From a virus: DNA of 64,000 nt. Positions 1-64,000 of this stretch are shown piece by piece (position 1 is the first letter of the stretch; the number at the start of each line of letters is the position of its first letter). The notes under the pieces were generated by a model. That model ran no database searches and had not been told where the DNA came from. It saw nothing but the letters and a program-made list of their open reading frames with translations. Location of the stretch: positions 1 through 64,000 of the IMG/VR virus record IMGVR_UViG_3300028840_005337; one strand, 5' to 3'. The position numbers were made by a program, and so were the translations under genes.

Positions 1-1
1 G

Positions 2-1753
2 CTCGATGCGTTGGCGGGCGGCGGTGGCGGCACGGTCCAAGGATCGGACGCGACCTACGACATCCAAGCAGCCAACGAAGGCACGGTCGCAGGTAACGCC
101 CGTGGTGAAAACTCGGTCGACCTCCAGACTGACCGTGCCCTGGCAACGCAGGTAGCCTCGGCGACGTATTCGGTCATCGTCGGCGGTGCTCGCAACCGTG
201 TCGACGAGAGCTACAGCTCGATTCTGGGCGGCTATGCCAACTACATCGCTGCGTCTTCGCTGGCGGGTTACCATGTTATTCTCGGCGGCAGCACGAACAC
301 CATCTCTGCGACAACAGGCGAGTTCAACGCCATCGTCAGCGGAGAGGTCAACCAGATTGGCGTGACGACAGCGGCTTCGGATTACTGTCTCATAGCCAGC
401 GGGCAGCTCAACAAAGCTGATGGCAACTACAACGTGATCTGCGGCGGCTACAACGGCAACTTGGACTCGGCGACTTACGGTTTCATCGGCAACGGCAGCA
501 ATATCGTCGCGACATCGACGGGCTCCTTCAACACGGTTCTGAACGGCTTCTCGCATGATCTGACGGGCTCGGGAGACTACGGGCTGATCCTGCAAGGCAA
601 CAACAACCAGCTCTCGGCCTTCTATTCGACGGTCATCAACGGCATCAACTGCACGGCGACTGCCAATGGTGCCCTCGTCGCGGGAAACACGAACGACTGT
701 GCCTCTATCTACGGTGTTTGTTTCGGCAACGTGAATGACGTAGGCACTGGCGGGCAATGCAGCATCCTCGGCGGGTCTAGCAACGACATCTTCGCAGGCA
801 ACTCCAATACGATCTGCGGCGGGCAGAGCAACGTAATCACGACGGCCCAGTCTGATTACAACTTCATCGGCTGCGGCAGCAGCAACACGATCGGCGGCGT
901 CGGTAGCGACCGAAATGCCATCTGCGCCGGTGCGACCAACGCTATCGGAACGACGCACGCCTCCTTCAACTGCTTCATCGGCAGCGGCTCTCAGAACCTC
1001 ATCAACGCTGATTATGGCGTCATTGGTGGTGGGCTGGACAACGAGATCCAGACTGGCGGCGACTATACGTTCATCGGCTCCGGTACGGATCACATCGTCA
1101 ACGCGTTGTACTGCGTCGTCGCTGGCGGGCACACCAATGTCATCAACACCGGCTCGAACTACGCCGTTATCCTGGGTGGCCTGCAAAACACGATCACCAC
1201 CGCCGACCACAGTTACGTGCTTGGCAGCAACTGCACAATTTCGTCTGGTGCCGATTACTCACAGGTGAGCGGTTATTACGGCGACGCTTACAACTACGGG
1301 CAGCGAGCGAGGGCTTCCGGGCGCTTTGCAGCCACTGGCGATGCACAGACCAGCGAATACACTATTCGGCGTGCGTTGAATCACATTAACAATTCCTGGT
1401 ACGACCTGACGCCTAGCGGTGCCAATCTTACAGGTTCAAACGGGATGGTGTTGAAAGCCAACGCCACCTGGACATTCGACGGGATCGTTGTCGGGTCCAA
1501 CGACGCGCAGAGCAAGACAATCCACTGGCGTGTCACCGGTGCCATCAAGAACGTCGGCGGAACGATGACACTGAAGAACGCGGTTGTCGACGTCATCGAC
1601 AACAGCGACGATACGCTGTATGAGTGCCAAGTAGTAGCAAATACTACCTATGACGCGCTCAGTATCCAGGTGCGTCGCTCTGTGGCTGGCGCAGCGCCAG
1701 CCGATTCCATGCGATGGGTAGCTCACGTACGCACAGTTGAGGTGATCTACTAA
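2..1753 (+). CDS. Tail fibre-like protein with YadA-type GG-x-N repeats (5' partial)
   Basis: The open frame runs off the left edge, so the true N-terminus lies outside the window. Most of the protein is a tandem array of about 14-15-residue units of the type GG-x-x-N-x-I with variable spacers, typical of the left-handed beta-roll of trimeric autotransporter (YadA-like) heads and some phage fibres. The last ~130 residues form a separate C-terminal domain that is shared with the next gene (both have an R-[SA]-[VL] start, a TWTFD/TIWTFE segment and a final VRWV-like strand). The N-terminal block GNARGENSVDLQT is also shared with the next gene, so the two are tandem paralogues. The stop overlaps the next start (TAATG). 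Inferred role: trimeric virion fibre or adhesin; the receptor is unknown. Confidence 0.75.
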   Translation, partial: LDALAGGGGGTVQGSDATYDIQAANEGTVAGNARGENSVDLQTDRALATQVASATYSVIVGGARNRVDESYSSILGGYANYIAASSLAGYHVILGGSTNTISATTGEFNAIVSGEVNQIGVTTAASDYCLIASGQLNKADGNYNVICGGYNGNLDSATYGFIGNGSNIVATSTGSFNTVLNGFSHDLTGSGDYGLILQGNNNQLSAFYSTVINGINCTATANGALVAGNTNDCASIYGVCFGNVNDVGTGGQCSILGGSSNDIFAGNSNTICGGQSNVITTAQSDYNFIGCGSSNTIGGVGSDRNAICAGATNAIGTTHASFNCFIGSGSQNLINADYGVIGGGLDNEIQTGGDYTFIGSGTDHIVNALYCVVAGGHTNVINTGSNYAVILGGLQNTITTADHSYVLGSNCTISSGADYSQVSGYYGDAYNYGQRARASGRFAATGDAQTSEYTIRRALNHINNSWYDLTPSGANLTGSNGMVLKANATWTFDGIVVGSNDAQSKTIHWRVTGAIKNVGGTMTLKNAVVDVIDNSDDTLYECQVVANTTYDALSIQVRRSVAGAAPADSMRWVAHVRTVEVIY

Positions 1754-2796
1754 TGACAGTTGAACTCAACCATACAGCCAACACGATCGAGGCCATCGGC
1801 TCCGAGGGTTCGCTGATCAACTTCGGCGAAGGCATCGTCCAGGGCACCGACGGCAACACATACAATATACGTGCCGGTAACGAGGGTGCGACCACCGGCA
1901 ACGCCCGTGGTGAAAACTCGGTCGACCTACAGACGTTCCGCGACGCTGCCGACGACGTAGCGGGCGCCATTTACTCGGTCATTGTCGGCGGAGACTCCAA
2001 CCAGATCGACTCCGGCGGCGCACGCTCGTCCATCGTAGGCGGCCAGGACAACTGGATTACACAGCCGTGGGGCTTCATCGGCGGCGGACAGGAGAACCAG
2101 GCCGGAGCGACACATGCGGTCGTCTGCGGCGGCTACTCCAACCAAGTCTCGAACATCTACGGGTTCATCGGCGGCGGCTACAACGGCTTGGTGAGCGGCC
2201 AGTACGGCAGCGTGGTCGGCGGCCTCGACAACCAGTGCCAAGCCAACTATGGCGTGGTCATTGGCGGCGACGACTGCTGGGTACATGCCAATGCTCCGTA
2301 CGGCGTCGCACACGGACTCGAAGCACAGGCCATGCGGTACACAGAGCGATGCTTCGCCAATGGCCAGTTCTTCGACCGCGGGGACAACCAGTTCGGCGAG
2401 ATGATGCTGTCGCGATCTGTGACGCACTCATCGACAGCCTGGTTTGATTTGTACCTCAACGGTACAGATACCACGCATCTGGCGGTACTGGATACGGCGG
2501 TCAACGGCAACACCATCTGGACGTTCGAGGCTATGCTCGTCGGAGCCACCAGCGGTCTGGGCAAGACGTTCAGCTACAAGATCACTGGCTGCGTTGAATG
2601 CGACAACGGCACGATGTCGATCCTGGGCCAGTCCACAAGCGTTATTCACGAGAGCGACACCAATTTCAACGCACAGGCAGCCGTTGACGGGACCAACCGG
2701 GCGCTGCTCATCCAGGTTTCAGATAGCGGCGCTGCCAGTGATGTGGTACGCTGGGTCTGTCACCTGAAAACCGTACAGCTACGCTGGAATACATAG
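1753..2796 (+). CDS. Tail fibre-like protein, paralogue of the preceding gene
   Basis: A 347-residue protein beginning at the A of TAATG. It has the same order as its upstream neighbour: an N-terminal block with GNARGENSVDLQT, a shorter array of GG-x-x-N repeats (about residues 70-190, for example IVGGQDNW and FIGGGYNG), and a C-terminal beta-rich domain (about 215-347). The repeat array is much shorter than in the upstream copy, as expected if the two arose by duplication and then changed repeat number. Such repeats build trimeric beta-rolls, so a homotrimeric fibre is likely. Whether it is a host-binding fibre or a decoration protein cannot be told. Confidence 0.75.
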   Translation: MTVELNHTANTIEAIGSEGSLINFGEGIVQGTDGNTYNIRAGNEGATTGNARGENSVDLQTFRDAADDVAGAIYSVIVGGDSNQIDSGGARSSIVGGQDNWITQPWGFIGGGQENQAGATHAVVCGGYSNQVSNIYGFIGGGYNGLVSGQYGSVVGGLDNQCQANYGVVIGGDDCWVHANAPYGVAHGLEAQAMRYTERCFANGQFFDRGDNQFGEMMLSRSVTHSSTAWFDLYLNGTDTTHLAVLDTAVNGNTIWTFEAMLVGATSGLGKTFSYKITGCVECDNGTMSILGQSTSVIHESDTNFNAQAAVDGTNRALLIQVSDSGAASDVVRWVCHLKTVQLRWNT

Positions 2797-2807
2797 GAGA
2801 ATCAAGA

Positions 2808-3131
2808 ATGAGTATGCAACGTACTTTCGACGACGAGTGTGGGAGCACCCACGCCTCGGCGTACCACAAGATCACGAACCTGCGAAATACGCGGGATGCC
2901 GAGTCCATGGTCATCTCCGTCTCGATCTTCAAGGACGCACAGGCCAAGACCGACGACAAGGCGCCGGTTGGCTCCTTCGCGTGCCGCGTGAAGGGTACCG
3001 ACTACACCACGTACTTCGGTAACGCTGCCGTCGCGCTCGTCGACAAGAGCGAAGTGGTCAAGGCGTACGAGTACCTGAAGGCTGAGACGCCGGAATACGA
3101 CGGTACTGCGGGTACGGTCACCGACGTCTAA
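2808..3131 (+). CDS. Small virion-region protein, unknown function
   Basis: A 107-residue acidic protein preceded by AGGAG at a good distance (AGGAGAATCAAGAATG). No motif is recognised. It sits in a same-strand run of putative fibre and decoration genes with only 11-14 bp between neighbours, so it is probably co-transcribed with them and may be a small structural or chaperone component. No signal peptide or membrane segment is visible. Confidence 0.7.
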   Translation: MSMQRTFDDECGSTHASAYHKITNLRNTRDAESMVISVSIFKDAQAKTDDKAPVGSFACRVKGTDYTTYFGNAAVALVDKSEVVKAYEYLKAETPEYDGTAGTVTDV

Positions 3132-3145
3132 GAACCGAGGGGCCG

Positions 3146-4048
3146 ATGGCTGAGAAATACTTCCAACTCGATAAGAACCTCCCTGGCGTCACTGCGCAGG
3201 AGCTGTCGTGGCTGGGCGGGCTGAATGACTACATCCAGCCGCAACTGGACGCTACCAATGCGCGAATGCTGACGACCAGGATGGGGGCTCGCAAGAGCAC
3301 CGCCGGCACCCTGACAAAGGGGACGCCGTGCTATTTCGTTGGCTGGGATGCCGTCAATATGGTCATGCTTGTCGAGGCATCTGACGCCAGCGATCCGGCT
3401 ACGATGCCGGCACGCATGATCGTGGACGAGGAGATGACAGACTCGACCACTGGGCATGCGTCTGTCATTGGCGAGCTGGAAGACATCAACACATCGGGCT
3501 TCGTCGCGGGCGACGTGCTGTACGTGGTGGCAGGCGGCGGCCTTACCAAGACACCACCTGCTGCGCCCAGCAAACAGCAGAAGGTTGCCTTCGTGCTGTT
3601 TGCCCATGCGGCTTCCGGCAGGATCGCATTTGCTCCGCTGTTGTCTGGGCACTCGCACTCGCTCGACGAGATCGAGAACCTTGACCTGATGGTCGTGACG
3701 ACGGCAGGGCAGAATACGCCGTACTTCGAGGTCAACCAGGTGACGTGGACCTCAGTGGCTAACCTACCGTACGACGGAGCCAACGCCGTACTCGATAAGA
3801 TCACCGCAGTGGTCAGCCGCAACGGTACGTCCGGCACGGCTGAACTTCGGATCTACGACGTGACCAACAGCCAGGTGATCGCGACGATCACATGGACGGA
3901 TGATACGATCCACTTGGAAGAGACCACAACCATCAACAACCTGCCATCCAGCAATGCCGTGTTCGAGATCCAGATGCGTAAGAGCACAGGCGGCGGCGTG
4001 AAGACAGCCCGGTGCCACTCGGTACGGTTCCGGCAAAACTCGACGTAG
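3146..4048 (+). CDS. Virion protein with capping/decoration-like domain, unknown function
   Basis: A 300-residue protein. The N-terminal half has a beta-rich segment (about residues 40-165) of the style found in phage tail tip or fibre proteins: a Gly-containing stretch ASVIGELEDIN, then GDVLYV and a GGLT turn, ending in SGHSH. The C-terminal ~125 residues form another beta domain ending VRFRQNST. It lies in a tight operon with other fibre-region genes. The assignment to the virion rests on context; I do not recognise the family. Confidence 0.7.
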   Translation: MAEKYFQLDKNLPGVTAQELSWLGGLNDYIQPQLDATNARMLTTRMGARKSTAGTLTKGTPCYFVGWDAVNMVMLVEASDASDPATMPARMIVDEEMTDSTTGHASVIGELEDINTSGFVAGDVLYVVAGGGLTKTPPAAPSKQQKVAFVLFAHAASGRIAFAPLLSGHSHSLDEIENLDLMVVTTAGQNTPYFEVNQVTWTSVANLPYDGANAVLDKITAVVSRNGTSGTAELRIYDVTNSQVIATITWTDDTIHLEETTTINNLPSSNAVFEIQMRKSTGGGVKTARCHSVRFRQNST

Positions 4049-4056
4049 GTGACTTA

Positions 4057-4560
4057 ATGGCCCACGAACATTGCTACTCATATGACTGTGAGACGTGCAA
4101 CATCGTCGAGGAATGGCGAGAGGACAAAGACGGTGCGCCTACGGAATGTGTCAACGATTCCGGCCACACAGTGGATTGGACCACGCTGAAGATCGTGGGC
4201 TCCCGCGACGTGTTGCCCTATGTGACGCTCAACTTCTCCGACGGCACCAACCCATGGTACGAGACACAGAGTACCGACTGGGTCACTGTCGGGTCGTTCC
4301 GCTACGACATCGACGACGGTGAGCGGCACTACCTGTGGGTCGTTGTGGACAAGATTGGCACTGCCGGTACCGCCCGTGTGCGTGTCCGTAACATCGGCGA
4401 GAACAACAACCTATTTTTCAAAGGATGGTCCGAGGAAGGCTACCAAACCAAAAAGGACCCGCCGGCCAATCAGCCGACCCAGAATTCGATCATGGAGGTG
4501 CAGGTGCAGGTAACAGACGCGTCCGACATTCTGCGGATCTACTCCGCCATGATCTACTAG
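4057..4560 (+). CDS. Virion-region protein with Cys/His N-terminal motif (paralogue A)
   Basis: Start chosen at ATG 4057, just after the upstream stop, with a weak TAGGTGAC site; an in-frame start at 4012 would overlap the upstream gene. The first ~45 residues contain YSYDCETC, then ECVNDSGHTV, a CxxC...C...H arrangement that recurs in the next gene (YSYYCET, QCQHDAGHT). The remainder is a beta-rich domain ending in ILRIYSAMIY. The two genes look like tandem duplicates with a conserved N-terminal attachment module and diverged C-terminal domains. Confidence 0.7.
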   Translation: MAHEHCYSYDCETCNIVEEWREDKDGAPTECVNDSGHTVDWTTLKIVGSRDVLPYVTLNFSDGTNPWYETQSTDWVTVGSFRYDIDDGERHYLWVVVDKIGTAGTARVRVRNIGENNNLFFKGWSEEGYQTKKDPPANQPTQNSIMEVQVQVTDASDILRIYSAMIY

Positions 4561-4570
4561 GAGCAGCCCA

Positions 4571-5383
4571 ATGGCCAAGAAATGGAATCGCTACAGCTAC
4601 TACTGCGAGACAGAGCAGCTGCACATCGTGGAGGATCAGCTCCGCGACGTCGCGCCTACGCAGTGTCAACACGATGCCGGGCACACAATCACAGCCGACA
4701 GCGTCTCCATCGTGGAGACCATCCACAAAGGCCAGGTCGAGGTTGAGAACACCGTCGACAAAGAGGATCACGATCCTGTCCGCGTTGTCGTAGCGCCAGG
4801 ACGTACCGGCTACCGGATGTGTGACCGTGATATCAAAATCATCACCGCCAAGATGGGCGACGAGTCGTTCGAGGACATGAAGGTCAATATGGCCGATAAC
4901 GTCCGCATTGGGTGGGGCGAAGTAACCGTGGTGGGCGTCTACAAGGACGACGGAGCTGGCGGCTACGAGCTCTGTGCCGATCAGACCGACGCGGACAGCA
5001 ACGCCTGCCTGACTATCCTGGACTTCCATCCGAACGATCAGGAAGCAACGCCGACAAAGACCGTCTACGAGATCCAGGGCGGCACACTCTGGGTCGACGA
5101 CAGCCTGCCGAACGACGCCAACAAGTGGGAGCACCAAGTCTACGTTATCGTGGCACCAAATATCCCGAAGGCGATGGGCGGCGGTGTGCGGTTCTTCGAC
5201 GGGTATCTCTACCCGTATAAGGGCAACTGGATGCAAACCAACAACACGCTGGCTATTGAGTTGGACCCTGCACAGTCAATCGAGGTATCCCGTCTCCGCG
5301 TCTGGGCGTATTACCCAGCAGGTGCCGGGTCGCACACGCATATTCTGCGTCTGCGTACGTTCCGTCCGACGAGTACGTTCTAA
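4571..5383 (+). CDS. Virion-region protein with Cys/His N-terminal motif (paralogue B)
   Basis: A 270-residue protein 10 bp after paralogue A, with a GGAG site before ATG 4571. The N-terminal ~50 residues align with the upstream gene through YSYYCET, QCQHDAGHTI and a following SIVE strand. The rest (about 70-270) is unrelated and beta-rich, with several Asp/Asn-rich turns. A conserved N-terminus with a variable C-terminus is typical of proteins docking on a common virion site. No enzyme motif is visible. Confidence 0.7.
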   Translation: MAKKWNRYSYYCETEQLHIVEDQLRDVAPTQCQHDAGHTITADSVSIVETIHKGQVEVENTVDKEDHDPVRVVVAPGRTGYRMCDRDIKIITAKMGDESFEDMKVNMADNVRIGWGEVTVVGVYKDDGAGGYELCADQTDADSNACLTILDFHPNDQEATPTKTVYEIQGGTLWVDDSLPNDANKWEHQVYVIVAPNIPKAMGGGVRFFDGYLYPYKGNWMQTNNTLAIELDPAQSIEVSRLRVWAYYPAGAGSHTHILRLRTFRPTSTF

Positions 5384-5393
5384 AGGAAGAGTG

Positions 5394-6032
5394 ATGCCGA
5401 TTATCTGGGTAAGAGTACCGAAGTGCGGAGCGACCTCGTTCCTCCATGTGCTTCGAGAGAACGGTATGCAGGCGCGGAACCTCAAGAAGGTCCAGTGTGC
5501 CGGCATCGACAATCTGAACCACCTCAAGAACGAGGTGGCGATCCTGACGGGACCGAACGGCAATTCGTACTACGATTATGCATCCGTGCGGAACACGTGG
5601 TCGTTCGCCGTTGTCCGCAACCCGTGGGCGAGAGTGGTCTCCGCCTGGCGATTCTGCACGCTGCTCAAGAACAAGACGCTGCGACGCGTGCTGCAGGAGC
5701 TGCCACACAAGAACCAGTTCGACGGGATCTACGCGGACGCGGACCCGAGTGAGTTGAAGTCGGCGTGGTACCACTTGACCCTGCCCCAGGTGCAGTTTGT
5801 CAAGGACCGCCAGGGGAACATGCGACCGAACCGGATCATAAAGCTGGAGGAAATCGCCGTTGGAATGGACCCGGTATGGGACCATTTAGGCCTCCCAAAG
5901 CAGGAGATGCCTCGCCTTAATACCTCCGGCCATCCACGGTATACTGAATACTACGACGCGAAAACACGGAAGATGGTGGACCGCCTCTTCGAAGAGGACA
6001 TCCAGACATTCGGCTACTCGTTTGGCCTGTAG
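5394..6032 (+). CDS. Sulfotransferase family protein
   Basis: A 212-residue protein (ATG 5394, preceded by AAAGGAAGAG). It has the two PAPS-binding signatures of the Sulfotransfer_2-type fold. A 5'-phosphosulfate loop lies near the N-terminus (VRVPKCGATSFLHVL, residues ~6-20; K10 in the catalytic Lys position and S15 in the loop). A 3'-phosphate-binding segment FAVVRNPWARVVSAW lies at ~71-85 (R75, S83). The C-terminus carries a short K/R-x-[LM]-[LF] region and EEDIQTFGY, like the usual 'DfexFGY' end of carbohydrate sulfotransferases. The length matches small bacterial members. Inferred role: transfer of sulfate from PAPS to a glycan or to a virion or host surface component. It lies between fibre and connector genes. 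Confidence 0.85.
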   Translation: MPIIWVRVPKCGATSFLHVLRENGMQARNLKKVQCAGIDNLNHLKNEVAILTGPNGNSYYDYASVRNTWSFAVVRNPWARVVSAWRFCTLLKNKTLRRVLQELPHKNQFDGIYADADPSELKSAWYHLTLPQVQFVKDRQGNMRPNRIIKLEEIAVGMDPVWDHLGLPKQEMPRLNTSGHPRYTEYYDAKTRKMVDRLFEEDIQTFGYSFGL

Positions 6033-6043
6033 GAGACCACAAA

Positions 6044-6442
6044 ATGGCAATGCCACGCATCACGTCCCGCGCAACGTACACCACGCCGTCAGCGGTGGAG
6101 AAGGATTACACCGACCTAGAGCTCGATCGATTTACCGTGAAGGCCCTGCCCAACGGTGACAAGTTGGTCCGTGCTGAGCTGCGGCCGTACAACTGGGACA
6201 CCAAGGAGTTCGCGAACAGTCGGGCCAACGACAACGTCATCATCAACATTCCCAGCCTTGCCGCTGAAATGGACCGCTGCTCGGCGATTCAGGCGGTGGT
6301 CAACTCGCTCGGCGATCTGCTCAACAAGCTGGTGATCGAGAAACAGCTGTTGGAAGAGATCGATGCGCTGGAAGAGGGTCAGGACCCGACGGGACTGCAG
6401 AACCAGCTCAACTCAGTACGCACCCAGCTGGGTGCCACCTAA
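6044..6442 (+). CDS. Structural-region protein, unknown function
   Basis: A 132-residue protein with a beta-like N-terminal half and a helical, Leu/Glu-rich C-terminal half (about 80-130, repeated L-x-x-x-L spacing) that could form a short coiled coil. It is preceded by TAGGAG and separated from neighbours by about 11 bp. Its position between fibre and connector genes suggests a virion or assembly role. No family recognised. Confidence 0.7.
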   Translation: MAMPRITSRATYTTPSAVEKDYTDLELDRFTVKALPNGDKLVRAELRPYNWDTKEFANSRANDNVIINIPSLAAEMDRCSAIQAVVNSLGDLLNKLVIEKQLLEEIDALEEGQDPTGLQNQLNSVRTQLGAT

Positions 6443-6453
6443 GGAGCCCCATC

Positions 6454-7527
6454 ATGGCGCGGTCAGACGCAATCAATGTTCGCTCTCCGGTTATCTCTAC
6501 AGCCTATGACGAGCTGCTCACTCGCAAGAAGCGAGCAATCGCCATGGATCAGGGAACGTGCGGGATGCTGCAGGTAACCCTGCTGCGCGAGGGCTATCCG
6601 ATCAACCTCGAGGATCTGACGATCGCGACCGAGCCCGACACCAACCAGAACGTCGGCGAGCAAGACTGGGAGAACTTCGGCTGGAACGACTGGGATACCT
6701 TCATGTTCATTGAAGGCCCGCTGATCGACCCGGAGTGCAGCCTGAGTCACAGCCACGAATCGTCCTGTGCCATCGAGTTGCCTGTCGTCAAGGTCCGCTG
6801 GCGGGAGGCCTCACTGATCGACAAGAACCTCTACCAGAACGAGGCCGTGATCTTCGATGCCGAGAAGGGCATCGTGCGTGTGGAGGTCCCGGAACAGATC
6901 TACACGAAGACCGGCATCTATCTGGTGAACTTCGGCATCTTCGAGCCGGGCGTGGACCCGGACACCGATACCGATGCCTGTCCGGTGTGGCTGTACGAGG
7001 TCTACCTGTACGTCGGCCACAGCGCATGGCACAATCCGCAGCAGAACCCGCAGGTAGGCCCGCCGACCATCGACGACGTGCGGCTGGGCCTCCGTGACGC
7101 CGACCCGCTCATGAACGAGCTGATCGACAACTTCGACTTCGACCTGACGGAGATCTGCTTCGCCGCCGTGAGGACAGTCACCTTCTGGAACAACCAGCCT
7201 CCGCCGATCCTCGGGGCCACGTACTCCACCAAGAACTTCCCGTTCAGGGAGATCTGGCTGGCCGGCATCCACCACTACCTGTTCGAGCTGGCCGAGGAGC
7301 ATTACCGCCGGAACAAGCTGCAGTACAGCGCCGGTGGGGTATCGCTCGACGACAAGGCCAAGGCCCGCGACTACAACCAGGCCTGGAAGGAACGGTTCCA
7401 GAAGTTCCGATCGCTCGTGATGCATCAGAAGGCCTCCATCAACATGTCCAAGTGCTTCAGCGCGTTTGGTGCGGGCTACGGATACGGCTACGGATATGGA
7501 AGGGCAGGTTATGGCTACCGCTGGTAA
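6454..7527 (+). CDS. Putative neck/connector or tail-tip protein with Gly-Tyr tail
   Basis: A 357-residue protein starting after AAGGAGCC. The N-terminal ~190 residues resemble a beta-sandwich (alternating hydrophobics, [19 protein letters not shown]). The remainder is helical with many Trp and Tyr residues ([11 protein letters not shown]). The C-terminus ends in a GY-repeat, encoded by near-perfect tandem hexamers around 7478-7505. The downstream HNH gene begins inside the last 17 bp. Position upstream of sheath and tube suits a neck or tail-completion role, but the family is not recognised. Confidence 0.7.
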
Positions 7528-7960
7528 GACCAAGACGAAACGCTGTAGCAAGTGCAAGGAGTCGAAGCCGCTGACGGAGTTCAACAAGAGCCGTGGCAGC
7601 AGCGACGGGCTGCACAATTACTGCCGTAAGTGCTGCCGCGTGCATGAGCGCGAATGGCGAGCAAAACATGGCAATACGCCAGAATACCGGGCGCGGTGCA
7701 GCGCAAACGAACGCAAACGCCGGTACGGTATAGACAACTACGACGAGCTCTTGGAGAAACAGGCTGGCGTGTGTGCCATCTGCGGTAACACGGAGACGGC
7801 TACCCTGCGCGGTAAAGTGAAACGTCTTGCTGTGGATCACGACCATGCGACCGGAAAGATCCGCGGCCTTTTGTGTAACAACTGCAACAACATGCTCGGA
7901 CGGTCCCAAGACAATCCAGACACCCTGCGTAAAGCCGCCAACTACCTGGAGCAGGCATAA
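7511..7960 (+). CDS. Endonuclease VII-like HNH nuclease (free-standing, probably mobile)
   Basis: A 149-residue protein. N-terminal zinc ribbon CSKC...CRKC (about residues 12-45), followed by CAICG (~90) and the hallmark VDHDHATG...RGLLCNNCN (~110-132). This is the His-Asp-His and CxxC core of the recombination endonuclease VII/HNH family. The gene is wedged between two structural genes: ATG 7511 lies inside the upstream gene and its stop overlaps the next ATG (TAATG, 7958-7962). Such placement is typical of free-standing phage HNH genes that spread by homing. Resolvase activity is also possible. Expected to bind Zn2+ and cut DNA in the cytoplasm. Confidence 0.88.
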
Positions 7961-8778
7961 TGCCCAGAACTCGTGACAACTACGGCGAGCCGTTCGATCG
8001 CATCTACGTGGACTATGCCCTGCGCTCCGGCGTAGCGCGTGTCACGTGGGAGCTCCGCGACGATTTCCTCTGGCCAGAGCCGCATTCGTTCCAGCTCCAG
8101 GCGAACCCCAACTGGGACGAGCCGGACGACTGGGAGGATGTCGGTGCGCCTGTCGTCAACCAGTTCTACGCCATCGACGATGAGCAACGGGAGTGCGGCA
8201 AGGGCCTGCGGGCGGCCTACCGCGTGGTCCTGACGACCAGCGAGGAGACGTACACGTCCGAGGTGGCCCAGACGTACGGCAACATGACCAAGCGCCAGTG
8301 GCTGCTGGCCCGGGCCATGATGCGCCGGTTCCGCCTGCAATCCAGGCAGCTCGAGAAGTTCCCCGGCTACCTCATGAAACGCAGGATCCACAATGCTGTA
8401 TGCACAGAGTGTGTCCACCCCATCACGGGCGGCATCATCAACTCGGACTGTCTTGCGTGCAAGGGCACCGGCAAGGTCGACGGATACTGGAAAGCTGTGG
8501 AGGATACGCTGTTCGAGTGCGCCCCCGAGAACGAGGACACCAAGCGTAGCCAGCGCGGCACCGTCAATGACAACGTCATCGTGGGGCGGTTCATTGGAAT
8601 TCCCCCGGTAAAACGGAACGACGTCTGGATCGAAGCAGATAGTGACCGAAGGTACGTCGTCAACTCCGTCCGCGGGGTGGCGGAGTTGCGACGCGTCCCC
8701 CTGATTGTACAAGCCGAGCTTCGGCTGGTAGAATTTGGTGACGTGCTGTACGATGTGGATCCAGAGGAGGGGAACTAA
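7960..8778 (+). CDS. Structural-region protein with CxxC zinc knuckles
   Basis: A 272-residue protein starting at the A of TAATG shared with the HNH stop. A central cysteine cluster (CTEC around residue 149, CLACKGTGK around 169) looks like a treble-clef or DnaJ-type zinc knuckle. The flanks are beta-rich with many Trp residues near the N-terminus. It lies in the connector block before the sheath gene, so a neck or baseplate-proximal role is plausible, but I do not recognise the family. Confidence 0.72.
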   Translation: MPRTRDNYGEPFDRIYVDYALRSGVARVTWELRDDFLWPEPHSFQLQANPNWDEPDDWEDVGAPVVNQFYAIDDEQRECGKGLRAAYRVVLTTSEETYTSEVAQTYGNMTKRQWLLARAMMRRFRLQSRQLEKFPGYLMKRRIHNAVCTECVHPITGGIINSDCLACKGTGKVDGYWKAVEDTLFECAPENEDTKRSQRGTVNDNVIVGRFIGIPPVKRNDVWIEADSDRRYVVNSVRGVAELRRVPLIVQAELRLVEFGDVLYDVDPEEGN

Positions 8779-8963
8779 TGCCAGTACAAGGCGCGCCTGA
8801 GAAACTGCAGCCGCAAGAGCCGGAAGAGGCCCCGCGCAACCCGTTCCTGCTGCCGATAAGCATCAGACGCTGGAAACCGCCGCAATATCTCATCGACATC
8901 TTCGACGATGAGCTATCCAAACAGGAACGAGCAAATGCCGGAAGATTGGACCTCAACTCCTGA
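8778..8963 (+). CDS. Small Pro-rich protein, unknown function
   Basis: A 61-residue product starting at the A of TAATG (8776-8780). Rich in Pro and Glu at the N-terminus (about 1-22), then FLLPISIRRWKPPQYL. It overlaps the next gene by 29 bp when that gene is started at 8935. Translational coupling to the neighbours is likely. No recognised domain. Confidence 0.6.
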   Translation: MPVQGAPEKLQPQEPEEAPRNPFLLPISIRRWKPPQYLIDIFDDELSKQERANAGRLDLNS

Positions 8964-9564
8964 TACGTTGTGCGCGCTGGGGCCCACGCCCCAGATCATG
9001 ACTAGCCTGTTCCTCACCTGGCTGCGTGAGCATTTCTCGGACTCGGACAACATCGAGCACGCCATCTTCCGTGATCGGTTGTGGGACTCCGAGGCCTGCG
9101 CCACCCGCGTCATGATCGAGGACGCGACGGTCTGGACGCCGGAGATGACCCAGCGCCGCCCGGCCCTGCTGGTCAAGCGGAACTCCTGGGAGCATACGAA
9201 ACGCTTCACGTTCGACAGCCAGTCGGGCACGACCGAGGACGGACGCCCTACATACACCAAGCTGTGGCGGGGCAGCCACACGATCTTCGCCGTCTCCCCG
9301 GAAGGAGGGGAGTGCGAGATCCTTGTGGCCGAGACCTATCGATTCCTGATGCACTTCGGACCGATATTCCGGCAGTACTTCAACCTGATGAAGTTCGAGT
9401 TGCTGCAGGTTGGCGAACTCTCGATGATCGAGGAGACCAGCAAGGCCTACGCCTGCCCGATCACCGTCGCGTACGGTTGGCAGGAGAACTGGGCCATCCG
9501 ACCATGGGGTCCCAACATCACCGACCTGCGGCTGTCGCAAATCTTCGAGACATACTACGGGTAA
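8935..9564 (+). CDS. Putative tail-terminator or connector protein
   Basis: Start placed at ATG 8935 (MPEDW) because AGGA lies 8 nt upstream; the longer in-frame start at 8908 lacks a site. The product is 209 residues, mixed alpha/beta, with Trp- and Tyr-rich C-terminal strands (YGWQENWAIRPWGP). Directly upstream of the sheath gene, where myoviruses commonly encode tail terminator or neck proteins. The role is inferred from order only. Confidence 0.7.
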   Translation: MPEDWTSTPDTLCALGPTPQIMTSLFLTWLREHFSDSDNIEHAIFRDRLWDSEACATRVMIEDATVWTPEMTQRRPALLVKRNSWEHTKRFTFDSQSGTTEDGRPTYTKLWRGSHTIFAVSPEGGECEILVAETYRFLMHFGPIFRQYFNLMKFELLQVGELSMIEETSKAYACPITVAYGWQENWAIRPWGPNITDLRLSQIFETYYG

Positions 9565-9576
9565 AGGGAGAGATTG

Positions 9577-11574
9577 ATGTTCAGTTTGTCACGGGAGCTG
9601 GTCCACAGCGAGGCCAAGGCCGTCGGTGCCGACATGCTCGACCGCCAGCAGGCCCTCATCGTGGGCGGGAACGCCCAACTCTATCGCTATTCTGTGGAAG
9701 ACGAGCGTGCCCTGATCGGCATCGGCAAGTACGACTGCGACAACGGTACGGAATACCCGTACCCGTACCGCCCCGAGAACAGCGTCATCGACCAGCGGAG
9801 CGTCCGGCTGTACGCCGACAACGTCTACCTGCAGATCCACCAGGCATACGGCGGATTCACGCCGGACCAGGAACATTACGATCGCCTGGTCACCGAGGAC
9901 GAGTGCCTCATGGAAGACTGCGTTGTCGGCGCCGTCATCGATGTCAAGCTGGACGATCTGCACTTCAGCGCCAAGGTGCTGGGGCATGCCAAAGACGGAG
10001 ACTACTACGCCCTGGTTCTTAGCCGAAACCTGCCAGCGCCGATGCGGGCCGCGGATCCTGCGAAGATGCGGTTCCGCGCCTGTGTCGTACGGCACGACAT
10101 CGAGATCCCGGTCGAAGCGTTCGACGGCCAGGTCGACAACTGGTGCGCCCGCGCCGACCACGTCGTCGTTGGCGGCGGCATCTATCTGGCCGACAGCGGT
10201 TGGATCGACGACGGTGAGCCGCACCCGCTCCCGATCGTGGAGGCCGACCTCTACATCCAGTACAAGGCCTGGCGTAGCGAGTTTGCAGACACCGTCTACG
10301 CCCTGGCGGATGGCGAGGATCTCGATCTGATCCCCGGACAGGAGTCGCCGGCCAACCCGCTGAAGTTCGGTGTGAAAATGGCGAAGCTGCACTCTAATAT
10401 CACTGCTGTCAAATTCATCGCCGTGCCGGACCCGGACGATCCGGCATCCTGGGTTGAGACCCTCCGGCGTGCTGGAAAGTTCCGGTTCTACAGCGTCGTG
10501 CCGATGACCACCGATCCGGCAGTCCAGGAGGCCGTGATACAGCTCGTAGACGACCGTTCCCAGGCCGCCACGGGCCGGGAGTGTGTCACGTGGCTCCCGC
10601 TGCAGGCGCGCGCTACCGTGGCTGTGGCGGACGCCTCGAACAGCGTGGACGGGGCGCCGCTGAAGGCCGTGGTCCGGGAGCAGCCCGGTGGTGGGGCCTT
10701 CCTGGTGGACGTTCAGGAGGGAAATGCGCAATTCCTGTCGCTGGGGGTCCAACCGGGCGATATCCTGCGTTACAACGTCGGCGAAAATGGGTATATTGAA
10801 TATGTCATCCACGCAGTCCTGAACGAGGACGCGGTGGTTGTCCAGGATAGCCAGGGCATCCAACCGTCTGACTTCGCCCACCCGGTCGAAGTCTGGAGGA
10901 CATTGGATTCAGACGCAATGGCCGCGCGGGTCGCCGCGAAGGCCAAAGAGTATGGCAGCAAACGCGTCCGTGCCGTGTGGCCGGACCGTGCCATTGGTGG
11001 CGGGGTAGCATTCGACGGAATGTACGTGTGCGCAGCGCTCGCCGGACTCCGGTCCGGCTGCGCGCCGCACCAAAGTTTGGCCGGCGTAGAGCTAGCCGGC
11101 ATCGACGAATTGCCAAGGACCGACGAGCTGTTCACGGAGGAGCAGCTCGAGATGTTGACAGACTTTGGAGTGTGGGTGGTCAGCGCCGACGACGGTGTCG
11201 CCCGCTCTCTACGAGGCTTGACGACAGCAGCGTACGGTGATCCATCGCAACACGATGAGGCGGTGGTCACCAACCTGGATTGTATCTGTGGAGCGCTGCG
11301 AGATGAGTTGAGGTCGACCATCGGTAAAGCGCATGGCGCGGGCCAGATCCAGCATCATGTCATCGCCAAGGCGCACGGTCAACTCAACGCTATGTGCGTG
11401 ACGAGATCACCGCGGGTGGGCAGGCAGCTGATCGACAAGACGGTTCGCGTCGTCCGTCGACACGCTTTCCTGAGCAACCGACTTGTGTTGAGCCTACGTC
11501 TCGTGGTACCGGTACCACAGGAACGTGGGATCACCGCTGGTAATGTCGAGGTGTACCAGCAGATTATCGTATAA
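9577..11574 (+). CDS. Tail sheath protein
   Basis: A 665-residue protein (ATG 9577 after AAAGGGAG; a TTG lies one codon earlier). The C-terminal half has the sheath arrangement: a segment on peptide binding and positions (KLHSNITAVKFIAVPDP, then FYSVVPMTTDP), an insertion domain, then CAALAGLRSGCAPHQSLAGV, a GVWVV strand and a closing domain with NLDCICGALRDELR. The N-terminal ~250 residues are probably the outward-facing variable domains. It is followed at 43 bp by a tube-like gene, the canonical sheath-tube order. Polymerises around the tube and contracts during infection. Confidence 0.8.
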   Translation: MFSLSRELVHSEAKAVGADMLDRQQALIVGGNAQLYRYSVEDERALIGIGKYDCDNGTEYPYPYRPENSVIDQRSVRLYADNVYLQIHQAYGGFTPDQEHYDRLVTEDECLMEDCVVGAVIDVKLDDLHFSAKVLGHAKDGDYYALVLSRNLPAPMRAADPAKMRFRACVVRHDIEIPVEAFDGQVDNWCARADHVVVGGGIYLADSGWIDDGEPHPLPIVEADLYIQYKAWRSEFADTVYALADGEDLDLIPGQESPANPLKFGVKMAKLHSNITAVKFIAVPDPDDPASWVETLRRAGKFRFYSVVPMTTDPAVQEAVIQLVDDRSQAATGRECVTWLPLQARATVAVADASNSVDGAPLKAVVREQPGGGAFLVDVQEGNAQFLSLGVQPGDILRYNVGENGYIEYVIHAVLNEDAVVVQDSQGIQPSDFAHPVEVWRTLDSDAMAARVAAKAKEYGSKRVRAVWPDRAIGGGVAFDGMYVCAALAGLRSGCAPHQSLAGVELAGIDELPRTDELFTEEQLEMLTDFGVWVVSADDGVARSLRGLTTAAYGDPSQHDEAVVTNLDCICGALRDELRSTIGKAHGAGQIQHHVIAKAHGQLNAMCVTRSPRVGRQLIDKTVRVVRRHAFLSNRLVLSLRLVVPVPQERGITAGNVEVYQQIIV

Positions 11575-11617
11575 TCGCCAGGATTGGCGAACTTGACCAA
11601 CATGGAGGTTAAAGCCA

Positions 11618-12094
11618 ATGGCTCAAGACATTTTCTCCCGTGAAGTCACCTTTGGTGGTGCGTTCTCTGCTGACGGGGCCTCGCTGGCATTCGACGAATT
11701 CGGCGCTGGCTTGCTCGCTCAAAGCGTGCAATGGCAATACCAGCAGAACGTCACACGATTGTACGAGGTCGCGTCGAGCGACGTGTATCTCGTTGCCGGT
11801 CGAACCCAAGGGCAGGCAACCGTGCAGCGGGTCATGGGACCTGCCGCGCTTGCTGAAGCATTCTACGAAACCTACGGCGACGTGTGTAACGCCGACACCA
11901 ACACCCTGACGTTTACCGCCCAGGCGAACTGCGCCTCCGGTGGCGACACCGGTGATACGGTGACGATCGTCATGAACTCCGTGGTCATCGTCGGCTACGG
12001 TGGGGCGGTGACGGCGCAGGACATGGTTGTCAACGAATCGCTGACACTGTTGTTCCTCTGGCTGACCTACGGAGTAGCCGCACCAGCACCGTAG
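11618..12094 (+). CDS. Tail tube protein
   Basis: A 158-residue protein with a strong GGAGG site. Size and composition suit a contractile-tail tube protomer: beta-rich with small residues, a middle segment LYEVASSDVYLVAGRTQGQAT like the central strands of tube proteins, and a hydrophobic C-terminus (LTLLFLWLTYG). It directly follows the sheath and is followed by a perfect hairpin at 12112-12137. Forms stacked hexameric rings inside the sheath. Confidence 0.8.
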   Translation: MAQDIFSREVTFGGAFSADGASLAFDEFGAGLLAQSVQWQYQQNVTRLYEVASSDVYLVAGRTQGQATVQRVMGPAALAEAFYETYGDVCNADTNTLTFTAQANCASGGDTGDTVTIVMNSVVIVGYGGAVTAQDMVVNESLTLLFLWLTYGVAAPAP

Positions 12095-12111
12095 TGATCA
12101 GCATTGGTATT

Positions 12112-12137
12112 GGGGGCCCGGCATCAGCCGGGCCCCC
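12112..12137. terminator. Perfect 11-bp GC hairpin after the tail tube gene
   Basis: Stem GGGGGCCCGGC pairs with GCCGGGCCCCC around a 4-nt ATCA loop, 18 bp after the tube stop. There is no T-run after it, so it may act as an mRNA-stabilising or Rho-independent-like partial terminator setting high tube expression relative to the spike gene. Confidence 0.6.
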
Positions 12138-12170
12138 TAGGGCGTACTCAGCCCATAACCGGATAAGACA

Positions 12171-14978
12171 ATGCCATCACCATTCAAGAAGATCAGGACC
12201 GCAATGGACGGGCTCGCCCGCCTTGCGCGTAACCTGGACTGGAATTCTCGTCTGCAGCCAGGCTCCGCCGCCGGACAAAACCCGGTGTCTGACCCTGCCG
12301 GTGCGATCACTGCGCACAACACCGACCTGGCTGCCTCCAGCACGGTACAGTACGGCTTCGTCATCGACGCGCTGCCCAGCGTCCGCTGCTACCGTGTCCA
12401 ACCCGAGAACGGCGGGCCTGTCATCGACTGCTCGCTCGGTATGCGTGGCACCGTCTCTCCGATGGGCTCCTACGACGCCGACACCCTCATCGCCGGTACG
12501 CACGTCCGGTACGTCCAACAGAAGAACGACCCGACCGGCCTGATCGTCGCCATCGAACCGATGTACATGTACGATCCGCGGCTGTTCTACGGCGACGTGA
12601 TCTCACAGGGTTCCAACACCGGGCTCAACGTAGAGACCGGCTTCCACGAAGTCTTCCTGCTTGGCGGGTTCCAGGGTCCCATGTCCCTGAACGGCGGCGT
12701 CACCGACTATGCCGGCCGCACCCCGTTTGACAGCCTGGAGATCGGTGAGTTCAACCGATCGATGGAGACCGGGCTGATGCTCCACATGGACCCGTACATG
12801 GCGTTCATGCGTGCCGACGAGTGGTCCGGGCTGTGGATGTTCTACTGGGACGGCCTCGTCCGTCTGTCAGGGCAGAACTTCCAGCGGTGGACAAGCGGAT
12901 CCGAGCTCGAGTCGTACGACGACGAAGGCGAGCACATGTGGTACAAGGGCATCGCCACGTACCCGTGGGAACACATGGGCCAGCTCCAGGGTCCCGACTC
13001 CAGCGTCCTGCAGGAGCGTTCCGCCGACGTCACACAGAACACGGCGCCCTACTACGCCAGGTTCGAGCCGGACAACGACGATCTGCAGCCGTTCCACCGG
13101 TTCCGCGAGTACGCTGGCTACCTCGGCCAGGGCCAGAAGAAGATGATGTGTGCGCCGCTGCAGACCGGCACAGACTACCAGATGCTCTACAGCGACCAGG
13201 ACTACGAGCCGATCGGTCTGCACGAACAGAACATCGACATGGCGGGCCACTGGTCGGTGCGTACGGCCTCCGGCATCACCATCGCCAAGCGCCCGATCCT
13301 CCCGGTGCCGAAGCGCATCAGGGATGTGACGCACTACGCTGGCGACCAGCCGTCGACGTACAAGGCCTCGTCGCAGTACGGCTCGGGCTCCGCCCACAAG
13401 ATGCAGCCGCTGCCGACCGTCGCGTCCGGCGAGTTCGCCATGTCCGCGGCCGCCACCGTCATGGATCACCACGCATACCTGTTCAACTGGAGCAGCGCGC
13501 ACCCGTTCCATTACCACAGTGACGACTACTACTACCCAGAAGAGTCGGGATACGACCACATCTCGACGAACCAGGAGATTCCGACCTGGGGCGATCTCAA
13601 CGTGGACACCTCATGGTATCTCGGCGACCCGTCGTATAACTCGTACACGCTGGATCACCGGTCGGACAACACCAAGAACATTTACCACAGCACAGCCTAT
13701 CTCACGCTGTTAGAGGAAGGCGGCGTGCTGCTAGGCGACGGTTGGGGCTCTGAGATCCGGATGTCGAACGGCTGCATCTTCATCGACGCGCCGGGCGATA
13801 TTTTCATGTCCTCGGGCCGTAACCTTATTGGGTGGGGTGGTCGTGACATCTGCTGGCGCGCCTGGAACTGTGTGGATGTCACGGCCAACGAGAAGGACGT
13901 GCGCATCAAGGCCGAGAAGAACTGCTGGATCTTGGCTGGCAACAGCGAGGCCACCGGCGAGAGTCAGGGCGGCGTCATCATCGAATGCCGCGCGGACGGT
14001 CCGCCGAAATACGACTTCTACAACAACACCGGCGAAGACGTTGAGGCCAACGGGATCATCTTCAAGGCGCTGGGTACTGAGATCATCGGCTGGGCGGAGA
14101 GCATCTACCTGCGTACGCGAGGTCCGGCTGTCGACTCCAAGTCGGCTGGCGACTCGGGTACGGCCGAAGACCCGCTGCCGAAGGTCGGCGACATCACGCT
14201 CGACGCCTACGGCAAGGGTGATATCGTCACGCGCTCCAACTTCGTGAAGCACTTCGTCCACTGCGCTGTGGCCCATATCTTCCCGGATACGGCTGGCAGC
14301 ACGGTGCACTTCTTCACCGAGGACGGGGTCACGCTCGGCGGCGACGTGTACACCGACGGCGACCTGCTGTCGTATGGGTCGCACCTGGCCAAGGGCGACT
14401 TCCTGACACCGGAAGGCCACCACTATTCGACGTCAGGCGGTCTGGTCGGTAAGCTGACCACGGCGAGCGCCGGGAACATCTCGGACGCCATCGACCAAGG
14501 GCACCAGTACGAGATCGCGCTGATCGCCTGGGGCGTCAGCAGCTACGCCAAAGATATGACCCGTATGTGGTACGGGACCTCACGACCTGGTAAAAATGAT
14601 GTGATCTCCAGCGTGTGGGTCCACTTGCGGACCGAGGAAGACTACAAGTCGGATGGGTTCTTCCTGTACGAATCCCGCTGGCAACAGATGGCCCGGCTCG
14701 GTGGCAGCTCGGGCACGCAGACCTGGACCGAGAACTACGTTGAGGCAAACCAAGCACACGGCGATATCACGAGCGATGAAACCTACCCGTTCCCGGGTCG
14801 CGATCGGTTCCAAGAGACCGGAAGCGGCAGCCGGACATGGTTGCAGCACGATCTGAAGCTGTACAACATGAGCACCGGGCAGGCAGCGGACCGAGGAAGC
14901 ACGTACGAGTCGCCGGTTACGCTCAACAGCCTCAACGACGTGAAGCTCGACGGTAACTACCTAATCATCGGAAAGTAA
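12171..14978 (+). CDS. Baseplate central spike protein (VgrG/gp5-like)
   Basis: A 935-residue protein. Residues ~55-125 resemble an OB-fold (VQYGFVIDALPSVRCYRVQ, then VRYVQQKNDPTG). A large middle domain is rich in Trp and Tyr. Residues ~520-700 carry the repetitive short strands of a beta-helix needle (GSEIRMSNGCIFIDAPGDI, KDVRIKAEKNCWILAG, VGDITLDAYGKGDIV). OB-fold followed by a triple-stranded beta-helix is the layout of T4 gp5/VgrG spikes. No lysozyme catalytic motif is obvious. A C-terminal beta domain (~750-935) follows the helix. The ribosome site is weak (GGATAA). Encoded after tube and before chaperones. Confidence 0.72.
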   Translation: MPSPFKKIRTAMDGLARLARNLDWNSRLQPGSAAGQNPVSDPAGAITAHNTDLAASSTVQYGFVIDALPSVRCYRVQPENGGPVIDCSLGMRGTVSPMGSYDADTLIAGTHVRYVQQKNDPTGLIVAIEPMYMYDPRLFYGDVISQGSNTGLNVETGFHEVFLLGGFQGPMSLNGGVTDYAGRTPFDSLEIGEFNRSMETGLMLHMDPYMAFMRADEWSGLWMFYWDGLVRLSGQNFQRWTSGSELESYDDEGEHMWYKGIATYPWEHMGQLQGPDSSVLQERSADVTQNTAPYYARFEPDNDDLQPFHRFREYAGYLGQGQKKMMCAPLQTGTDYQMLYSDQDYEPIGLHEQNIDMAGHWSVRTASGITIAKRPILPVPKRIRDVTHYAGDQPSTYKASSQYGSGSAHKMQPLPTVASGEFAMSAAATVMDHHAYLFNWSSAHPFHYHSDDYYYPEESGYDHISTNQEIPTWGDLNVDTSWYLGDPSYNSYTLDHRSDNTKNIYHSTAYLTLLEEGGVLLGDGWGSEIRMSNGCIFIDAPGDIFMSSGRNLIGWGGRDICWRAWNCVDVTANEKDVRIKAEKNCWILAGNSEATGESQGGVIIECRADGPPKYDFYNNTGEDVEANGIIFKALGTEIIGWAESIYLRTRGPAVDSKSAGDSGTAEDPLPKVGDITLDAYGKGDIVTRSNFVKHFVHCAVAHIFPDTAGSTVHFFTEDGVTLGGDVYTDGDLLSYGSHLAKGDFLTPEGHHYSTSGGLVGKLTTASAGNISDAIDQGHQYEIALIAWGVSSYAKDMTRMWYGTSRPGKNDVISSVWVHLRTEEDYKSDGFFLYESRWQQMARLGGSSGTQTWTENYVEANQAHGDITSDETYPFPGRDRFQETGSGSRTWLQHDLKLYNMSTGQAADRGSTYESPVTLNSLNDVKLDGNYLIIGK

Positions 14979-14987
14979 AGGAAAATC

Positions 14988-16235
14988 ATGGCCAAAGACA
15001 CCCCACGACGACGTTTCCCGCTCCCGCCCACTGCCGAGCAGCGTAAGGCCCAGGCTGCCGCTGCTGCTTCCGTCGGCGCGGAGATGCCTCCGCAACGCCC
15101 CGGCAAGATCCTCGGCAAACTGCCGGTGGATGCCGTGCGCGGAGCTGAAGACCTCACAGAGGACGAACGTGTCCTGCTGGCGCACGCCGGCCACCAAGCT
15201 GGCGATCCAGTCCCGGACCTGTCCACTACCGCAGTCGGCCGCAGGCTGGCAGCGCAGGCCGCGCAGATCGAGCAGGAGGCCTCCGACCTGGCCGGGTTGA
15301 CGCCGGTAGATCCGCGCACGCCGCCTATCAAGATGCCCGAGCCAGTCCCGATCGAGGAGCTGCCCGAAGCGGAGCAGCAAGCGCTGGCTGCGCGGATGCT
15401 CGAGATGCAGGAGCTGCAGGTACAGCTGGCCGCCGCCAAGTCGCAGAAGAGCGCCGAAGCCGCGGCCAACGCCATGCCAGCGTCCGTGGCCAGCGCGCCC
15501 GGCGGCTTTGCTGCAGTGCAGCACGCACGGCAGGCGGCAGCGCAGCAGCAGGGCAAGCTCACCATCACCGACGACCTCGGCGATCGGAGCAAGCCGGGCT
15601 TCTCGCTGAAGCAAAAGCCCGCAAAACCCGAGGTTCCGTCGGATCCGGAGCCTGAAATTTATTCACGTGAAGAAAATTCGGAGGCCGGCGGCGCGGTGCC
15701 CGAGGATTACGCCGTGATCTGCCCGCGCTGCTCGTTCGATCTGAACACGGACCTGAACGAGCCGACGGACGCCGACAAAATCGCCTTCGTGGCCTGCATT
15801 CTCGGCGGTGAGCACAGGTTCACGAAGGAGTACTCGTTGTTCGGCGGGAAGATCAAGGTGGTGTTCCGGGCACTGAAGCCGCGCGAGGTCGACACAGCGA
15901 TCCAACAGGCCGACATCGACCTGCAGGCCGACAAGATCGTGAACCTCGTCCAGTACAGCCGGGAAATCGAGCGGTACAAGCTGGCTGCTGGCATTGCTGT
16001 CATCGCCCGGCAGGGCCACACGGAGCTTGAGTTCCCGGAGATCGGAGCGCTCGAGTATGATGAAGAGAACTTCGCCACTCCGGTGGCTGCAATGGACGAC
16101 TACCTGCACAACGAGGTGTTCACCACGGACAGCCTCCGGAAGGTGATCTACAACGCCTGGGCCGAGTTCCTCGGCACCCTGGCAACGCTTGAGGCGAAGG
16201 CGGAAGACCCGGATTTTTTCTCCGGGATCGCGTAG
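14988..16235 (+). CDS. Tail assembly chaperone (G-like, upstream frame of frameshift pair)
   Basis: A 415-residue protein. The first ~230 residues are low-complexity Ala/Pro/Gln-rich with coiled-coil character. A compact domain then starts at about residue 235 with CPRCSFDLN and a mixed alpha/beta fold to the end (FFSGIA). Immediately upstream of the tape measure gene, the position of tail assembly chaperones. The 3' end carries T TTT TTC at 16214-16220, 13 bases before the stop, and the next frame is open in -1. An AT-rich element at 15657-15684 matches elements found elsewhere upstream of genes, and an in-frame GTG at 15696 could give a shorter form containing only the conserved domain. Confidence 0.75.
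   Translation: MAKDTPRRRFPLPPTAEQRKAQAAAAASVGAEMPPQRPGKILGKLPVDAVRGAEDLTEDERVLLAHAGHQAGDPVPDLSTTAVGRRLAAQAAQIEQEASDLAGLTPVDPRTPPIKMPEPVPIEELPEAEQQALAARMLEMQELQVQLAAAKSQKSAEAAANAMPASVASAPGGFAAVQHARQAAAQQQGKLTITDDLGDRSKPGFSLKQKPAKPEVPSDPEPEIYSREENSEAGGAVPEDYAVICPRCSFDLNTDLNEPTDADKIAFVACILGGEHRFTKEYSLFGGKIKVVFRALKPREVDTAIQQADIDLQADKIVNLVQYSREIERYKLAAGIAVIARQGHTELEFPEIGALEYDEENFATPVAAMDDYLHNEVFTTDSLRKVIYNAWAEFLGTLATLEAKAEDPDFFSGIA
15657..15684 (+). promoter_or_regulatory. Intragenic copy of the TTTATTCAC hairpin element
   Basis: ATTTATTCAC followed by ACGT-loop, GAAGAAA and CGGAGG; the stem TTTATTC/GAAGAAA has one mismatch. It is an AT-rich island inside a GC-rich gene and aligns with elements at 28900, 39643 and 53521 that precede genes. 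A Shine-Dalgarno-like GGAGG is followed 11 nt later by in-frame GTG 15696. Function inferred. Confidence 0.45.
16214..16220 (+). other. Programmed -1 ribosomal frameshift site (T TTT TTC)
   Basis: The zero-frame codons GAT TTT TTC at 16212-16220 contain the canonical X-XXY-YYZ heptamer. Slipping back one base leads into the frame of the following ORF with no intervening stop. A small hairpin GCCTG/CAGGC (16235-16239 with 16250-16254) lies ~14 nt downstream and could stimulate slipping. G/GT frameshifting is a known conserved feature of long-tailed phages. Confidence 0.75.
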
Positions 16236-16240
16236 CCTGT

Positions 16241-16630
16241 TTGATGATTCAGGCGGCCTGTGAAGGCATGATCGATTTCCGACAGGCCGATCTACGAGAT
16301 CCCTGGTGGTGGCGGAAGCTTAGAGTAGTCATCGATTACGTTGGAAGACAGGTGTCAGCCAAGTTGGCGGAGCACAAGTTCCAGTTCAACCTGGCCGTAC
16401 TGAGTTACCTGACGCATAGGGATACGCTCGAGATGCACTGGGACTCAGCAGAGATGCTGCGGTCCCGGCTGTGTCGTAAGCTCGCGCCCTGGCTTAAAGT
16501 TGGACCCGAGGACGTAAAGGAGACGTTGAAGGAAATGCGTGACCGCTACATCGAAACCTGGGGCGATCCGAACGATCCTACTTACCAGGCGGAGATGCAG
16601 CGCCTGATCCAGCACTGGAGGACTAAGTAA
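16241..16630 (+). CDS. Tail assembly chaperone T domain (expressed by -1 frameshift)
   Basis: A 129-residue open frame in the -1 register of the upstream chaperone, continuous back to the slippery site at 16214. Its own first start candidates (TTG 16241, ATG 16244) have no ribosome binding site, supporting translation as a GT fusion. The sequence is helical and Trp-rich (DPWWWRKLRVVID), ending in a charged helix (QRLIQHWRTK). Its stop overlaps the tape measure start (TAATG). In known phages the GT form bridges chaperone and tape measure and is absent from the virion. Confidence 0.75.
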   Translation: MMIQAACEGMIDFRQADLRDPWWWRKLRVVIDYVGRQVSAKLAEHKFQFNLAVLSYLTHRDTLEMHWDSAEMLRSRLCRKLAPWLKVGPEDVKETLKEMRDRYIETWGDPNDPTYQAEMQRLIQHWRTK

Positions 16631-19131
16631 TGTCCATGGGGTATCAAGCACCGGGGTTTCAGCCGCCGTACATGTCACCGTTCGGTTCGCCGAATCTGTT
16701 TCCCGGTATGAATCCGCTGATCGGTATGGGCGCGCAGTTCGGGGCGGGCATGCTAGCGCCTGGCATGCAGATGGGCCAGTTCATGCCCAACCAGAGCTTC
16801 ATGAACACGCTGGAAGCTCAACAGTTCCAGCGGATGCAGATGGGGCTCTCCAGTACGATCGGTGCGAGCGGTGCCGCGGCAGACGTGCGGGGCTTGCTCG
16901 GCGGGCTCGGCATGAGCGGGATGCTGGCCGGGCACGGTACGCCTGGGTTCGCGCAGCAGAGCCAACAGATCGGCCAGATTGCTGGGCAGATCCTGCCGTT
17001 CGCAAGTATGGCGGCGCCTGGGCTGGCTGATGCCCTTGGCCCCGGCATGGGTCAGATGCAGTTCGCGCAGCAGCTGGGCGGCATGTTCCGCCCACAGATG
17101 GCTGCTCCGAACATGCCCGGTACCGGTGTCAGCATGATGGACACGCAGATGCGTGTGCAGAACCTGACCCAGAACGTGTACCGCAGCCTGTTCCACGATG
17201 CGGCAGGCAACCAGGTCCGTCGACCGCAGGCGACACACGGTTTCGGGATCGGGCAGACTGGATCCATCATCGCCGAAGCGCAGCGTCAGGGTCTCGGCCC
17301 GGGGAACCTGCTGGAAGGCGACTTCAACCAGGACGCGCAGTCACTCAACCAGTTCGCACAGCAGATCACCTCGCCGATCAGCGCCATCCGTGACGTGTTT
17401 GGTCCGGGTCTGACGACCTCGCAGCAGTTCCAGGCGCTGAACCTGGTGACGCTGAGCGGTACGAGCCGCGAGGAGCTCGGCGATCTCGGTATGCAAGTGC
17501 GGCAGTTCAAGCAGCTGGCACGTGCTGGCTACGGTGACGACCCCGGCGCGTTCGGCAAAGCGATCGGGCTGCAGCAGATGGCGGGCCAGCGGTCGCTCGA
17601 ACAGGGCGGCGACATCAGCTCTGGTGTCATCGCAGGGCAACACGCGCTGGCGATGGGTGCTGTCGCCGGGCAGCTCGGCGGGCAGGCGCTGATGGAGTCG
17701 CGTACTAGTAAGGCCCAGCTCATGCAGAAGGACGCGCTGCTGACAGCACAGGCTGCCAACAGCCCGGTTGCCGACCAGATGGCTGCGCTCATGCGTATGG
17801 GCGAGGAAGGCATGCTCTCCGGCCAAGCCAAGGCGAAGTACGAAGAGCTGATGAAGGGCAACTATCGGTACATGGAGGAGGGCGACTTCCGCGAGATGCT
17901 CGTGAACAGCGGCGTCGACCCGAAAGTGGCGGCCATCATCCGCAACCAGCGTGAGGACAACCTCATGCGGTACGGCGACAAGGTGGCACAGTCCGCCCGG
18001 AACCAGCAGTGGGACGTGGATATTAAGCAGTCCCTGACACGGAACATCGCCAACACCCTGAGCGCCGTCGGCGGCAAGCGCGGGCTGTCTGGTCAACTGG
18101 CCATGCAGGCCGGTGCCGTCGTGTCGGATGCAATCCGAGAGAGTGCCGGCCAGTCGCGGGAGGAAGTGCAGGCAGAGGCCACCGCACGACTCAAGGAGTT
18201 GGGCTTCAGCGACAGTGATGCCCGGACGGCGTCCTCACTGGCGCTGAGCGAAGCCACTCGTACTGCCCAGCAGTTCGGCTTCTCCAGCTTCGGCGAGGCG
18301 GCGCTGCTGAACAACGAGCAGATCCTCGATCGAGTGCAGGAGCAGCAGGCCATCGCCAAGCGTAAGGCCGAAGCCGAAGCGCGTACGGCAGCGGTCGGAC
18401 AAGACCAGCCGCTCGAACGCGTCGTCGACGCGATCAAGGGCGGTGACACGTCGGCCGCGACGATCATCGCCAAGCTGCTCGGCGGACTCGGCGTCGATCA
18501 GGAGAAGATCCAGGCGATCATCGGTGACATCGAGAAGAGCGAGGATAAGGAATCCAAGAAGGACACGAAGGAGAAGGTCAAGGACGAAAAGAAGAAGATC
18601 GACATGGAGCTGCGTGACGAACGCAAGAAGCTGGAAGGCCTCGAGGCTGCCATTGCCGAGGGTGAAGCTGAAGGTGTCGGCGAGCTGAAGTTCGCGCGGT
18701 CGCGCGCGGAGCGGTCGCGAAAGCGCATCGAAGAGCTGGAAGCAAAGTCTGAGGGTTTCCAGAGTGCAGAAGACAAGCGACAAGCCGACCTCCGTAAGGA
18801 CGCCGAACGGATCTTCGGTAAGGAAGAAGTCGCAAAGATGGACAAGCAAGAGCGCGACGCGGCGATCGCTCGAAGCGAAGCGGCGAATCGTGAGGCTGCA
18901 GCCAAAGGCTTTTTCACCGGCGAGGGCGGTGACGACTCCACTATAAAACCTGTCTCGCAGCAGGACGATACCTCACAGGACGGCGGGGCTGTCGGCGGCG
19001 GCGAGGCTGGTAAGGGCGTCACGCAGGTTGAAGTCGTCAACCAGGTCAACACGGTTGTCAACGACAACGAGGACGTTGACACAGGTTCTACTGAAGGTCA
19101 AAACTTGGATTCAGCAACGAACCCAGGGTAA
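16630..19131 (+). CDS. Tail tape measure protein
   Basis: An 833-residue protein directly after the chaperone pair. The N-terminal ~200 residues are rich in Gly, Met, Pro and Gln. The middle is Ala/Gln-rich helical, and residues ~600-760 form a strongly charged coiled coil (EKVKDEKKKIDMELRDER). The C-terminus is Asn/Asp/Gly-rich and disordered. Size, position and composition fit a tape measure; no transglycosylase or peptidase domain is visible. The start overlaps the upstream stop; a second ATG two codons later is equally possible. Confidence 0.75.
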   Translation: MSMGYQAPGFQPPYMSPFGSPNLFPGMNPLIGMGAQFGAGMLAPGMQMGQFMPNQSFMNTLEAQQFQRMQMGLSSTIGASGAAADVRGLLGGLGMSGMLAGHGTPGFAQQSQQIGQIAGQILPFASMAAPGLADALGPGMGQMQFAQQLGGMFRPQMAAPNMPGTGVSMMDTQMRVQNLTQNVYRSLFHDAAGNQVRRPQATHGFGIGQTGSIIAEAQRQGLGPGNLLEGDFNQDAQSLNQFAQQITSPISAIRDVFGPGLTTSQQFQALNLVTLSGTSREELGDLGMQVRQFKQLARAGYGDDPGAFGKAIGLQQMAGQRSLEQGGDISSGVIAGQHALAMGAVAGQLGGQALMESRTSKAQLMQKDALLTAQAANSPVADQMAALMRMGEEGMLSGQAKAKYEELMKGNYRYMEEGDFREMLVNSGVDPKVAAIIRNQREDNLMRYGDKVAQSARNQQWDVDIKQSLTRNIANTLSAVGGKRGLSGQLAMQAGAVVSDAIRESAGQSREEVQAEATARLKELGFSDSDARTASSLALSEATRTAQQFGFSSFGEAALLNNEQILDRVQEQQAIAKRKAEAEARTAAVGQDQPLERVVDAIKGGDTSAATIIAKLLGGLGVDQEKIQAIIGDIEKSEDKESKKDTKEKVKDEKKKIDMELRDERKKLEGLEAAIAEGEAEGVGELKFARSRAERSRKRIEELEAKSEGFQSAEDKRQADLRKDAERIFGKEEVAKMDKQERDAAIARSEAANREAAAKGFFTGEGGDDSTIKPVSQQDDTSQDGGAVGGGEAGKGVTQVEVVNQVNTVVNDNEDVDTGSTEGQNLDSATNPG

Positions 19132-19135
19132 TAAC

Positions 19136-19588
19136 ATGGCATACATATTTCCATCATACGTCGGCGTACCCGGCGTCGTGTCTGACCCGAAGGCCGCACC
19201 GATGCAGTTCTCGCTGGGCGGCTGGACGGGCTTCCCGGCTACGCACTGTGTGCTGACCGGAGTCGCAGGCAACACAATGGGCAACTTCCAGTTCCTCCTG
19301 ACGCTGCGGAACTTCACCTACGTCTACGTCTTCGGCGAGAAGATGGGTGACTTCGTCGTCAACGGGATGGCGCTGGCCGGAGACTGCCCAAACGCAGGAC
19401 CGCACGGCATGAACAAGGCCATCGAGTACTACAACACGTACGCGATCTCGGTGACCGGCACGCCCGTCGTGGTCAACATGGCCGGGTGGGCTGCATGGGC
19501 GTTCGTCATCGCGGCGAACTTCACCGCCAACAACCCGCGGTCCGGCATCGGGCAATTCACATTCAAACTGAAGACCATCACGCAATGA
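19136..19588 (+). CDS. Tail/baseplate protein, unknown function
   Basis: A 150-residue beta-rich protein starting at ATG 19136, five bases after the tape measure stop. Rich in Gly, Ala, Phe and Tyr with few charges (FQFLLTLRNFTYVYVFGEK), resembling tail tube-like or hub-proximal folds. Its stop overlaps the next start (ATGATAA). The location between tape measure and hub suggests a tail-tip component. Confidence 0.7.
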   Translation: MAYIFPSYVGVPGVVSDPKAAPMQFSLGGWTGFPATHCVLTGVAGNTMGNFQFLLTLRNFTYVYVFGEKMGDFVVNGMALAGDCPNAGPHGMNKAIEYYNTYAISVTGTPVVVNMAGWAAWAFVIAANFTANNPRSGIGQFTFKLKTITQ

Positions 19589-20076
19589 TAAACCACGTAC
19601 GTACATTGCTGCTGAATGAACCGGCGGCCGCGCTCGACGGTCCGTACGAGGAGTACGTCCCCGAGGAGTCCCGTACGCTCGCACTGCCACCTGTGTTGGC
19701 ACGTGTCTACGGCATCCTGTTCCCGACCAGCGACAGAGCTGCCAAGAACTACCGGCTGGCACAGCTGATGGCGCTGTACCACTCGTGTCCGGACCTGGAA
19801 TACTTCGTCTTGGACAAGGACAAGCGGATCAGCTACGAGCCGCGAGGGGAAGCGCTGCAGCTTCGTCGACTGGCGACGCTCGGAGACCTCCAGGACCTGG
19901 TGTTCGCGATGAACCTGTCGCCCGACGAGATCGACGAGCTGTTTGGTTCGCCGCGTTTGTCGCCGTACGATACGTTCCACTACTTCTGGAAGGAGATGTG
20001 TTTCTTCCCGTACAAGGTCGCAGGCATCACACTGGCGCTGGCGTACCGCATGGATGAACTGAGGGAGAAAAGCTAA
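19585..20076 (+). CDS. Tail/baseplate-region protein, unknown function
   Basis: A 163-residue mostly helical protein, started at ATG 19585, which overlaps the upstream stop. No cysteine or enzyme motif is seen; it contains LSPDEIDELFGSPRLSPYD and aromatic-rich helices near the C-terminus. The stop overlaps the hub gene start. It may be an assembly factor for the hub (comparable in place to T4 gp26/gp28-type proteins), but this is inference. Confidence 0.68.
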   Translation: MINHVRTLLLNEPAAALDGPYEEYVPEESRTLALPPVLARVYGILFPTSDRAAKNYRLAQLMALYHSCPDLEYFVLDKDKRISYEPRGEALQLRRLATLGDLQDLVFAMNLSPDEIDELFGSPRLSPYDTFHYFWKEMCFFPYKVAGITLALAYRMDELREKS

Positions 20077-21731
20077 TGTCTTATGCCTCAATGCGGTTCC
20101 GCCTCTGGGCGGACATCGGCGGAACGATCGTGGAGCTGAACCAGTTTGCGTGTTCGTATGAGATGAACCGCATCCCCAGCTGCACCGCCGTCTTGCCTGT
20201 GGGGTACTATGTCTTGCCTCCCCACCCTCCGGCAACGACACACACCGTCGACAACCAGGAGATGCTGCAGATCCCGCTGAAGGTCTACATCCAGGTGACG
20301 TTCATCAGCGGCGACCAGACGGCGATCATCCCTGTGGGTACGTACCTGATCTTCTGCGGCTGGGTGACGGGCGTGGGCTACCGGAAGACGTACAGCAGCT
20401 ACGCCATGACGATCGAGGGCACGCACTGGCTGTCTGCCCTCTCGTTCTCGTCGACCATGAGCGAGACGAGCAACCCATTGAACCCGACGCAGTTCATCTT
20501 CAACTCCAGAATCATCCTGGACCCGGGCGGCGGCGGGCTTGGCCATTTCAACGGCCGCACCGCAGCGCAGGCCGTGGTGACAGCCGCGAACCTCACCAAT
20601 GACATGTGGGGAGACGCCTTGAAGCCGTGGTTCCTGGAGCTGGCAGCTCAGGATCGTATCAATCGGGTGCAGTTCCTGGCGCTGGGCGGCAACGTTGGCA
20701 ACGACGGTAACGGTGGCGAGGCACAGGACGCACTCAACATCATCGACGGGCCACTTGAGTTCGACGACGCTGGGCTGGACGGGAACCAGGCGGCCCTCGC
20801 CATCGCCGACGACATCGCCGTGTCGACGCTGACCCCGTCGTCAGTGGGCAACACGCTGATGGCGATGGCCAATACCACATTCTGGGACAAGATCATCGGG
20901 TCGCTGGCGCCGAACTACATGTTCGCGCTGATCCCGTACCCGACGAAGGCCAAGATCGTCCCGTTCATCCCGGGGCTGAATGAGTTCTGGGACCCGTACG
21001 GTCTCGGCTACACGATCCTGGCACGAGACATGGCCACGCAGGATATGAATGCCCACCTGCCGCGCGCCACCCGCTCGGTCGGCCTCTTCGGCGGACGTGG
21101 ATTGCGGGCGGGCTCCGACGCCCGCGGCAAGCAGGGCGAGAACGTGAACCTCACGATTGGCGGACAGTACGTCGGCCGCGAGGACGGCATTGTCATCATG
21201 CGGCAGGCGCCGACCTGGGCCACGAACTACATCATCCCGTGCATCTTCTCAGCCGACTCGCAGGCGATCGGGGCCGGCAAGACTCGCGGCAACGCCTTCA
21301 ACCACCCCGGCAACGGCGCGGCACCGTCGAGTCAGGATCCGAAGATCATCAAGGCGGACACGGAGACGCTGCTGAACCGCCTCGCGCACAGCATGTACGT
21401 GACGGAGCTGCTCAAGAACCGCTACGGCGACATCTCCGGGCCGGTCCGGTTCGACATTGCGCCGGGTACGACGATCAAGATGGAAGGCACCGCGGGAGCG
21501 TACAACGATCCGGGCGAGGCGCGGTACGGTTCCGTGGTTCGAACCAGCCACTTCTTCCAGGCGCAGCAGCAGAAGTGCTATTCTGCATTCCGCCTGGCGC
21601 ATATCCGCACACAGACCGAGTTCGACAGCCCGAACTTCAGCGTGCCGCGGCATCCGCTGTACGTCAACAAGTTCATCGGCGATTACAATCTGGAACTGGG
21701 CGCTGAATGTCCAGAAATTGGAGAAGAATAA
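20076..21731 (+). CDS. Baseplate hub protein (gp27/gpD-like)
   Basis: A 551-residue protein. The N-terminal ~130 residues are a beta domain in the style of hub subunits (CSYEMNRIPSCTAVLPVG, later FCGWVTGVGYRKTYSSY and MTIEGTHWL), which is where gpD/gp27 proteins define the first tube-like ring. The later part has several beta and helical segments with a C-terminal KNRYGDISGPVRFDIAPG, typical of the last hub domain. It lies downstream of the tape measure and upstream of wedge genes. Confidence 0.72.
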   Translation: MSYASMRFRLWADIGGTIVELNQFACSYEMNRIPSCTAVLPVGYYVLPPHPPATTHTVDNQEMLQIPLKVYIQVTFISGDQTAIIPVGTYLIFCGWVTGVGYRKTYSSYAMTIEGTHWLSALSFSSTMSETSNPLNPTQFIFNSRIILDPGGGGLGHFNGRTAAQAVVTAANLTNDMWGDALKPWFLELAAQDRINRVQFLALGGNVGNDGNGGEAQDALNIIDGPLEFDDAGLDGNQAALAIADDIAVSTLTPSSVGNTLMAMANTTFWDKIIGSLAPNYMFALIPYPTKAKIVPFIPGLNEFWDPYGLGYTILARDMATQDMNAHLPRATRSVGLFGGRGLRAGSDARGKQGENVNLTIGGQYVGREDGIVIMRQAPTWATNYIIPCIFSADSQAIGAGKTRGNAFNHPGNGAAPSSQDPKIIKADTETLLNRLAHSMYVTELLKNRYGDISGPVRFDIAPGTTIKMEGTAGAYNDPGEARYGSVVRTSHFFQAQQQKCYSAFRLAHIRTQTEFDSPNFSVPRHPLYVNKFIGDYNLELGAECPEIGEE

Positions 21732-22471
21732 TGCCAAAGAACCTGCTCGAACCAGAATACCAGGACGCCTACAACAACTGGATGGCCGACCCGAGCAAAA
21801 CCAACACCGGCGCCATGCTTAAGGCCGTAAACCCGGTGCTCGACTCGGCGATGCGTGCCTACGGCGGTCCGTCGGCCTCCAGTGTCACGCTGAAATCCCA
21901 GGCCAAGAAGATGGCCATCGAGGCAATGGGCACATACGACCCCAGCAAGGCCCCGCTGACATCGCACCTGATGACGCGGCTGCAGCGTCTCCGCCGGACC
22001 GCCGCGCAGCAGCGGCAGATCGTACGGATGCCGGAGCAGGTGGCGCTCGACCAGATGCAGACGGAGGCCGCGTACAAGGAGCTCGAGGATGACCTCGGTC
22101 GTCCGCCGTCGGACAAGGAGCTGGCGAACTTCACCGGCCTGTCGGTCAAGCGGCTTGAGTACATCCGCAGCGGCACCCGGCCGATGGCGGCCAGCACGAT
22201 CACCCAGATGACTGAGGAGGGTGGCGGCGGGTACGATCCGAGCGTCAAGCCGATGGTGGAGGACGACAGTGCGTGGCTGGAGCTGGTCTACGACGACATC
22301 GACGAGACCAACCAGTACATCATGGAGCGTGTGCTGGGGATGCATGGCCACAAGCCGCACAAGCCCAGCCAGGTCGCCAGGATGCTCAAGATCAGCCCGG
22401 CGGCAGTCAGCCACCGGATGGCGCAGATCCAGGCCAAACTCGACAAACGTGACGAGTTAGACATGATCTAG
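21731..22471 (+). CDS. RNA polymerase sigma-70-like factor
   Basis: A 246-residue protein (ATG 21731 overlaps the hub stop as TAATG). Residues ~50-95 match sigma region 2 in style (AIEAMGTYDPSKAPLTSHL, then RTAAQQRQIVRMPEQ). Residues ~105-150 match region 3 (ELEDDLGRPPSDKELANFTG, then LSVKRLEYI). Residues ~190-240 match region 4 with a helix-turn-helix (KPSQVARMLKISPAAVSHRM). It is therefore a full region 2-3-4 protein. Inferred role: redirects host RNA polymerase to phage (late) promoters. Being inside the baseplate cluster is unusual; it could also be packaged. No anti-sigma gene is visible. Confidence 0.82.
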   Translation: MPKNLLEPEYQDAYNNWMADPSKTNTGAMLKAVNPVLDSAMRAYGGPSASSVTLKSQAKKMAIEAMGTYDPSKAPLTSHLMTRLQRLRRTAAQQRQIVRMPEQVALDQMQTEAAYKELEDDLGRPPSDKELANFTGLSVKRLEYIRSGTRPMAASTITQMTEEGGGGYDPSVKPMVEDDSAWLELVYDDIDETNQYIMERVLGMHGHKPHKPSQVARMLKISPAAVSHRMAQIQAKLDKRDELDMI

Positions 22472-22511
22472 GCGCTTAACTCGACAAATATTACGACTTA
22501 CAGGTGATCTC

Positions 22512-22931
22512 ATGGCAACGCCCGACACCAACTTCACGCAGCTGATGGACGACATGCAGAGCTTTGCGGACAAGACGCACAAGTATCTGACCCAGGACGG
22601 TACGCAGCGTCTGTGGATGATCCCCACCAACGCAAGCTCGCACGATCCGACCGACATCCAGTCGCTGGAGGACGGGTTCGACCGCAGCACACTGAATGCA
22701 AACTACGCTGCTGAGTACAATGGCAGCGGCGAGGACCATGTCCGGGTGGTCATGGGCACCAACATGCAGATCTGTTACATGGGTATGATGGAGCGGGCCT
22801 TCCGCGAGCGCCACCGCACCGCCTGCCGCCCGTTCTCCCACCTGGCCGGGCGCAAGAAGGCCCACGGCATTGCCGATGGCGTCCACAAGGGCTCTGTCTG
22901 GAAGCACGTGGATGACACGTTCAAGTCGTAG
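22512..22931 (+). CDS. Baseplate-region protein, unknown function
   Basis: A 139-residue protein with AGGTGATC upstream of ATG 22512. Contains a Met-rich middle (VVMGTNMQICYMGMM) and a basic C-terminal third (FSHLAGRKKAHGIADGVHKG). It sits between the sigma-like gene and the gp25-like gene. A possible promoter-like stretch (CGACAAATATTACGACTTAC) lies at 22482-22501. Probably a wedge or chaperone component; no family recognised. Confidence 0.68.
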   Translation: MATPDTNFTQLMDDMQSFADKTHKYLTQDGTQRLWMIPTNASSHDPTDIQSLEDGFDRSTLNANYAAEYNGSGEDHVRVVMGTNMQICYMGMMERAFRERHRTACRPFSHLAGRKKAHGIADGVHKGSVWKHVDDTFKS

Positions 22932-22940
22932 GAGTGCAGG

Positions 22941-23360
22941 ATGTATGACATTGAGCTCTGGCACGTCGAGCCCGACGGCATGGTGACCGCGGCCGGACTG
23001 ACCGGCGTGCCGATCTCCGGCATCAGGAAGCTGGTACAGCGCTGGCTGATCGCTTTCCTGCAGGACCCGGACTCCAAGCTGTACAAGCATCGTCGGATCC
23101 CGTACGGCACCTACTTTATGCCGCAGCTCCGAAAGGGTATGATGCGGTCAGAGATGGACGTGGTGGGCGGCTTCGCGCTGTCCAGGGCTATGGTACGCGG
23201 CGCGTTGGAGAGCGAGCAGCGGCCGACCGATCCGCCGGACGAGCTCTACAAGGACTCGACGCTCAACAAGATCGAGCTGATGCCAGGACAAATGCATCTG
23301 CACATCACCATCGAGAGTCACGTGGACCAGATGGATATCGTCTTACCGATTGCAGTATAA
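22941..23360 (+). CDS. Baseplate wedge protein (gp25-like)
   Basis: A 139-residue protein. The segment IRKLVQRWLIAFLQDPDSK, followed by a YGT turn and a later ELYKDSTLNKIEL strand, follows the gp25/protein W pattern (helix G-x-x-x-L-x-Q-x-x-x-x-L, extended loop, strand). It precedes the J-like gene, the conserved gp25-gp6 order. Function in known phages: part of the wedge core that triggers sheath polymerisation. Confidence 0.7.
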   Translation: MYDIELWHVEPDGMVTAAGLTGVPISGIRKLVQRWLIAFLQDPDSKLYKHRRIPYGTYFMPQLRKGMMRSEMDVVGGFALSRAMVRGALESEQRPTDPPDELYKDSTLNKIELMPGQMHLHITIESHVDQMDIVLPIAV

Positions 23361-23370
23361 AGGAAGCACA

Positions 23371-24900
23371 ATGGAACTCCCGCATCTGAACGATCTCCCG
23401 CCGGAGACCGTCGACAAAGCGCGTGAATTCGCCCAACAGTTCCTCCAGGAGCGCTATCCGGACATGGAGCTGGACCGGGGCATGCTCGGAGAGCTGGTGA
23501 CCGGTATGCATGCCGTTATGCATGCTGCGAATCTGGAGATGATCGAGCGGTTCCGCCGATCGCTGAGCCTGGCGCTGGTCGAAGAGGACCCCTCCCGCAC
23601 CTACCGGGAGGTCACCGACGGATGGTTGAACAGCTTCGGCATCCAGCGGGACCCGGCCGGCTTCGCTTCTGGCCGCGTGCTGGTAGTCTTCGACCGCCCA
23701 GACCGGCAGATCTTCTCCAAAGACAACCGCTGGATCAGCGGCGGCAACCACTTCGAAGTGGACGTGCACACAGAGGTCGAACCGGTGCCTGTCGACAACA
23801 ACCGCTGGATCTACGACATCAACGTCCACGCAATGCACCCAGGCCCGGGCAGCAAGCTGCGCGCCAACACCAAGCTGGCCCCGCTGCATCCGCCGACCGG
23901 CTTCGTCGAGGCGTGGGCGATCGAGGACTTCGAGGGCGGTGAGTCGGCAGCGAGCACTGCTGACCTGGCCCAGCAGCTGAAAACCCGTGCGGCCCCGCCT
24001 GGGTTCGCTAACCGCCAGACAATTACATCGCTAATCCGCGGCATCAACCACGACTGCAGCACGGTAGAGGATGTGTCCGTGGTCGGCGCCAACGACAAGG
24101 AGATGACCAGGGACGGCGGGCACGGCGGGAAGATTGACATCTACGTCAGGTCGGCCAAATACCCTGTGGTGCGGCACCTGCTGAAGACAGCGAAGGAGAT
24201 CGGGCCGGACAACCTCTACGCCATCAACATCGACGCGTCGGACGCCCCGGGCTACTACCGCATCCAGAACTTGCGGCAGCTCAGCCAAGGCCTGCAGGAG
24301 CCCCACATCCCAATCCGCAAAGACATACGCCTCATCGACGAGCACGCAGGCGGGCGGAACGGCACGACCGTTCTGGCTACCAGGGACGCCGTCTACACGT
24401 GCTACCAGCGTGGGCAGATCAAGTTCAAGGACCCCAACCCGCCGGAGGATCTGCAGTACACCTGCCAGGCGCTGATGATGCCGTGGCTTGACCAGATCCA
24501 GAGACACATCGACCACCCGGATATCCGGCCGCCGGCTGCCGACGTGCTGATCCGCGCGCCGATACCGTGCTTCGTCACCGTCTACATCAGCCTGTACAAG
24601 ACGCACGACGTCGTCACGGATCACTTGGAGATCGCTCTCAAGTCTGAGGTCGCCAACCTCGTGAATTCGCAGGGCATTAGTGGTAAGCTATTTGTGAACG
24701 ACATCGTGGCCAAGCTCGGCCCAATGCTGCCACCCAACGTGAAGCTCGAGGACGTCTCCGTGGATGGAGTTGTGAAGCACTTGGACGGAGACGACGACAC
24801 CCTCGTTGACGTGTCTGACATCCTGACGGCCACGCGAAACGACAAGACGATCGCCATGTTTTGCGAGCCAGAGTCAGTCCGAATCGACTACTACCGTTAG
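23371..24900 (+). CDS. Baseplate wedge protein J-like (gp6-like)
   Basis: Start placed at ATG 23371 after AAGGAAGCAC; the product is 509 residues. The N-terminus has a helical FAQQFLQERYPDMELDRG segment ('yPd.d...gs...el') and LVTGMHAVMHAANLEMIE, typical of baseplate J. The middle has a jelly-roll-like region, and the C-terminal third shows the duplicated ferredoxin-like motif (VDIYISLY-type strand, then VANLVNSQGISGKLF and VNDIVAKLGPMLP). The adjacent gp25-like gene supports this. Confidence 0.75.
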   Translation: MELPHLNDLPPETVDKAREFAQQFLQERYPDMELDRGMLGELVTGMHAVMHAANLEMIERFRRSLSLALVEEDPSRTYREVTDGWLNSFGIQRDPAGFASGRVLVVFDRPDRQIFSKDNRWISGGNHFEVDVHTEVEPVPVDNNRWIYDINVHAMHPGPGSKLRANTKLAPLHPPTGFVEAWAIEDFEGGESAASTADLAQQLKTRAAPPGFANRQTITSLIRGINHDCSTVEDVSVVGANDKEMTRDGGHGGKIDIYVRSAKYPVVRHLLKTAKEIGPDNLYAINIDASDAPGYYRIQNLRQLSQGLQEPHIPIRKDIRLIDEHAGGRNGTTVLATRDAVYTCYQRGQIKFKDPNPPEDLQYTCQALMMPWLDQIQRHIDHPDIRPPAADVLIRAPIPCFVTVYISLYKTHDVVTDHLEIALKSEVANLVNSQGISGKLFVNDIVAKLGPMLPPNVKLEDVSVDGVVKHLDGDDDTLVDVSDILTATRNDKTIAMFCEPESVRIDYYR

Positions 24901-25063
24901 CGCGAGATAGTTAAAGACTTTTATGAATAACTGCCCACTTACATAAGCGGCCCCTCGGACGTTACCCCCATACCCCTGTACGTACAAATGCCGTACACGC
25001 AACTCAAAGCAGGCCAACGACTTAGAATTTTGTGTAACGCAAAGGGGGTGTAGTGTATATCCT

Positions 25064-26047
25064 ATGAGCACTTACATAAGCCCGAGCGGTGCCCCACACA
25101 ACCCCCGTATTTTTCACGACCCAAGCACAATTCTTGGTGTCCTAGGCTCTTTGTGGACAAAGACTTACGGCGACGGCTTAGTCGTTGAGAATATGGCGCA
25201 GACAGTTTTGCAAAATTTTACGCAAGAGTACCTGAATCTCTGCGAGACGGCAGCTTGTGTGTCACGATTCGACATTCCGCTGTACCACACTGAGAACTGG
25301 GCGCTGCTCGAACTACACCGCAGCGGGGTGCGCAACGATAGTCTAGGGTGCGCAACGCTAAAACTTCCTGGGCCGGTCGACGTGCGGTTGCTGATGAACA
25401 GGATCATAGAACCTAGCGTAGTACTTTGTCCGGGCACTGACTTTTATGTGGAGAAAGGGTACATCACCTTCCGCAAGAACCCTTTCGACAACCCGCTGAT
25501 CCCCCAAGATGGGGACGGCACCCTCGCGCTGTGGGGCTTCCGCGCAGAATACGACTACGAATATCTCTACAACCACTTCGGTTACCTGCTGGGATTGCGT
25601 ATGTCGACCAGCCAAGAGTACAAAGATACTATCAATGCCATCATGGATGCGCTGTCCGAAGGGCTCACACTGACCAAGCTCAATGCCATCCTGGCCATCA
25701 TGACGGGCACCCCATTGGTAAAGGAGCCCAAGGAGATCGTTCAGAGCCTCTCAGAGGACCGTAGAGGGCCGTTCGTGGTCACGGACCACAATGTCTACCG
25801 TTTGCCGCCGAGGGCCGCGTACGGGCTCCACAGAGGCTCTGAGCTGCTGTGCGGCCAACAGCTGGTCCCCGAGTACCGCGTCTACGAGCCTGGCCGCGGC
25901 GACGACATTAGCGAGTTTACCCAACTTACCTTGCCCAGTACTAGCAACGCTATCGTGATAATGACGCGGCACGCCGACATCGATCTGGACCTGCTCCGGC
26001 AGATCCTGCCGCCGGAGCTGTCGGTACACGCCGTCAAGGGGCCGTAA
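25064..26047 (+). CDS. Baseplate-region protein, unknown function
   Basis: A 327-residue protein following a 163-bp gap. N-terminal helices with FHDPSTILGVLGSLWTK, then a beta-rich middle. It resembles tail fibre-connector or gp7/gp8-type wedge partners in place only. The start ATG 25064 has AAAGGGGG about 18 nt upstream, farther than usual. The 13-mer CACTTACATAAGC occurs at the gene's start (25068) and again in the gap (24937). Base composition at the 5' end is more AT-rich than its neighbours. Confidence 0.68.
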   Translation: MSTYISPSGAPHNPRIFHDPSTILGVLGSLWTKTYGDGLVVENMAQTVLQNFTQEYLNLCETAACVSRFDIPLYHTENWALLELHRSGVRNDSLGCATLKLPGPVDVRLLMNRIIEPSVVLCPGTDFYVEKGYITFRKNPFDNPLIPQDGDGTLALWGFRAEYDYEYLYNHFGYLLGLRMSTSQEYKDTINAIMDALSEGLTLTKLNAILAIMTGTPLVKEPKEIVQSLSEDRRGPFVVTDHNVYRLPPRAAYGLHRGSELLCGQQLVPEYRVYEPGRGDDISEFTQLTLPSTSNAIVIMTRHADIDLDLLRQILPPELSVHAVKGP

Positions 26048-27822
26048 TGAGCGCACCACAATCATGCTCGATGCCGACGTTCGATTTCGGCATGCACATC
26101 AGCACTTCCGAATTCAGCATGGTCGCGATGGACTGTGCTGTTTGGCGGTGGTGCCCGTGCGATGGCGATACGGACTGGATGCACTGCTCGATGCAGGCGT
26201 CGGTGTGTGAGGCTGCGGAGAACAACGGGCCGGAGTGCGGCGGCGACGGGACCTGGGAGTTTGTCTGCGGCGACGAGTCGATCGGTCCGCCGTGCATCAC
26301 CGGGAGGTTCTACGGCGAGGGCGTCGTGATCTGCCGGTGCCCGACGGACCCGGAGCAGAGCAGCACCAGCTTGTACGAACCAGAGATCTCCGTCGGCGAA
26401 TGGTCCTGCTCCGGCGCGCCGCCCGGGCCGTTCCCGTGGTTCGTCGACTGGGGTCCGTACTCGCCCGGCGGATATGTCCCGGATATCCTATTCGCCGACG
26501 ACCCGCCCGGACCGGGGGCTAAAGGCGCGTGGACATGGTGTCCATGTAGCGGCGAAGTCCAGATGTCCAACTCGATCGGTGACTGCCCGTTCCCGGGCAA
26601 CTGCGATAGCGATTCCGCGGGGCCTGGCGAATGGCTCTTCCGCGGAGGTTCGTCGGATCTCGGTCCGCCGCCGATCGTCGGCCGGTTCTACGGCGAGACA
26701 GTGTTCATCGGCTTCTGCTGCCAGGACGAGACGAGCACGGAGATGTCCTCGTATGTACCGGAGACGTCGGACAGCTGCTCCATGCCGGAGTTCCCGTTCT
26801 TCTGGTGGGACATGGATCTCGAGCTGATCCCGGAGGGCTGGAACGACGACGGCGCCGGCTGCGGGCTCGACGGGATCTGCGGCGGGTGGATCTGGTGTCC
26901 CTGCAACGAGGCGGCTGATCCGTGCGCCATCACGTACCCCAGCAACCCAACATGCCCATTCCCAGGGACGTCGACACAGATCGATCCGGGTGAGTGGCTG
27001 CCGTACGAAGGGGGTGAAGACCCCGGACCGCCGCCGATCAAGGGACGGTTCTACGGCGAGCTCGTGTATTACTGCGCCTGCGAGGTGCAGGAGAGCGTGT
27101 CGGTGTCGTCGTCGTCCTCGTTCGCCGCCGACTGTGCCTGCGAGCTGTCCGGACTGGAAGTCACGGGCAACATGTCGCCGAACGTGACTGGGATCTACAA
27201 CGTGGGCGGCTGGTACAACGGCCAGCTGTACTACACCAGCTGCGACGTGCCGGGCTACTACATCGTCTTCGATGACGATCCGTTCTCGCCGTCGTGGTGG
27301 CTGCAAGACACGCCGCCCGGGACGCCGTATGACACGTACGCCTGGCAGATGTACGTGGTCGCAATCGGCGATCCGCCAACCGGTTCGTACTCAAACTACG
27401 GCGCCGGGAGCGGTGACGCCACGGTAGATTGCTGCAGCAACTGCCTCACGGACTGCAGCAACTGCCAGTCGACGGCGACGCTGAGCATCTCGGGGCTGAG
27501 CGGCAGCATTTGTAGTGGGATGAACGGGAACATCTCGCTGGCCAAGACCGGGTCGGGCACGGACTGCTACTACTTCGCTACCAACTTCCCGTCCACGTGC
27601 ATCCAGGCATCGTACTGGTTGACCTGTGACTGCGGCGCCTGGGTCGTGTCCATCCAGGGGTCGTCGTGTGGGCCCGGCTTCGACAAGGAGCCGGGCTGGA
27701 CGAGCGAGCCGCGCGAGCCGTCAGGGGCATCGCGGTGCCCGCCGACCGGCGCCTACACGATGCACATTTCCATTGATGACTGTCCGAGCCAGATACCAAC
27801 CGTCAGTGTGAGTTTCCCGTAA
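26047..27822 (+). CDS. Cysteine-rich triple-repeat virion protein
   Basis: A 591-residue protein with 43 cysteines by my count. It contains three copies of a ~100-residue unit: a W-x-WCPC start (residues ~33, ~160, ~285), a C/P-rich loop, then GEW and GPPPI-x-GRFYGE-x-V. Copies end with paired cysteines (CRC, CC, CAC) and Ser/Thr-rich linkers. The C-terminal ~230 residues hold another Cys cluster (DCCSNCLTDCSNCQS) and a beta domain. No signal peptide or membrane segment. Regular CxC pairs suggest metal binding or disulfide stabilisation outside the cell, as in a fibre or tail-tip adhesin. It sits between baseplate genes and glycosyltransferases, all fused by TAATG overlaps. Confidence 0.75.
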   Translation: MSAPQSCSMPTFDFGMHISTSEFSMVAMDCAVWRWCPCDGDTDWMHCSMQASVCEAAENNGPECGGDGTWEFVCGDESIGPPCITGRFYGEGVVICRCPTDPEQSSTSLYEPEISVGEWSCSGAPPGPFPWFVDWGPYSPGGYVPDILFADDPPGPGAKGAWTWCPCSGEVQMSNSIGDCPFPGNCDSDSAGPGEWLFRGGSSDLGPPPIVGRFYGETVFIGFCCQDETSTEMSSYVPETSDSCSMPEFPFFWWDMDLELIPEGWNDDGAGCGLDGICGGWIWCPCNEAADPCAITYPSNPTCPFPGTSTQIDPGEWLPYEGGEDPGPPPIKGRFYGELVYYCACEVQESVSVSSSSSFAADCACELSGLEVTGNMSPNVTGIYNVGGWYNGQLYYTSCDVPGYYIVFDDDPFSPSWWLQDTPPGTPYDTYAWQMYVVAIGDPPTGSYSNYGAGSGDATVDCCSNCLTDCSNCQSTATLSISGLSGSICSGMNGNISLAKTGSGTDCYYFATNFPSTCIQASYWLTCDCGAWVVSIQGSSCGPGFDKEPGWTSEPREPSGASRCPPTGAYTMHISIDDCPSQIPTVSVSFP

Positions 27823-28898
27823 TGTCCACGATTGTCTACACGCTATTGTCGCACCGCGGAGACATGCTGCAGGCGCAGCTGAAGATGATCCGCGAGAACA
27901 TGAACGATGTGTCACGCATCGTTGCCGTGCAGGGTCCGTTCGGGACGAACCCTTGGATCTCTGCAGGGACCAAGATGATGACCCCGGTGAAGGCAGAGGA
28001 GCTCGGCATCGAGTTGCTGACCGGTGCCCAGGTCGTCGGCGGCTTCCAGATCTCCCACCGGGTACCGCTGCTCATCAACCAGTGCATCGAACACGCGCTG
28101 GCGCAGCCCGAGCGGTTCATGGCGGTGTTTCACGGGGACCTGGTGCCCTATTTGAAGACAGATGCACGCGTACTGCTGTCCGACTTTGAAGTTGCGGCGC
28201 GCGGCGCGGCAATGCCAGAGGGCCAGCGGATATGGCCTACCTGGTTCGCCTTGGATACTGAGGCGCCGCGCGCCCAGAAGACACGGCTGCATCGGTTCTA
28301 CCTGGTCGGCGGAGCCGCGTCCAAGCTATGGCGGGCGCACCAGGCGACGCAGTTCACGCACGAGCTGCCCGACAGCCTGCAGACGCTGCCGCAGCTGGCC
28401 ACGTACCGGTACGAATGGTGTGAGCCCACGCTACTACACTTGAACCAGATGACTGTAGTCGACGACGATGCCAACGCACATAAGCTGGACGGGTTAGAGG
28501 AGGCGTCCGGCGTGTCGCTACCACGTGGCGACGTGTGCGTTGAAATCGTCAACACCGGCGACCTGCCGTTCTTCCGGCCGAAGCGGATCGGACCGATGGC
28601 CCGGACGCCTGTGAAGAGCGCCAAGTTGTCCTCCAACTACGTGACCAAGTTCGTACTCGCCATGCAGAACTGGGTCACCGCCGGCACGCCGGAGCGGAAC
28701 GACGAGGAGCGGATCTACATCTACAACGAGTGCTGCCTCAAGTGTCCCAATCTAGTGGACAACACGTGCACATCGTGCGGCTCGAGCGTTCGCGGCGACG
28801 AGCCGGGAGTCACCAGTCGTTTGACGCAGGTCAGCGACAAGCCTATCCTCAACAAGATACGGATGGCAACCGAACACTGTCCTATCTGGCAGTGGTAG
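27822..28898 (+). CDS. Glycosyltransferase-like protein with C-terminal zinc-type Cys motif
   Basis: A 358-residue protein. The N-terminus has the style of a nucleotide-sugar or GT-A-like protein (IVYTLLSHRGDMLQAQLKM, later FMAVFHGDLVPYL, where HGD may play the role of DxD). The last ~65 residues contain CCLKC...CTSCG, a basic segment and HCPIWQW, matching the Cys signature often appended to phage glycan-related and neck proteins (final CP-x-x-x-W). It starts by TAATG overlap with the Cys-rich gene and is followed by an AT-rich hairpin and a second glycosyltransferase, suggesting a joint role in glycan modification. Substrate unknown. Confidence 0.6.
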   Translation: MSTIVYTLLSHRGDMLQAQLKMIRENMNDVSRIVAVQGPFGTNPWISAGTKMMTPVKAEELGIELLTGAQVVGGFQISHRVPLLINQCIEHALAQPERFMAVFHGDLVPYLKTDARVLLSDFEVAARGAAMPEGQRIWPTWFALDTEAPRAQKTRLHRFYLVGGAASKLWRAHQATQFTHELPDSLQTLPQLATYRYEWCEPTLLHLNQMTVVDDDANAHKLDGLEEASGVSLPRGDVCVEIVNTGDLPFFRPKRIGPMARTPVKSAKLSSNYVTKFVLAMQNWVTAGTPERNDEERIYIYNECCLKCPNLVDNTCTSCGSSVRGDEPGVTSRLTQVSDKPILNKIRMATEHCPIWQW

Positions 28899-28899
28899 A

Positions 28900-28919
28900 T
28901 TTTATTCACAGGAATAAAA
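28900..28919 (+). promoter_or_regulatory. Perfect AT-rich hairpin overlapping the start of the glycosyltransferase gene
   Basis: TTTTATTC (28900-28907) pairs perfectly with GAATAAAA (28912-28919) around ACAG. The only Shine-Dalgarno-like AGGA (28910-28913) and the A of the ATG at 28919 are inside the hairpin, so folding should block initiation. Three related elements exist in the window (15657, 39643, 53521). Inferred translational operator or promoter. Confidence 0.6.
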
Positions 28920-30889
28920 TGTCCGAGAAGATCGTCCTCACACACGGCTGCGCCCCAGGCGACATCGTCTGCATGACGGCGCTGCCACGGGACATCCAGG
29001 CGGCATACCCCGGGAAGTACGAGATCCACGTGGCGACGCACGCCAAGACGCTGTGGAAGAACAACCCGCACGTCGCCGGGGTCTACAGCAAGCCGCAGCG
29101 TGGCCTGCGCCAGATCAAGATCGACTACGGCTGGGCCATCCGGCAGATCACTGCTAACAAGCTGCACTTCATCACGGCATTTCATCGTGACTTCTTCAGA
29201 CGCGAGAAGCTCCAAGTGCCCGTGCTCTATCCGAAGGGTGACCTGTACATCGACACGTGGAAGGAATCCAACCCGCCGATCCAGGGCCGGTACTGGGTTG
29301 TTATCGCGGGCGGAAAATCCGACTTCACGTGCAAGATCTGGTCGTCCCGCCGCTGGCAGATGGTCGTCGACCAGCTCGGCGAGCGGGGCATCACGGTTGT
29401 CCAGTGCGGTGCGACCCACAAAGGCCCGCCCCAGAACTGGCAGCCTGAACTGAGTAACGTAGTTAATCTAGTCGACCAAACCAACCTGAGGGAGATGTTA
29501 TGGCTAATCAAACACGCGGACGGCGTGATCTGCCACGTGACGTTTGCGGCGCACGTGGCCGCGGTGTTCGACAAACCATGCGTGGTGATCGCCGGGGGGC
29601 GGGAGCACTGGTGGTGGGAAGCCTATGTGAACGTCGCCGGAGTAAGACACTTCGGACCATATGCCCAGGATGTGGTGACACCTCACCGATTCCTACATAC
29701 CCAGGATCTGCTAGACTGTTGTAAGGGGCGGGGATGCTGGAAGAACAAGGTGACCAGGGCTGAGCCGGACAAGGGCCGGTCGTACTGCAAACTCCCGGTC
29801 GCCGACGGGTTCGGCCAGACGATCCCCAAGTGCCTTGAAATGATCACAGTTGACCATGTCGTAGAGGCTGTCATGACCTATTACGAAGACGGAACCCTGC
29901 CGCCCATCTCGCAGAACCCGCAGGAGAAGATCGTGCTGCCGACCGGCGACCCGCCACCGCAGCCCGTGGTTCCGAAGACCACGCTCGATCTGTTCGCCCC
30001 GATCGACGAGCTGATGGCGCAGGTGCAGCAGCCGACACCGCCGCCAGACGACATGCTGCACAACTTCGCAGTGATGAAAGGCGACAACCCGGAGAAGCCG
30101 ATCGTTGCCGACCCCTGGGACCACGAGTTCCTCGGGGGCCATGCGACGCTGTGCGTCCTCATGTACGGCGACTACCACGATATGCACAAGGCATGCCTCG
30201 ACAGCATCATCCGCACGACTGCGCCCGCGCGCGTGCAGATCCGAGTTGGGGGTAACGCCCTCTGCCCGGGCACACGGCACTACCTGGAGGCGCTGCATGC
30301 CAGCGGCGAGATCCACAAGCTCTACATCAATCCGACCAACGACAAGAAGTACCCGGTGATGCGCCGGATGTTCCACGATCGGGAGGACCCGATCACCGAC
30401 AAGTGGGTCCTCTGGTTCGACGATGACACGATCTGCAACCGGGACCCGAAGTGGTTCCACAAGCTGGGCCACAAGATCATCGCCGAGTACCCTCGGGGCG
30501 CGCGGATGTTTGGCGACCTGCTGTACTCGACGTTCAACCCCACCCAGATGGCCTGGATTGTCTCCCGCCCGTGGTACAAGGGCCGGAACTTCCAGATGAA
30601 GAACCGTCGGGAGGCGCCAAACGGCAACAAAGTCTTTTTCGCAAGCGGGGCCTTCTGGGCGTTGTCAACTGAGGTTATGTACGCCGCGGGCATCCCCGAC
30701 GAGCAGTTCGGCCACAACGGCGGGGACTACATGATCGGGGAGCAGGTGTGGCAGGCCGGGTACCATACGGCCGACTGGAACAAGGGAAAACGGTTCGTCC
30801 ACTCGTCTTCCGTCGGGCGGCGGGGGCTGGATGAGGTCCATACGGGGATGCCGGGCTGGGTGCCAGGCGGGGTATCCAAAAGACGCTGA
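28919..30889 (+). CDS. Two-domain glycosyltransferase (GT9-like plus GT2-like)
   Basis: A 656-residue protein started at ATG 28919. Residues ~1-330 follow the GT9/ADP-heptosyltransferase pattern: GDIVCMTALPRDIQ near the N-terminus, YWVVIAGGKSDFTCK-x-W, ADGVICHVTFAAHVAAVFD and KPCVVIAGG (nucleotide-sugar binding). A Pro-rich linker (~375-400) leads to a GT-A domain (~420-656) with TLCVLMYGDYHDMHKACLDS and the metal-binding WFDDDT at ~500. A fusion of GT-B and GT-A folds in one chain is unusual. Likely builds a short glycan; the acceptor may be virion or host surface. Translation may be controlled by the hairpin over its start. Confidence 0.82.
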   Translation: MSEKIVLTHGCAPGDIVCMTALPRDIQAAYPGKYEIHVATHAKTLWKNNPHVAGVYSKPQRGLRQIKIDYGWAIRQITANKLHFITAFHRDFFRREKLQVPVLYPKGDLYIDTWKESNPPIQGRYWVVIAGGKSDFTCKIWSSRRWQMVVDQLGERGITVVQCGATHKGPPQNWQPELSNVVNLVDQTNLREMLWLIKHADGVICHVTFAAHVAAVFDKPCVVIAGGREHWWWEAYVNVAGVRHFGPYAQDVVTPHRFLHTQDLLDCCKGRGCWKNKVTRAEPDKGRSYCKLPVADGFGQTIPKCLEMITVDHVVEAVMTYYEDGTLPPISQNPQEKIVLPTGDPPPQPVVPKTTLDLFAPIDELMAQVQQPTPPPDDMLHNFAVMKGDNPEKPIVADPWDHEFLGGHATLCVLMYGDYHDMHKACLDSIIRTTAPARVQIRVGGNALCPGTRHYLEALHASGEIHKLYINPTNDKKYPVMRRMFHDREDPITDKWVLWFDDDTICNRDPKWFHKLGHKIIAEYPRGARMFGDLLYSTFNPTQMAWIVSRPWYKGRNFQMKNRREAPNGNKVFFASGAFWALSTEVMYAAGIPDEQFGHNGGDYMIGEQVWQAGYHTADWNKGKRFVHSSSVGRRGLDEVHTGMPGWVPGGVSKRR

Positions 30890-30940
30890 TAGTGCGTATA
30901 ATACCGAGATCGTGCACGAAGCCCAGCAAGGAGGCTAGGA

Positions 30941-31363
30941 ATGTCCAGCTCACTCGGTCCCGAGGTATCAATAACTCTTACCCCGTACTTTGAGGCGGAC
31001 TACGTGATCAACGGGAATGTTGGTTTCCGTCTCAGAATTGAGGCCTCGGCCGGCGAGGGGATCGATGACGAGATCTTTCGCTACTTTCGGAAGCCTATCA
31101 ACCAGGTCACGGGGGTGTCCGACAGCGTCCTATCCGGCGTTTGCTCGTGGCCCGACCTCCTCGAGCTTCCTATCACCGAGCCAGAGCCGGACACTAGTCC
31201 TCCGGGCTTTCGCTTGAGCTACATGGATGTCGTGGTCGACAGCGAGTCGATGGCCACCGACATCTGGGAGCTCATTCAGACACAGGTCCAGGAGCTCGTC
31301 CAAACGGTGAAGGACGGAGAGAACCTGGAGGCACAACCGCCGGTCACGATCATATCGAGCTAG
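30941..31363 (+). CDS. Small protein, unknown function
   Basis: A 140-residue acidic protein, ATG 30941 with AAGGAGG upstream. A TATAAT hexamer at 30897-30902 in the gap could be a -10 box, though no clear -35 is seen. The N-terminal half is beta-like, and a helix lies at ~90-120 (WELIQTQVQELVQTVKDG). No recognised family. Confidence 0.65.
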   Translation: MSSSLGPEVSITLTPYFEADYVINGNVGFRLRIEASAGEGIDDEIFRYFRKPINQVTGVSDSVLSGVCSWPDLLELPITEPEPDTSPPGFRLSYMDVVVDSESMATDIWELIQTQVQELVQTVKDGENLEAQPPVTIISS

Positions 31364-31365
31364 TC

Positions 31366-31707
31366 ATGGGCGCACCGCTTCTGCTGTCACCGCAGATGAT
31401 CGACAAGGCTATTGCCTCTGAGGCGTACCACGAGTTCGTGTTCTTCAAAGATCCGCCTCACGAGAAGCCGTATGTCATACCGCAGTCGAAGGCGGTCGGC
31501 TGTGGCCGCCCTCGTTGTAGCAAACTGGCCAAGAAGCAGGCCCAGAAAGCCGCGACCAGCCCGGTCGTCGACTACAACGAGATCAAGCGGTGCATCATGA
31601 GCCTTACCTTCGATCAGCAGCAGCGACTCAAGGAGTTGTTTAGCTGCACCTCTCTAAAGCTCCACTACCGCGATCGCCGCAACGCCATGCAGCGACGGGT
31701 TATCTGA
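31366..31707 (+). CDS. Small protein with CxxxxC motif, unknown function
   Basis: A 113-residue basic protein starting two bases after the preceding stop. Contains VGCGRPRCSK (~47-56) and a helix with FDQQQRLKELFSCTS. The Cys pairs could hold zinc. No recognised family. Probably co-transcribed with the preceding gene. Confidence 0.62.
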   Translation: MGAPLLLSPQMIDKAIASEAYHEFVFFKDPPHEKPYVIPQSKAVGCGRPRCSKLAKKQAQKAATSPVVDYNEIKRCIMSLTFDQQQRLKELFSCTSLKLHYRDRRNAMQRRVI

Positions 31708-31717
31708 GCTGAATAAC

Positions 31718-31744
31718 CGACATATTCAGGGCATTATTACATAG
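31718..31744 (+). promoter_or_regulatory. Promoter-like motif copy 1
   Basis: CGACATATT, a short spacer, then GGGCATTAT and ATAG, about 95 bp upstream of ATG 31838. The same arrangement occurs at 33143-33168. Two intergenic copies, both followed by transcribed-looking regions, suggest a phage promoter; no transcription data exist. Confidence 0.4.
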
Positions 31745-31837
31745 AGCCCCTTTACCGGTGCCTAGAGGCGGTTTGGAGCTGCCGTTCTCGCCATCGTCGG
31801 TGTTTCAAGCTCTCATCCCCCCCCAAGGAGGACGGAG

Positions 31838-32152
31838 ATGCATGGGGAAAGGATACTCAGCTGCGATGGTGCAATACGCAAGTGCTGGCGTAAGGTCGAC
31901 CATCACAAGCTGATGATCTATGAGTTCATGGAAGAGCTCGGACAGTGTTGTATGTGCGCAACGCTGAATGAACTGTCGCTGTGGCCGGGGCACCCAGACC
32001 TCGGTGACAAGCGTGTCCAAGAACGGGTCAAGCGCCTGTTCCTGCATCACTTCAACACGGGGCGGCAACCTCGCTGCCCCTATCCCGCTACGAAGGAGGG
32101 CGAGATATGTCTGAAGCTGTCGAGACGGCGACCCAAACGGATGACGCCGTAG
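31838..32152 (+). CDS. Small Cys-containing basic protein
   Basis: A 104-residue protein with an excellent AAGGAGGACGGAG site. Cysteines at CCMC (~39-42) and single Cys residues near the N- and C-termini could form a zinc site. The basic C-terminal tail (KLSRRRPKR) overlaps the next gene by 46 bp. Family not recognised; DNA or RNA binding is possible. Confidence 0.62.
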   Translation: MHGERILSCDGAIRKCWRKVDHHKLMIYEFMEELGQCCMCATLNELSLWPGHPDLGDKRVQERVKRLFLHHFNTGRQPRCPYPATKEGEICLKLSRRRPKRMTP

Positions 32153-32334
32153 AGGCTCCCCCTGAGGAGCTTCAGGAATGTGTCGGCTGCGGTACCAAGC
32201 TACCGGCCGAGAAGATGCACCAATCGATGGGATTTGTGCACGTCTGCAGCGCTGGCTGTGAAGCAGCGTGGCTGCAAGACGACCCCCTGGGAAGCAGGAA
32301 CTTCCTGCACGGTACCATTCCCGAGGACTACTAG
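32107..32334 (+). CDS. Small zinc-finger protein
   Basis: A 75-residue protein with GAAGGAGG before ATG 32107. Acidic N-terminal 20 residues, then CVGCGTKLPAEKMHQSMG and VCSAGCEAAW, a CxxC...CxxxC treble-clef-like zinc ribbon (~25-55). Followed by a perfect 11-bp hairpin. Probably a small regulator or adaptor; no closer assignment. Confidence 0.68.
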   Translation: MSEAVETATQTDDAVEAPPEELQECVGCGTKLPAEKMHQSMGFVHVCSAGCEAAWLQDDPLGSRNFLHGTIPEDY

Positions 32335-32354
32335 TCGGTTTCAACTCACCCCGG

Positions 32355-32388
32355 AGCACCTGGTGCGGGGCAGCGCCAGGTGCTCCCC
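32355..32388. terminator. Hairpin between small zinc-finger gene and secreted-protein gene
   Basis: GGAGCACCTGG (32355-32365) pairs perfectly with CCAGGTGCTCC (32378-32388), 12-nt loop, followed by CCTTTCG. The T-run is weak, so it is a partial terminator or processing site. Confidence 0.55.
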
Positions 32389-32405
32389 TTTCGAAAGGAT
32401 GTACG

Positions 32406-33032
32406 ATGCGTTTTATGGTTACTACAATCGCGATGCTGTTGCTGAGTTCGCTGTGCTGCGGGGCCGAGCTGACGGAGAAGGAGCAGGATTTTCTCAAATC
32501 GATCCATTGGCCCGGGCAGGTCAATGATGTCGGGACGATCATCCCGACGATCGATCAGAAGCCACAGAAGTGGATGCGCATGCCCACCATGAGTTCGAAG
32601 CGTGGCTTGCGTGTTTTTGCGCAGTCGGCGGAGGGAAAGGCGGTTCTGCGCGATCTGGCGCAGATCTACACGCCGGACGCGTGTCCGAGCGAGATTTCCC
32701 AGGCCGACTGGGCTGATATGCGCCGGATGCTGCTTCTGTTGGCGGCAGACGGCGGTCAGGACGAGGAGCTCCCGGAGTTGGTGGCGATTGTGCTGCTGAA
32801 TCCGGACGGTCCAGCATACCTGGCTGACAACGTGATGCACCCTGCCGTGCGGGTTCTGGGTCCGCGCATGATGCAGGCAACGGAAACCAGGCTGGTCGAA
32901 GGTAAGGAAGTGGACAAGCAACGCATCTTCAGCGTGCTTCAGCACAACCACTGCCCTGTCGACGACATCGAGATCAAACTTTACGTCGGAAAGATCACTC
33001 GGATCTGTAAAAAGTTTGGCATCTCGCTCTGA
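32406..33032 (+). CDS. Secreted protein with signal peptide, unknown function
   Basis: A 208-residue product from ATG 32406, with GAAAGGA upstream. Residues 1-20 form a signal peptide (MRFMVTTIAMLLLSSLCCGA) with likely cleavage after GA; the Cys pair at 17-18 might instead be lipidated, though the lipobox is poor. The mature part is helical with several Met- and Leu-rich segments and two late Cys residues (HNHC, ICKK). Ends in a strong terminator. Possible roles: periplasmic lysis accessory or superinfection factor; no signature supports a choice. Confidence 0.7.
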   Translation: MRFMVTTIAMLLLSSLCCGAELTEKEQDFLKSIHWPGQVNDVGTIIPTIDQKPQKWMRMPTMSSKRGLRVFAQSAEGKAVLRDLAQIYTPDACPSEISQADWADMRRMLLLLAADGGQDEELPELVAIVLLNPDGPAYLADNVMHPAVRVLGPRMMQATETRLVEGKEVDKQRIFSVLQHNHCPVDDIEIKLYVGKITRICKKFGISL

Positions 33033-33049
33033 TACAACCGACGAATGGC

Positions 33050-33097
33050 CCCCTGCTGCCCTCCGCGAATGCGGAGGGCCAGGGGTGCCACCATTTT
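33050..33097 (+). terminator. Intrinsic terminator after the secreted-protein gene
   Basis: Inner stem CCCTCCGC/GCGGAGGG with GAAT loop (33059-33078), outer stem CCCCTG/CAGGGG (33050-33055 with 33080-33085), then ATTTTT at 33092-33097. A strong bipartite terminator. Confidence 0.75.
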
Positions 33098-33142
33098 TAG
33101 CTACCAAAACTCGTCGAAAACGGGCGCTGGGCCTGTCAAAAA

Positions 33143-33168
33143 CGACATAATACCCGGGCATTATATAG
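33143..33168 (+). promoter_or_regulatory. Promoter-like motif copy 2
   Basis: CGACATAATACCC followed by GGGCATTATATAG, matching copy 1 at 31718. It lies between a terminator and the structured RNA at 33180, so it is well placed to start that RNA. Confidence 0.45.
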
Positions 33169-33179
33169 TAGAACAGGTT

Positions 33180-33269
33180 AGACAACGCTCATGGCTTCGC
33201 CGAGAGTGGAAGCATTAAAGCTTCGCGTCTACCAGCCGCGGCGACTGGCAACGTCCGCCGCGGTTTTTT
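33180..33269 (+). ncRNA. Candidate small non-coding RNA ending in an intrinsic terminator
   Basis: No ORF. AGAC (33180-33183) pairs with GTCT (33227-33230), enclosing two hairpins: CTC-x-GGC/GCC-GAG around 33189-33205, and GAAGC/GCTTC at 33209-33224. It ends with CCGCGGCG/CGCCGCGG (33236-33263) and TTTTTT. It is flanked by a terminator upstream and a promoter-like repeat, so it looks like an independent ~90-nt transcript. Function unknown. Confidence 0.5.
33236..33269 (+). terminator. Intrinsic terminator of the candidate small RNA
   Basis: Perfect 8-bp stem CCGCGGCG/CGCCGCGG with a 12-nt loop and an immediate run of six T (33264-33269). Confidence 0.8.
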
Positions 33270-33299
33270 AGGTACACAATCCGGCCCATCCGGTTGTGT

Positions 33300-33408
33300 G
33301 AGTTGCCCCAGGACGAATGAAGTCGGACGGACCGGAGACGGTCTTACTCTCCGTTAGTCGGCCCCTGATGCCGGCATGGCTTAGACCAGATTGGAGCTGG
33401 GGCAACTC
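33300..33408 (+). ncRNA. Structured RNA element closed by a perfect 12-bp stem
   Basis: GAGTTGCCCCAG (33300-33311) is fully complementary to CTGGGGCAACTC (33397-33408). Inside are GACCG-GAGA-CGGTC, a GNRA-type tetraloop hairpin, and an alternative GGTCT/AGACC pairing that would exclude it. It may be a stand-alone RNA or a leader of the gene at 33474. A smaller bulged hairpin ACACAA...TTGTGT precedes it at 33273-33298. Confidence 0.5.
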
Positions 33409-33473
33409 AATATTTCAGGGAGCTGCGAAAGCAGCTTGGTTTTCCAACTTATCCTTACCGTGGAGGCACAGCC

Positions 33474-34445
33474 ATGAGGTTTGGGAAGTGGATCATTCCA
33501 GCAATTATCGGTGTTGCTGGAGCGATTATCGTGACGCTTGACGTCTACTGCACCGATGCAGCGTTTCGTGGGCTCGGCCTTGCCTTTCTGGCCACCGTGG
33601 GTGCCGTAGGCGCTTTCATCTGGCAGCATCTGCTGGAGCGCCATCGGGAGAAACAACAAAAGTTGCGCGTCTTGGCCACCAAGAGTCGAGTGCACAACAG
33701 AGTTTCGACCACACTCACCGCCGCGTTGCGTGATTACGCAACCGACAAAGGCACGAAAGACATCCAGGACATGGCGGAGATCGAGATCGAACTCATGTCC
33801 AAGATCGCCGATCCCAACAACCCTCCACCTGTCACCTTGTTGCGGCAGTTGGAGTACATGCTGGCCTACGTGGAGGATTTCATCACCCACGGACTGGCCG
33901 GTGTGCTGGCGTCTGAGACGCCAGAAAAGCGACCTCTTCTCTATTCGGAACTCCTTTCCGAAACCCGCGAACAGCGATCGCGGATCGGTAAGTTGGAGAC
34001 GGGCAAAGATGAGCTCGAGAGACAGCTATTCGAAGCGGCGGCGGAGCTCAAGAAGCTCCCGACCCTCACTGAAGGGCTCGCCACTGCGTCAGCTGCGCTC
34101 GCCGAGACCAGGAAGTCCCTCCAAAGTACCGAGACTAAGATTGCGAAAGTCGCGGACCGGGCAGCCAAAAGCCCGGAACCCCCTGCGGCATCCCCGCCGC
34201 AAGAACCTGAGAAGCCCCCCACATCTTCTCATAACGATCCTCTACGTTGCAAATGGTGCGGTCGGCACTCGAAGGCTAAGAAAAACTCATGCGGTGAGTT
34301 GAAGCCACTCGGGCGCGACCTAATACTATCTCCAACGGAGAGCATCCCGAATCCGGATCTCTGCGCCAGGTGCACAAAGCTTGCGCTGGCAGGAAATACG
34401 GACACCCCCACGCCGGAGCCAAAGGAAACTCCGGTACCCACCTAA
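33474..34445 (+). CDS. Membrane-anchored coiled-coil protein with C-terminal zinc ribbon
   Basis: A 323-residue protein, GGAGG site. Two N-terminal membrane helices (about 6-24 IIPAIIGVAGAIIVTL and 33-52 LGLAFLATVGAVGAFIW), a cytoplasmic helical part, a coiled coil (~160-225), a Pro-rich linker, and C-terminal CKWCGRHSKAKKNSC...CARC (~258-308), a zinc ribbon. This layout suggests anchoring of a cytoplasmic factor to the membrane, for example for superinfection exclusion or lysis control. Function inferred weakly. Confidence 0.72.
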   Translation: MRFGKWIIPAIIGVAGAIIVTLDVYCTDAAFRGLGLAFLATVGAVGAFIWQHLLERHREKQQKLRVLATKSRVHNRVSTTLTAALRDYATDKGTKDIQDMAEIEIELMSKIADPNNPPPVTLLRQLEYMLAYVEDFITHGLAGVLASETPEKRPLLYSELLSETREQRSRIGKLETGKDELERQLFEAAAELKKLPTLTEGLATASAALAETRKSLQSTETKIAKVADRAAKSPEPPAASPPQEPEKPPTSSHNDPLRCKWCGRHSKAKKNSCGELKPLGRDLILSPTESIPNPDLCARCTKLALAGNTDTPTPEPKETPVPT

Positions 34446-34471
34446 CGGCCTGATCGTACATAGACCTGCGG

Positions 34472-34538
34472 ACTTTATAGTCGGGGACTATGGACAGGAC
34501 GTCACCAAAACCTGTTCCACTTGTTCCCGCTATAAAGT
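34472..34538. repeat. 9-bp inverted repeat with nested hairpin
   Basis: ACTTTATAG (34472-34480) and CTATAAAGT (34530-34538) are perfect inverted copies. The left arm can instead pair locally as ATAGTC-GGG-GACTAT. These mutually exclusive folds lie just before the terminator at 34560, an attenuator-like arrangement. Confidence 0.5.
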
Positions 34539-34559
34539 TCGTAAGTTTATGTAAGATCT

Positions 34560-34586
34560 GGCCGGGCATTGGCCCGACCTTTCTTT
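34560..34586 (+). terminator. Intrinsic terminator
   Basis: GGCCGGGC-ATTG-GCCCGACC hairpin (one C/A mismatch) followed by TTTCTTT. It separates the membrane protein gene from the next operon. Confidence 0.7.
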
Positions 34587-34659
34587 AGCTATCCGGATTT
34601 GGTAGCATAATACCAGCAGTCCGGAGGTCGGATTGCACCGGAAACGCTGGAGAAATAGG

Positions 34660-34950
34660 ATGATCGTCGTCAACGAACGAGAATCGGGACCCGTCCGCGG
34701 GGTGGGTATGGACAAGCTCAAGGTCGTCATCGATGGCCAGGACCGGGGCGAGGTGGAGCATCAACGCTGCAAGGAGCTGGCACGGGAGGAAGCATCCCGG
34801 CGTGGCTTCTCGGGCGGCGGGATGACGGACAACCCAATCGTAGGGCCGGTCGGTACGGATGGCGAAATGCTTGACGGTGCCGACGCCCTGGACCCAAACG
34901 CGCAAGTCGTTGGCTTCCGCGCAGAGTTCCTTTTCGCACAGAGAGCATGA
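34660..34950 (+). CDS. Small protein, unknown function
   Basis: Start at ATG 34660 with GGAG 11 nt upstream; 96 residues. Contains EVEHQRCKELAREEASRRG, a charged helix, and a Gly/Asp-rich C-terminal half. CATAATACC at 34606-34614 resembles TATAATACC at 30897 and could be a -10 box. The stop overlaps the next ATG. No family recognised. Confidence 0.62.
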   Translation: MIVVNERESGPVRGVGMDKLKVVIDGQDRGEVEHQRCKELAREEASRRGFSGGGMTDNPIVGPVGTDGEMLDGADALDPNAQVVGFRAEFLFAQRA

Positions 34951-35606
34951 TCGAGTTACGAGTCGGCCAGGTCATGGGGCAGAACCGGCTGTTTCATCAG
35001 AAGCGGCTGCTTGTGTCCACGATCCTGAATGCCGTGCGATTGTTTGAAGAAGACATGCCGCCCTACCTGGGACTCGACCCGTCGTGGACGATCCCGTTTG
35101 AGCAGGCATGCGTAGTCTGGACAGCGGGACACATCATCCCGAGGGGGATCATCAACCAGGACATGATGATCTCCCTGTTGCAGCAGCGTGGCGACGCGCT
35201 GCTGGCGATCGGTCGAGAGTACGGTAAGATGCTAGACACTGATCCGAACATCCCGTATCTGGCCCCGCGCTTTCTATCGCTGGCCGATCGGCGTTGGTTC
35301 AGTATCAGTGGACTGGATACGCACTTCACGTTGCAACACGGTGACGTGACCGAGCAGATGCCACCGACGTTTGAGGGCATATCATATGACCTCGGCCAAC
35401 CGACGCTGATGGAATGGCGCCGGATAGTTATGGAGAACCAGGAACATGGCCCTCTCGCAGCAGATGAAGCAGATCCTTCTCGACCCGGAGACATCAGCGA
35501 CGGTCCTGTTGATCGCCGCGAGCGACCTGCTCGGCCCGGAGTGGCTGAACTGGGACCCGATGACGATCCGGATGGAGATGCAGGAGGAGTTGGGATCCCC
35601 GCTTAA
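34947..35606 (+). CDS. Protein of unknown function, 3' end overlaps next gene
   Basis: A 219-residue frame. The first ~165 residues look like a normal folded domain. The last ~55 residues (after ENQEHG) are Asp/Pro/Gly/Arg-rich and lie inside the next gene in another frame, a 161-bp overlap. The tail composition looks like a by-product of the other frame, so either this is a real long overlap or a frameshift hides an earlier end. Start ATG 34947 overlaps the upstream stop. Confidence 0.62.
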   Translation: MIELRVGQVMGQNRLFHQKRLLVSTILNAVRLFEEDMPPYLGLDPSWTIPFEQACVVWTAGHIIPRGIINQDMMISLLQQRGDALLAIGREYGKMLDTDPNIPYLAPRFLSLADRRWFSISGLDTHFTLQHGDVTEQMPPTFEGISYDLGQPTLMEWRRIVMENQEHGPLAADEADPSRPGDISDGPVDRRERPARPGVAELGPDDDPDGDAGGVGIPA

Positions 35607-36159
35607 GGAGCCTTCTTTCAACAAGCTCCTGGCAGCGAGGGAACTCGTAACGACCGATGGGTTTTACACTAACCTTCCGGACTTCATCCGACTCTGCAAC
35701 GCCCTCTACAACGGTAGCGTCAGTCCGCATGCGTTTGACCCCGCAGACGCAGGGGAAATTGCGTGGGCTATTACTGAATCTCTCCTTATCTGGCCACCCG
35801 ATCCGAATGAAGAAGAACCATTCACTGATCAGATACTTGAGTACATCGGTAAGACGCTAGATGAAGAGGGCATTATGACTCCTCCCGACGTCTTGCGGCT
35901 CGGCATCTTGAACGAGCAGACGTGGGAGAAGGTGCAGGCGACCTACTCAGACGATCCGTCGATGTTCAACGCGATCTACGACAAAGAGCGTGAGAAGACC
36001 GACGAGATCAACGCCGTGGTGAAAGCCCGGCTGCGGCGCCTGCTGGAGACGCTGGACGCCCTGCCGTTGCGAGACGGCGACGCCACCGACTCCGTTAAGC
36101 GTATGCTTGGGGCAATTCAATCCAAAGAAGAAGAGGGCAGCAAACTCAAACCGATTTGA
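35446..36159 (+). CDS. Protein of unknown function
   Basis: A 237-residue mostly helical acidic protein with AGGA upstream of ATG 35446. It contains LNWDPMTIRMEMQEELG and a C-terminal charged helix. It begins within the preceding gene and is followed by the large tagged protein at 36186. Transcriptional linkage to the Ycf46-like operon is likely from spacing. Family not recognised. Confidence 0.68.
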   Translation: MALSQQMKQILLDPETSATVLLIAASDLLGPEWLNWDPMTIRMEMQEELGSPLKEPSFNKLLAARELVTTDGFYTNLPDFIRLCNALYNGSVSPHAFDPADAGEIAWAITESLLIWPPDPNEEEPFTDQILEYIGKTLDEEGIMTPPDVLRLGILNEQTWEKVQATYSDDPSMFNAIYDKEREKTDEINAVVKARLRRLLETLDALPLRDGDATDSVKRMLGAIQSKEEEGSKLKPI

Positions 36160-36185
36160 GTCTTGGCTGTCCGTCGGAGGACAGC

Positions 36186-37508
36186 ATGCCCAGAATGCCC
36201 GAAACGTCTGATAGTGACTACACGGCTATCACACCAGACCTACGTGAACGGCGGCAAAGGCGCGGGCGCCGAACCGCCGAGACCATCGACCAGGAGCGGC
36301 TGCGGTCCATTGGTAACGACCGCAGCTGGATTCGCAACGAGGCCTGGCGCGCACCGACTCCAGTAGTCTTCAACGCCAACTACTCGTTCGTTCGCGTGCT
36401 GTCGCACGTAACGCACACCGCTACATCTATGTCGGACTACGGTGGACGATACGTTTCGGCGAGGAGTAGCGACGGCAACTACGAGTGGGATGCCACCGTA
36501 GGAGACGTCATCCTGGCGTGCTATCATCATCGACGCATGGCCGAGGAGATGCGACTGTATGTTGCGCTGCCGGATTCGTTGACATACCACGTCAATACCG
36601 GCAAGATCATGCGCGAGACTGGTTGGCATCGCCTGATGCGTCCGATCGCGCGCAGCTGGCTCGCCATGCTACCCATCCACCGAATCGTCCGTGCCTGCAT
36701 TGAAGGGACAACCGAGATTGATGCCGCGGTCGCGCTATCGTCCGACATGTCACGTGACGACACGGCAGCGCTACGCAACGCACGTGCACATTTGCAGGAA
36801 ATCCTCGCAGAAGCACTGCGTGCACCGGAGGACAGCTTCGAACGACTGATTCAGATGCAGTTCGAGGACCTTCGGCACCGGCTGATGTACATGACGGGTC
36901 AGAACCGGGAGTTCATCATGTCGGCGCTCCAGAGTCACTACAATCGCGATTTTCCGTCGCGCTCACGCGCCATGGATGACATCCGCGATATGCTGCGCAA
37001 CTGCGAGATCGACGGGGTTGCCGGCAACCTGACGCGTCGTGTACGCCACGACGCCAACGACTGCCGCGCGCTGGTACTGATGCTCGAGGGCTGCCTCGGG
37101 GTCGTCCAGGCGGAGCACCGTCGCCAGGCGTGGGTTGAGGACATCATCACGCGACTCGACGGGTGGCCCCACACCACCGGAGGCGTGAACAACCTAGTGG
37201 CCGATATGGATCTGTACGACGTGCTCGACGCAGCCAACGGCCTAATACAAAGCGAGGAATTCGTAGCTATCTCGCGAGACGGCACGCTACAACGCCAAGA
37301 AAACCCGGATGTGGATGAAGCACTTGGCGCTGTCAGACGTGTACTCGCCGATCGCTACGGTCTCGACCGCAGCAGGAGTCAGATCCGTGCTGCATTGCAA
37401 GACGTCTTCGACGAACGCGGAGGAGACGCAGAGGAACCGCAAGGTCCTGTTACAAGTGAAAGACGTCCAAGAGGAGTACGTTTAGACAGGAGAGATGATG
37501 GCGACTAA
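36186..37508 (+). CDS. Large helical protein with RGVRLDR C-terminal tag
   Basis: Start at ATG 36186 with GGAGG; an in-frame TTG 30 bp upstream is less likely. The product is 440 residues, mostly alpha-helical, Arg-rich at the N-terminus (ERRQRRGRRTAE), with no enzyme motif I recognise. It ends ERRPRGVRLDRRDDGD, a motif also at the ends of the proteins at 40507, 42007 and 53551. Directly upstream of, and overlapping by 14 bp, the AAA+ ATPase gene. Possible partner or client of that ATPase (inference). Confidence 0.72.
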   Translation: MPRMPETSDSDYTAITPDLRERRQRRGRRTAETIDQERLRSIGNDRSWIRNEAWRAPTPVVFNANYSFVRVLSHVTHTATSMSDYGGRYVSARSSDGNYEWDATVGDVILACYHHRRMAEEMRLYVALPDSLTYHVNTGKIMRETGWHRLMRPIARSWLAMLPIHRIVRACIEGTTEIDAAVALSSDMSRDDTAALRNARAHLQEILAEALRAPEDSFERLIQMQFEDLRHRLMYMTGQNREFIMSALQSHYNRDFPSRSRAMDDIRDMLRNCEIDGVAGNLTRRVRHDANDCRALVLMLEGCLGVVQAEHRRQAWVEDIITRLDGWPHTTGGVNNLVADMDLYDVLDAANGLIQSEEFVAISRDGTLQRQENPDVDEALGAVRRVLADRYGLDRSRSQIRAALQDVFDERGGDAEEPQGPVTSERRPRGVRLDRRDDGD

Positions 37509-39201
37509 ATTCGCTCAGTCCTTCATGTCGAAGATCGACTCTGGATCGTCTGTCATTTGGGTGTACTTGTCTGGCGACGAGGGCCGCGCAGAGCGAGCCC
37601 TGAAAGAGATCGCTGCCGAGTATACCAGGCAGACGCCTGTTGATCTGCGATGGTACAGCTGGAACTGTGTGACGGGAGCCAGCTGGAATACGAAGTGTAT
37701 CGACCCGTTACAAGCATTGCAGGAGGCTGCTTCCCAGAAGCTGCCAGGGGACGGCCTGATTCTCATGAAGGATCTTGGCTCGTATCTCAACGGCCAGGGG
37801 CAGAAGAACCTGCAACTACGAAGAGCGCTCATGGAGATTTGCATCGACAACGCGCTCAGCAACGACAAGAGAACGCGACCTATCGTCACACTGGCCAACA
37901 CGCCAGTCCCTCACGCCGATATTGCGGAGTACTGCGACGTCATCGACTTCGAGCTCCCGCGATACGACGAGATGAAGAAAGACGTGTTCGACTTCATCGT
38001 TGGCTCCGCCGCACGGAGCAATAAAGGTAAGAAGAAGACAACTGTGGATGCAGAGCTGGAAGAAAAGATCATCCGCTCGATGCTCGGAACGACCTCCGAA
38101 GAAGCACAGCGCATCTTTGCGTACGCGTGTGCTGTGAGTGGGGGCGTCAACGAGCAGTGTCTGGACATCATCGCCGCCGAAAAGGCGAAGGTGATCCGGA
38201 AGGTGGAGGGTCTGCGCTTCATTCCGCACGAGAAGATCCCGAACGCCGATCAGATCGGTGGCTTCAAGACCTTCTTGTCGTGGCTGCGTAAGCGCGCTCG
38301 TGCCTACACCCAGCACGCCCAAACTGTCGGGCTGGAGCTCCCACGGGGCTCGGTCCTGATCGGGCCTGCGGGTACGGGCAAGACACTGGTGGCGAAAGCC
38401 GCGGCCAAGATGCTTGGGCTGGACCTGGTGCTGATGGACATCGGCAGCATGTTCGACAAGTATGTCGGCGGATCGGAAGCGAAGATCCGTTCTGCCCTCC
38501 AAATGGTCGCAGCCATGCCGAACGCCCTGCTCATGATCGACGAGATCGACAAGGCTTTCGGCGGCGCCCACGAGAACCAGGCTGCGGACAGCGGCGTGGC
38601 GTCTCGGGTGTTGAGCTACTTCCTCAACTGGCTGAGCGAGCGGGACATGGCGTCCGATTCTGACGCCCGTACGTTCGTCATGGTCACGATGAACCGAACG
38701 GCTGGGGTTCCCGATGAACTCCTGCGTGCCGGACGATTCGATCGGGTGTGGTCCACGGACCTGCCGGACCAAGACGAGCGGCTCGAGATCCTCAGCATCC
38801 ACCTGGACCGGCGCAACTGCGACTCGGCCCACTACGGAAAGTCACTGCGTACAGTGGTGACCGGCACCGACCAATACACCGGCGCAGAGCTGGAAGAGAT
38901 CGTGATCAGCGCTCGCAATGACGCCTACGACGACCGTATGTCGAAGTGGGAGGACGCGGGCAAGAAGGGCGACCCGCCCGACGCTGAAGCGATCCGTCCG
39001 ACTGCCGAAGAGCTTCTTGCCGCTGCGAGAGAAATCACGCCGGTAGCGAAGATCAACGCAGATGCTGTCGCCGCTATCAGAAAATTCTGCCAGGAGAACA
39101 CCTACCCGGTCAACGGGGAACGCGTTCACAATACTGGCCGCAAGTCGCGGAAGGTCTCCACCGAGAGAGCCGCCACGGCTGCAGACCCCTCCTCCAACTA
39201 G
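37495..39201 (+). CDS. Ycf46-like AAA+ ATPase
   Basis: A 568-residue protein. N-terminal ~260 residues: a divergent P-loop-like domain of the Ycf46 type (WVYLSGDEGRAERALKEI, GLILMKDLGSYL, PIVTLAN, DVIDFELPRYDE). C-terminal AAA+ module: Walker A GPAGTGKT (~290), VGGSEAKIRSAL, Walker B LLMIDEIDKAFGG (~345), sensor-like MVTMNRT and arginine finger RAGRFDR (~411). Followed by DUF1257 and DUF2997 genes, the neighbourhood typical for Ycf46 in cyanobacteria and other bacteria. Cytoplasmic ATPase; role in bacteria poorly understood. Two consecutive ATG starts (37495, 37498); GGAG lies just upstream. Confidence 0.88.
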   Translation: MMATKFAQSFMSKIDSGSSVIWVYLSGDEGRAERALKEIAAEYTRQTPVDLRWYSWNCVTGASWNTKCIDPLQALQEAASQKLPGDGLILMKDLGSYLNGQGQKNLQLRRALMEICIDNALSNDKRTRPIVTLANTPVPHADIAEYCDVIDFELPRYDEMKKDVFDFIVGSAARSNKGKKKTTVDAELEEKIIRSMLGTTSEEAQRIFAYACAVSGGVNEQCLDIIAAEKAKVIRKVEGLRFIPHEKIPNADQIGGFKTFLSWLRKRARAYTQHAQTVGLELPRGSVLIGPAGTGKTLVAKAAAKMLGLDLVLMDIGSMFDKYVGGSEAKIRSALQMVAAMPNALLMIDEIDKAFGGAHENQAADSGVASRVLSYFLNWLSERDMASDSDARTFVMVTMNRTAGVPDELLRAGRFDRVWSTDLPDQDERLEILSIHLDRRNCDSAHYGKSLRTVVTGTDQYTGAELEEIVISARNDAYDDRMSKWEDAGKKGDPPDAEAIRPTAEELLAAAREITPVAKINADAVAAIRKFCQENTYPVNGERVHNTGRKSRKVSTERAATAADPSSN

Positions 39202-39211
39202 GAGATTTGCA

Positions 39212-39634
39212 TTGAGCCACATGACTCGACGCAAAAGCGCTATCAAGGACGCCGCGGCCTTGAAAAAAGCGTGCGACAAGATTCCCGGCGCACAATATAT
39301 GGGCGTCGCCAAGGGCAAAGGCGGTGGCATGCGCAACAAGCACGGCCACCAAGTCCAACTGCCCGGTTGGCGATACCCTGTAACGATCGATCAGACCACT
39401 GGGGAATGTTCGTTCGACAACTACAACGGCTCTTGGGGTAAAGAGAAAGAACTCGACAACCTCAAGCAGCAGTACGGGGTCGAAGCTGCCAAAGCCAAGG
39501 CGGAAGCCGAAGGCGCTACCGAGATGGAAGAACTGAAACTGGACGACGGCTCGATCAAGCTGGTCATCCCCATCGGGGGCGGTGACTACGCGGTCGAAGG
39601 CGACGGCGGCGGAGGTGATGGCTGGGACGTCTAG
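39212..39634 (+). CDS. DUF1257 (Ycf35-like) protein
   Basis: A 140-residue product started at TTG 39212, because TAGGAG lies 7 nt upstream and it restores the family's conserved N-terminus M-S-H-x-T/S (here MSHMTRRKSAIKD). The pattern 'A-L-K-K-A-C', a Gly-rich turn, 'G-W-R-Y-P-V' strand and KQQYGVEAAKAKAEAEG C-terminal helix follows DUF1257. It lies between the Ycf46-like and DUF2997-like genes, supporting the call. An Asp/Gly-rich end (GDGGGGDGWDV) is extra. Molecular function unknown. Confidence 0.8.
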   Translation: MSHMTRRKSAIKDAAALKKACDKIPGAQYMGVAKGKGGGMRNKHGHQVQLPGWRYPVTIDQTTGECSFDNYNGSWGKEKELDNLKQQYGVEAAKAKAEAEGATEMEELKLDDGSIKLVIPIGGGDYAVEGDGGGGDGWDV

Positions 39635-39642
39635 TCCTGCCA

Positions 39643-39669
39643 ATTTTATTCACGAGAACAAGATTGGAG
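39643..39669 (+). promoter_or_regulatory. TTTTATTCAC element upstream of the DUF2997-like gene
   Basis: ATTTTATTCACG, then AGAACAAGATTGGAG with the Shine-Dalgarno GGAG at its 3' edge, 9 nt before ATG 39675. It can form an imperfect TTATT/AACAA hairpin. Closest relative is at 53521. Confidence 0.5.
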
Positions 39670-39674
39670 AACAA

Positions 39675-39884
39675 ATGCCTATCACCGGACCCCGCATCGA
39701 GATTACGGTCTCTCCCAAGGGAGAAGCAACGACCGCAGTTTTCGGCGTCCAAGGCGGCAGCTGCCGCGCCCTGACCGAAGGTTACGAGAACCTGTTCGGT
39801 GAGGTTGAAGAAACCCTCGACACCGCAGAGGCTTACGAAGATCCCGAGGAAATCGAGATCAAGGGTGAGCAAAAGGGCGGTTAA
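39675..39884 (+). CDS. DUF2997-like small protein
   Basis: A 69-residue protein. Pattern I-x-I-x-V-S-P-x-G-E followed by FGVQGGSCRALTEGYENLFG and an acidic C-terminus with EAYEDPEE is that of DUF2997 (the G-x-x-G-x-x-C segment at ~27-33 being the best mark). In bacteria this family is encoded next to DUF1257 and Ycf46. Its Cys is a candidate for metal, thioester or disulfide chemistry; nothing is proven. Preceded by a TTTTATTCAC element. Confidence 0.75.
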   Translation: MPITGPRIEITVSPKGEATTAVFGVQGGSCRALTEGYENLFGEVEETLDTAEAYEDPEEIEIKGEQKGG

Positions 39885-40127
39885 CTGAAATAAGTCCCAG
39901 GACGAGGATGAACGGGCAGCAGCTCCGGAGGCGACGGCCTCCAACAGGAGTTGGGCGTGCCCTCTGCCTTACACCCACGTGACGCGCACGTAGTTGTGTC
40001 GGTGTGAGTGTCTGGACGGGAGCCGGGGTGTTGGATACATGCCAAAGTGTGAGCCCATCATAGCCGCACACGGCCCAGCTTAAAGGGGAAGCCGGCCCTG
40101 GGACTTTTACTATTCAAGGAGGACGAC
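39885..40127. other. 243-bp non-coding gap inside the Ycf46-like operon
   Basis: No ORF with a ribosome site. Small hairpins GGAGGC-GACG-GCCTCC (39934-39949) and ACGTG-ACGCG-CACGT (39977-39991) are visible. ACTTTTACTATTC near 40107 resembles motifs at 41645 and 56845. Could hold a promoter and leader for 40128. Confidence 0.4.
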
Positions 40128-40517
40128 ATGCCAAATGTCGAAATCGTCATTGAGGGAGACGGCACAGTTCGTCATCTGGTTGATGCCAACTCTGAGCGCA
40201 TCGGCCAGGCTATTGCTGGCGAGAAGATTGATACTCGCCGCGCCTCGCACGTGGAGACGTGGTCGAGTCTCACTGACGACGCTAAGAAGCTGCTTCTGGA
40301 GACGCGACTGGTTCGTTTGAAGAATGGCGTGCCCCACGCACGCGTCTTCGGGTCGACCCGGATCGTGGACATCCAGAACTACTTCTGGGCGGATCTTACG
40401 CCATGCAACGGCCCCATCCAGGGACCGTTTGTAAACTACGAGCAGGCCATTGGTTCTGAAATCAAATGGCTTCAATCACAAAACCTGCCCATGCCGAAGG
40501 AAGACAATGCCGACTGA
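40128..40517 (+). CDS. Small conserved-looking protein in the Ycf46-like operon
   Basis: A 129-residue protein with a perfect AAGGAGGACGAC site. It begins with a beta strand VEIVIEGDGTVRHL and has RRASHVETWSSL, YFWADLTPCNGPIQGPF and a final AIGSEIKWL. This layout (RASHVE, W-A-D-L, GPF, E-x-x-W-L) matches a type of small protein I associate with phage and bacterial loci of unknown function. The stop overlaps the next gene. Likely part of the same complex as its neighbours (inference). Confidence 0.72.
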   Translation: MPNVEIVIEGDGTVRHLVDANSERIGQAIAGEKIDTRRASHVETWSSLTDDAKKLLLETRLVRLKNGVPHARVFGSTRIVDIQNYFWADLTPCNGPIQGPFVNYEQAIGSEIKWLQSQNLPMPKEDNAD

Positions 40518-41622
40518 CGGCGAAGCCTACGAAGGCGGACAGCTTTTACAACACATCTCGCGACACGTTTTTATCGTGATGCTACACGTCTCGTGGCCGC
40601 GGTTGAGCTTCAAGATCGACAACGCCAAAGTGTCGGTCCCTGCCAACGGCGGTAGCCAAGACAAGGAGAAGGAGGTTCAGGAGAAGTACCGGACAGACCC
40701 GAAGTTCAAGTTCTGTCCTGAGGACTGGAGCAAACGCCTCGGCAACCTCGAGTACCGCGCCCGAACACGCCTCTCAAACGCATCCATCAAGTTTGCCACG
40801 CGCGGAATGGCTGTGCTACCAGTCACCCGTGCCGCTGACGTGTTCTCTGGATTCCGTACGCTCCGCGAGGAGCTGATGGGCTATCAGGAGGACTTCGTCA
40901 GCGACTACGAGCAGATCTTGGCGGATCTAAAAGATGACCTCGCAGTTGAGGTCTACGACCAAGCCTCCGGCAAGATGCCGAGTAAGCAGGAAATCGCAAC
41001 GAAATTCGGGCTTACTTGGGCGATCGTGCCTGCTGGTGGCGGCAGCAACATCAACGGTGAGCAGATCGATTTGCTGCGCAGCATCCTCCGAAGGGCGCTG
41101 CCAAACGCAAACGACATACTCGCCGTCGATATCGAGGAGGCGTCGCTCATGCTCGACCAGATCGAGTCGCAGCTGACCTCGTCGGCGATCACCGACGAAG
41201 AGGCGGCTGAGCTGATCGGCGAGGCGCGTGAGCAGATGAACAAGTTCACCGAGCAGATGCTCGAGGACATGGCTCGCGAACCGCGCCAACTGCTGGTCGA
41301 CGCGACTGATAACCTGATGGAGGCTCTCACAGATCCCAAACGCATAGTACAGAACGGCACCATCGCACAGGTCGAGCGCGCCTTCGAAATGGTCGAAGGC
41401 TTCTCATTCCTGGCCGGCGATGAGCTGCTCGCTGAAATCAAGCGAGTGCGTTCGCGGCTGAACGAGCACGAAGTCAAACAGCTGAACTCGGATGCCGAGA
41501 TCGGGGCCAAGCTGGCCGCCGGTTTGCAAGGCGTGCGAGACGAGGCTGCCAATGCGCGGTCCGCTGCGACCGCCGTACGGCAGTTCCGCGGAATCCGTTT
41601 CCGGGAAACCGCTGACACGTAA
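40507..41622 (+). CDS. Helical protein with RGIRFR C-terminal tag (possibly DUF3150-like)
   Basis: Start ATG 40507 inside the end of the preceding gene, with GAAGGAAG upstream; 371 residues. Largely alpha-helical. SNASIKFATRGMAVLPVTR then FSGFRTLREEL is reminiscent of DUF3150-type proteins found next to AAA+ ATPases, but I am not certain. Long helices (~215-330) could form coiled coils. Ends AVRQFRGIRFRETADT, the tag shared with 36186, 42007 and 53551. Confidence 0.7.
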   Translation: MPTDGEAYEGGQLLQHISRHVFIVMLHVSWPRLSFKIDNAKVSVPANGGSQDKEKEVQEKYRTDPKFKFCPEDWSKRLGNLEYRARTRLSNASIKFATRGMAVLPVTRAADVFSGFRTLREELMGYQEDFVSDYEQILADLKDDLAVEVYDQASGKMPSKQEIATKFGLTWAIVPAGGGSNINGEQIDLLRSILRRALPNANDILAVDIEEASLMLDQIESQLTSSAITDEEAAELIGEAREQMNKFTEQMLEDMAREPRQLLVDATDNLMEALTDPKRIVQNGTIAQVERAFEMVEGFSFLAGDELLAEIKRVRSRLNEHEVKQLNSDAEIGAKLAAGLQGVRDEAANARSAATAVRQFRGIRFRETADT

Positions 41623-41702
41623 CAAACAGGTGTGCCGCGGGTGGTTTTACTATTGCTTGCCCATTTCCCCACCCGCGGCCTCCTTTTCCTATAGGAGATA
41701 CT

Positions 41703-42179
41703 ATGTCCACAGCAAAGAACCTGATTCAGATGCGCACGCAGTTGGCGCACATCTCGCTGCCGGTAAGCCAGAAGGCAAAAACAGCAGCACTGCGGCTTGG
41801 AGCTGCACTCTGGGACGTTGTGCCCACACTGCCGGTCGACATATCGTACGGCGGGACTGGCCAGGTAACGCTCGAGATCGAGCTTACTGGCGGAACCGTA
41901 GGCACGGTGGAGATCGATGCCGAGGGGTACTTCTACGTGGACACCGGAACGCCCGACGAAGGTCTGGCACTCGACATCCTGATGTTCCTCGACAGGGAGA
42001 CAGGCGATGGCGAAAGCCACGAAGAAGAAGGCACCAGTCAAACGGACGGGCAAGAAGAAGCGCCCGGCCCCAAAGAAGGTGCAGATCAAAAAGAAGGCCA
42101 AGGTCAAGATGACCCGGCTCAAGAAGAAGGTAGCCAAGAAGAAGGTCAAGAAGAAAGCAAAGATGCCGACACGCAGTAG
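41703..42179 (+). CDS. Protein with acidic low-complexity tail overlapping the next gene
   Basis: A 158-residue frame with TAGGAGATACT upstream. Residues 1-~100 are a beta-rich domain (ISYGGTGQVTLEIELTGG). The last ~55 residues are Glu/Gln/Gly/Asp-rich and lie in the 5' part of the next gene, which encodes a Lys-rich tail from the same DNA in the +1 frame. The tail is probably real but unconstrained. No recognised family. Confidence 0.65.
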   Translation: MSTAKNLIQMRTQLAHISLPVSQKAKTAALRLGAALWDVVPTLPVDISYGGTGQVTLEIELTGGTVGTVEIDAEGYFYVDTGTPDEGLALDILMFLDRETGDGESHEEEGTSQTDGQEEAPGPKEGADQKEGQGQDDPAQEEGSQEEGQEESKDADTQ

Positions 42180-42543
42180 TGCGGTGAAGTACACCTTCAA
42201 GAACGGGGTCAAGCACGGCTCCGACGGAAGTACGGCGTACCCATCCAAATGCAAAGAGTCCACATCGTCGAACGGGCTGACCAAGTACCTGACGATCCTG
42301 TGGACCGATGACACACTCTCCTGCGACTGTCGCGGGTGGGCGATCCTCAAGAAGGATTCTGCTGGTAATCCCAAGCCCCGCACGTGCAAACACTGCAAGG
42401 CATCGGAGGCCAGCGACTACGACGACATGACCGCTGTCGATCAGTTCCAGCCGGGCACGGCCAACGCGCCGCGCAGCACGCAGCTGGATCTCAGTGACGA
42501 GCGTCAATGGCGGGGCATTCGTTTCCGCAATACCGAAGACTAG
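42007..42543 (+). CDS. SWIM-type zinc-finger protein with basic N-terminus and RGIRFR tag
   Basis: A 178-residue protein, with AGGGAGACAGGCG before ATG 42007. N-terminal ~55 residues are Lys/Arg-rich (KKKRPAPKK, KKKVAKKKVKKKAK), suited to nucleic acid binding. Residues ~95-130: strand YLTILWTDDT, then LSCDCRGWAIL...RTCKHCKAS, a CxC-x(n)-CxHC arrangement like SWIM domains, which bind DNA or proteins. Ends SDERQWRGIRFRNTED, the shared C-terminal tag. Encoded in the Ycf46-like operon. Confidence 0.75.
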   Translation: MAKATKKKAPVKRTGKKKRPAPKKVQIKKKAKVKMTRLKKKVAKKKVKKKAKMPTRSSAVKYTFKNGVKHGSDGSTAYPSKCKESTSSNGLTKYLTILWTDDTLSCDCRGWAILKKDSAGNPKPRTCKHCKASEASDYDDMTAVDQFQPGTANAPRSTQLDLSDERQWRGIRFRNTED

Positions 42544-42631
42544 CACCAACCCAGTCGATTGAATTTGGACCTGCTGTCGAAGCCACGTTGGCCAGACGGC
42601 GGTCCTTCCGTCAATCGACAGGAGGTGCTTC

Positions 42632-43327
42632 GTGCTTCAGCCCGGTAACTCTAAACTGGGTAACATTCATACATTCAGTCTCCCACCGTGCATCACTTGC
42701 CCTGGTGAGACAGAAGTGTGTGCTGCAAACTGCTACGGAAAGAAAGGTCACTTCCGCCGCTCCAACGTGAAGAGCAGCCACGCTGCGAACCACAAGGCGG
42801 TGAAGAAGGACAATTTCGTAAGCAAGATGGTGGATGAAATCCAGCGGAAGAACGTCAAGACGCTGCGGATCCACGTCACGGGCGACTTCTTTGACGCCCC
42901 ATACATCCGCAAGTGGATTGCCGTTGCCGAACAGTGCCCGGACGTGACGTTCTACGCGTACACCCGGTCCTGGCGCATCAAGCGATTGATGCCCGCACTG
43001 ACCGATTTCAACGCGCTGCCCAACACCAAGTTGTGGTGGTCGGTTGATGAGGACACCCACGAGATCGACGGCAAGCCGCCGACCCTCAAGGGCGTTCGGT
43101 CCGCCTACATGCAGACCTCTGACGACGAAGTTGTCCCTGCCTACTGCGACATGGTGCTGCGTACCAAGCGCGCCACGCTCGTACGGTTCACCAGCGGCCG
43201 CCTCGTGTGCCCTGGCGAGAACGGGATGACGTACAAAAGAAAAATGACGTGCGAGCGCTGCCGCATTTGTCAGACTGACAAGAAGGTGCCCCGCAAGGCT
43301 CGCACCCGGAAAAAGGTGAATGCCTAG
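42632..43327 (+). CDS. gp88-family Cys-rich protein (copy 1)
   Basis: A 231-residue product starting at GTG 42632, with AGGAGG upstream. N-terminal KLGNIHTFSLPPCITCPG, then CAANCYGKKG, is the signature of the mycobacteriophage gp88-like family. The middle has a TIM-barrel-like alternation (LRIHVTGDFFDAPYIRKW, FYAYTRSW). The C-terminal CERCRIC plus the earlier CPG may bind zinc or an Fe-S cluster. A paralogue lies at 53866. Family function is unknown. Confidence 0.78.
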   Translation: MLQPGNSKLGNIHTFSLPPCITCPGETEVCAANCYGKKGHFRRSNVKSSHAANHKAVKKDNFVSKMVDEIQRKNVKTLRIHVTGDFFDAPYIRKWIAVAEQCPDVTFYAYTRSWRIKRLMPALTDFNALPNTKLWWSVDEDTHEIDGKPPTLKGVRSAYMQTSDDEVVPAYCDMVLRTKRATLVRFTSGRLVCPGENGMTYKRKMTCERCRICQTDKKVPRKARTRKKVNA

Positions 43328-44111
43328 AAGACCACGCGACCTCCGAAAGGAGCCGCATTGGGAAGAGCATATCGGTGATTACTTCGGTAACGTCGAAGGA
43401 TGGGTCGCAGAAAATACCCTCCAACGCTGGGCACAGACCAGCGGCTCCTTCCCGATCCGGCCCTATCTCGGAAGCATAATCGCTATCTCACCGGAAAAGA
43501 AAGAGTACATCAACGGCGCCGCCTTTTGGCGCCACGACATCATCGCCGATGCGTGGCGCGGCCCTTTCAATATGGGCGGCGCGTTGATGCTACTCACAGC
43601 AGATCCGGGAACACTGTCCGGCCGAGTAAAAGATAACAACATAATCGGCCGGTGGTACGGCAATCGTGTGACGACCGCCTGGCGGTACACGAAATTGCAA
43701 CCCCGCAACGGCGAGCACTCCAACGACTGGCTCGACGCCGTGCGTAACAACCACAAGGACATCAGTTGGGATGTCAAAATGTTCATGAACGTACAGCTTA
43801 CGGGCTTGACGCCGTACGCCAAGACGCCGAATGACTTCCGCAGGATCATCAACGCGATGTTCCAGCCGCTCATCACGGATTACACGTGGATGGACGACGG
43901 TCATCTATGGGCGCTGCGGGATGCGTGTGAACAGATGCCGAAAGGCACATGGAAAAAGATGCGTGAATGGCTACTACGCCAGAAGCTATCTGACGAGGCG
44001 CGACTGGCGCTCGGTGGTCGGCCCGGCCGGCTCGCCGAAAATCAAACGCCAGCGGAGAATCGTAAGTTTCGCAAGGTCAACATCGAACGAACGGAAGGAA
44101 CTTCGGAATGA
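43320..44111 (+). CDS. Protein of unknown function
   Basis: A 263-residue protein starting ATG 43320, overlapping the gp88-like stop by 8 bp. Trp-rich (seen throughout), with VKDNNIIGRWYGNRVTTAWRY and a C-terminal basic helix. The end ENRKFRKVNIERTEGTSE distantly recalls the RG-x-R tag of neighbours but lacks the RG. No recognised domain. Confidence 0.68.
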   Translation: MPRRPRDLRKEPHWEEHIGDYFGNVEGWVAENTLQRWAQTSGSFPIRPYLGSIIAISPEKKEYINGAAFWRHDIIADAWRGPFNMGGALMLLTADPGTLSGRVKDNNIIGRWYGNRVTTAWRYTKLQPRNGEHSNDWLDAVRNNHKDISWDVKMFMNVQLTGLTPYAKTPNDFRRIINAMFQPLITDYTWMDDGHLWALRDACEQMPKGTWKKMREWLLRQKLSDEARLALGGRPGRLAENQTPAENRKFRKVNIERTEGTSE

Positions 44112-44329
44112 CGCAGATCGTATTCAGCGTCATCTGCATGGTCTCGATTGCGCTGTGGCTGCTGCTGGTCGTAAGCGTTGCGATCGCAGCGGAGACGCTC
44201 AAGAAGGTCTCGGATGACTTCAGCAGAATTCGGACCGCGGAACGGATGAAGGTGTGTCTCACGAGGCTATGTATGCCCGTGACGTTTGCTATTCTTTTGG
44301 TCTGGGCATTGTTATGTCCATACCTATAA
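44108..44329 (+). CDS. Small two-helix membrane protein
   Basis: A 73-residue protein (ATGA overlap with the previous stop). Two hydrophobic helices, residues ~3-27 (FSVICMVSIALWLLLVVSV) and ~53-72 (LCMPVTFAILLVWALLCPY), with a charged loop between. Could be a holin-like or envelope-associated protein, but no lysis neighbours are visible. Confidence 0.65.
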   Translation: MTQIVFSVICMVSIALWLLLVVSVAIAAETLKKVSDDFSRIRTAERMKVCLTRLCMPVTFAILLVWALLCPYL

Positions 44330-44365
44330 ACCGGCGGATCATCCGCCCAAACAAGGAGCTGTGCT

Positions 44366-45250
44366 ATGCTCGATGATGCGATTGCTCACTATGCTGAGCA
44401 CGTGAAACCGGAGGCCAGTAGGGCTGGTTGGATTCAGCACTGCAAGCAGGCCGTTGATTCGGTGCGCAACCACGCGGCGATCGACTCGAAGTTGTTCGTC
44501 AACTACGTGGTCGAAGTGCCGAGCGGGCGTCAGATCATGGACATCGTGAAGCCGGAAGACGGCGAGAAGCCGACCGACATGATGATCTATGATACGGACT
44601 CCAAGAGCTTCACCCGCTGCCGCGCCCGCAAGATGCGCAGCCGGTTCATGCTCAAGGTCCACGCCAAGGACATGATTTCCAGTCCCCGCGGCGTTGCCGT
44701 GGCGCTGGTCGAACGCGGTAGCAACGCGTTGTTCGTCGGCGGTAGTTTCTGCAACTACCTCGACACCTGGAACCGCCACGTCGGTCTCTGGCTGGCGATC
44801 CAGAACATGCAGCCTGTCCCGTGGCAGCTGGCACATCAGATGAAGGCGCTCCCGCTCGACACCGAGCTGGCCCACCTGCTGATGAGCAAGCACAGCACGG
44901 AGAAGCTGAAGGAGAAGGTCCCGCCTCCGTGGGACTTCGTCATCCAGGAGGGACGCACGTGTGCCCACACGGAGTTCCACTGGTTCGAAGCGGATAAGAA
45001 ACCGTTTACGAGGATCATTCAGGGACGGCGAAAGGTGTGCTGTCCCATCTGCGAGAAACCGCTTAGCCGCCCCGTATTTCCGCCGACCACCAGGACTGCG
45101 ATCATCACGACGATCCAACTGGCGACTCGGTGCTGGGACAGACGGTTCGGTGACAAGGAGTCCACGACGAATGTCAGCAACAACCTTTCCGAGAACGGGT
45201 CGCCATCAAAAATGGTTGCCGGAACCCCTATTACAGAGCAGCGGGGGTGA
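44366..45250 (+). CDS. Protein of unknown function with Cys cluster
   Basis: A 294-residue protein with AAGGAGCTG before ATG 44366. The first ~195 residues look like a folded alpha/beta domain. It then has GRTCAHTEFHWF and KVCCPICEKPLSRP (~200-235), a zinc ribbon. The last ~50 residues are low-complexity and overlap the Asp-rich gene by 80 bp in another frame. No recognised family. Confidence 0.66.
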   Translation: MLDDAIAHYAEHVKPEASRAGWIQHCKQAVDSVRNHAAIDSKLFVNYVVEVPSGRQIMDIVKPEDGEKPTDMMIYDTDSKSFTRCRARKMRSRFMLKVHAKDMISSPRGVAVALVERGSNALFVGGSFCNYLDTWNRHVGLWLAIQNMQPVPWQLAHQMKALPLDTELAHLLMSKHSTEKLKEKVPPPWDFVIQEGRTCAHTEFHWFEADKKPFTRIIQGRRKVCCPICEKPLSRPVFPPTTRTAIITTIQLATRCWDRRFGDKESTTNVSNNLSENGSPSKMVAGTPITEQRG

Positions 45251-45428
45251 CGAGTACGACGACGAAGACGAAGACTTCGACGACGACTACGACGACTACG
45301 ACGATGACGACGACTACGACGACGATGATGAAGACGAAGACGACGATTTCGACGACGACTTCGACGACGACTATGAAGACGAAGAAGACGACGAATGGAA
45401 CGACTTCGACGACGATGAGGAGGACTGA
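45171..45428 (+). CDS. Small protein with extreme poly-Asp/Glu tail
   Basis: Start placed at ATG 45171, with AAGGAG 10 nt upstream; 85 residues. The first ~27 residues are basic. The remaining ~58 are almost only D, E, Y and F (for example DDDDDYDDDDEDEDDD), encoded by tandem GAC/GAT/GAA codons. Such acidic tails can mimic DNA or bind basic proteins. The gene starts inside the upstream gene, and its stop overlaps the next ATG (TGATG). Confidence 0.65.
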   Translation: MSATTFPRTGRHQKWLPEPLLQSSGGDEYDDEDEDFDDDYDDYDDDDDYDDDDEDEDDDFDDDFDDDYEDEEDDEWNDFDDDEED

Positions 45429-45709
45429 TGGCCTCCCTCACCCCGCTCGAGTTGTGCGTCGCAGTATTCGTGATCGTGTCAGGCGTCGCGAGCTGGTTTC
45501 TATTGGGTCTCTACGATCGGTGCACTAGTTCACACCATCCCAGAGGCTCCCCGGACGAGGATTATGCTGCGCGGCGAGCCGCGCTTGCTCGTCGGGAGAA
45601 ATTGCTCGCCCGAAAGACGCCGACTTCACAGCAAAAGGCTCAACCCCTGAAGCAGCCGCAACCTCATCAAAAAGCTCGATGTCGCCCCGCGGCAACGTCG
45701 GAACGATAG
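45428..45709 (+). CDS. Small membrane protein overlapping a convergent gene
   Basis: A 93-residue frame with GAGGAGGACTG before ATG 45428. One membrane helix (~8-28, LCVAVFVIVSGVASWFLLGL), then a basic, helical tail (DEDYAARRAALARREKLLARK). The 3' 185 bp lie antisense to the 3' end of the minus-strand gene 45525-46742. The N-terminal part with its ribosome site looks genuine; the true stop could be as given. Confidence 0.55.
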   Translation: MASLTPLELCVAVFVIVSGVASWFLLGLYDRCTSSHHPRGSPDEDYAARRAALARREKLLARKTPTSQQKAQPLKQPQPHQKARCRPAATSER

Positions 45710-46742
45710 AGGCCAGCTTCTCGGTGTCGACCCACGCGCCTGCGGGCGCAACCTCGTCTGTGAAATCATCGCCAAGCGCGTCAGCGAGATCGTTGACAGG
45801 CAGACGCTGCAAGTCCGCCTTTTTGTAATAATTGCCGGAGAGCGGCGACCCCACCAGGTCGTCCGACAGTTCGGCAGCAAGTTTCTCGGTGACGGCGAAC
45901 AGCTCCTCGGGTCGCTGGATGACATTGTCATACCGGCGGTTGAGGCCAGTCTCACGATCGAATTGGTCCACGACCGCTGCGATCTTTGTGAGAACGCTGT
46001 AGTGCCGGATACTATCCGAGGATTCCTCACACAGCCGGGCGAGCTTTTCCAACTCCTGTTGCAGCTCGCTCGGCTGGTGTGTATTCCCTGCGGCTTTGAT
46101 GCGGGTGCGGATGATCTCCGCAGCCTGCTTACCCGAACACACACCGAGGCCCGCCATTTTCTCCAGCATGTCGATGTGCTCCGGCAGGTCCGCGCCGAAT
46201 GCAGCACGTTTCTGGAGTATCTTCGTCGCGAACTTGTTCCGATCCGCATACGGAAGCTGGTCGCGATACTCGGCGAGCCAATCTGCCGCGGCCTTGACCT
46301 CACCGATGTTGCGCATCGGGTAGTGCCGTTCACGCTGTCCCTGACCGTCATCGAAAACGACCGCGAAATCCGAATCCGGAAGTTCAGTCGAATCGTAGCG
46401 TCGGGCCGCGGCAACCTTTTCTTTCATCTCGGTCACCTGATCGGCCACGCCATGGAACTGGGCGGCATGCATCAGACGGCTCTCGACCAGATCGGCCTGC
46501 CCGACACTCATCTCGGCCCGCTTCTCGTGGAAGAAGATCGAGGACATGACCGTGGCTGCGCCGGTATGGCAGGGATAGCGCCGACGAGAGAGGTCGGCGT
46601 ACTGATGGGGGGCGACGTCGTCATCTCCGCAGATGTCACGTTGGCTCGCGGACTTGACAAAGGCTGGCAACGGATAGATGGAGTTGATACGATGAATCTC
46701 CTGTCCGTTGAGGTCTTCTGTTTGATCCATTACGCTGGACAT
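45525..46742 (-). CDS. Minus-strand protein of unknown function (possible head-region domain)
   Basis: A 405-residue protein transcribed leftward from ATG 46742, with AGGGA at the right distance. Residues ~105-185 contain DSDFAVVFDDGQGQRERHYP, followed by VKAAADWL, R-N-K-F-A-T-K-I-L and FGADLPE. This resembles a small domain I associate with phage head or structural proteins ('DFA...R-x-YP...V..A...'). The rest is helical, acidic. It is divergent to the primase-like gene with only 26 bp between starts. Confidence 0.72.
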   Translation of the reverse strand: MSSVMDQTEDLNGQEIHRINSIYPLPAFVKSASQRDICGDDDVAPHQYADLSRRRYPCHTGAATVMSSIFFHEKRAEMSVGQADLVESRLMHAAQFHGVADQVTEMKEKVAAARRYDSTELPDSDFAVVFDDGQGQRERHYPMRNIGEVKAAADWLAEYRDQLPYADRNKFATKILQKRAAFGADLPEHIDMLEKMAGLGVCSGKQAAEIIRTRIKAAGNTHQPSELQQELEKLARLCEESSDSIRHYSVLTKIAAVVDQFDRETGLNRRYDNVIQRPEELFAVTEKLAAELSDDLVGSPLSGNYYKKADLQRLPVNDLADALGDDFTDEVAPAGAWVDTEKLASIVPTLPRGDIELFDEVAAASGVEPFAVKSASFGRAISPDEQARLAAQHNPRPGSLWDGVN

Positions 46743-46768
46743 GGTTTGTTCCCTGTTTCGAGGTCTAC

Positions 46769-49570
46769 ATGTTAAGACGCCGGTCGATCAACGCGCATAT
46801 CGGATGGCACCAGGTGCTGCCATTGCTAGGAATCAAGGCCGCCTCCACGTCCATCCCGCTGATGGTGCCCTGCCCGATGTGCAGGAAACCCCGCCTGACT
46901 ATCTACAATGATAGCAAGTTCGGCGGGAATTGGCACTACTGCCCTGACTGCCATTCCTCTGGAGATATGATAGAACTGGCAGCAAAAACGTGGAAGATCA
47001 GTTTGGAGGACACAATCCGGCGATTGGTCGCCTCCGGGCTCCCATTCCCGGCGGACGCCGTCACTCAGGAGGCAATCCGGCGCTACGAGCAGGGCTACGT
47101 GGCCGAACAAACGCACATTCGCCGGCTGCGCGAGGACAGCCGCCGGCTGATGGCCGACGGGGACGTCCAGCTCGAGCGCGTCCTCCAGCAGATGGGCCTC
47201 CCGCAGGACCACCAGCGGGCCTACTGGCGGAAGCGCATGGGGCGCTTCATCGGCGGGGCCGACAAGCTCCGCTGCATCCAGGGGTTCTACCCGCACGCCG
47301 GTCCGCGCAAAGAGAACTCTGTGGGCCGCAACGAGCACGCGAACATGTTCCGCGGCAAGGGCTGGAACGATATGCTCGTGGTGCCCTTCCACGATCTGCC
47401 CGAGCGCTGTGCCGGTGTGCTGTTCATCGGCCGCCACGCCGAGCGAGACAAAGACTACACGTTCCGGCTGGTCGACTCCAAGCTGGCGCCGCACGGGGCT
47501 GCCGCAGCTGTGGCGGAGATCGGCGTGTGCATGGCGGACGTGCTGAACGGCCCGACGTCCCATGCGCAGCTCTTCAAAAATCAGGTGTTCGTGATCCCCG
47601 ATCCGGCCACGGCGCTCAAGCTGCAGGCCCGGCACATGAAGGACGCGGACCTCCCGCTGCCGATCGTGGGCACGTACAACGCGCTGGTCCGCCGGCAGAC
47701 CCGTAAATGGGAGCTGCGCACGTACGACTTCTGGCGTACCCGACCGGACAAACGATTCATCTTCTGGGACAAGGTGCTGTCGGCCAACCTGTTCAACATG
47801 GCGGCGCGTGCCGATGGGCTTGTGAGCATCGTCCCTGCTGCGCAATACACGTGGCGGCGGCCGCCGCACATGTGGCTGCGAGACATGCAGCGCCGGGCGC
47901 GACCCTGGGCAGAGGCGCTAGAGGCGCATCTACGCGTAATCCCGGAGGACGCGGCTGCGACGCTGCTGCAAAACATCGACATCCCTCCCGACATGTTGAT
48001 GCAATTCACGGATGGCTGCTGCGACGAGGTGCAGGAGCTGCTGGAGCGCCACCGAAAGGCGGCCACGCAGTTCCACAACACGACAGTCAGGGGCCAGGGC
48101 ATTGAAGAGATGAGCAATGGCTGGCACGTCGCCAAAACCGGCGAGTGTGTCTGTGACGCCATTCTCAGGGTGGAGAAGGTCATCTGCATCGAAGACGACG
48201 AGGACGCCGACCCCTACTATCAGGGGAGGATCATCTATGGTAATGAGCAGGTGGAATTCGTTGAGCCCATGAGCAAGATCGAGAGCGACCCAGGGACATG
48301 GCTCAAGAAGAAGGTGCTGTCCAAGCTCGGCAAGATGGTCGTCATCAAGCGAGCATGGGCACCGCACATTTTCGATATTGCTCGTGGGCTACACACCCCC
48401 GAGGTCATCCGTGAAGACGGAAAGTTCGGCTGGAAGCCACGCGACAGCTGCTTCAGCCTCCCTAAGTTCGCCGTGCACGTCGGAGGTGAGGTGTGCGACG
48501 AGCCCGCTCATGTTGTCGACGCATGGGCACCAGGCCAGGATCTGGATGCGCCTACAGCGGTGATTCCCGATCTCTCTCCGCTGCTGGAGGACAGCCCAGC
48601 AAACGCTCTGGTGTGGGCAACCGCCGCCTGTATCGGAGCGAATATCTTGGCGCCTGCAGTAGGGCAGCACGTGACCGGTATAGGGCTCATCGGTCATGGT
48701 GCTGTGCTCTGCGGGAAAGAGACTGCAAGAACGTGCGGATGTTGTGAGTACAGTAGTGCGTCTGCGACGCCGGCGGGCATAGACAAATCTTTGGGAGTGA
48801 TAACTGATGTCACAGCCCGGCATCGCTGGCCGTTAATGGTGAACATGCAAAACCAAGCTCGTCGTGTCCAGGACGTCATGGCACACGGCGGCTACGAAGC
48901 AAACACCATCCTGTGCACCGATAAATGGCACGCCGACGTCTGGTCACTCGTTGGTTCGTGGCGGTTTATAAACGGACCCAAGGCCGTAGAGCCGGGGGCG
49001 CATGTGAGGCAGTTATTGCCGCGCGTGCTGCCTCTGTGGCTCAGGCGTATCAGCCAGCGCAAGTTCAAACTGGAATCACATGCGGACGAATACCTGATCC
49101 GCGTGATCGACGACATGGCGTCCATGATGCAAGAGCATGGGCCAGTCAAGGTGATCTACGAGGCTGGCAGCCGTGTAGATAACGTGGCGGAGCTACCCAA
49201 GAAGCCCGCGCAGAAGCTGGTAGCCCTGCTGCATGAGCAAATTTGTGACGGATACATTCGATTCGCACGCCCGGGCGACACGACCAAAGGGCGAGGCGCG
49301 ACGATCGTGCGGTGTGCGCCGAAAGACCGTGCGCCAGGCATTTTCATCCCTAGAGTTGCTATCACTGGCATCTGTGAGAAGCGTGGTGTGATGCCCCCCG
49401 ATCCGGCCAGGGTAAGCGACGCATTCAAAGCTGCCAATGCACTGGATGGCGAATGCGAGTATGATAATGAAAGGGGCTGGTTTATATCAGAGTCATGGTG
49501 GAACAAGCAGATCGACCGCTGCAACTCTAATCCTCAACACCGGTTAAAGGTAATAGGAGGTGACGAATGA
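46769..49570 (+). CDS. Zinc-finger primase-like replication protein
   Basis: A 933-residue protein. N-terminal CPMCRK...YCPDCHSSGDMIELAA (~35-65) is a CHC2-type primase zinc ribbon. The middle has a TOPRIM-like segment (VFVIPDPATALKLQARHM, ~270-290). Later, ~640-680, a Gly-rich loop GLIGHGAVLCGKETART stands where a helicase P-loop would be, but it does not match a good Walker A, so helicase activity is doubtful. A DNA primase or primase-derived protein is the best inference. Start ATG 46769. Confidence 0.68.
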   Translation: MLRRRSINAHIGWHQVLPLLGIKAASTSIPLMVPCPMCRKPRLTIYNDSKFGGNWHYCPDCHSSGDMIELAAKTWKISLEDTIRRLVASGLPFPADAVTQEAIRRYEQGYVAEQTHIRRLREDSRRLMADGDVQLERVLQQMGLPQDHQRAYWRKRMGRFIGGADKLRCIQGFYPHAGPRKENSVGRNEHANMFRGKGWNDMLVVPFHDLPERCAGVLFIGRHAERDKDYTFRLVDSKLAPHGAAAAVAEIGVCMADVLNGPTSHAQLFKNQVFVIPDPATALKLQARHMKDADLPLPIVGTYNALVRRQTRKWELRTYDFWRTRPDKRFIFWDKVLSANLFNMAARADGLVSIVPAAQYTWRRPPHMWLRDMQRRARPWAEALEAHLRVIPEDAAATLLQNIDIPPDMLMQFTDGCCDEVQELLERHRKAATQFHNTTVRGQGIEEMSNGWHVAKTGECVCDAILRVEKVICIEDDEDADPYYQGRIIYGNEQVEFVEPMSKIESDPGTWLKKKVLSKLGKMVVIKRAWAPHIFDIARGLHTPEVIREDGKFGWKPRDSCFSLPKFAVHVGGEVCDEPAHVVDAWAPGQDLDAPTAVIPDLSPLLEDSPANALVWATAACIGANILAPAVGQHVTGIGLIGHGAVLCGKETARTCGCCEYSSASATPAGIDKSLGVITDVTARHRWPLMVNMQNQARRVQDVMAHGGYEANTILCTDKWHADVWSLVGSWRFINGPKAVEPGAHVRQLLPRVLPLWLRRISQRKFKLESHADEYLIRVIDDMASMMQEHGPVKVIYEAGSRVDNVAELPKKPAQKLVALLHEQICDGYIRFARPGDTTKGRGATIVRCAPKDRAPGIFIPRVAITGICEKRGVMPPDPARVSDAFKAANALDGECEYDNERGWFISESWWNKQIDRCNSNPQHRLKVIGGDE

Positions 49571-49842
49571 AGGCCACCAAGATGCTGAGGACGTGCAAGC
49601 TCGTGCTCCAGGAACTGGAGGATCTCGAGGAGATGTTGCCCTTCATCCCGGGCGACCAGCGTGCGGATCAGTTCATCCACGAGAGCCGCGGAGCCGTGAC
49701 GGAGCTGCAGCTCATCGCAAAGTTCGAGACGGTGGACAACGTCACCTCCGAACAGGCCTTGCACATTCGGACGATCCAGGGCAGAATCAATAAGCTTAGG
49801 AACATGGTTCCTGAGGACATACGAAAAGAGTTCGGAGACTAG
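49567..49842 (+). CDS. Small helical protein
   Basis: A 91-residue protein with an ideal TAGGAGGTGACGA site and ATGA-type overlap with the primase-like gene. Helical, acidic, with RTCKLVLQELEDLEEMLPF and a C-terminal RINKLRNMVPEDIRKEFG. Probably translated with the primase-like gene and may assist it; no family recognised. Its TAG stop merges with the tRNA-like element that follows. Confidence 0.68.
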   Translation: MKATKMLRTCKLVLQELEDLEEMLPFIPGDQRADQFIHESRGAVTELQLIAKFETVDNVTSEQALHIRTIQGRINKLRNMVPEDIRKEFGD

Positions 49843-49921
49843 TGGTAGACGGAAATCTGCGGCGGGAATGGCTTTTAGGTCCAGTGCCCGCTTGCCGGCC
49901 GGTTCGACTCCGGTGACCACA
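49841..49921 (+). tRNA. tRNA-like element (degenerate)
   Basis: T-arm GCCGG-TTCGACT-CCGGT (49897-49913) is regular. The acceptor AGTGGTA/GACCACA has five central pairs but mismatched ends. No normal anticodon arm forms: the candidate loop around TTTTAGG has only three pairs. The region 8-48 is ~49 nt. It could be a decayed or non-decoding tRNA. Confidence 0.3.
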
Positions 49922-50340
49922 CGAACCACTGGGCAGGTCAGTATCTGGCTGGGGCTGTAGGTCTCGGCTAAGCGGGCGCAACTCCCGCCAGACGGTTCAA
50001 CAGTCGCTTGAGATACCCTCGGTAAACCGAGCGGCCGGGCCTATATGGTCGAGGGTACAGCGCTAGCCAGCTTCGACTGGGACTGTTGGTAGGACAGACG
50101 TAGGCGATAAACCGGTAGGCAGCCGCCGCGCTAAACGCGGGAGGGCACCGGGAACCGAATAAAACCTACGAGCGCCCTTTGGGTGAGGACAGTTAAAGCT
50201 ACTTATGCCTCGGCGGCGTGTGCTAAGGGAAAGCCCGCAAGGGTGCAGCATTAGTCGTAGCGCCGCAGCCCATTTTTGATATTGCTCATAACCACACATG
50301 GCGGGTATGATACGGAAAATCAACCGTATCGGAGCCCGCC
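49922..50340. other. Non-coding, hairpin-rich stretch upstream of HNH gene
   Basis: No credible ORF in ~420 bp. TACCCTCG (50014-50021) and CGAGGGTA (50050-50057) form a perfect 8-bp stem enclosing CGGT/ACCG. CCAG-CTTCGA-CTGG occurs near 50068. Possibly one large structured RNA. Confidence 0.4.
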
Positions 50341-50688
50341 ATGTCGCGTAATTCAGAGAAACGTCGCGCTAGCCAGCGGAAAGCGCAGAACAAATACTAC
50401 CAGAAGAACAAGGCCTACTACAGGCAGAAGACTAAAGAGCATAAGGCCCGGGTCAAACAGTGGGTCTTTGAGTACAAGCAGACGCATCCGTGTATTGAGT
50501 GCGGGGCCGACCACCCTGCGTACTTGGTATTTCATCATCGCGACCCTACGGCAAAAGATTTGGAAGTCGCGAACATGATCAGTCGCGGATGGGGCTTGCG
50601 CCGTATTGAGAAGGAGATCGAGAAGTGCGACGTGTTGTGTGCAAATTGCCATATGCTGTTGCACTGGGAAGAAAATGATGCGGGGTAG
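50341..50688 (+). CDS. HNH endonuclease (free-standing)
   Basis: A 115-residue protein. Basic helical N-terminus (~1-45, Lys/Gln/Tyr-rich), CIECGADH (~51), YLVFHHRDP (~61-69), then CDVLCANCHMLLHW (~94-108). This is the CxxC...HH...CxxCH HNH core. Paralogous in layout to the minus-strand gene 51211-51537. The last codons (DAG) and stop overlap the 5' end of the tRNA at 50679. Probably a mobile homing-type gene beside tRNAs. Confidence 0.85.
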   Translation: MSRNSEKRRASQRKAQNKYYQKNKAYYRQKTKEHKARVKQWVFEYKQTHPCIECGADHPAYLVFHHRDPTAKDLEVANMISRGWGLRRIEKEIEKCDVLCANCHMLLHWEENDAG

Positions 50689-50752
50689 TGTAGTGGCCTA
50701 ACACGCAGGGCTCATATCCCTGAAATCGCAGGTTCGAATCCTGTCCCCGCTA
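50679..50752 (+). tRNA. tRNA with CAT anticodon, initiator-like
   Basis: Full cloverleaf: acceptor TGCGGGG/CCCCGCT with T1-T72 unpaired, D-arm GTGT/ACAC, anticodon arm CAGGG-CTCATAT-CCCTG, T-arm GCAGG-TTCGAAT-CCTGT. A missing 1:72 pair and three G-C pairs below the anticodon loop (GGG/CCC) are initiator tRNA hallmarks; the D-stem 11:24 pair (T-A) is elongator-like. It could be initiator Met, or Ile-CAT if lysidine-modified. Confidence 0.9.
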
Positions 50753-51210
50753 CTGCTGGTGACCATGTAAACAAGAAGGCAGAGGTGGTCTGTAACGGTA
50801 TCGTACGCCGGCCAACCTGTGGACGCCCATAGGTTGAGCAAGCCGAACCAGCACAAGCACTCGCCACCCCATATGACACCTCATGGGGGAGCGTCCCGCG
50901 AGTCCATAAATCGCGATGCGAAGGACAAACGGTTGGCGTTAGTGCAGCGTGTGGCGAAGGTGTCTAGCCGCGGCCGGGCAATAGTCAGGTGCACCTGGCA
51001 GGTCGAACAACGAGCGCCGAGGTATCGGTTGGCGCCCGAAAGGGCCACGACCAGGCCTGTTGGGGTTCGATTCCCCTTCGATACCGACGCGCTTTTGATA
51101 CAGAAACGCGTTTCCCCACGTGGGAACTCAAGGGATTGTGCCCCCTTGAGAAAACTGGTAGCCCCGACCGGCAGTACCGACTGCTCAACCGGACTGACCG
51201 GTTCGGCGGA
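50753..51210. other. Non-coding, hairpin-rich stretch with a tRNA-like element
   Basis: Open frames here lack ribosome sites and match no family. Structure includes GCCC-GAAA-GGGC (around 51034-51045) and the tRNA-like element at 51022-51085. Possibly a large structured RNA between tRNAs. Confidence 0.4.
51022..51085 (+). tRNA. Truncated tRNA-like element (one arm missing)
   Basis: Acceptor GTATCGG/TCGATAC pairs over 7 bp, and T-arm TGGGG-TTCGATT-CCCCT pairs over 4 of 5. Only ~32 nt remain between position 8 and the T-arm, enough for a single arm (TGGC/GCCA), so a normal D- plus anticodon arm cannot both exist. Not expected to decode. Confidence 0.35.
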
Positions 51211-51537
51211 CTACCTATAACCATGCTCGTAGTGTACGATTCGGTGACAGTTGGCGCACAGGACAATGCATTTGTCAATCTCTACTTGGATCCTCGCGAT
51301 AGAGAATGAGCGATTGATCATCTCACTAACCTCGTGCGTTTTTACAGCTGGATCCTCGTGGTGGAAGCATAAGCACCGAAAGTCGTCGCAGCCGCAATGT
51401 AGGCATACGCTACGTTTTTTGACCTCCTCGACAAACTCGCGGTTGCGCTGTCGTGCGCGTGCGCAGCGCGCCTTATACTGCGCCTTGTTTGCTTGATAGT
51501 GTTTTGAGGCGTATTTCTTGGGATCTTTAGCTGGCAT
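51211..51537 (-). CDS. HNH endonuclease (free-standing, minus strand)
   Basis: Start at ATG 51537 on the minus strand, 6 nt after GGAGGG; 108 residues. Lys/Arg/Ala-rich N-terminus, CLHCGCDDFRCLCFHHEDP (~50-68), and CIVLCANCHRIVHYEH near the end: CxxC...HH...CxxCH. It is a relative of the HNH gene at 50341 in the opposite orientation. The tRNA at 51619 is just upstream of its start. Confidence 0.85.
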   Translation of the reverse strand: MPAKDPKKYASKHYQANKAQYKARCARARQRNREFVEEVKKRSVCLHCGCDDFRCLCFHHEDPAVKTHEVSEMINRSFSIARIQVEIDKCIVLCANCHRIVHYEHGYR

Positions 51538-51618
51538 TGGTCCCTCCATGGTTAGAATACACAGTGCAGTTTCTAACCTAATTATGCCGGTAGCTGTCGT
51601 AACGTACAATAGGAATAA

Positions 51619-51692
51619 CGCGGAGTGGTGCAGAGGCCTAGCACGCGAGCCTCATAAGCTCGAAGTCGCGGGTTCGAATCCCGCCTCCGCAA
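51619..51692 (+). tRNA. tRNA with CAT anticodon, C1-A72 mismatch
   Basis: Cloverleaf: acceptor CGCGGAG/CTCCGCA with C1-A72 mismatch, D-arm GTGC/GCAC, anticodon arm CGAGC-CTCATAA-GCTCG, T-arm GCGGG-TTCGAAT-CCCGC, all stems paired. C1-A72 and loop CTCATAA match bacterial initiator tRNA; the anticodon stem lacks the GGG/CCC run. Either initiator-like or elongator Met/Ile. Confidence 0.92.
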
Positions 51693-51732
51693 ATTGGTCG
51701 GTATATCAAGGATCATGCGAGCGAAAGCTGCA

Positions 51733-51838
51733 GTCAGCATAGTGCAACGGTATGGGCCCGCATGTAGCGGGTACCGCCTGCGCACTGAAGCGGGCCGGCC
51801 CGGGAGCAGACCCGGAATCCGGATGGACCCGTGCTGAT
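51733..51838 (+). ncRNA. Structured RNA of ~106 nt, tRNA-like closing stem
   Basis: GTCAGCA (51733-51739) pairs with TGCTGAT (51832-51838). Inside, AGTGC/GCACT and CGGTA/TACCG and CCCGC/GCGGG stack into one long hairpin (51741-51786), followed by CCCGG-type hairpins. No T-loop motif, so not a normal tRNA. Function unknown. Confidence 0.42.
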
Positions 51839-51936
51839 CGCCGTAAAGACTGATGCGGGAGCGAGATGTCCCGTACCGACCATGAAATAACGGCGCCGCG
51901 GTGGCGCCACATTGTTGTGCCATAGGAGAAAGACTC

Positions 51937-52815
51937 TTGGCAAAAGCTCGACGAAAAGTCGACCCCGTGGCGGCACTGGCCGCCGTCTCAGAAGCCGACG
52001 TCAAGCAGACGCTTGATCAGATCGGTGATTTACAAGCCAGCATGCAAGGTACGCTGGCAGGTCTTGGTGCCACGATGGTGTCCAAGATTGAGGAGCTCGG
52101 ACAACTCAACACTGCCATCGACGTGCAGAAAGATGCGTTGAAAGAGCTCCACGATATCGAAGTACAAGCGGAAACGCTGGCCGAGCTCGAGGAGCGCGAA
52201 CAGGAGCGCCTCACGGCTCACGAAAAGGCTGCGGAAGCGAGGGCACTCGAGTGGGCCGAACAGGACGCCGCACGATTGCAGTTGCTGACCCGCGAATCCG
52301 AACAGGCACAGTACCAGCGCGAGCAACGCGAGAAGCGTGCGCTTGAGGAATTCAACGCCAGCGTCACCGAACGTCAGCGCCAAGAACGCTTTCGGATGGA
52401 AGACGTGAACCGGCAGATGTCGGACAAGATCGAGGCTGTCGAAGCGCGTGAGGCTGCGGTGTCGGAGAAGGAGGAAGAGATTGCCGCCTTCCCGGCTAAG
52501 CTGGAGGCTGCTGTCGCTGCTGCGACGGAGGCAGCCGAGACGAAAGCTCAACAGGCGTTCGGCCATGAGCGGACGATCCTCAAGAAGGACGCCGAGGGCA
52601 AACTGGCGCTGGCGCACCAGCAGATCCAGGCGCTCGAAGCGACGATCCGCAGCCTGCAGGATCAACTGGAAGCTGCCGAGAACGCCGCACGCGACGCACA
52701 GACGGACGCGAAAGAGATTTCGCAGAAGGCCGTCGAGGCGAGTGCGGATCGTCAGGCGCTCACGACGCTGCAAAAGGCGATGGAGGTTCAGGCCTCTGCG
52801 CCGCAGAAGCGATAG
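51937..52815 (+). CDS. Coiled-coil protein
   Basis: Start TTG 51937, chosen because AGGAGAAAG lies 7 nt upstream. The product is 292 residues, almost wholly helical and rich in Glu, Ala, Gln and Arg. Heptad-like spacing runs from ~45 to ~285 (for example LAELEEREQERLTAHEKAA). No membrane helix or enzyme motif. Could be a scaffold, structural or segregation-type protein. It lies between tRNA genes. Confidence 0.7.
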   Translation: MAKARRKVDPVAALAAVSEADVKQTLDQIGDLQASMQGTLAGLGATMVSKIEELGQLNTAIDVQKDALKELHDIEVQAETLAELEEREQERLTAHEKAAEARALEWAEQDAARLQLLTRESEQAQYQREQREKRALEEFNASVTERQRQERFRMEDVNRQMSDKIEAVEAREAAVSEKEEEIAAFPAKLEAAVAAATEAAETKAQQAFGHERTILKKDAEGKLALAHQQIQALEATIRSLQDQLEAAENAARDAQTDAKEISQKAVEASADRQALTTLQKAMEVQASAPQKR

Positions 52816-53010
52816 GAAGCACAAGCGGCGGTTGGGAAGTCTGCGGGAGCCCGTTTATGCGCTTAGCGGCGCAGGGCGATGAGCAAGGACTGTGCAATCC
52901 ATCTGTCGTTGTCGCTCAGATGACGTGCGCTGCGAGGCAAAGTCAGGTCTGAGGACTAAAATGGAGGTATAGGATGGCGCGCGCTAGGCCTAATCACTTA
53001 CCTCCTAAAT
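52816..53010. other. Non-coding gap with hairpins
   Basis: TGCGC-TTAGCG-GCGCA (52857-52872) and CATCTG...CAGATG (52898-52920) are visible. A short ATG frame at 52974 runs through the tRNA-Glu and is rejected. Confidence 0.35.
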
Positions 53011-53083
53011 GGCCCGTTGGTCTATCGGTTATGACACCGGACTTTCGATCCGGTAAGGGTGGGTTCGATTCCCCCACGGGTCA
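53011..53083 (+). tRNA. tRNA-Glu (TTC)
   Basis: Acceptor GGCCCGT/ACGGGTC, D-arm GTC/GAC, anticodon arm CCGGA-CTTTCGA-TCCGG, T-loop TTCGATT with one mismatch in its stem. Anticodon TTC reads GAA and GAG. Confidence 0.92.
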
Positions 53084-53519
53084 CTTGCGCAGCTTGTTCA
53101 CCGTCTGTTTAGATGCGATCGCGCATCGCACCAGGCCTCTCGGCGCGCATTGGGAGAGGATGGCAGATGAACGAGTTATTGACTCCGGCAAGAACGCTTG
53201 CCCAACGCTGGGAGCAATAGAGGTGGGTGTTAAAGCCGTGGCAACGGGTTGATACCACCTAAGCGCACAAATCACATGCGTACGGGCTATGTAGGTACGG
53301 GAGAGCCGGCCGTTCTTCGGGAGCGGTTGCCGCCCTAGGTAGGTGAAACCAATTCCGCGAGGAGTCGGGATTAGCTGGACGGGTCCGTCAAGAGCGCCGC
53401 GGTGCATAGGTTGCGGGAGTAGCCAGCGGGATTGAATTGCGTCGTCGCTGGTCCGCCAACAGTGACCACCATACCACGGCTATGTGTCGCAACGGTCGGG
53501 GTGGTCCATGGTACGCATG
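53084..53519. other. 436-bp non-coding stretch between tRNA-Glu and the next gene
   Basis: No supported ORF. Inverted segments such as GACCACC (53464-53470) and GGTGGTC (53501-53507) suggest RNA folding. It may be a second large structured RNA or leader. Confidence 0.4.
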
Positions 53520-53520
53520 A

Positions 53521-53546
53521 TTTTATTCACGTCAATAAGATTGGAG
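53521..53546 (+). promoter_or_regulatory. TTTTATTCAC element upstream of the tagged 84-residue gene
   Basis: TTTTATTCACG, then TCAATAAGATTGGAG, with GGAG at 53543-53546 before ATG 53551. TTATT/AATAA hairpin. It aligns with 39643 over nearly its whole length. Confidence 0.55.
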
Positions 53547-53550
53547 ACCG

Positions 53551-53805
53551 ATGGATTTCGAGGAAGCTCTGCGCCAGTGGTGCGCACGCAACCTGCAGGT
53601 CACGCTGAGCCACTTCGATCGTGACAACGGCTTGCTTGACTTGGTTCTCGACCTTTACGTGAATGGCGTCGTCGTTTCGACGGCGACCACGATGGTCGAT
53701 CTTAACGAGCTGCTCCGGAAACCCGAACCGGAGCCGGATCCGCCGTCCGACGAGCGGAATCCACGAGGCGTGCGGCTCGATCGCACGGAAAGCCCTGTGG
53801 TGTAA
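53551..53805 (+). CDS. Small protein with RGVRLDR C-terminal tag
   Basis: An 84-residue protein, GGAG site within the TTTTATTCAC element. Alpha/beta N-terminal part, Pro-rich linker (EPEPDPP), then SDERNPRGVRLDRTESPVV, the same tag as 36186, 40507 and 42007. The last 15 bp, including the stop, are the first 15 bases of tRNA-Gln. Confidence 0.72.
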   Translation: MDFEEALRQWCARNLQVTLSHFDRDNGLLDLVLDLYVNGVVVSTATTMVDLNELLRKPEPEPDPPSDERNPRGVRLDRTESPVV

Positions 53806-53863
53806 TCGGTAACACACGGGATTTTGGTTCCCGTATTGCTAGGTTCGAGTCCTGCCGGGGCTT
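53791..53863 (+). tRNA. tRNA-Gln (TTG)
   Basis: Acceptor AGCCCTG/CGGGGCT (one T-G wobble), D-arm GTGT-AATCGGTA-ACAC, anticodon arm CGGGA-TTTTGGT-TCCCG, T-loop TTCGAGT. Its 5' end overlaps the stop of the upstream CDS. Confidence 0.92.
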
Positions 53864-53865
53864 CT

Positions 53866-54576
53866 ATGGCAATGATTGCTGAGGCTTTGCCAATCATCCA
53901 GTATCGCAACGATACAGTCGGCAACAGCCACCACGTGTCGCTACCAAGAGCTAAAACATGCCCGGGGCGGTCGCATCTTTGCGATGAGTTGTGCTACGGG
54001 AAAAAGGGGTGCTGCGCGCAGCCGCATTCCGTGGCGTCATATGAACGCTTCTACAAGGCAACACTGCGCGAAGACTTCGCCGATTGCATGATCGCGCAGT
54101 TGGCACGCAAGCGTGCCGGCATCTTTCGCATCCATGCCGTGGGTGACTTCTACAGCGCGGCTTACATCAACAAATGGCGTAAGATCGTGCAGGCGTCGCC
54201 GCACATTAAGTTCTGGACGTATACTCGCTCCTGGCGGATTCCGTGGCTGTACAGACACCTGCGACAGCTAGCTGCGCTGCCAAACATGAGCATGTTCTGG
54301 TCCACAGACGCCGAAACGCATGCACGTAATGGTGCGCCGCCGCACGTACCGTATGTACGCGTAGCGCACCTCCGGTCGTCCGACGACGAGACCATCCCGT
54401 GGTACGCCGATGTTGTTTGGTGCGACCACCGTGGTGTAGTCTGGCCAGAGCCGTATCTACGATCCTGCCCGCAGGGTTTGGTCGAAGGATGTAACTGCCG
54501 CGATTGTCAGTGGTGCGTTCAAAAATCGATGTCACGCCGTGATCGCTTGGCGCTGGGAACCGTACCAGCCACGTGA
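53866..54576 (+). CDS. gp88-family Cys-rich protein (copy 2)
   Basis: A 236-residue product from ATG 53866, three bases after tRNA-Gln; no clear ribosome site unless it uses tRNA-borne sequence or ATG 53872. Shares with the copy at 42632 the N-terminal SLPRAKTCPG...C...CYGKKG, the middle FRIHAVGDFYSAAYINKW and FWTYTRSW, and a C-terminal CNCRDCQWC. The paralogues are diverged. Conserved cysteines suggest zinc or Fe-S binding; function unknown. Confidence 0.76.
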   Translation: MAMIAEALPIIQYRNDTVGNSHHVSLPRAKTCPGRSHLCDELCYGKKGCCAQPHSVASYERFYKATLREDFADCMIAQLARKRAGIFRIHAVGDFYSAAYINKWRKIVQASPHIKFWTYTRSWRIPWLYRHLRQLAALPNMSMFWSTDAETHARNGAPPHVPYVRVAHLRSSDDETIPWYADVVWCDHRGVVWPEPYLRSCPQGLVEGCNCRDCQWCVQKSMSRRDRLALGTVPAT

Positions 54577-54583
54577 GGAAAAC

Positions 54584-54853
54584 ATGTCTACACGCGATAT
54601 TGAAGAACTTGAGGATGCGTTCGACGCACAGGTCGGACGTTGTGAGCCGAACAAAGTTGTCGGCATACAGTTTCAGGGTGAATGGTTAAAGCTTGGCAGT
54701 AAGAGCGCATGGCACGGCACCGGGCCGGCTAAGAACGCGCTGCGCCAGCGTCTACGATACATCACCCGCTGGGATCGTGAGGACGCGTCGCGTCTGTATG
54801 ATCACCTCATCAACAACGGACTGATTGAGTTCGTTCCACTCATGCCCGAATAG
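54584..54853 (+). CDS. Small protein, unknown function
   Basis: Start ATG 54584 with TGAGGA; 89 residues. Alpha/beta mix with VGIQFQGEWLKLGSKSAWH. It starts 7 bp after the gp88-like gene and precedes a tiny membrane protein gene. No recognised family. Confidence 0.6.
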   Translation: MSTRDIEELEDAFDAQVGRCEPNKVVGIQFQGEWLKLGSKSAWHGTGPAKNALRQRLRYITRWDREDASRLYDHLINNGLIEFVPLMPE

Positions 54854-54862
54854 GAGTGCCCT

Positions 54863-55006
54863 ATGTCTGAGGAATCGGGTGATCGTAGCTTGGTACACAT
54901 CGACGATGGCGGCTGCCTCGGTTGCGGCTGCTTCATCTTCTTGGTGTTGCTGGGCTTGGCGGCGCTATCGCTTGCGACGTCTTTCGGGCGATGGCTGTGC
55001 AGCTAA
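54863..55006 (+). CDS. Tiny membrane protein (47 residues)
   Basis: ATG 54863 with TAGGAGTGCC. Hydrophilic start, GGCLGCGCF Cys cluster, then one membrane helix FIFLVLLGLAALSLA. Type of function unknown. Confidence 0.6.
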   Translation: MSEESGDRSLVHIDDGGCLGCGCFIFLVLLGLAALSLATSFGRWLCS

Positions 55007-55092
55007 ACGATGTATATTCCGAAGTGGGACGACGCATGTTCTGCAGGTAATTCTCCGTTTACGCTGCTAGTCTACGTTTTCGGCGACTGGGC

Positions 55093-55395
55093 GTGCTTGT
55101 CACCCTGGCACAGGCCGAATATCTATCCGAGGGTATGGTTGCCCGCGGGTTTACTTATCCAGCAGCACGGTGCGGCATCCGGATCACCGGCGGCCACGTG
55201 TTAATCTGGCTCAAAAATCGATTATTGGAGATGGGATATCTCAAATGCGGTTCGACCTATCCCCCAGGGGTTAATACCGCCGACGAGGACGGTATGCAGT
55301 TAGATGGTCATGTAGCGCGTTCGAAGATAGCGTCCACTCCGTTGGTGATCCGCCCGATCGATCGGGTGGCTCATCGCGTATCCCGTGATCGTTAA
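55093..55395 (+). CDS. Doubtful small protein
   Basis: GTG 55093 with a weak site; 100 residues. A frame from ATG 55010 (64 residues) overlaps it in another register, and neither has a good ribosome site. The sequence from about residue 10 looks moderately protein-like (helix LAQAEYLSEGMVARG). Evidence is thin; the interval may be non-coding or the gene may be frameshifted. Confidence 0.3.
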   Translation: MLVTLAQAEYLSEGMVARGFTYPAARCGIRITGGHVLIWLKNRLLEMGYLKCGSTYPPGVNTADEDGMQLDGHVARSKIASTPLVIRPIDRVAHRVSRDR

Positions 55396-55423
55396 TGTTC
55401 ACCCCAATAGGAGAAAAGAAACA

Positions 55424-56776
55424 GTGCCAAATGACGGACTTGGTCCCCCACGTGTAGGGGACCGGTGCCGAGTCATCAAAGCCAGCATGTGGGCTCGTGC
55501 GGAAGATCGTGCCGGCAACTTAGTAGTCGGCGACACGTTCACCGTTGTCAGAGTCCGCGGAGTGCGTGCTGACGGCGGACCCGGAGTTGAATTCCGGACG
55601 TACGAGGGCAACCTTCACACCTTTCCGATCGGCGATGTCGAAGTCATCGCACGTGCGAGCGGTGAGGACGCCCCACAGGAATTCAGATCCGGTGATTTGG
55701 TACACGTCGTATCGAAACCGATTTCTGCGCACAACCCGCATCACGCCGGGTATCTGCAGCGCGGACATGTTATCCAGGTATCACACGCTGAGGACCGGTG
55801 GATTCATTACGATCTGCCGGGCGGCGGCACACAGTCGATACATGCGACTGATTGCCGCTTGCTCTGGCGTTCCGACGATGCAGAGATTATACCTGGGTGC
55901 ACTGTGACTGTGCTACGTAACAACGTCTCAGCGCGGAAGCAACACATCGGCGCTTTGCTGGAGGTAGGCGACCACCTGAGGGTGTTACGCACGGACGGTA
56001 AATCGGTTTGGTACAAACGTGTAAATGATGGCTACGGTCAAGAACACAATATCCCATATAAGGACGTCCGCCGTGACGGGTGTGATGATGTGTTCAAAGA
56101 CTGCCGCGCAAGAGACGTGGTAGTTGTCAAAAATCCGCACGGTTGCATGCACCCAGATGGGCATCGGCAGCTGCGCAAGGGTGACATGGTCACTGTCAGC
56201 AATCGCGATAGCTGCGGCATCGCGTATAAATACATCAATGCGGAGGGCAAGCTGGCTTTGGCCTGGTTGGACCACCGCGATATTGTGCTGTACAGACGAC
56301 CGGTCGCCGGAGGTGCTGGGCCTCGACGCAAGAAGCCCAAGAAATCAAGCCGGTACCCTATGAAAGCCATGAGTACCGGTCGAACCAAAACTGTTTCTGA
56401 AACCAAAGAAGGAGCTTGTGACGCTATGCAGTCATTCAACGCCAATCGAGAAGAGTATATCAAGTTGCTGGAGGCCCACTTCACCAAGTGCGAGGCCGCC
56501 AAGAAAGAAGCCGATGCCAGCATCGCCGCGGCGCTCAAGGAAGGCTCGGCGAAGATCACCGAACGCGTGGAGAAAGCCCCGACGAGCCACGTCAGCGCGG
56601 ACGTCAAGGTCGCCACGTATTCGGGGCCGAACATCGCCAACCTCGCGGCGCATATCGCGACGTTGAAGCGTTGCTGCGACGAGGTCGTTGAAGTCGACGC
56701 CCGCGAAGATCAGCAATACTTCGCCGAGCCGTCGGTCAACATGGACCGTCACGCGCAGGTTACGCTCAGCATGTAG
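55424..56776 (+). CDS. Four-repeat SH3-like domain protein with helical C-terminus
   Basis: Start GTG 55424 behind AGGAGAAAAG; 450 residues. Four tandem ~60-75-residue beta units (about 8-80, 90-155, 160-230, 235-310), each with a GD-x-x-x-V strand (for example VGDTFTVVRV, RGHVIQVSH, VGDHLRVLR, KGDMVTVSN), like SH3/KOW repeats. A basic linker (RRKKPKKSSRYP), then a helical C-terminal ~115 residues. An internal ATG at 56427 with AAGGAG upstream could yield that C-terminal part alone. Likely a nucleic acid or protein binding scaffold. Confidence 0.68.
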   Translation: MPNDGLGPPRVGDRCRVIKASMWARAEDRAGNLVVGDTFTVVRVRGVRADGGPGVEFRTYEGNLHTFPIGDVEVIARASGEDAPQEFRSGDLVHVVSKPISAHNPHHAGYLQRGHVIQVSHAEDRWIHYDLPGGGTQSIHATDCRLLWRSDDAEIIPGCTVTVLRNNVSARKQHIGALLEVGDHLRVLRTDGKSVWYKRVNDGYGQEHNIPYKDVRRDGCDDVFKDCRARDVVVVKNPHGCMHPDGHRQLRKGDMVTVSNRDSCGIAYKYINAEGKLALAWLDHRDIVLYRRPVAGGAGPRRKKPKKSSRYPMKAMSTGRTKTVSETKEGACDAMQSFNANREEYIKLLEAHFTKCEAAKKEADASIAAALKEGSAKITERVEKAPTSHVSADVKVATYSGPNIANLAAHIATLKRCCDEVVEVDAREDQQYFAEPSVNMDRHAQVTLSM

Positions 56777-56811
56777 CAAACCATCAGAGTGTCTTTCTCA
56801 AGAAAGGCAAC

Positions 56812-56849
56812 AGGGGCGGCGGTTGACCGCTTCCGCCGCCCCTACTTTT
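56812..56849 (+). terminator. Intrinsic terminator with perfect 11-bp stem
   Basis: AGGGGCGGCGG (56812-56822) pairs with CCGCCGCCCCT (56833-56843), followed by ACTTTTAC. Separates the SH3-like gene from the Tat-signal gene. Confidence 0.78.
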
Positions 56850-56883
56850 ACTTTCAAGCATACAACTACCGGGAGGGTTCACA

Positions 56884-57393
56884 ATGAACAGACGAGACAT
56901 GCTGAAGACATCGGCCGCTGCCGTTGCGGCCACCGGGATGCTCCCGCGCGCGGAAGCCAAACCCACACCGACGGGCGACAAACAGATCATCGAACATTAC
57001 GCCGCGACGATCTATGCGATCCCAGTCGTGGCCGCCCGGCGTGTTCTGGGCCTCTACCGCGGTGACTACAGCCTGTCCGTGTTGAAGGACGGCCAGCTGC
57101 TCGGCAATGCCAGGATAGTCGTTGCAACCGAAGAGGACATCGACCGGTTCTTCAAGCCCGTGGCCGTCGGAGACGGTTTTACTCCGCGGATGGTAGCGAA
57201 GATACCGTCGGTGCGCTTCGGTGACGATCTCACTCTTAGAGACTTCTGGGTCTATACCGATCCGCCGGAGCCGGCCGACGGCTTCGTGAACCGTGAGGGT
57301 GCTGGCAAACTGATCGGCCTGCCGTACGCAACCTACGGCGGACGCCTCTGGAGAATGAAAGGACGTAAGCTCTATGAAATTCGGGACTCTTAG
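56884..57393 (+). CDS. Tat-signal secreted protein, unknown function
   Basis: A 169-residue protein with GGGAGGG upstream. N-terminus MNRRDMLKTSAAAVAATGML, then AEA cleavage site: a twin-arginine signal (RR-D-M-L-K). The mature ~140 residues are alpha/beta and basic, with FGDDLTLRDFWVYTD. The gene overlaps the radical SAM start by 20 bp, suggesting joint expression. Tat export implies a folded or cofactor-bearing protein; no cofactor motif is recognised. Confidence 0.75.
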   Translation: MNRRDMLKTSAAAVAATGMLPRAEAKPTPTGDKQIIEHYAATIYAIPVVAARRVLGLYRGDYSLSVLKDGQLLGNARIVVATEEDIDRFFKPVAVGDGFTPRMVAKIPSVRFGDDLTLRDFWVYTDPPEPADGFVNREGAGKLIGLPYATYGGRLWRMKGRKLYEIRDS

Positions 57394-58264
57394 CGTCGTT
57401 TGCGGCACGTCCGCATGCAACGCCGGCTGCCCGTTCTGCGTGAGCAAGATGACCACGCAGGCAGAAACCGTAAAGAGGCCAAACTGGAGGCGATGTGAGG
57501 TCGCCTGCGAATTGGCAAAGCGCAGCGGCGTGACCACTGCGCTGATTACCGGTAAAGGCGAGCCCACACTCGTCCCCAAAGAGATTTCCGCCTACGTCCG
57601 CCGCCTCGCCGTGCACTTCCCGTTGATCGAACTGCAGACCAACGGGATTATGCTGGCACACGAGAAGGACGACAGATGGATAAACGAGTGGGCGTGCTCC
57701 GGCATGACGCTCATCTGTGTCTCGGTGGTACATCACGAGAAACTGATCAACAGCGACATGATGGGCTACAAAGGCAAGGAGTTCGAGCTGTCGACGCTGA
57801 TCGAGCGCATCCACAAAGCCGGTATGTCCGTGCGGATCAACTGCACGGCCATGAAAGGCGGCGTTGAGACGTCCGACCACATCCACGACATGATCGACTT
57901 CTGCGCCTGCTTCGATGTCGAGCAGTTCACTATCCGCGAGGTCACTGCGCCGGACGCTGACGAACGCGTCGCACATCCCGGCGTCGCCAAATGGGTCCAC
58001 GAGCATCAGCTCAACCAAAAGGACAGTGACGGCGCTAAGATCGCCGGCGATCTGGCCATCCAGCGCGCAGTCGAGGAGCTGGGTGGGCAGAAACTGCTGG
58101 CACTTCCACATGGCGCAATGGTCTACGATGTCGGAGGCCAGAACGTCTGCACGAACAATTGCTTGACGGATACGCTCAATCCAGAAGAGATCCGCCAGCT
58201 CATTTACTTCCGGGACGGCCATTTGAGGTACGACTGGAAGTATCCCGGTGCTATCATCATCTAG
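57374..58264 (+). CDS. Radical SAM family protein
   Basis: A 296-residue protein. CNAGCPFC (residues 15-22) is the CX3CX2C 4Fe-4S motif, and ALITGKGEPTL (~56-66) corresponds to the GGE SAM-binding motif. LIELQTNGIML and later strands complete a partial TIM barrel. Late cysteines (C-T-N-N-C) could bind an auxiliary cluster. Start ATG 57374 inside the Tat-signal gene, with AAAGGACG upstream. Reaction unknown. Confidence 0.85.
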   Translation: MKFGTLSVVCGTSACNAGCPFCVSKMTTQAETVKRPNWRRCEVACELAKRSGVTTALITGKGEPTLVPKEISAYVRRLAVHFPLIELQTNGIMLAHEKDDRWINEWACSGMTLICVSVVHHEKLINSDMMGYKGKEFELSTLIERIHKAGMSVRINCTAMKGGVETSDHIHDMIDFCACFDVEQFTIREVTAPDADERVAHPGVAKWVHEHQLNQKDSDGAKIAGDLAIQRAVEELGGQKLLALPHGAMVYDVGGQNVCTNNCLTDTLNPEEIRQLIYFRDGHLRYDWKYPGAIII

Positions 58265-58273
58265 GAGACTAAG

Positions 58274-58375
58274 ATGAAGGAACACCACCAGCTTGCGGCA
58301 GTATTAATAGGCACGCTGCTTATCCCGGCGCTGCTGGTACTGACGTATGCTATCCTTTATGCCTATGGGGATTGA
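58274..58375 (+). CDS. Tiny membrane protein (33 residues)
   Basis: ATG 58274 with TAGGAGAC. MKEHHQ followed by one membrane helix (LAAVLIGTLLIPALLVLTYA). Too short for assignment. Confidence 0.55.
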   Translation: MKEHHQLAAVLIGTLLIPALLVLTYAILYAYGD

Positions 58376-58377
58376 CC

Positions 58378-58605
58378 ATGGGAAACCGACGACGCAAAAC
58401 CGGCGGCAAACGCCGGAAAAGTGTACGTTGCACCCTGTGCACCGACGTTCGGTGGCTGGGCAACGCCTCGGGTAGATTCAAACGCAAAGACGAACTCGAG
58501 ATGCGCGACCGAGGGCGCTTGGAGGAGTTCGAGAAGGAGAAAGACGATGGCCAAACTACTGGGCCAGGGGGTGAACACCCTCAAGAAGATGAAGAACGAC
58601 TGTGA
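58378..58605 (+). CDS. Small basic zinc-type protein
   Basis: A 75-residue product from ATG 58378. N-terminus GNRRRKTGGKRRKSVRCTLC, i.e. a basic patch with CxxC, then KRKDELEMRDRG. The acidic C-terminal ~20 residues overlap the next gene by 59 bp in another frame. Possibly nucleic acid binding. Confidence 0.6.
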   Translation: MGNRRRKTGGKRRKSVRCTLCTDVRWLGNASGRFKRKDELEMRDRGRLEEFEKEKDDGQTTGPGGEHPQEDEERL

Positions 58606-59332
58606 AAAAGTCGTGACCAAGCAGTACCAGTTGCTGCAGGTCTCGCAGTCCTTCGGTGGGTATGACAAGTCGTACACGCCGCTGGACGAAGACGGTCGTC
58701 AGCTGCCCAGCGAGGGGCAGACGATCAAGCAGGACCCGCGCGATCTCGTCGCCCGCGTCGAGAAAGAGTGGACCGCACTTTTCGACATGATGGCGGGCTG
58801 CGACAAGACGAACTGCACGGCCGCAGCGGACATCGTGGTCCGCGACGAAGCCGGCGACCCGTTCGTCATCGCCGAGCGCGTGCCCGTCACGACGCTGATG
58901 CCGCTGCAGAAGAAAGCAGACGACATCCTCACACTCATCCGCCACATCCCGACGCTCTCGATGAGCCGTACGTGGACGTGGGACGACAACGCAAACTGCT
59001 ACGTGTCGGATGAGGAGTTCACGGACAAGACCGAAAAGGTGCACCGCCACCAGATCGTCGTCGAGCCCACCGAATTCCACCCGGCGCAGACGCATACGTA
59101 CACCGAGGACCGCCCGATCGGTACCTGGCGAACGGTTTGGACCACGTCCTGCCGTCCGGCAGCCGAAGTGGCGGCCATGGAGGCGCGCGCCATTGCATTC
59201 AAATACGCAATCGGCGAAGCTGTGCAGAAGGCCAACACGGCCGAAATGCAAGAGAGAAAGATCGCCAAGCCGATCTTTGATTGGATCCTTCGGGGAGTGA
59301 AGCCTGCAGCCCAACAGCCCAGCGAGGCATAG
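58547..59332 (+). CDS. Conserved-looking phage protein, unknown function
   Basis: A 261-residue product from ATG 58547 with AAGGAGAAAG. Contains KQYQLLQVSQSFGGYDKSYT, VEKEWTALFDMMAGCDKTNC, AERVPVTTLMPLQK and RTWTWDDNANCYVSDEE, ending in a helix with KPIFDWILRG. This type occurs in actinobacterial and other phages (DUF7873-like by my recollection). No catalytic motif. Confidence 0.7.
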   Translation: MAKLLGQGVNTLKKMKNDCEKVVTKQYQLLQVSQSFGGYDKSYTPLDEDGRQLPSEGQTIKQDPRDLVARVEKEWTALFDMMAGCDKTNCTAAADIVVRDEAGDPFVIAERVPVTTLMPLQKKADDILTLIRHIPTLSMSRTWTWDDNANCYVSDEEFTDKTEKVHRHQIVVEPTEFHPAQTHTYTEDRPIGTWRTVWTTSCRPAAEVAAMEARAIAFKYAIGEAVQKANTAEMQERKIAKPIFDWILRGVKPAAQQPSEA

Positions 59333-59382
59333 GCGCAGGCATAACAGAGCTTTAGAGTCAGGTTTAGATTTATGTTAGAGGG

Positions 59383-59428
59383 ACCCGTGCGCTCTGCGCA
59401 CTTTTAGGTTCGAGTCCTGACGCGGGCA
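59383..59428 (+). tRNA. tRNA minihelix-like element (acceptor plus T-arm only)
   Basis: ACCCGTG pairs with CGCGGGC (first pair A-C mismatched), T-arm TTAGG-TTCGAGT-CCTGA. Only 14 nt join acceptor and T-arm, so no decoding arm exists. It may be a tRNA remnant or a mimic. Confidence 0.35.
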
Positions 59429-59755
59429 CTTTTTCGACTGTCCGTGTGGCGAAATTGGAAAACGCAGGTCCCCTCCCAGCAGACTTCGACAGCTTACTCC
59501 TAGGCTCACATAGGTTTGTCATGATGTGCAATCAATCGCTACGAGAAACCCATTTTGAATATACGGGTTAGATTCCCGTCCCGGCCTCCTTATTGTCCAC
59601 ACGCTACCCATAAGGGCCGGGTCGTATAATGTTAATACGTTCAACATACTCAGACTAACCTCGTGGCTTAAACGGTGGACAGTGCATATCTGCGTTTACG
59701 CTAAACCGAACCCAGGGCCCCCCCTGTCAGGACAATATGGGTTAGGGGCCCGCCA

Positions 59756-59827
59756 GTGCCGAGTCAATAGTCGACAGCCGTGGCTTCACAGCCTTGCGGT
59801 AGCCCGGTGCGATCCCGGGTCGGCGCT
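59756..59827 (+). tRNA. tRNA-like cloverleaf with irregular anticodon arm
   Basis: 72 nt. Acceptor GTGCCGA/TCGGCGC fully paired, D-arm-like GTC-AATAGTC-GAC, T-arm CCCGG-TGCGATC-CCGGG. The central arm CCG-T-GGC-TTCACA-GCC-TTG-CGG is bulged and gives no standard 7-nt loop, so the anticodon cannot be called. Confidence 0.45.
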
Positions 59828-59847
59828 CTCATAGAAAGGAGGACGAC

Positions 59848-60201
59848 ATGTCCGAAGAACTCGATACCAGTACCGACATCTCGCCGTCCGACGACGGATC
59901 GGAACTGAACGTACACATCGACCTCACGCCGAAAAACGACAAGTCGGAGACGTTGGTGTGCAACTGGTGTGCTGAGCCGCACGCCGTCGACGCTGATTAC
60001 AAGGAAGCGATGCTCGAACGTGGCGAAGAGCAGCTTATGGTGCTCCGCCAGCAGTATCCCGACAAAGCCGAGGTGCACGAGCTCGAGCCCGACCAGACAT
60101 GGACATGCGGCAGGTGCTTGCTATTCCTGTGCGGGCATTCGCCCGATTCCATGCGAACCGACTGCCACGATCACGCAGTCCCAGAAGAGAGACAAACGTG
60201 A
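59848..60201 (+). CDS. Zinc-ribbon protein
   Basis: A 117-residue protein with AAAGGAGGACGAC. Acidic N-terminal ~25 residues, CNWCAEPH (~38) and CGRCLLFLCGH (~87): CxxC...CxxC zinc ribbon. Overlaps the next gene by TGATG. Probably a small adaptor; no family recognised. Confidence 0.68.
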   Translation: MSEELDTSTDISPSDDGSELNVHIDLTPKNDKSETLVCNWCAEPHAVDADYKEAMLERGEEQLMVLRQQYPDKAEVHELEPDQTWTCGRCLLFLCGHSPDSMRTDCHDHAVPEERQT

Positions 60202-60419
60202 TGAGCGTCGAGTATATCGACACTGACTTGTGGACGAAACGGTGCGGCAGCGACTACAGCCGCAACCGCTTCTCGCTCGGCCTGGCGCTCAGCCGCGTCG
60301 ACTGCTTGGACTTCATCCTTGTGAGTGTGTACATCGGCCCCTGGAAACTCTGGTGGCGTACACGCACCAAGGCGGAACGCATCAAAAAGGCCGAGGCCGC
60401 TTGGCCTTGGTGGTACTAA
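60201..60419 (+). CDS. Small Trp-rich protein
   Basis: A 72-residue product from ATG 60201 (TGATG overlap). Central hydrophobic stretch CLDFILVSVYIGPWKLWW may associate with the membrane; C-terminus KKAEAAWPWWY. Unknown function. Confidence 0.58.
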   Translation: MSVEYIDTDLWTKRCGSDYSRNRFSLGLALSRVDCLDFILVSVYIGPWKLWWRTRTKAERIKKAEAAWPWWY

Positions 60420-60431
60420 AAGGAGGATACG

Positions 60432-60683
60432 ATGTCATGGAGAAAATTCTGGCGCGATTTGCGATGTTTTGCGGCCGGAGAACCCAGTCCCCGCAACGTA
60501 ACTCTCGGCGAGGCTCACATCAAACATTTGGCCGGCGGAGGCAACATTGTTTTGCCCCGCAACACCGTCAAGATCACGTTTGCCGACCTCGGCCTCGAAG
60601 GCATGCTCGCAGCCATCTCGTCAGGACATCTTACTATTGACGCCGTCGGCGATGACTTCGTCTACAGAAAGGAAGACGCTTGA
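60432..60683 (+). CDS. Small protein, unknown function
   Basis: An 83-residue protein with AAAAGGAGGATAC. Basic N-terminus (SWRKFWRDLR), then beta/alpha with IVLPRNTVKITFADLGLEG. Its stop overlaps the TTG start of the next gene. Confidence 0.6.
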   Translation: MSWRKFWRDLRCFAAGEPSPRNVTLGEAHIKHLAGGGNIVLPRNTVKITFADLGLEGMLAAISSGHLTIDAVGDDFVYRKEDA

Positions 60684-61276
60684 AATCGATTGTGCACGAG
60701 GACTTTTTCAAGAGCCTCAAGCGCCTGTGCCGCTCCAAGTGGCACCCATCAAACCTCTGGTACCGGTTCAAATGTTGGGCCTGGAAGAGGTATACCACGA
60801 TCAAGCCACGCAATCTCGACCATACGTGGTGCGATCGCTGTGAACTACTCCCGCACATGATGTTCGAGATCTTGGGCGAGTTCATCGAGAAGGAGTGCTC
60901 GCCCGGCCATGTCGAGTGGTACGGCGAGCACGGCCACAAGATCGAAGTCGATGGCGAGGAAGTCTACGTCATGGACGAGATGAAAGCCCTGTGGGAGTGG
61001 TTCACTGAGAAGTACATGAAGGCCTACCCGGAAGCCGAGGAGATGATCTACGATCGCATCCGCGCGATCGACGAGCAGCATCTGAAAGCACACTTCGTTC
61101 CGTACGGAGACAGCGACGACCTCGTCGAGTGGGACCCGCAGTACGACGATGCTTCTAAGAAAGAGTTTGTCTCGAAGCTGTACTCGGAGTGCAGCGAACG
61201 CGAGCAGCTCGTTGAAGAAGAGAAGGCGGAGATGATGCACCGCCTCGTCAACATTCACCGGTATATGTGGACTTGA
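60680..61276 (+). CDS. Conserved phage protein family, unknown function
   Basis: Start TTG 60680, with AAAGGAAG 6 nt upstream; 198 residues. Basic, Trp-rich N-terminus; then KPRNLDHTWCDRCELLPHMM, FIEKECSPGHVEWY and an acidic helical C-terminal half. The pattern 'LDHTWCDRxxLLPHMMFEIL...EKE' is one I recall from many phage genomes, always without known function. Confidence 0.7.
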   Translation: MKSIVHEDFFKSLKRLCRSKWHPSNLWYRFKCWAWKRYTTIKPRNLDHTWCDRCELLPHMMFEILGEFIEKECSPGHVEWYGEHGHKIEVDGEEVYVMDEMKALWEWFTEKYMKAYPEAEEMIYDRIRAIDEQHLKAHFVPYGDSDDLVEWDPQYDDASKKEFVSKLYSECSEREQLVEEEKAEMMHRLVNIHRYMWT

Positions 61277-61279
61277 ATT

Positions 61280-61573
61280 ATGGATGTAGAGACGTATTTG
61301 CGGGAGCATTCTGTACTTGACGGCCACGGCAATCTGGACGGGGAGTTTGTGCCCCTACCGATAGCATGGTTAGCTGTGCAGATGCATTCCGAAGGTAAAC
61401 TCGAACTCTTACCGCGGTCGTGGGTGCGGGACGATCACGTAGGCAGTCTCAGTGTCATAGCGGCTGGTGTGGATCCCAACCACCAGACCGACCACTGCGA
61501 CCACTGCGGATATGTCTTCGCAGAGAAAGATGACGAGATTATCCCGACATGCACACACACACTGAGCATGTGA
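61280..61573 (+). CDS. Small protein with C-terminal zinc knuckle
   Basis: A 97-residue protein starting 3 bp after the previous stop with a weak ribosome site. Ends with HCDHCGYVFAEKDDEI...CTH, a CxxC...CxH zinc knuckle. Last plus-strand gene before the convergent terminase. Confidence 0.58.
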   Translation: MDVETYLREHSVLDGHGNLDGEFVPLPIAWLAVQMHSEGKLELLPRSWVRDDHVGSLSVIAAGVDPNHQTDHCDHCGYVFAEKDDEIIPTCTHTLSM

Positions 61574-61620
61574 CCCTATGCCGGACCTGCTACAACAAGG
61601 CCGGAACGAATGTACGTTAG

Positions 61621-63504
61621 TTACTCGAGCAGCTCGTCATCCCACTCACCATCCGTAAGCGGCACCGATGCCCGCAGTTGTTCGTCGGTGATCGCGTAGG
61701 AGGCGAGCTCGTCGAGTCGTGGCCACCGCTTGGTGCGGTACCACACCGCCACGCAGCCCAAATTGACAGCCTGGGCGAAGTCGTCAGTGAATCCTTCCTG
61801 CCGGGTGATCCGGTAGATCTCACCGGCGGCCATCGTGGTGATTTTGTCTTCGGTCAAGGCCAGAAAGTCCCGGATCAGGCCCGGATCCTCTTGGGAGTTG
61901 TAGTCCTTGTCGAAGAAACGGAGCTTCTGGCACTTGATCATCGCACACGTCAGCAAGAGCGTTCGGCTCTTGTCGACACGGTAGTGGCTACGCGGATGCT
62001 GCATCGTAGGAGCAACGTGGTAGCAGGGCTGCTGGTTAGCGGAGCGGACGTACTGACAGGGCATCACTTTGCGAGTCGGAATGCCCGCTTGAATCAGGAA
62101 CGTCTCCCGCAGAGAGCCGGCACCAGTGTAGTCGTGTGCGAGAATCTCGGGCTTGAAGATATCCCAGTAGTGTTTGACCTCTTTGGCTTCGCGCAGGTGG
62201 TCGTGGGGTGTAAGGAGCCGCTTGCCCCACAGTACGTCGATCGAGCCATCGTGCTTCACACCAAGGAGAGCGATCGTCGTAAAGCTGATCTTCTTTTCAC
62301 CGCCCCCTCCCCAGTCAACGCCCAGCACGCGAAATTTGTATTGCCCGCAGCGACCACGGGCACGTGCAACTGTGTTGGGCCCGAGGTCAGACACCCGGTC
62401 AATTTCAGTCAGCGTAACGAGTTTGGCGGCCGTGTCGTAAGACTCGCCGAGAACCTCGTTCCAAAACACGTTCGCAGGCGTGTTGCCTTTGCCCGCCATC
62501 TTGGCGAGGAGTTCAGCCCACTTGTCAGGCTTGGCATAGTGCAAAGGCATGATCACCTGTGGAACATGGTATCCCGCCTGTAGCCATACCCGGTCGGGAT
62601 GCCGGTGTACCCAGCGCCCCAGTCGGGGACTAATCGGCTTGCCGCAATGATAACAAATCGTCGCCGGGCACTTCTCGCTGATGTCGGTGTGATACTCGCC
62701 GATCATCTTCTCGAGATGGAACTCCATGGACGGTATGTTCCAGCGCGGCTTGCCGTTCTGGGTACAATGAAAACAGGGAATAAACCACTCGGCCTGGCTG
62801 GACTCGGTCCACAGGGCCTCTAGAGTGTTGTCCAACGTCTTCGGCGTGCCGGTGAACTGCCGGATCGCCCAGTCGGATGCCGACATCGTTTCGCGGATGA
62901 TCGGGATATGTTCATGGTTCATATCCTGGACCTCGTCGATGGCCACTTTGTCCGCGGAAATACCCCGGACACGGTCAGCGTTGAGGAATGCGAACGAAAA
63001 GAGCATTTTGGAGTCGTTACGGAAGGAGCGGTGCAGCACGCTGTTCACGGTGGTCGTGTCCGACCACAAGAACTTCACCGGACTTTGGTCGATGAAGGGC
63101 TGGACGAACATCGTGCTGAAGCGCCGAACCTGCTCGAACAGCGGCATCACGTAGAGTGTGCTGAAGTTCGGGATGGAGGTGGATGTGATTACCCCGTGGG
63201 CAGCGAGCGATGTGCTCTTGCTCACCTGCCGCCCCGTCTTGTAGACTATGGCGGACGGCATACGGAATCTGAAGATCTCTTCAAAGGGGAAGTGGTTCGC
63301 CAAGGTGTACGGCTTACCCTTGAGATTGAGGAGCAGCATGAGCCCGTTGGCAAGTGAGTCCAACCGGCCCGACTGCAACAGCTGCGTGAAGAGCCTGACT
63401 CTTTCGTTAGCTGACAACTCCTCGATATTCTGGGGACTGAATGCGGCCCTCATCCGCATCTGCAGTCGTGCCAGTGCTTCAGGTTCTTGAAAGGGTACAT
63501 CCAT
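61621..63504 (-). CDS. terL: Terminase large subunit
   Basis: A 627-residue protein on the minus strand from ATG 63504 (CGGAG upstream). ATPase: Walker A-like GRQVSKST (91-98), Walker B KVAIDEVQDM (186-195, with E191), coupling motif FTGTP (~218-221). A zinc knuckle insert C244xxC247...C284xxC287. Nuclease (RNase H-like) domain with GVDWGG (D397) and HDYTGAG (D458). Packages DNA with the portal, which is not in this window. The small subunit is not recognised nearby. Divergent from the tiny gene at 63503. Confidence 0.9.
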   Translation of the reverse strand: MDVPFQEPEALARLQMRMRAAFSPQNIEELSANERVRLFTQLLQSGRLDSLANGLMLLLNLKGKPYTLANHFPFEEIFRFRMPSAIVYKTGRQVSKSTSLAAHGVITSTSIPNFSTLYVMPLFEQVRRFSTMFVQPFIDQSPVKFLWSDTTTVNSVLHRSFRNDSKMLFSFAFLNADRVRGISADKVAIDEVQDMNHEHIPIIRETMSASDWAIRQFTGTPKTLDNTLEALWTESSQAEWFIPCFHCTQNGKPRWNIPSMEFHLEKMIGEYHTDISEKCPATICYHCGKPISPRLGRWVHRHPDRVWLQAGYHVPQVIMPLHYAKPDKWAELLAKMAGKGNTPANVFWNEVLGESYDTAAKLVTLTEIDRVSDLGPNTVARARGRCGQYKFRVLGVDWGGGGEKKISFTTIALLGVKHDGSIDVLWGKRLLTPHDHLREAKEVKHYWDIFKPEILAHDYTGAGSLRETFLIQAGIPTRKVMPCQYVRSANQQPCYHVAPTMQHPRSHYRVDKSRTLLLTCAMIKCQKLRFFDKDYNSQEDPGLIRDFLALTEDKITTMAAGEIYRITRQEGFTDDFAQAVNLGCVAVWYRTKRWPRLDELASYAITDEQLRASVPLTDGEWDDELLE

Positions 63505-63664
63505 GGATAGAACTCCGTTTGAGGTAGAGAGGTATCGTCAGCGCGAGCTTGCAAAGTTCGATGCTGCTGGTCACTTCTGTGGCGAGGTCGCTCGACGAAC
63601 CCGCCCGTTCTGGGTCACTGTTTTGATCGCTTGGGTGATCATAATGGTGGTCTGCTATCTGTGA
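63503..63664 (+). CDS. Tiny C-terminally anchored membrane protein (53 residues)
   Basis: ATG 63503 with AAAGGG upstream, starting within the start codon region of the divergent terminase gene. Basic/acidic N-terminal 35 residues (VERYRQRELAKFDAAG), then a C-terminal membrane helix FWVTVLIAWVIIMVVCYL. Confidence 0.58.
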   Translation: MDRTPFEVERYRQRELAKFDAAGHFCGEVARRTRPFWVTVLIAWVIIMVVCYL

Positions 63665-63727
63665 CATGATAGCACAGACATGCTAAAACGCGAAGTCTGA
63701 TACACTCCAGCCTGGGAGGAGCTGCTA

Positions 63728-63946
63728 ATGGCAGTAACAATGAATGCGAGGTTGTTTCTTGAGCGTGCGGGTCTCCGGCCAACATTCAGGCGACCGGTCC
63801 CGACCACAGTCCCGGAGGATAATCCCATCTTCTCCCTCCCGTTGGATCCGCCACTACCACCGGCGGAATTGATACGGGACGGATGGCCTCCGCCGGACAG
63901 GTCTTCGACTCAGAATGACCCATGGCATCTTGGATCTACAGAGTAA
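63728..63946 (+). CDS. Small Pro-rich protein
   Basis: A 72-residue protein with GGGAGGAG. N-terminal basic helix, then Pro-rich, probably disordered (PLDPPLPPAELIRDGWPPP). Unknown function. Confidence 0.55.
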   Translation: MAVTMNARLFLERAGLRPTFRRPVPTTVPEDNPIFSLPLDPPLPPAELIRDGWPPPDRSSTQNDPWHLGSTE

Positions 63947-63948
63947 CC

Positions 63949-64000
63949 ATGTTTGCAAGTTGGTTTCGCGTGGCCATATGGTTGATCGTGCTGGCCTTGC
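63949..64000 (+). CDS. Start of a membrane protein (3' partial)
   Basis: ATG 63949, overlapping the previous stop region; the visible 17 residues MFASWFRVAIWLIVLAL form a membrane helix. Runs off the right edge. Confidence 0.4.
   Translation, partial: MFASWFRVAIWLIVLAL

Follow-up and report, generated by a model that had tools for sequence, protein, structure and literature searches.

A short arginine-rich tag on unrelated phage proteins: a candidate docking motif for a Cdc48/Ycf46-like ATPase complex

Why should proteins with unrelated bodies in one phage share the same short terminal peptide? The question is raised by a 64,000-nucleotide stretch of the viral record IMGVR_UViG_3300028840_005337 (hereafter, the window), in which the initial annotation had quoted four matching C-termini. 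All four are present in the sequence at the genes named, with tag peptides at positions 37458–37490, 41575–41607, 42499–42531, and 53752–53784, and no further copy of R-G-[VI]-R-[LF] occurs in any of the six frames of the window. The count of four, although made up of real copies, was too low: six window proteins carry the C-terminal tag, including diverged copies in an AAA ATPase (GRKSRKVSTER) and in gene 43320 (NRKFRKVNIER). The tag consensus is R-x-x-R-x-[IV]-x-[LIFT], and its commonest form is ER-x-P-R-[GKRN]-[IV]-R-L. Glycine at position 5 of the earlier consensus is one option among several.

The protein-coding genes described here all lie on the plus strand. Gene 36186 (36186–37508; 440 amino acids from the ATG at 36186, in an open reading frame that opens at TTG 36156) ends in ERRPRGVRLDR and has no match in Pfam or PHROG; among relatives the bodies are 20–23% identical and the tail is constant. 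The DUF3150 protein (40507–41622; 371 amino acids; Pfam DUF3150, 2.3e-07) ends in VRQFRGIRFRE, of which RxFRGI is invariant in relatives; its tail is disordered in an AlphaFold2 model, a fold search returned nothing significant, and no relative turned up when genomes were scanned with the DUF3150 alignment. Gene 42007 (42007–42543), in which a SWIM-like CxC...CxHC cluster and a lysine-rich N-terminus were recognized, the cluster by eye, carries the tag ERQWRGIRFRN, which is kept in related genomes G001, G002, G004, and G007 and lost in G003. In gene 43320 (43320–44111; 263 amino acids; tag at 44058–44090), the two core arginines and the final arginine of the tag are invariant in four genomes. 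Gene 53551 (53551–53805) encodes a small protein of 84 amino acids with the tag ERNPRGVRLDR; its last codons overlap a tRNA-Gln gene at 53791–53864, and no orthologue was found in the related phages. In two AlphaFold2 models of low overall confidence, the tagged tails have pLDDT values of 29–45 and no docking of the tag onto its own protein was seen.

The motif is short, the genome is GC-rich, and arginine codons are abundant, conditions under which tails could resemble one another by chance, or the ends of genes could contain a DNA or RNA element that reads as a peptide. We consider the probability of either to be negligible. In five related phage genomes, R..R.[IV][RK][LIF] occurs 29 times within 25 residues of a stop, where residue shuffling predicts 1.3; stretches of two control phages contain none. 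Together with conservation among orthologues, these tests rule out chance similarity. The codons of the tag vary synonymously, which excludes a DNA element and indicates that selection acts on the protein. Orthologue conservation, protein-level selection, and the predicted disorder of the tails strongly support the earlier proposal that unrelated proteins share one recognition peptide.

The initial annotation had also proposed a motif search of the whole genome and of related phages. This search revealed at least six more tagged proteins outside the window in the 133.6-kb phage, one tagged at its N-terminus and one within an acidic linker, so that the description of the tag as C-terminal is mostly but not strictly correct. 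The phage under study encodes 12 tagged proteins, and each relative encodes from several to seventeen. The same orthologues are tagged in the related phages even where their bodies are only 20–30% identical; across orthologues the columns of the tag stay conserved longer than the protein bodies, and the N-terminal copies are likewise conserved. Some tagged proteins extend up to about 20 residues beyond the tag. A search with the 65430 family reached Vequintavirinae and Acinetobacter phages, and the two homologues examined there (CR8 and vB_AbaM_P1) lack the tag. Some tagged genes adjoin genes of DNA metabolism, SbcC-like or, as judged by eye, RNase H-like, and membrane-anchored proteins were recognized by eye among the tagged ones.

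With 3 to 6 arginines or lysines per copy and neighbors of the SbcC-like and RNase H-like kind, the tag could be an AT-hook-like or RNA-binding peptide that holds proteins on DNA or RNA. We regard this as improbable. Positions 6 and 8 are hydrophobic and as well conserved as the arginines, the bacterial versions described below contain fewer basic residues than the phage tags, and some of the tagged proteins appear by eye to be membrane-anchored.

The tagged AAA ATPase (37495–39201; 568 amino acids; tag at 39136–39168, located by alignment of tails) was assigned through Pfam, PHROG, PDB-profile, and fold searches. It matches PHROG 8638 along its length (residues 12–553, E 4.1e-95) and Pfam AAA at residues 287–418 (4e-24), and GPAGTGKT, LLMIDEID, and RAGRFDR supply the Walker A, Walker B, and arginine finger elements of a classical AAA ATPase. 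Pfam and PDB-profile matches are restricted to the Cdc48-like second half, which is predicted to be active; for the first half, Pfam returned nothing, and a likeness to AAA is seen only in a model with a pLDDT of 62. Cdc48/p97 proper, defined by an N domain together with two active AAA domains, was rejected as an assignment. In Corndog-type and Samunavirus phages, the tails of related ATPases are only weakly similar, a point against the docking model favored below. Untagged genes share the cluster: a DUF1257-like (Ycf35-like) gene (39062–39634; Pfam DUF1257 E 0.0013, just below the cut-off), whose true start is probably near 39212, judging from relatives that align from residue 51; a small DUF2997-like gene that adjoins the ATPase (39582–39884), its family likeness recognized by eye only; and a small conserved gene (40128–40517). 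A GP88 family gene (42632–43327; Pfam GP88, 1.3e-39) is likewise untagged. Genes 39582 and 40128 have orthologues in all five relatives, and within the phage group the DUF1257-like and DUF2997-like orthologues are as constant as the ATPase.

Up to its tail, the phage ATPase is homologous to the ATPase of a four-gene operon found in many bacterial phyla; hhalign gave a probability of 100 (E 2.5e-43) and aligned tail on tail. In this A-B-C-ATPase operon, R-x-[IV]-x-[IL] forms the C-terminus of three proteins, the ATPase and two of its partners, and the N-terminus of the remaining one. These termini are common to the ATPase and its operon partners across 80 bacterial loci, which are not independent, for a motif that is shorter than the phage tag and was defined after inspection. 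Profile comparison detected no homology between B and the DUF3150 protein or between C and gene 36186 (probability 0.4, E 0.15). Partner homology was therefore rejected as the cause of the tails common to phage and bacteria, at least between the pairs tested, and because homologues of B and C were not detected, the phage cluster was not classed as a member of the bacterial operon. Among the partners tested, only the ATPase and the tag appear to be common to the two systems. At nine bacterial loci the ATPase has no tail and partner B keeps its own, which implies that the ATPase tail is dispensable where those of its partners are not; correlated loss of tails in Bacilli was rejected, since partner B retains its tail there. 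PADLOC and NCBIfam returned only generic AAA matches and no named system, and every match in a plasmid search with partner B was unnamed or unannotated.

Phages use short terminal peptides to load proteins, and the tag might mark proteins packaged in the virion for entry into the capsid or for a head protease. This seems very unlikely, more so than binding to nucleic acid, given that the same tail occurs on operons of bacterial chromosomes. Also against it, an ATPase related to that of the window has peptides in apparently only one of three samples of phage Corndog, with the column order as we infer it, and the twice-banded virion proteins of that phage are the products of genes 34–67 plus gp13 (PMC4351075).

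Unfoldases of this class work on disordered ends, and the tagged tails are predicted to be disordered; the ATPase, alone or with a protease, might accordingly unfold or degrade tagged proteins at a chosen stage. Such a role as degron or pull-site is unlikely, if somewhat less so than binding to nucleic acid. The conserved N-terminal copies and the linker copy do not fit a purely C-terminal degradation signal, the ATPase is itself tagged, as is every one of its stable operon partners, and no protease was found in the cluster.

The N-terminal and linker copies do fit a docking motif. We favor, at roughly even chances, a model in which a portable short linear motif, the tag, gathers unrelated proteins on a Cdc48/Ycf46-like ATPase complex. 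Placed in a disordered tail, mostly C-terminal but at times N-terminal or in a linker, the tag would form an extended strand on binding, with contacts by R1, R4, [IV]6, and [LIFT]8 and often by a basic residue at positions 9–10. Unrelated phage proteins would thereby be collected on one assembly around the AAA ATPase, with the ATPase rather than another subunit as the presumed reader and the docking site most likely a groove repeated on a putative hexamer. Any model must account for the tag that the ATPase itself usually carries; its own tail may fill this groove in cis, or that of a neighbor, as regulator or placeholder. The effect on tagged proteins would be assembly, remodeling, or activation. 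That the tag tracks the ATPase in phages and in bacteria, with no homology detected between the other tagged partners tested, lends indirect support to the first suggestion that the ATPase is the reader, a suggestion that overlooked the ATPase's own tag.

Because the ATPase is tagged, it might instead be a client, the tags docking on another hub: the untagged DUF1257-like or DUF2997-like protein, 35446, a host protein, or other tags through homotypic strand stacking of the kind known from amyloid-type signaling motifs. Genes of the DUF1257-like and DUF2997-like types are conserved beside the phage ATPase and could encode the reader in phages, which counts against docking on the ATPase, and bacterial tails such as KVLV, SIII, and KIIF appear strand-prone. 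On the other side, the motif is present on each of the four proteins of the bacterial operon, we know of no such hub common to the phage and bacterial systems, and typical amyloid motifs lack the high charge of the phage tags. We hold another hub to be a serious possibility, though rather an unlikely one.

Docking on the ATPase complex opens onto a broader proposal, in which we place slightly less than even confidence: that a widespread, undescribed bacterial AAA machine is assembled via one terminal peptide, and that a group of large phages has made this peptide a genome-wide sorting code that routes at least 12 unrelated proteins to the version of the machine that the phage itself encodes. 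If right, the tag forecasts membership of an ATPase machine and provides a function-independent handle on a dozen uncharacterized proteins in each phage; the same would hold for a bacterial operon of many phyla to which the libraries searched assign no named function. It would also be an unusual viral case of one short peptide serving as a proteome-wide address, and would make the substrate question for Ycf46/Cdc48-like ATPases directly testable.

No description of the tag was found in the openly licensed literature searched, and several known systems resemble it in part. Bacterial SpoVK/Cdc48-like proteins include some with two AAA domains, the first inactive, that are sometimes found near PspA (PMC11237479); the sections of that source on which we draw describe no terminal tag or four-gene operon, and the likeness is one of description only. 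In BASS amyloid signaling, a short motif is common to the termini of unrelated, gene-linked proteins (PMC8086366, PMC12261475). The phage tags belong to another sequence class and are strongly charged, and no NLR receptor was found here. C-terminal degrons of the ssrA type are likewise peptides recognized by an AAA unfoldase, whereas the phage tag also has N-terminal and linker copies, is not confined to a free C-terminus, and marks the ATPase complex itself. Cofactors of p97/Cdc48 use SHP, VIM, and VBM motifs to bind the p97 N domain. Like the phage tag in the model that we favor, these motifs are short and partly arginine-rich, and they attach unrelated proteins to an ATPase of the Cdc48 type; they differ in consensus, the window ATPase shows no evidence of an N domain, and to our knowledge no phage-wide set of such motifs has been described. 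The MIM motifs of ESCRT-III tails, which are read by the MIT domain of Vps4, offer a parallel, with a single classical AAA ATPase recruited by several proteins through short motifs close to their C-termini. MIMs, however, belong to one protein family and have a small helical domain as their reader, whereas the phage tag is basic, looks extended, sits on unrelated bodies and at times at the N-terminus, and is carried by the ATPase too.

All four C-termini that the initial annotation had described as sharing a tag (genes 36186, 40507, 42007, and 53551) were found in the window sequence; across the window's six frames, R-G-[VI]-R-[LF], the strict form of the motif, is confined to them. These tagged proteins are real, but the count of four was too low; a looser scan and a search of the whole 133,609-base record that contains the window (G000) raised it to twelve. 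The looser scan added the AAA ATPase (37495–39201, + strand; GRKSRKVSTER) and gene 43320 (NRKFRKVNIER) within the window. Beyond it, in G000 coordinates, tagged genes lie at 65430–65897 (ERRPRRIVLRG), about 89538–90149 (RTPRKVETAR), 111473–112234 (RRRPRGLRLPG), 112191–112937 (DRTPRGVRLRN, internal and ahead of an acidic stretch), 127586–128122 (TRRPRLLRFRK), and 129791–130450, where the tag is N-terminal (MSNRNPRGIRLDR). Genes 111473 and 112191 are overlapping neighbors with one tag each; tagged genes syntenic with them occur in related phage contigs G001 and G003, with bodies too divergent for clustering. The product of 127586 and that of a tagged G001 gene in the equivalent position (L031, 6840–7436) look, by eye, membrane-anchored through an N-terminal hydrophobic stretch.

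G000 is a tailed phage whose genes include those for a baseplate-type protein and the large subunit of terminase. Outside the window, 99848–103033 encodes a family A DNA polymerase with a uracil-DNA-glycosylase-superfamily domain, a combination matched in the annotation of Pseudomonas phage SM1. A heptosyltransferase-like (GT9) protein (window 28730–30889) and a PfkB-cytidylyltransferase fusion (G000 86104–87615) suggest phage sugar synthesis or transfer. The window also holds four tRNA genes (two Met, Glu, Gln) amid small ORFs (50679–53864), ORFs with HNH-type likeness by eye (50341–50688, +; 51211–51609, −), and two GP88-like genes (42632–43327 and 53824–54576) matched by an identical set of relatives. 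At the DUF3150 gene's 5′ end in stretch L008, the other strand encodes a homolog of the window gene at 7466–7960 (homolog at 3593–4102, −).

The tag is neither a chance match nor a DNA element. The pattern R..R.[IV][RK][LIF] occurs 29 times within 25 residues of a stop in five related genomes versus 1.3 times after residue shuffling, and near no stop in stretches of two control phages; tag codons vary synonymously both among tags and among orthologs. Position-weight scans were trained on the tags and hence are partly circular, the pattern and ortholog tests less so. The consensus of 63 tags, numbered from the first arginine, has R1 and R4 (partly imposed by the search pattern), P/F at 3, K/G/R at 5, I/V at 6, mostly R/K at 7, L/I/T/F at 8, and often R/K at 9–10; the ATPase, 43320, and 89538 families carry a V-x-T-x-R variant. 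I6 and L8 alternate, a pattern suggestive of an extended strand. As modeled by AlphaFold2 for the ATPase (mean pLDDT 62) and for a DUF3150 protein (the family of gene 40507; mean 68), the tag is a low-confidence coil (pLDDT about 29–45) and was not seen docked onto its own chain.

Long stretches of relatives from IMG/VR were examined (G001, 226 kb; G003, 153 kb; G002, 101 kb; G004, 58 kb; G007, 18 kb); their ATPases are 52–72% identical to that of the window. Each contig, from a possibly incomplete record, encodes several to seventeen tagged proteins, which form about eleven ortholog groups plus singletons, several of them small, putative genes. Among orthologs, the R, R, and [IV] columns of the tag are 78–100% conserved versus mean body identities of 26–60%. 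The 36186 family shows this best: its tail is constant, and its bodies are 20–23% identical to the window protein. The tag is kept on orthologs of the tagged proteins, with exceptions. In G003, the SWIM-like protein (42007–42543) has an ortholog from which the C-terminal half, tag included, has been lost, and both distant homologs examined for the 65430 family, from phages CR8 and vB_AbaM_P1, are untagged. In a zinc-ribbon-like family the tag is N-terminal in all three genomes where the family was found. Such positions do not fit a purely C-terminal degradation signal, and this reading of the tag fails.

The second half of the ATPase groups with Cdc48/p97-type AAA domains in sequence and fold comparisons; the first half has no Pfam match and is AAA-like in the predicted model only. 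The G003 gene is interrupted by about 890 bases (L011, 11068–11954) between residues 349 and 368, possibly by an intron, an intein, or the insertion of a homing gene. PMC11237479 mentions bacterial double-AAA-domain proteins, inactive in the first domain, that are sometimes close to PspA; these may include the tagged ATPase family. No description of the tag was found in the openly licensed literature searched. Related ATPases are also encoded by Mycobacterium (Corndog type), Pseudomonas, Rhodobacter, and Streptococcus satellite phages. In Javan368, only 2 of 18 annotated proteins match a strict, C-terminal form of the motif, namely the ATPase (ending KTRKVLV) and a 573-residue protein (SNRKIKI); in RcMenchie, the gene 3′ of the ATPase ends in GRKITI. 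The tails of Smooch and SM1 show weaker likeness and were left out of the tag count.

Scanning genomes with the ATPase of Javan368 as query yielded at least 80 loci in Bacillota, Pseudomonadota, Bacteroidota, Actinomycetota, and others, with a four-gene operon encoding A (about 155 residues), B (about 570), C (about 150–200), and the ATPase. Tails resembling the tag end the ATPase (KTRKVLV, GKRSIII, SRRVVLG), C (GRKIIF, GRRVIL, RRRILI), and B (SNRRIKV, HDTARAVM, NERNINI); in A the motif is N-terminal (MARAILG, MGRIILQ, MPRPML; MGHLERPRRIVQ in Streptomyces). Among the loci listed, which are non-independent, a single expression chosen after inspection matched 55/80 ATPase, 41/78 C, and 26/75 B tails, against a background of 2–5% of 13-residue windows from the same proteins. 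A looser expression matched 43/64 A N-termini among the loci listed, a generous figure given that several start codons were tried. At nine loci (L130, L134, L144, L148, L152, L153, L158, L161, and L166) the ATPase lacks the tail and B retains RNI-x-[IV].

The alignment of phage with bacterial ATPases (probability 100, E=2.5e-43) by itself sets bacterial GPRNV against phage KSRKV. No homology of B to the DUF3150 protein or of C to 36186 was found, so by sequence comparison the ATPase and the tag are, as far as tested, what the two systems have in common. The presence of the tag in bacteria disfavors the packaging signal that had been considered, against which Corndog proteomics (PMC4351075) also counts weakly. 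The shared ATPase and tag, together with the nine loci that pair a tailless ATPase with a tailed B, lead us to favor docking of tags at the ATPase or at a complex that it organizes. We favor a scheme in which the tag would be a docking code read by a groove repeated around the ATPase ring, and the enzyme's own tail would be a placeholder in that groove.

MIM-Vps4 and SHP/VIM-p97 are docking-motif systems, and the mode of action proposed for the phage tag would resemble theirs. Because its motif differs from MIM, SHP, and VIM and its binding domain is hypothetical, we do not class the tag with either system.
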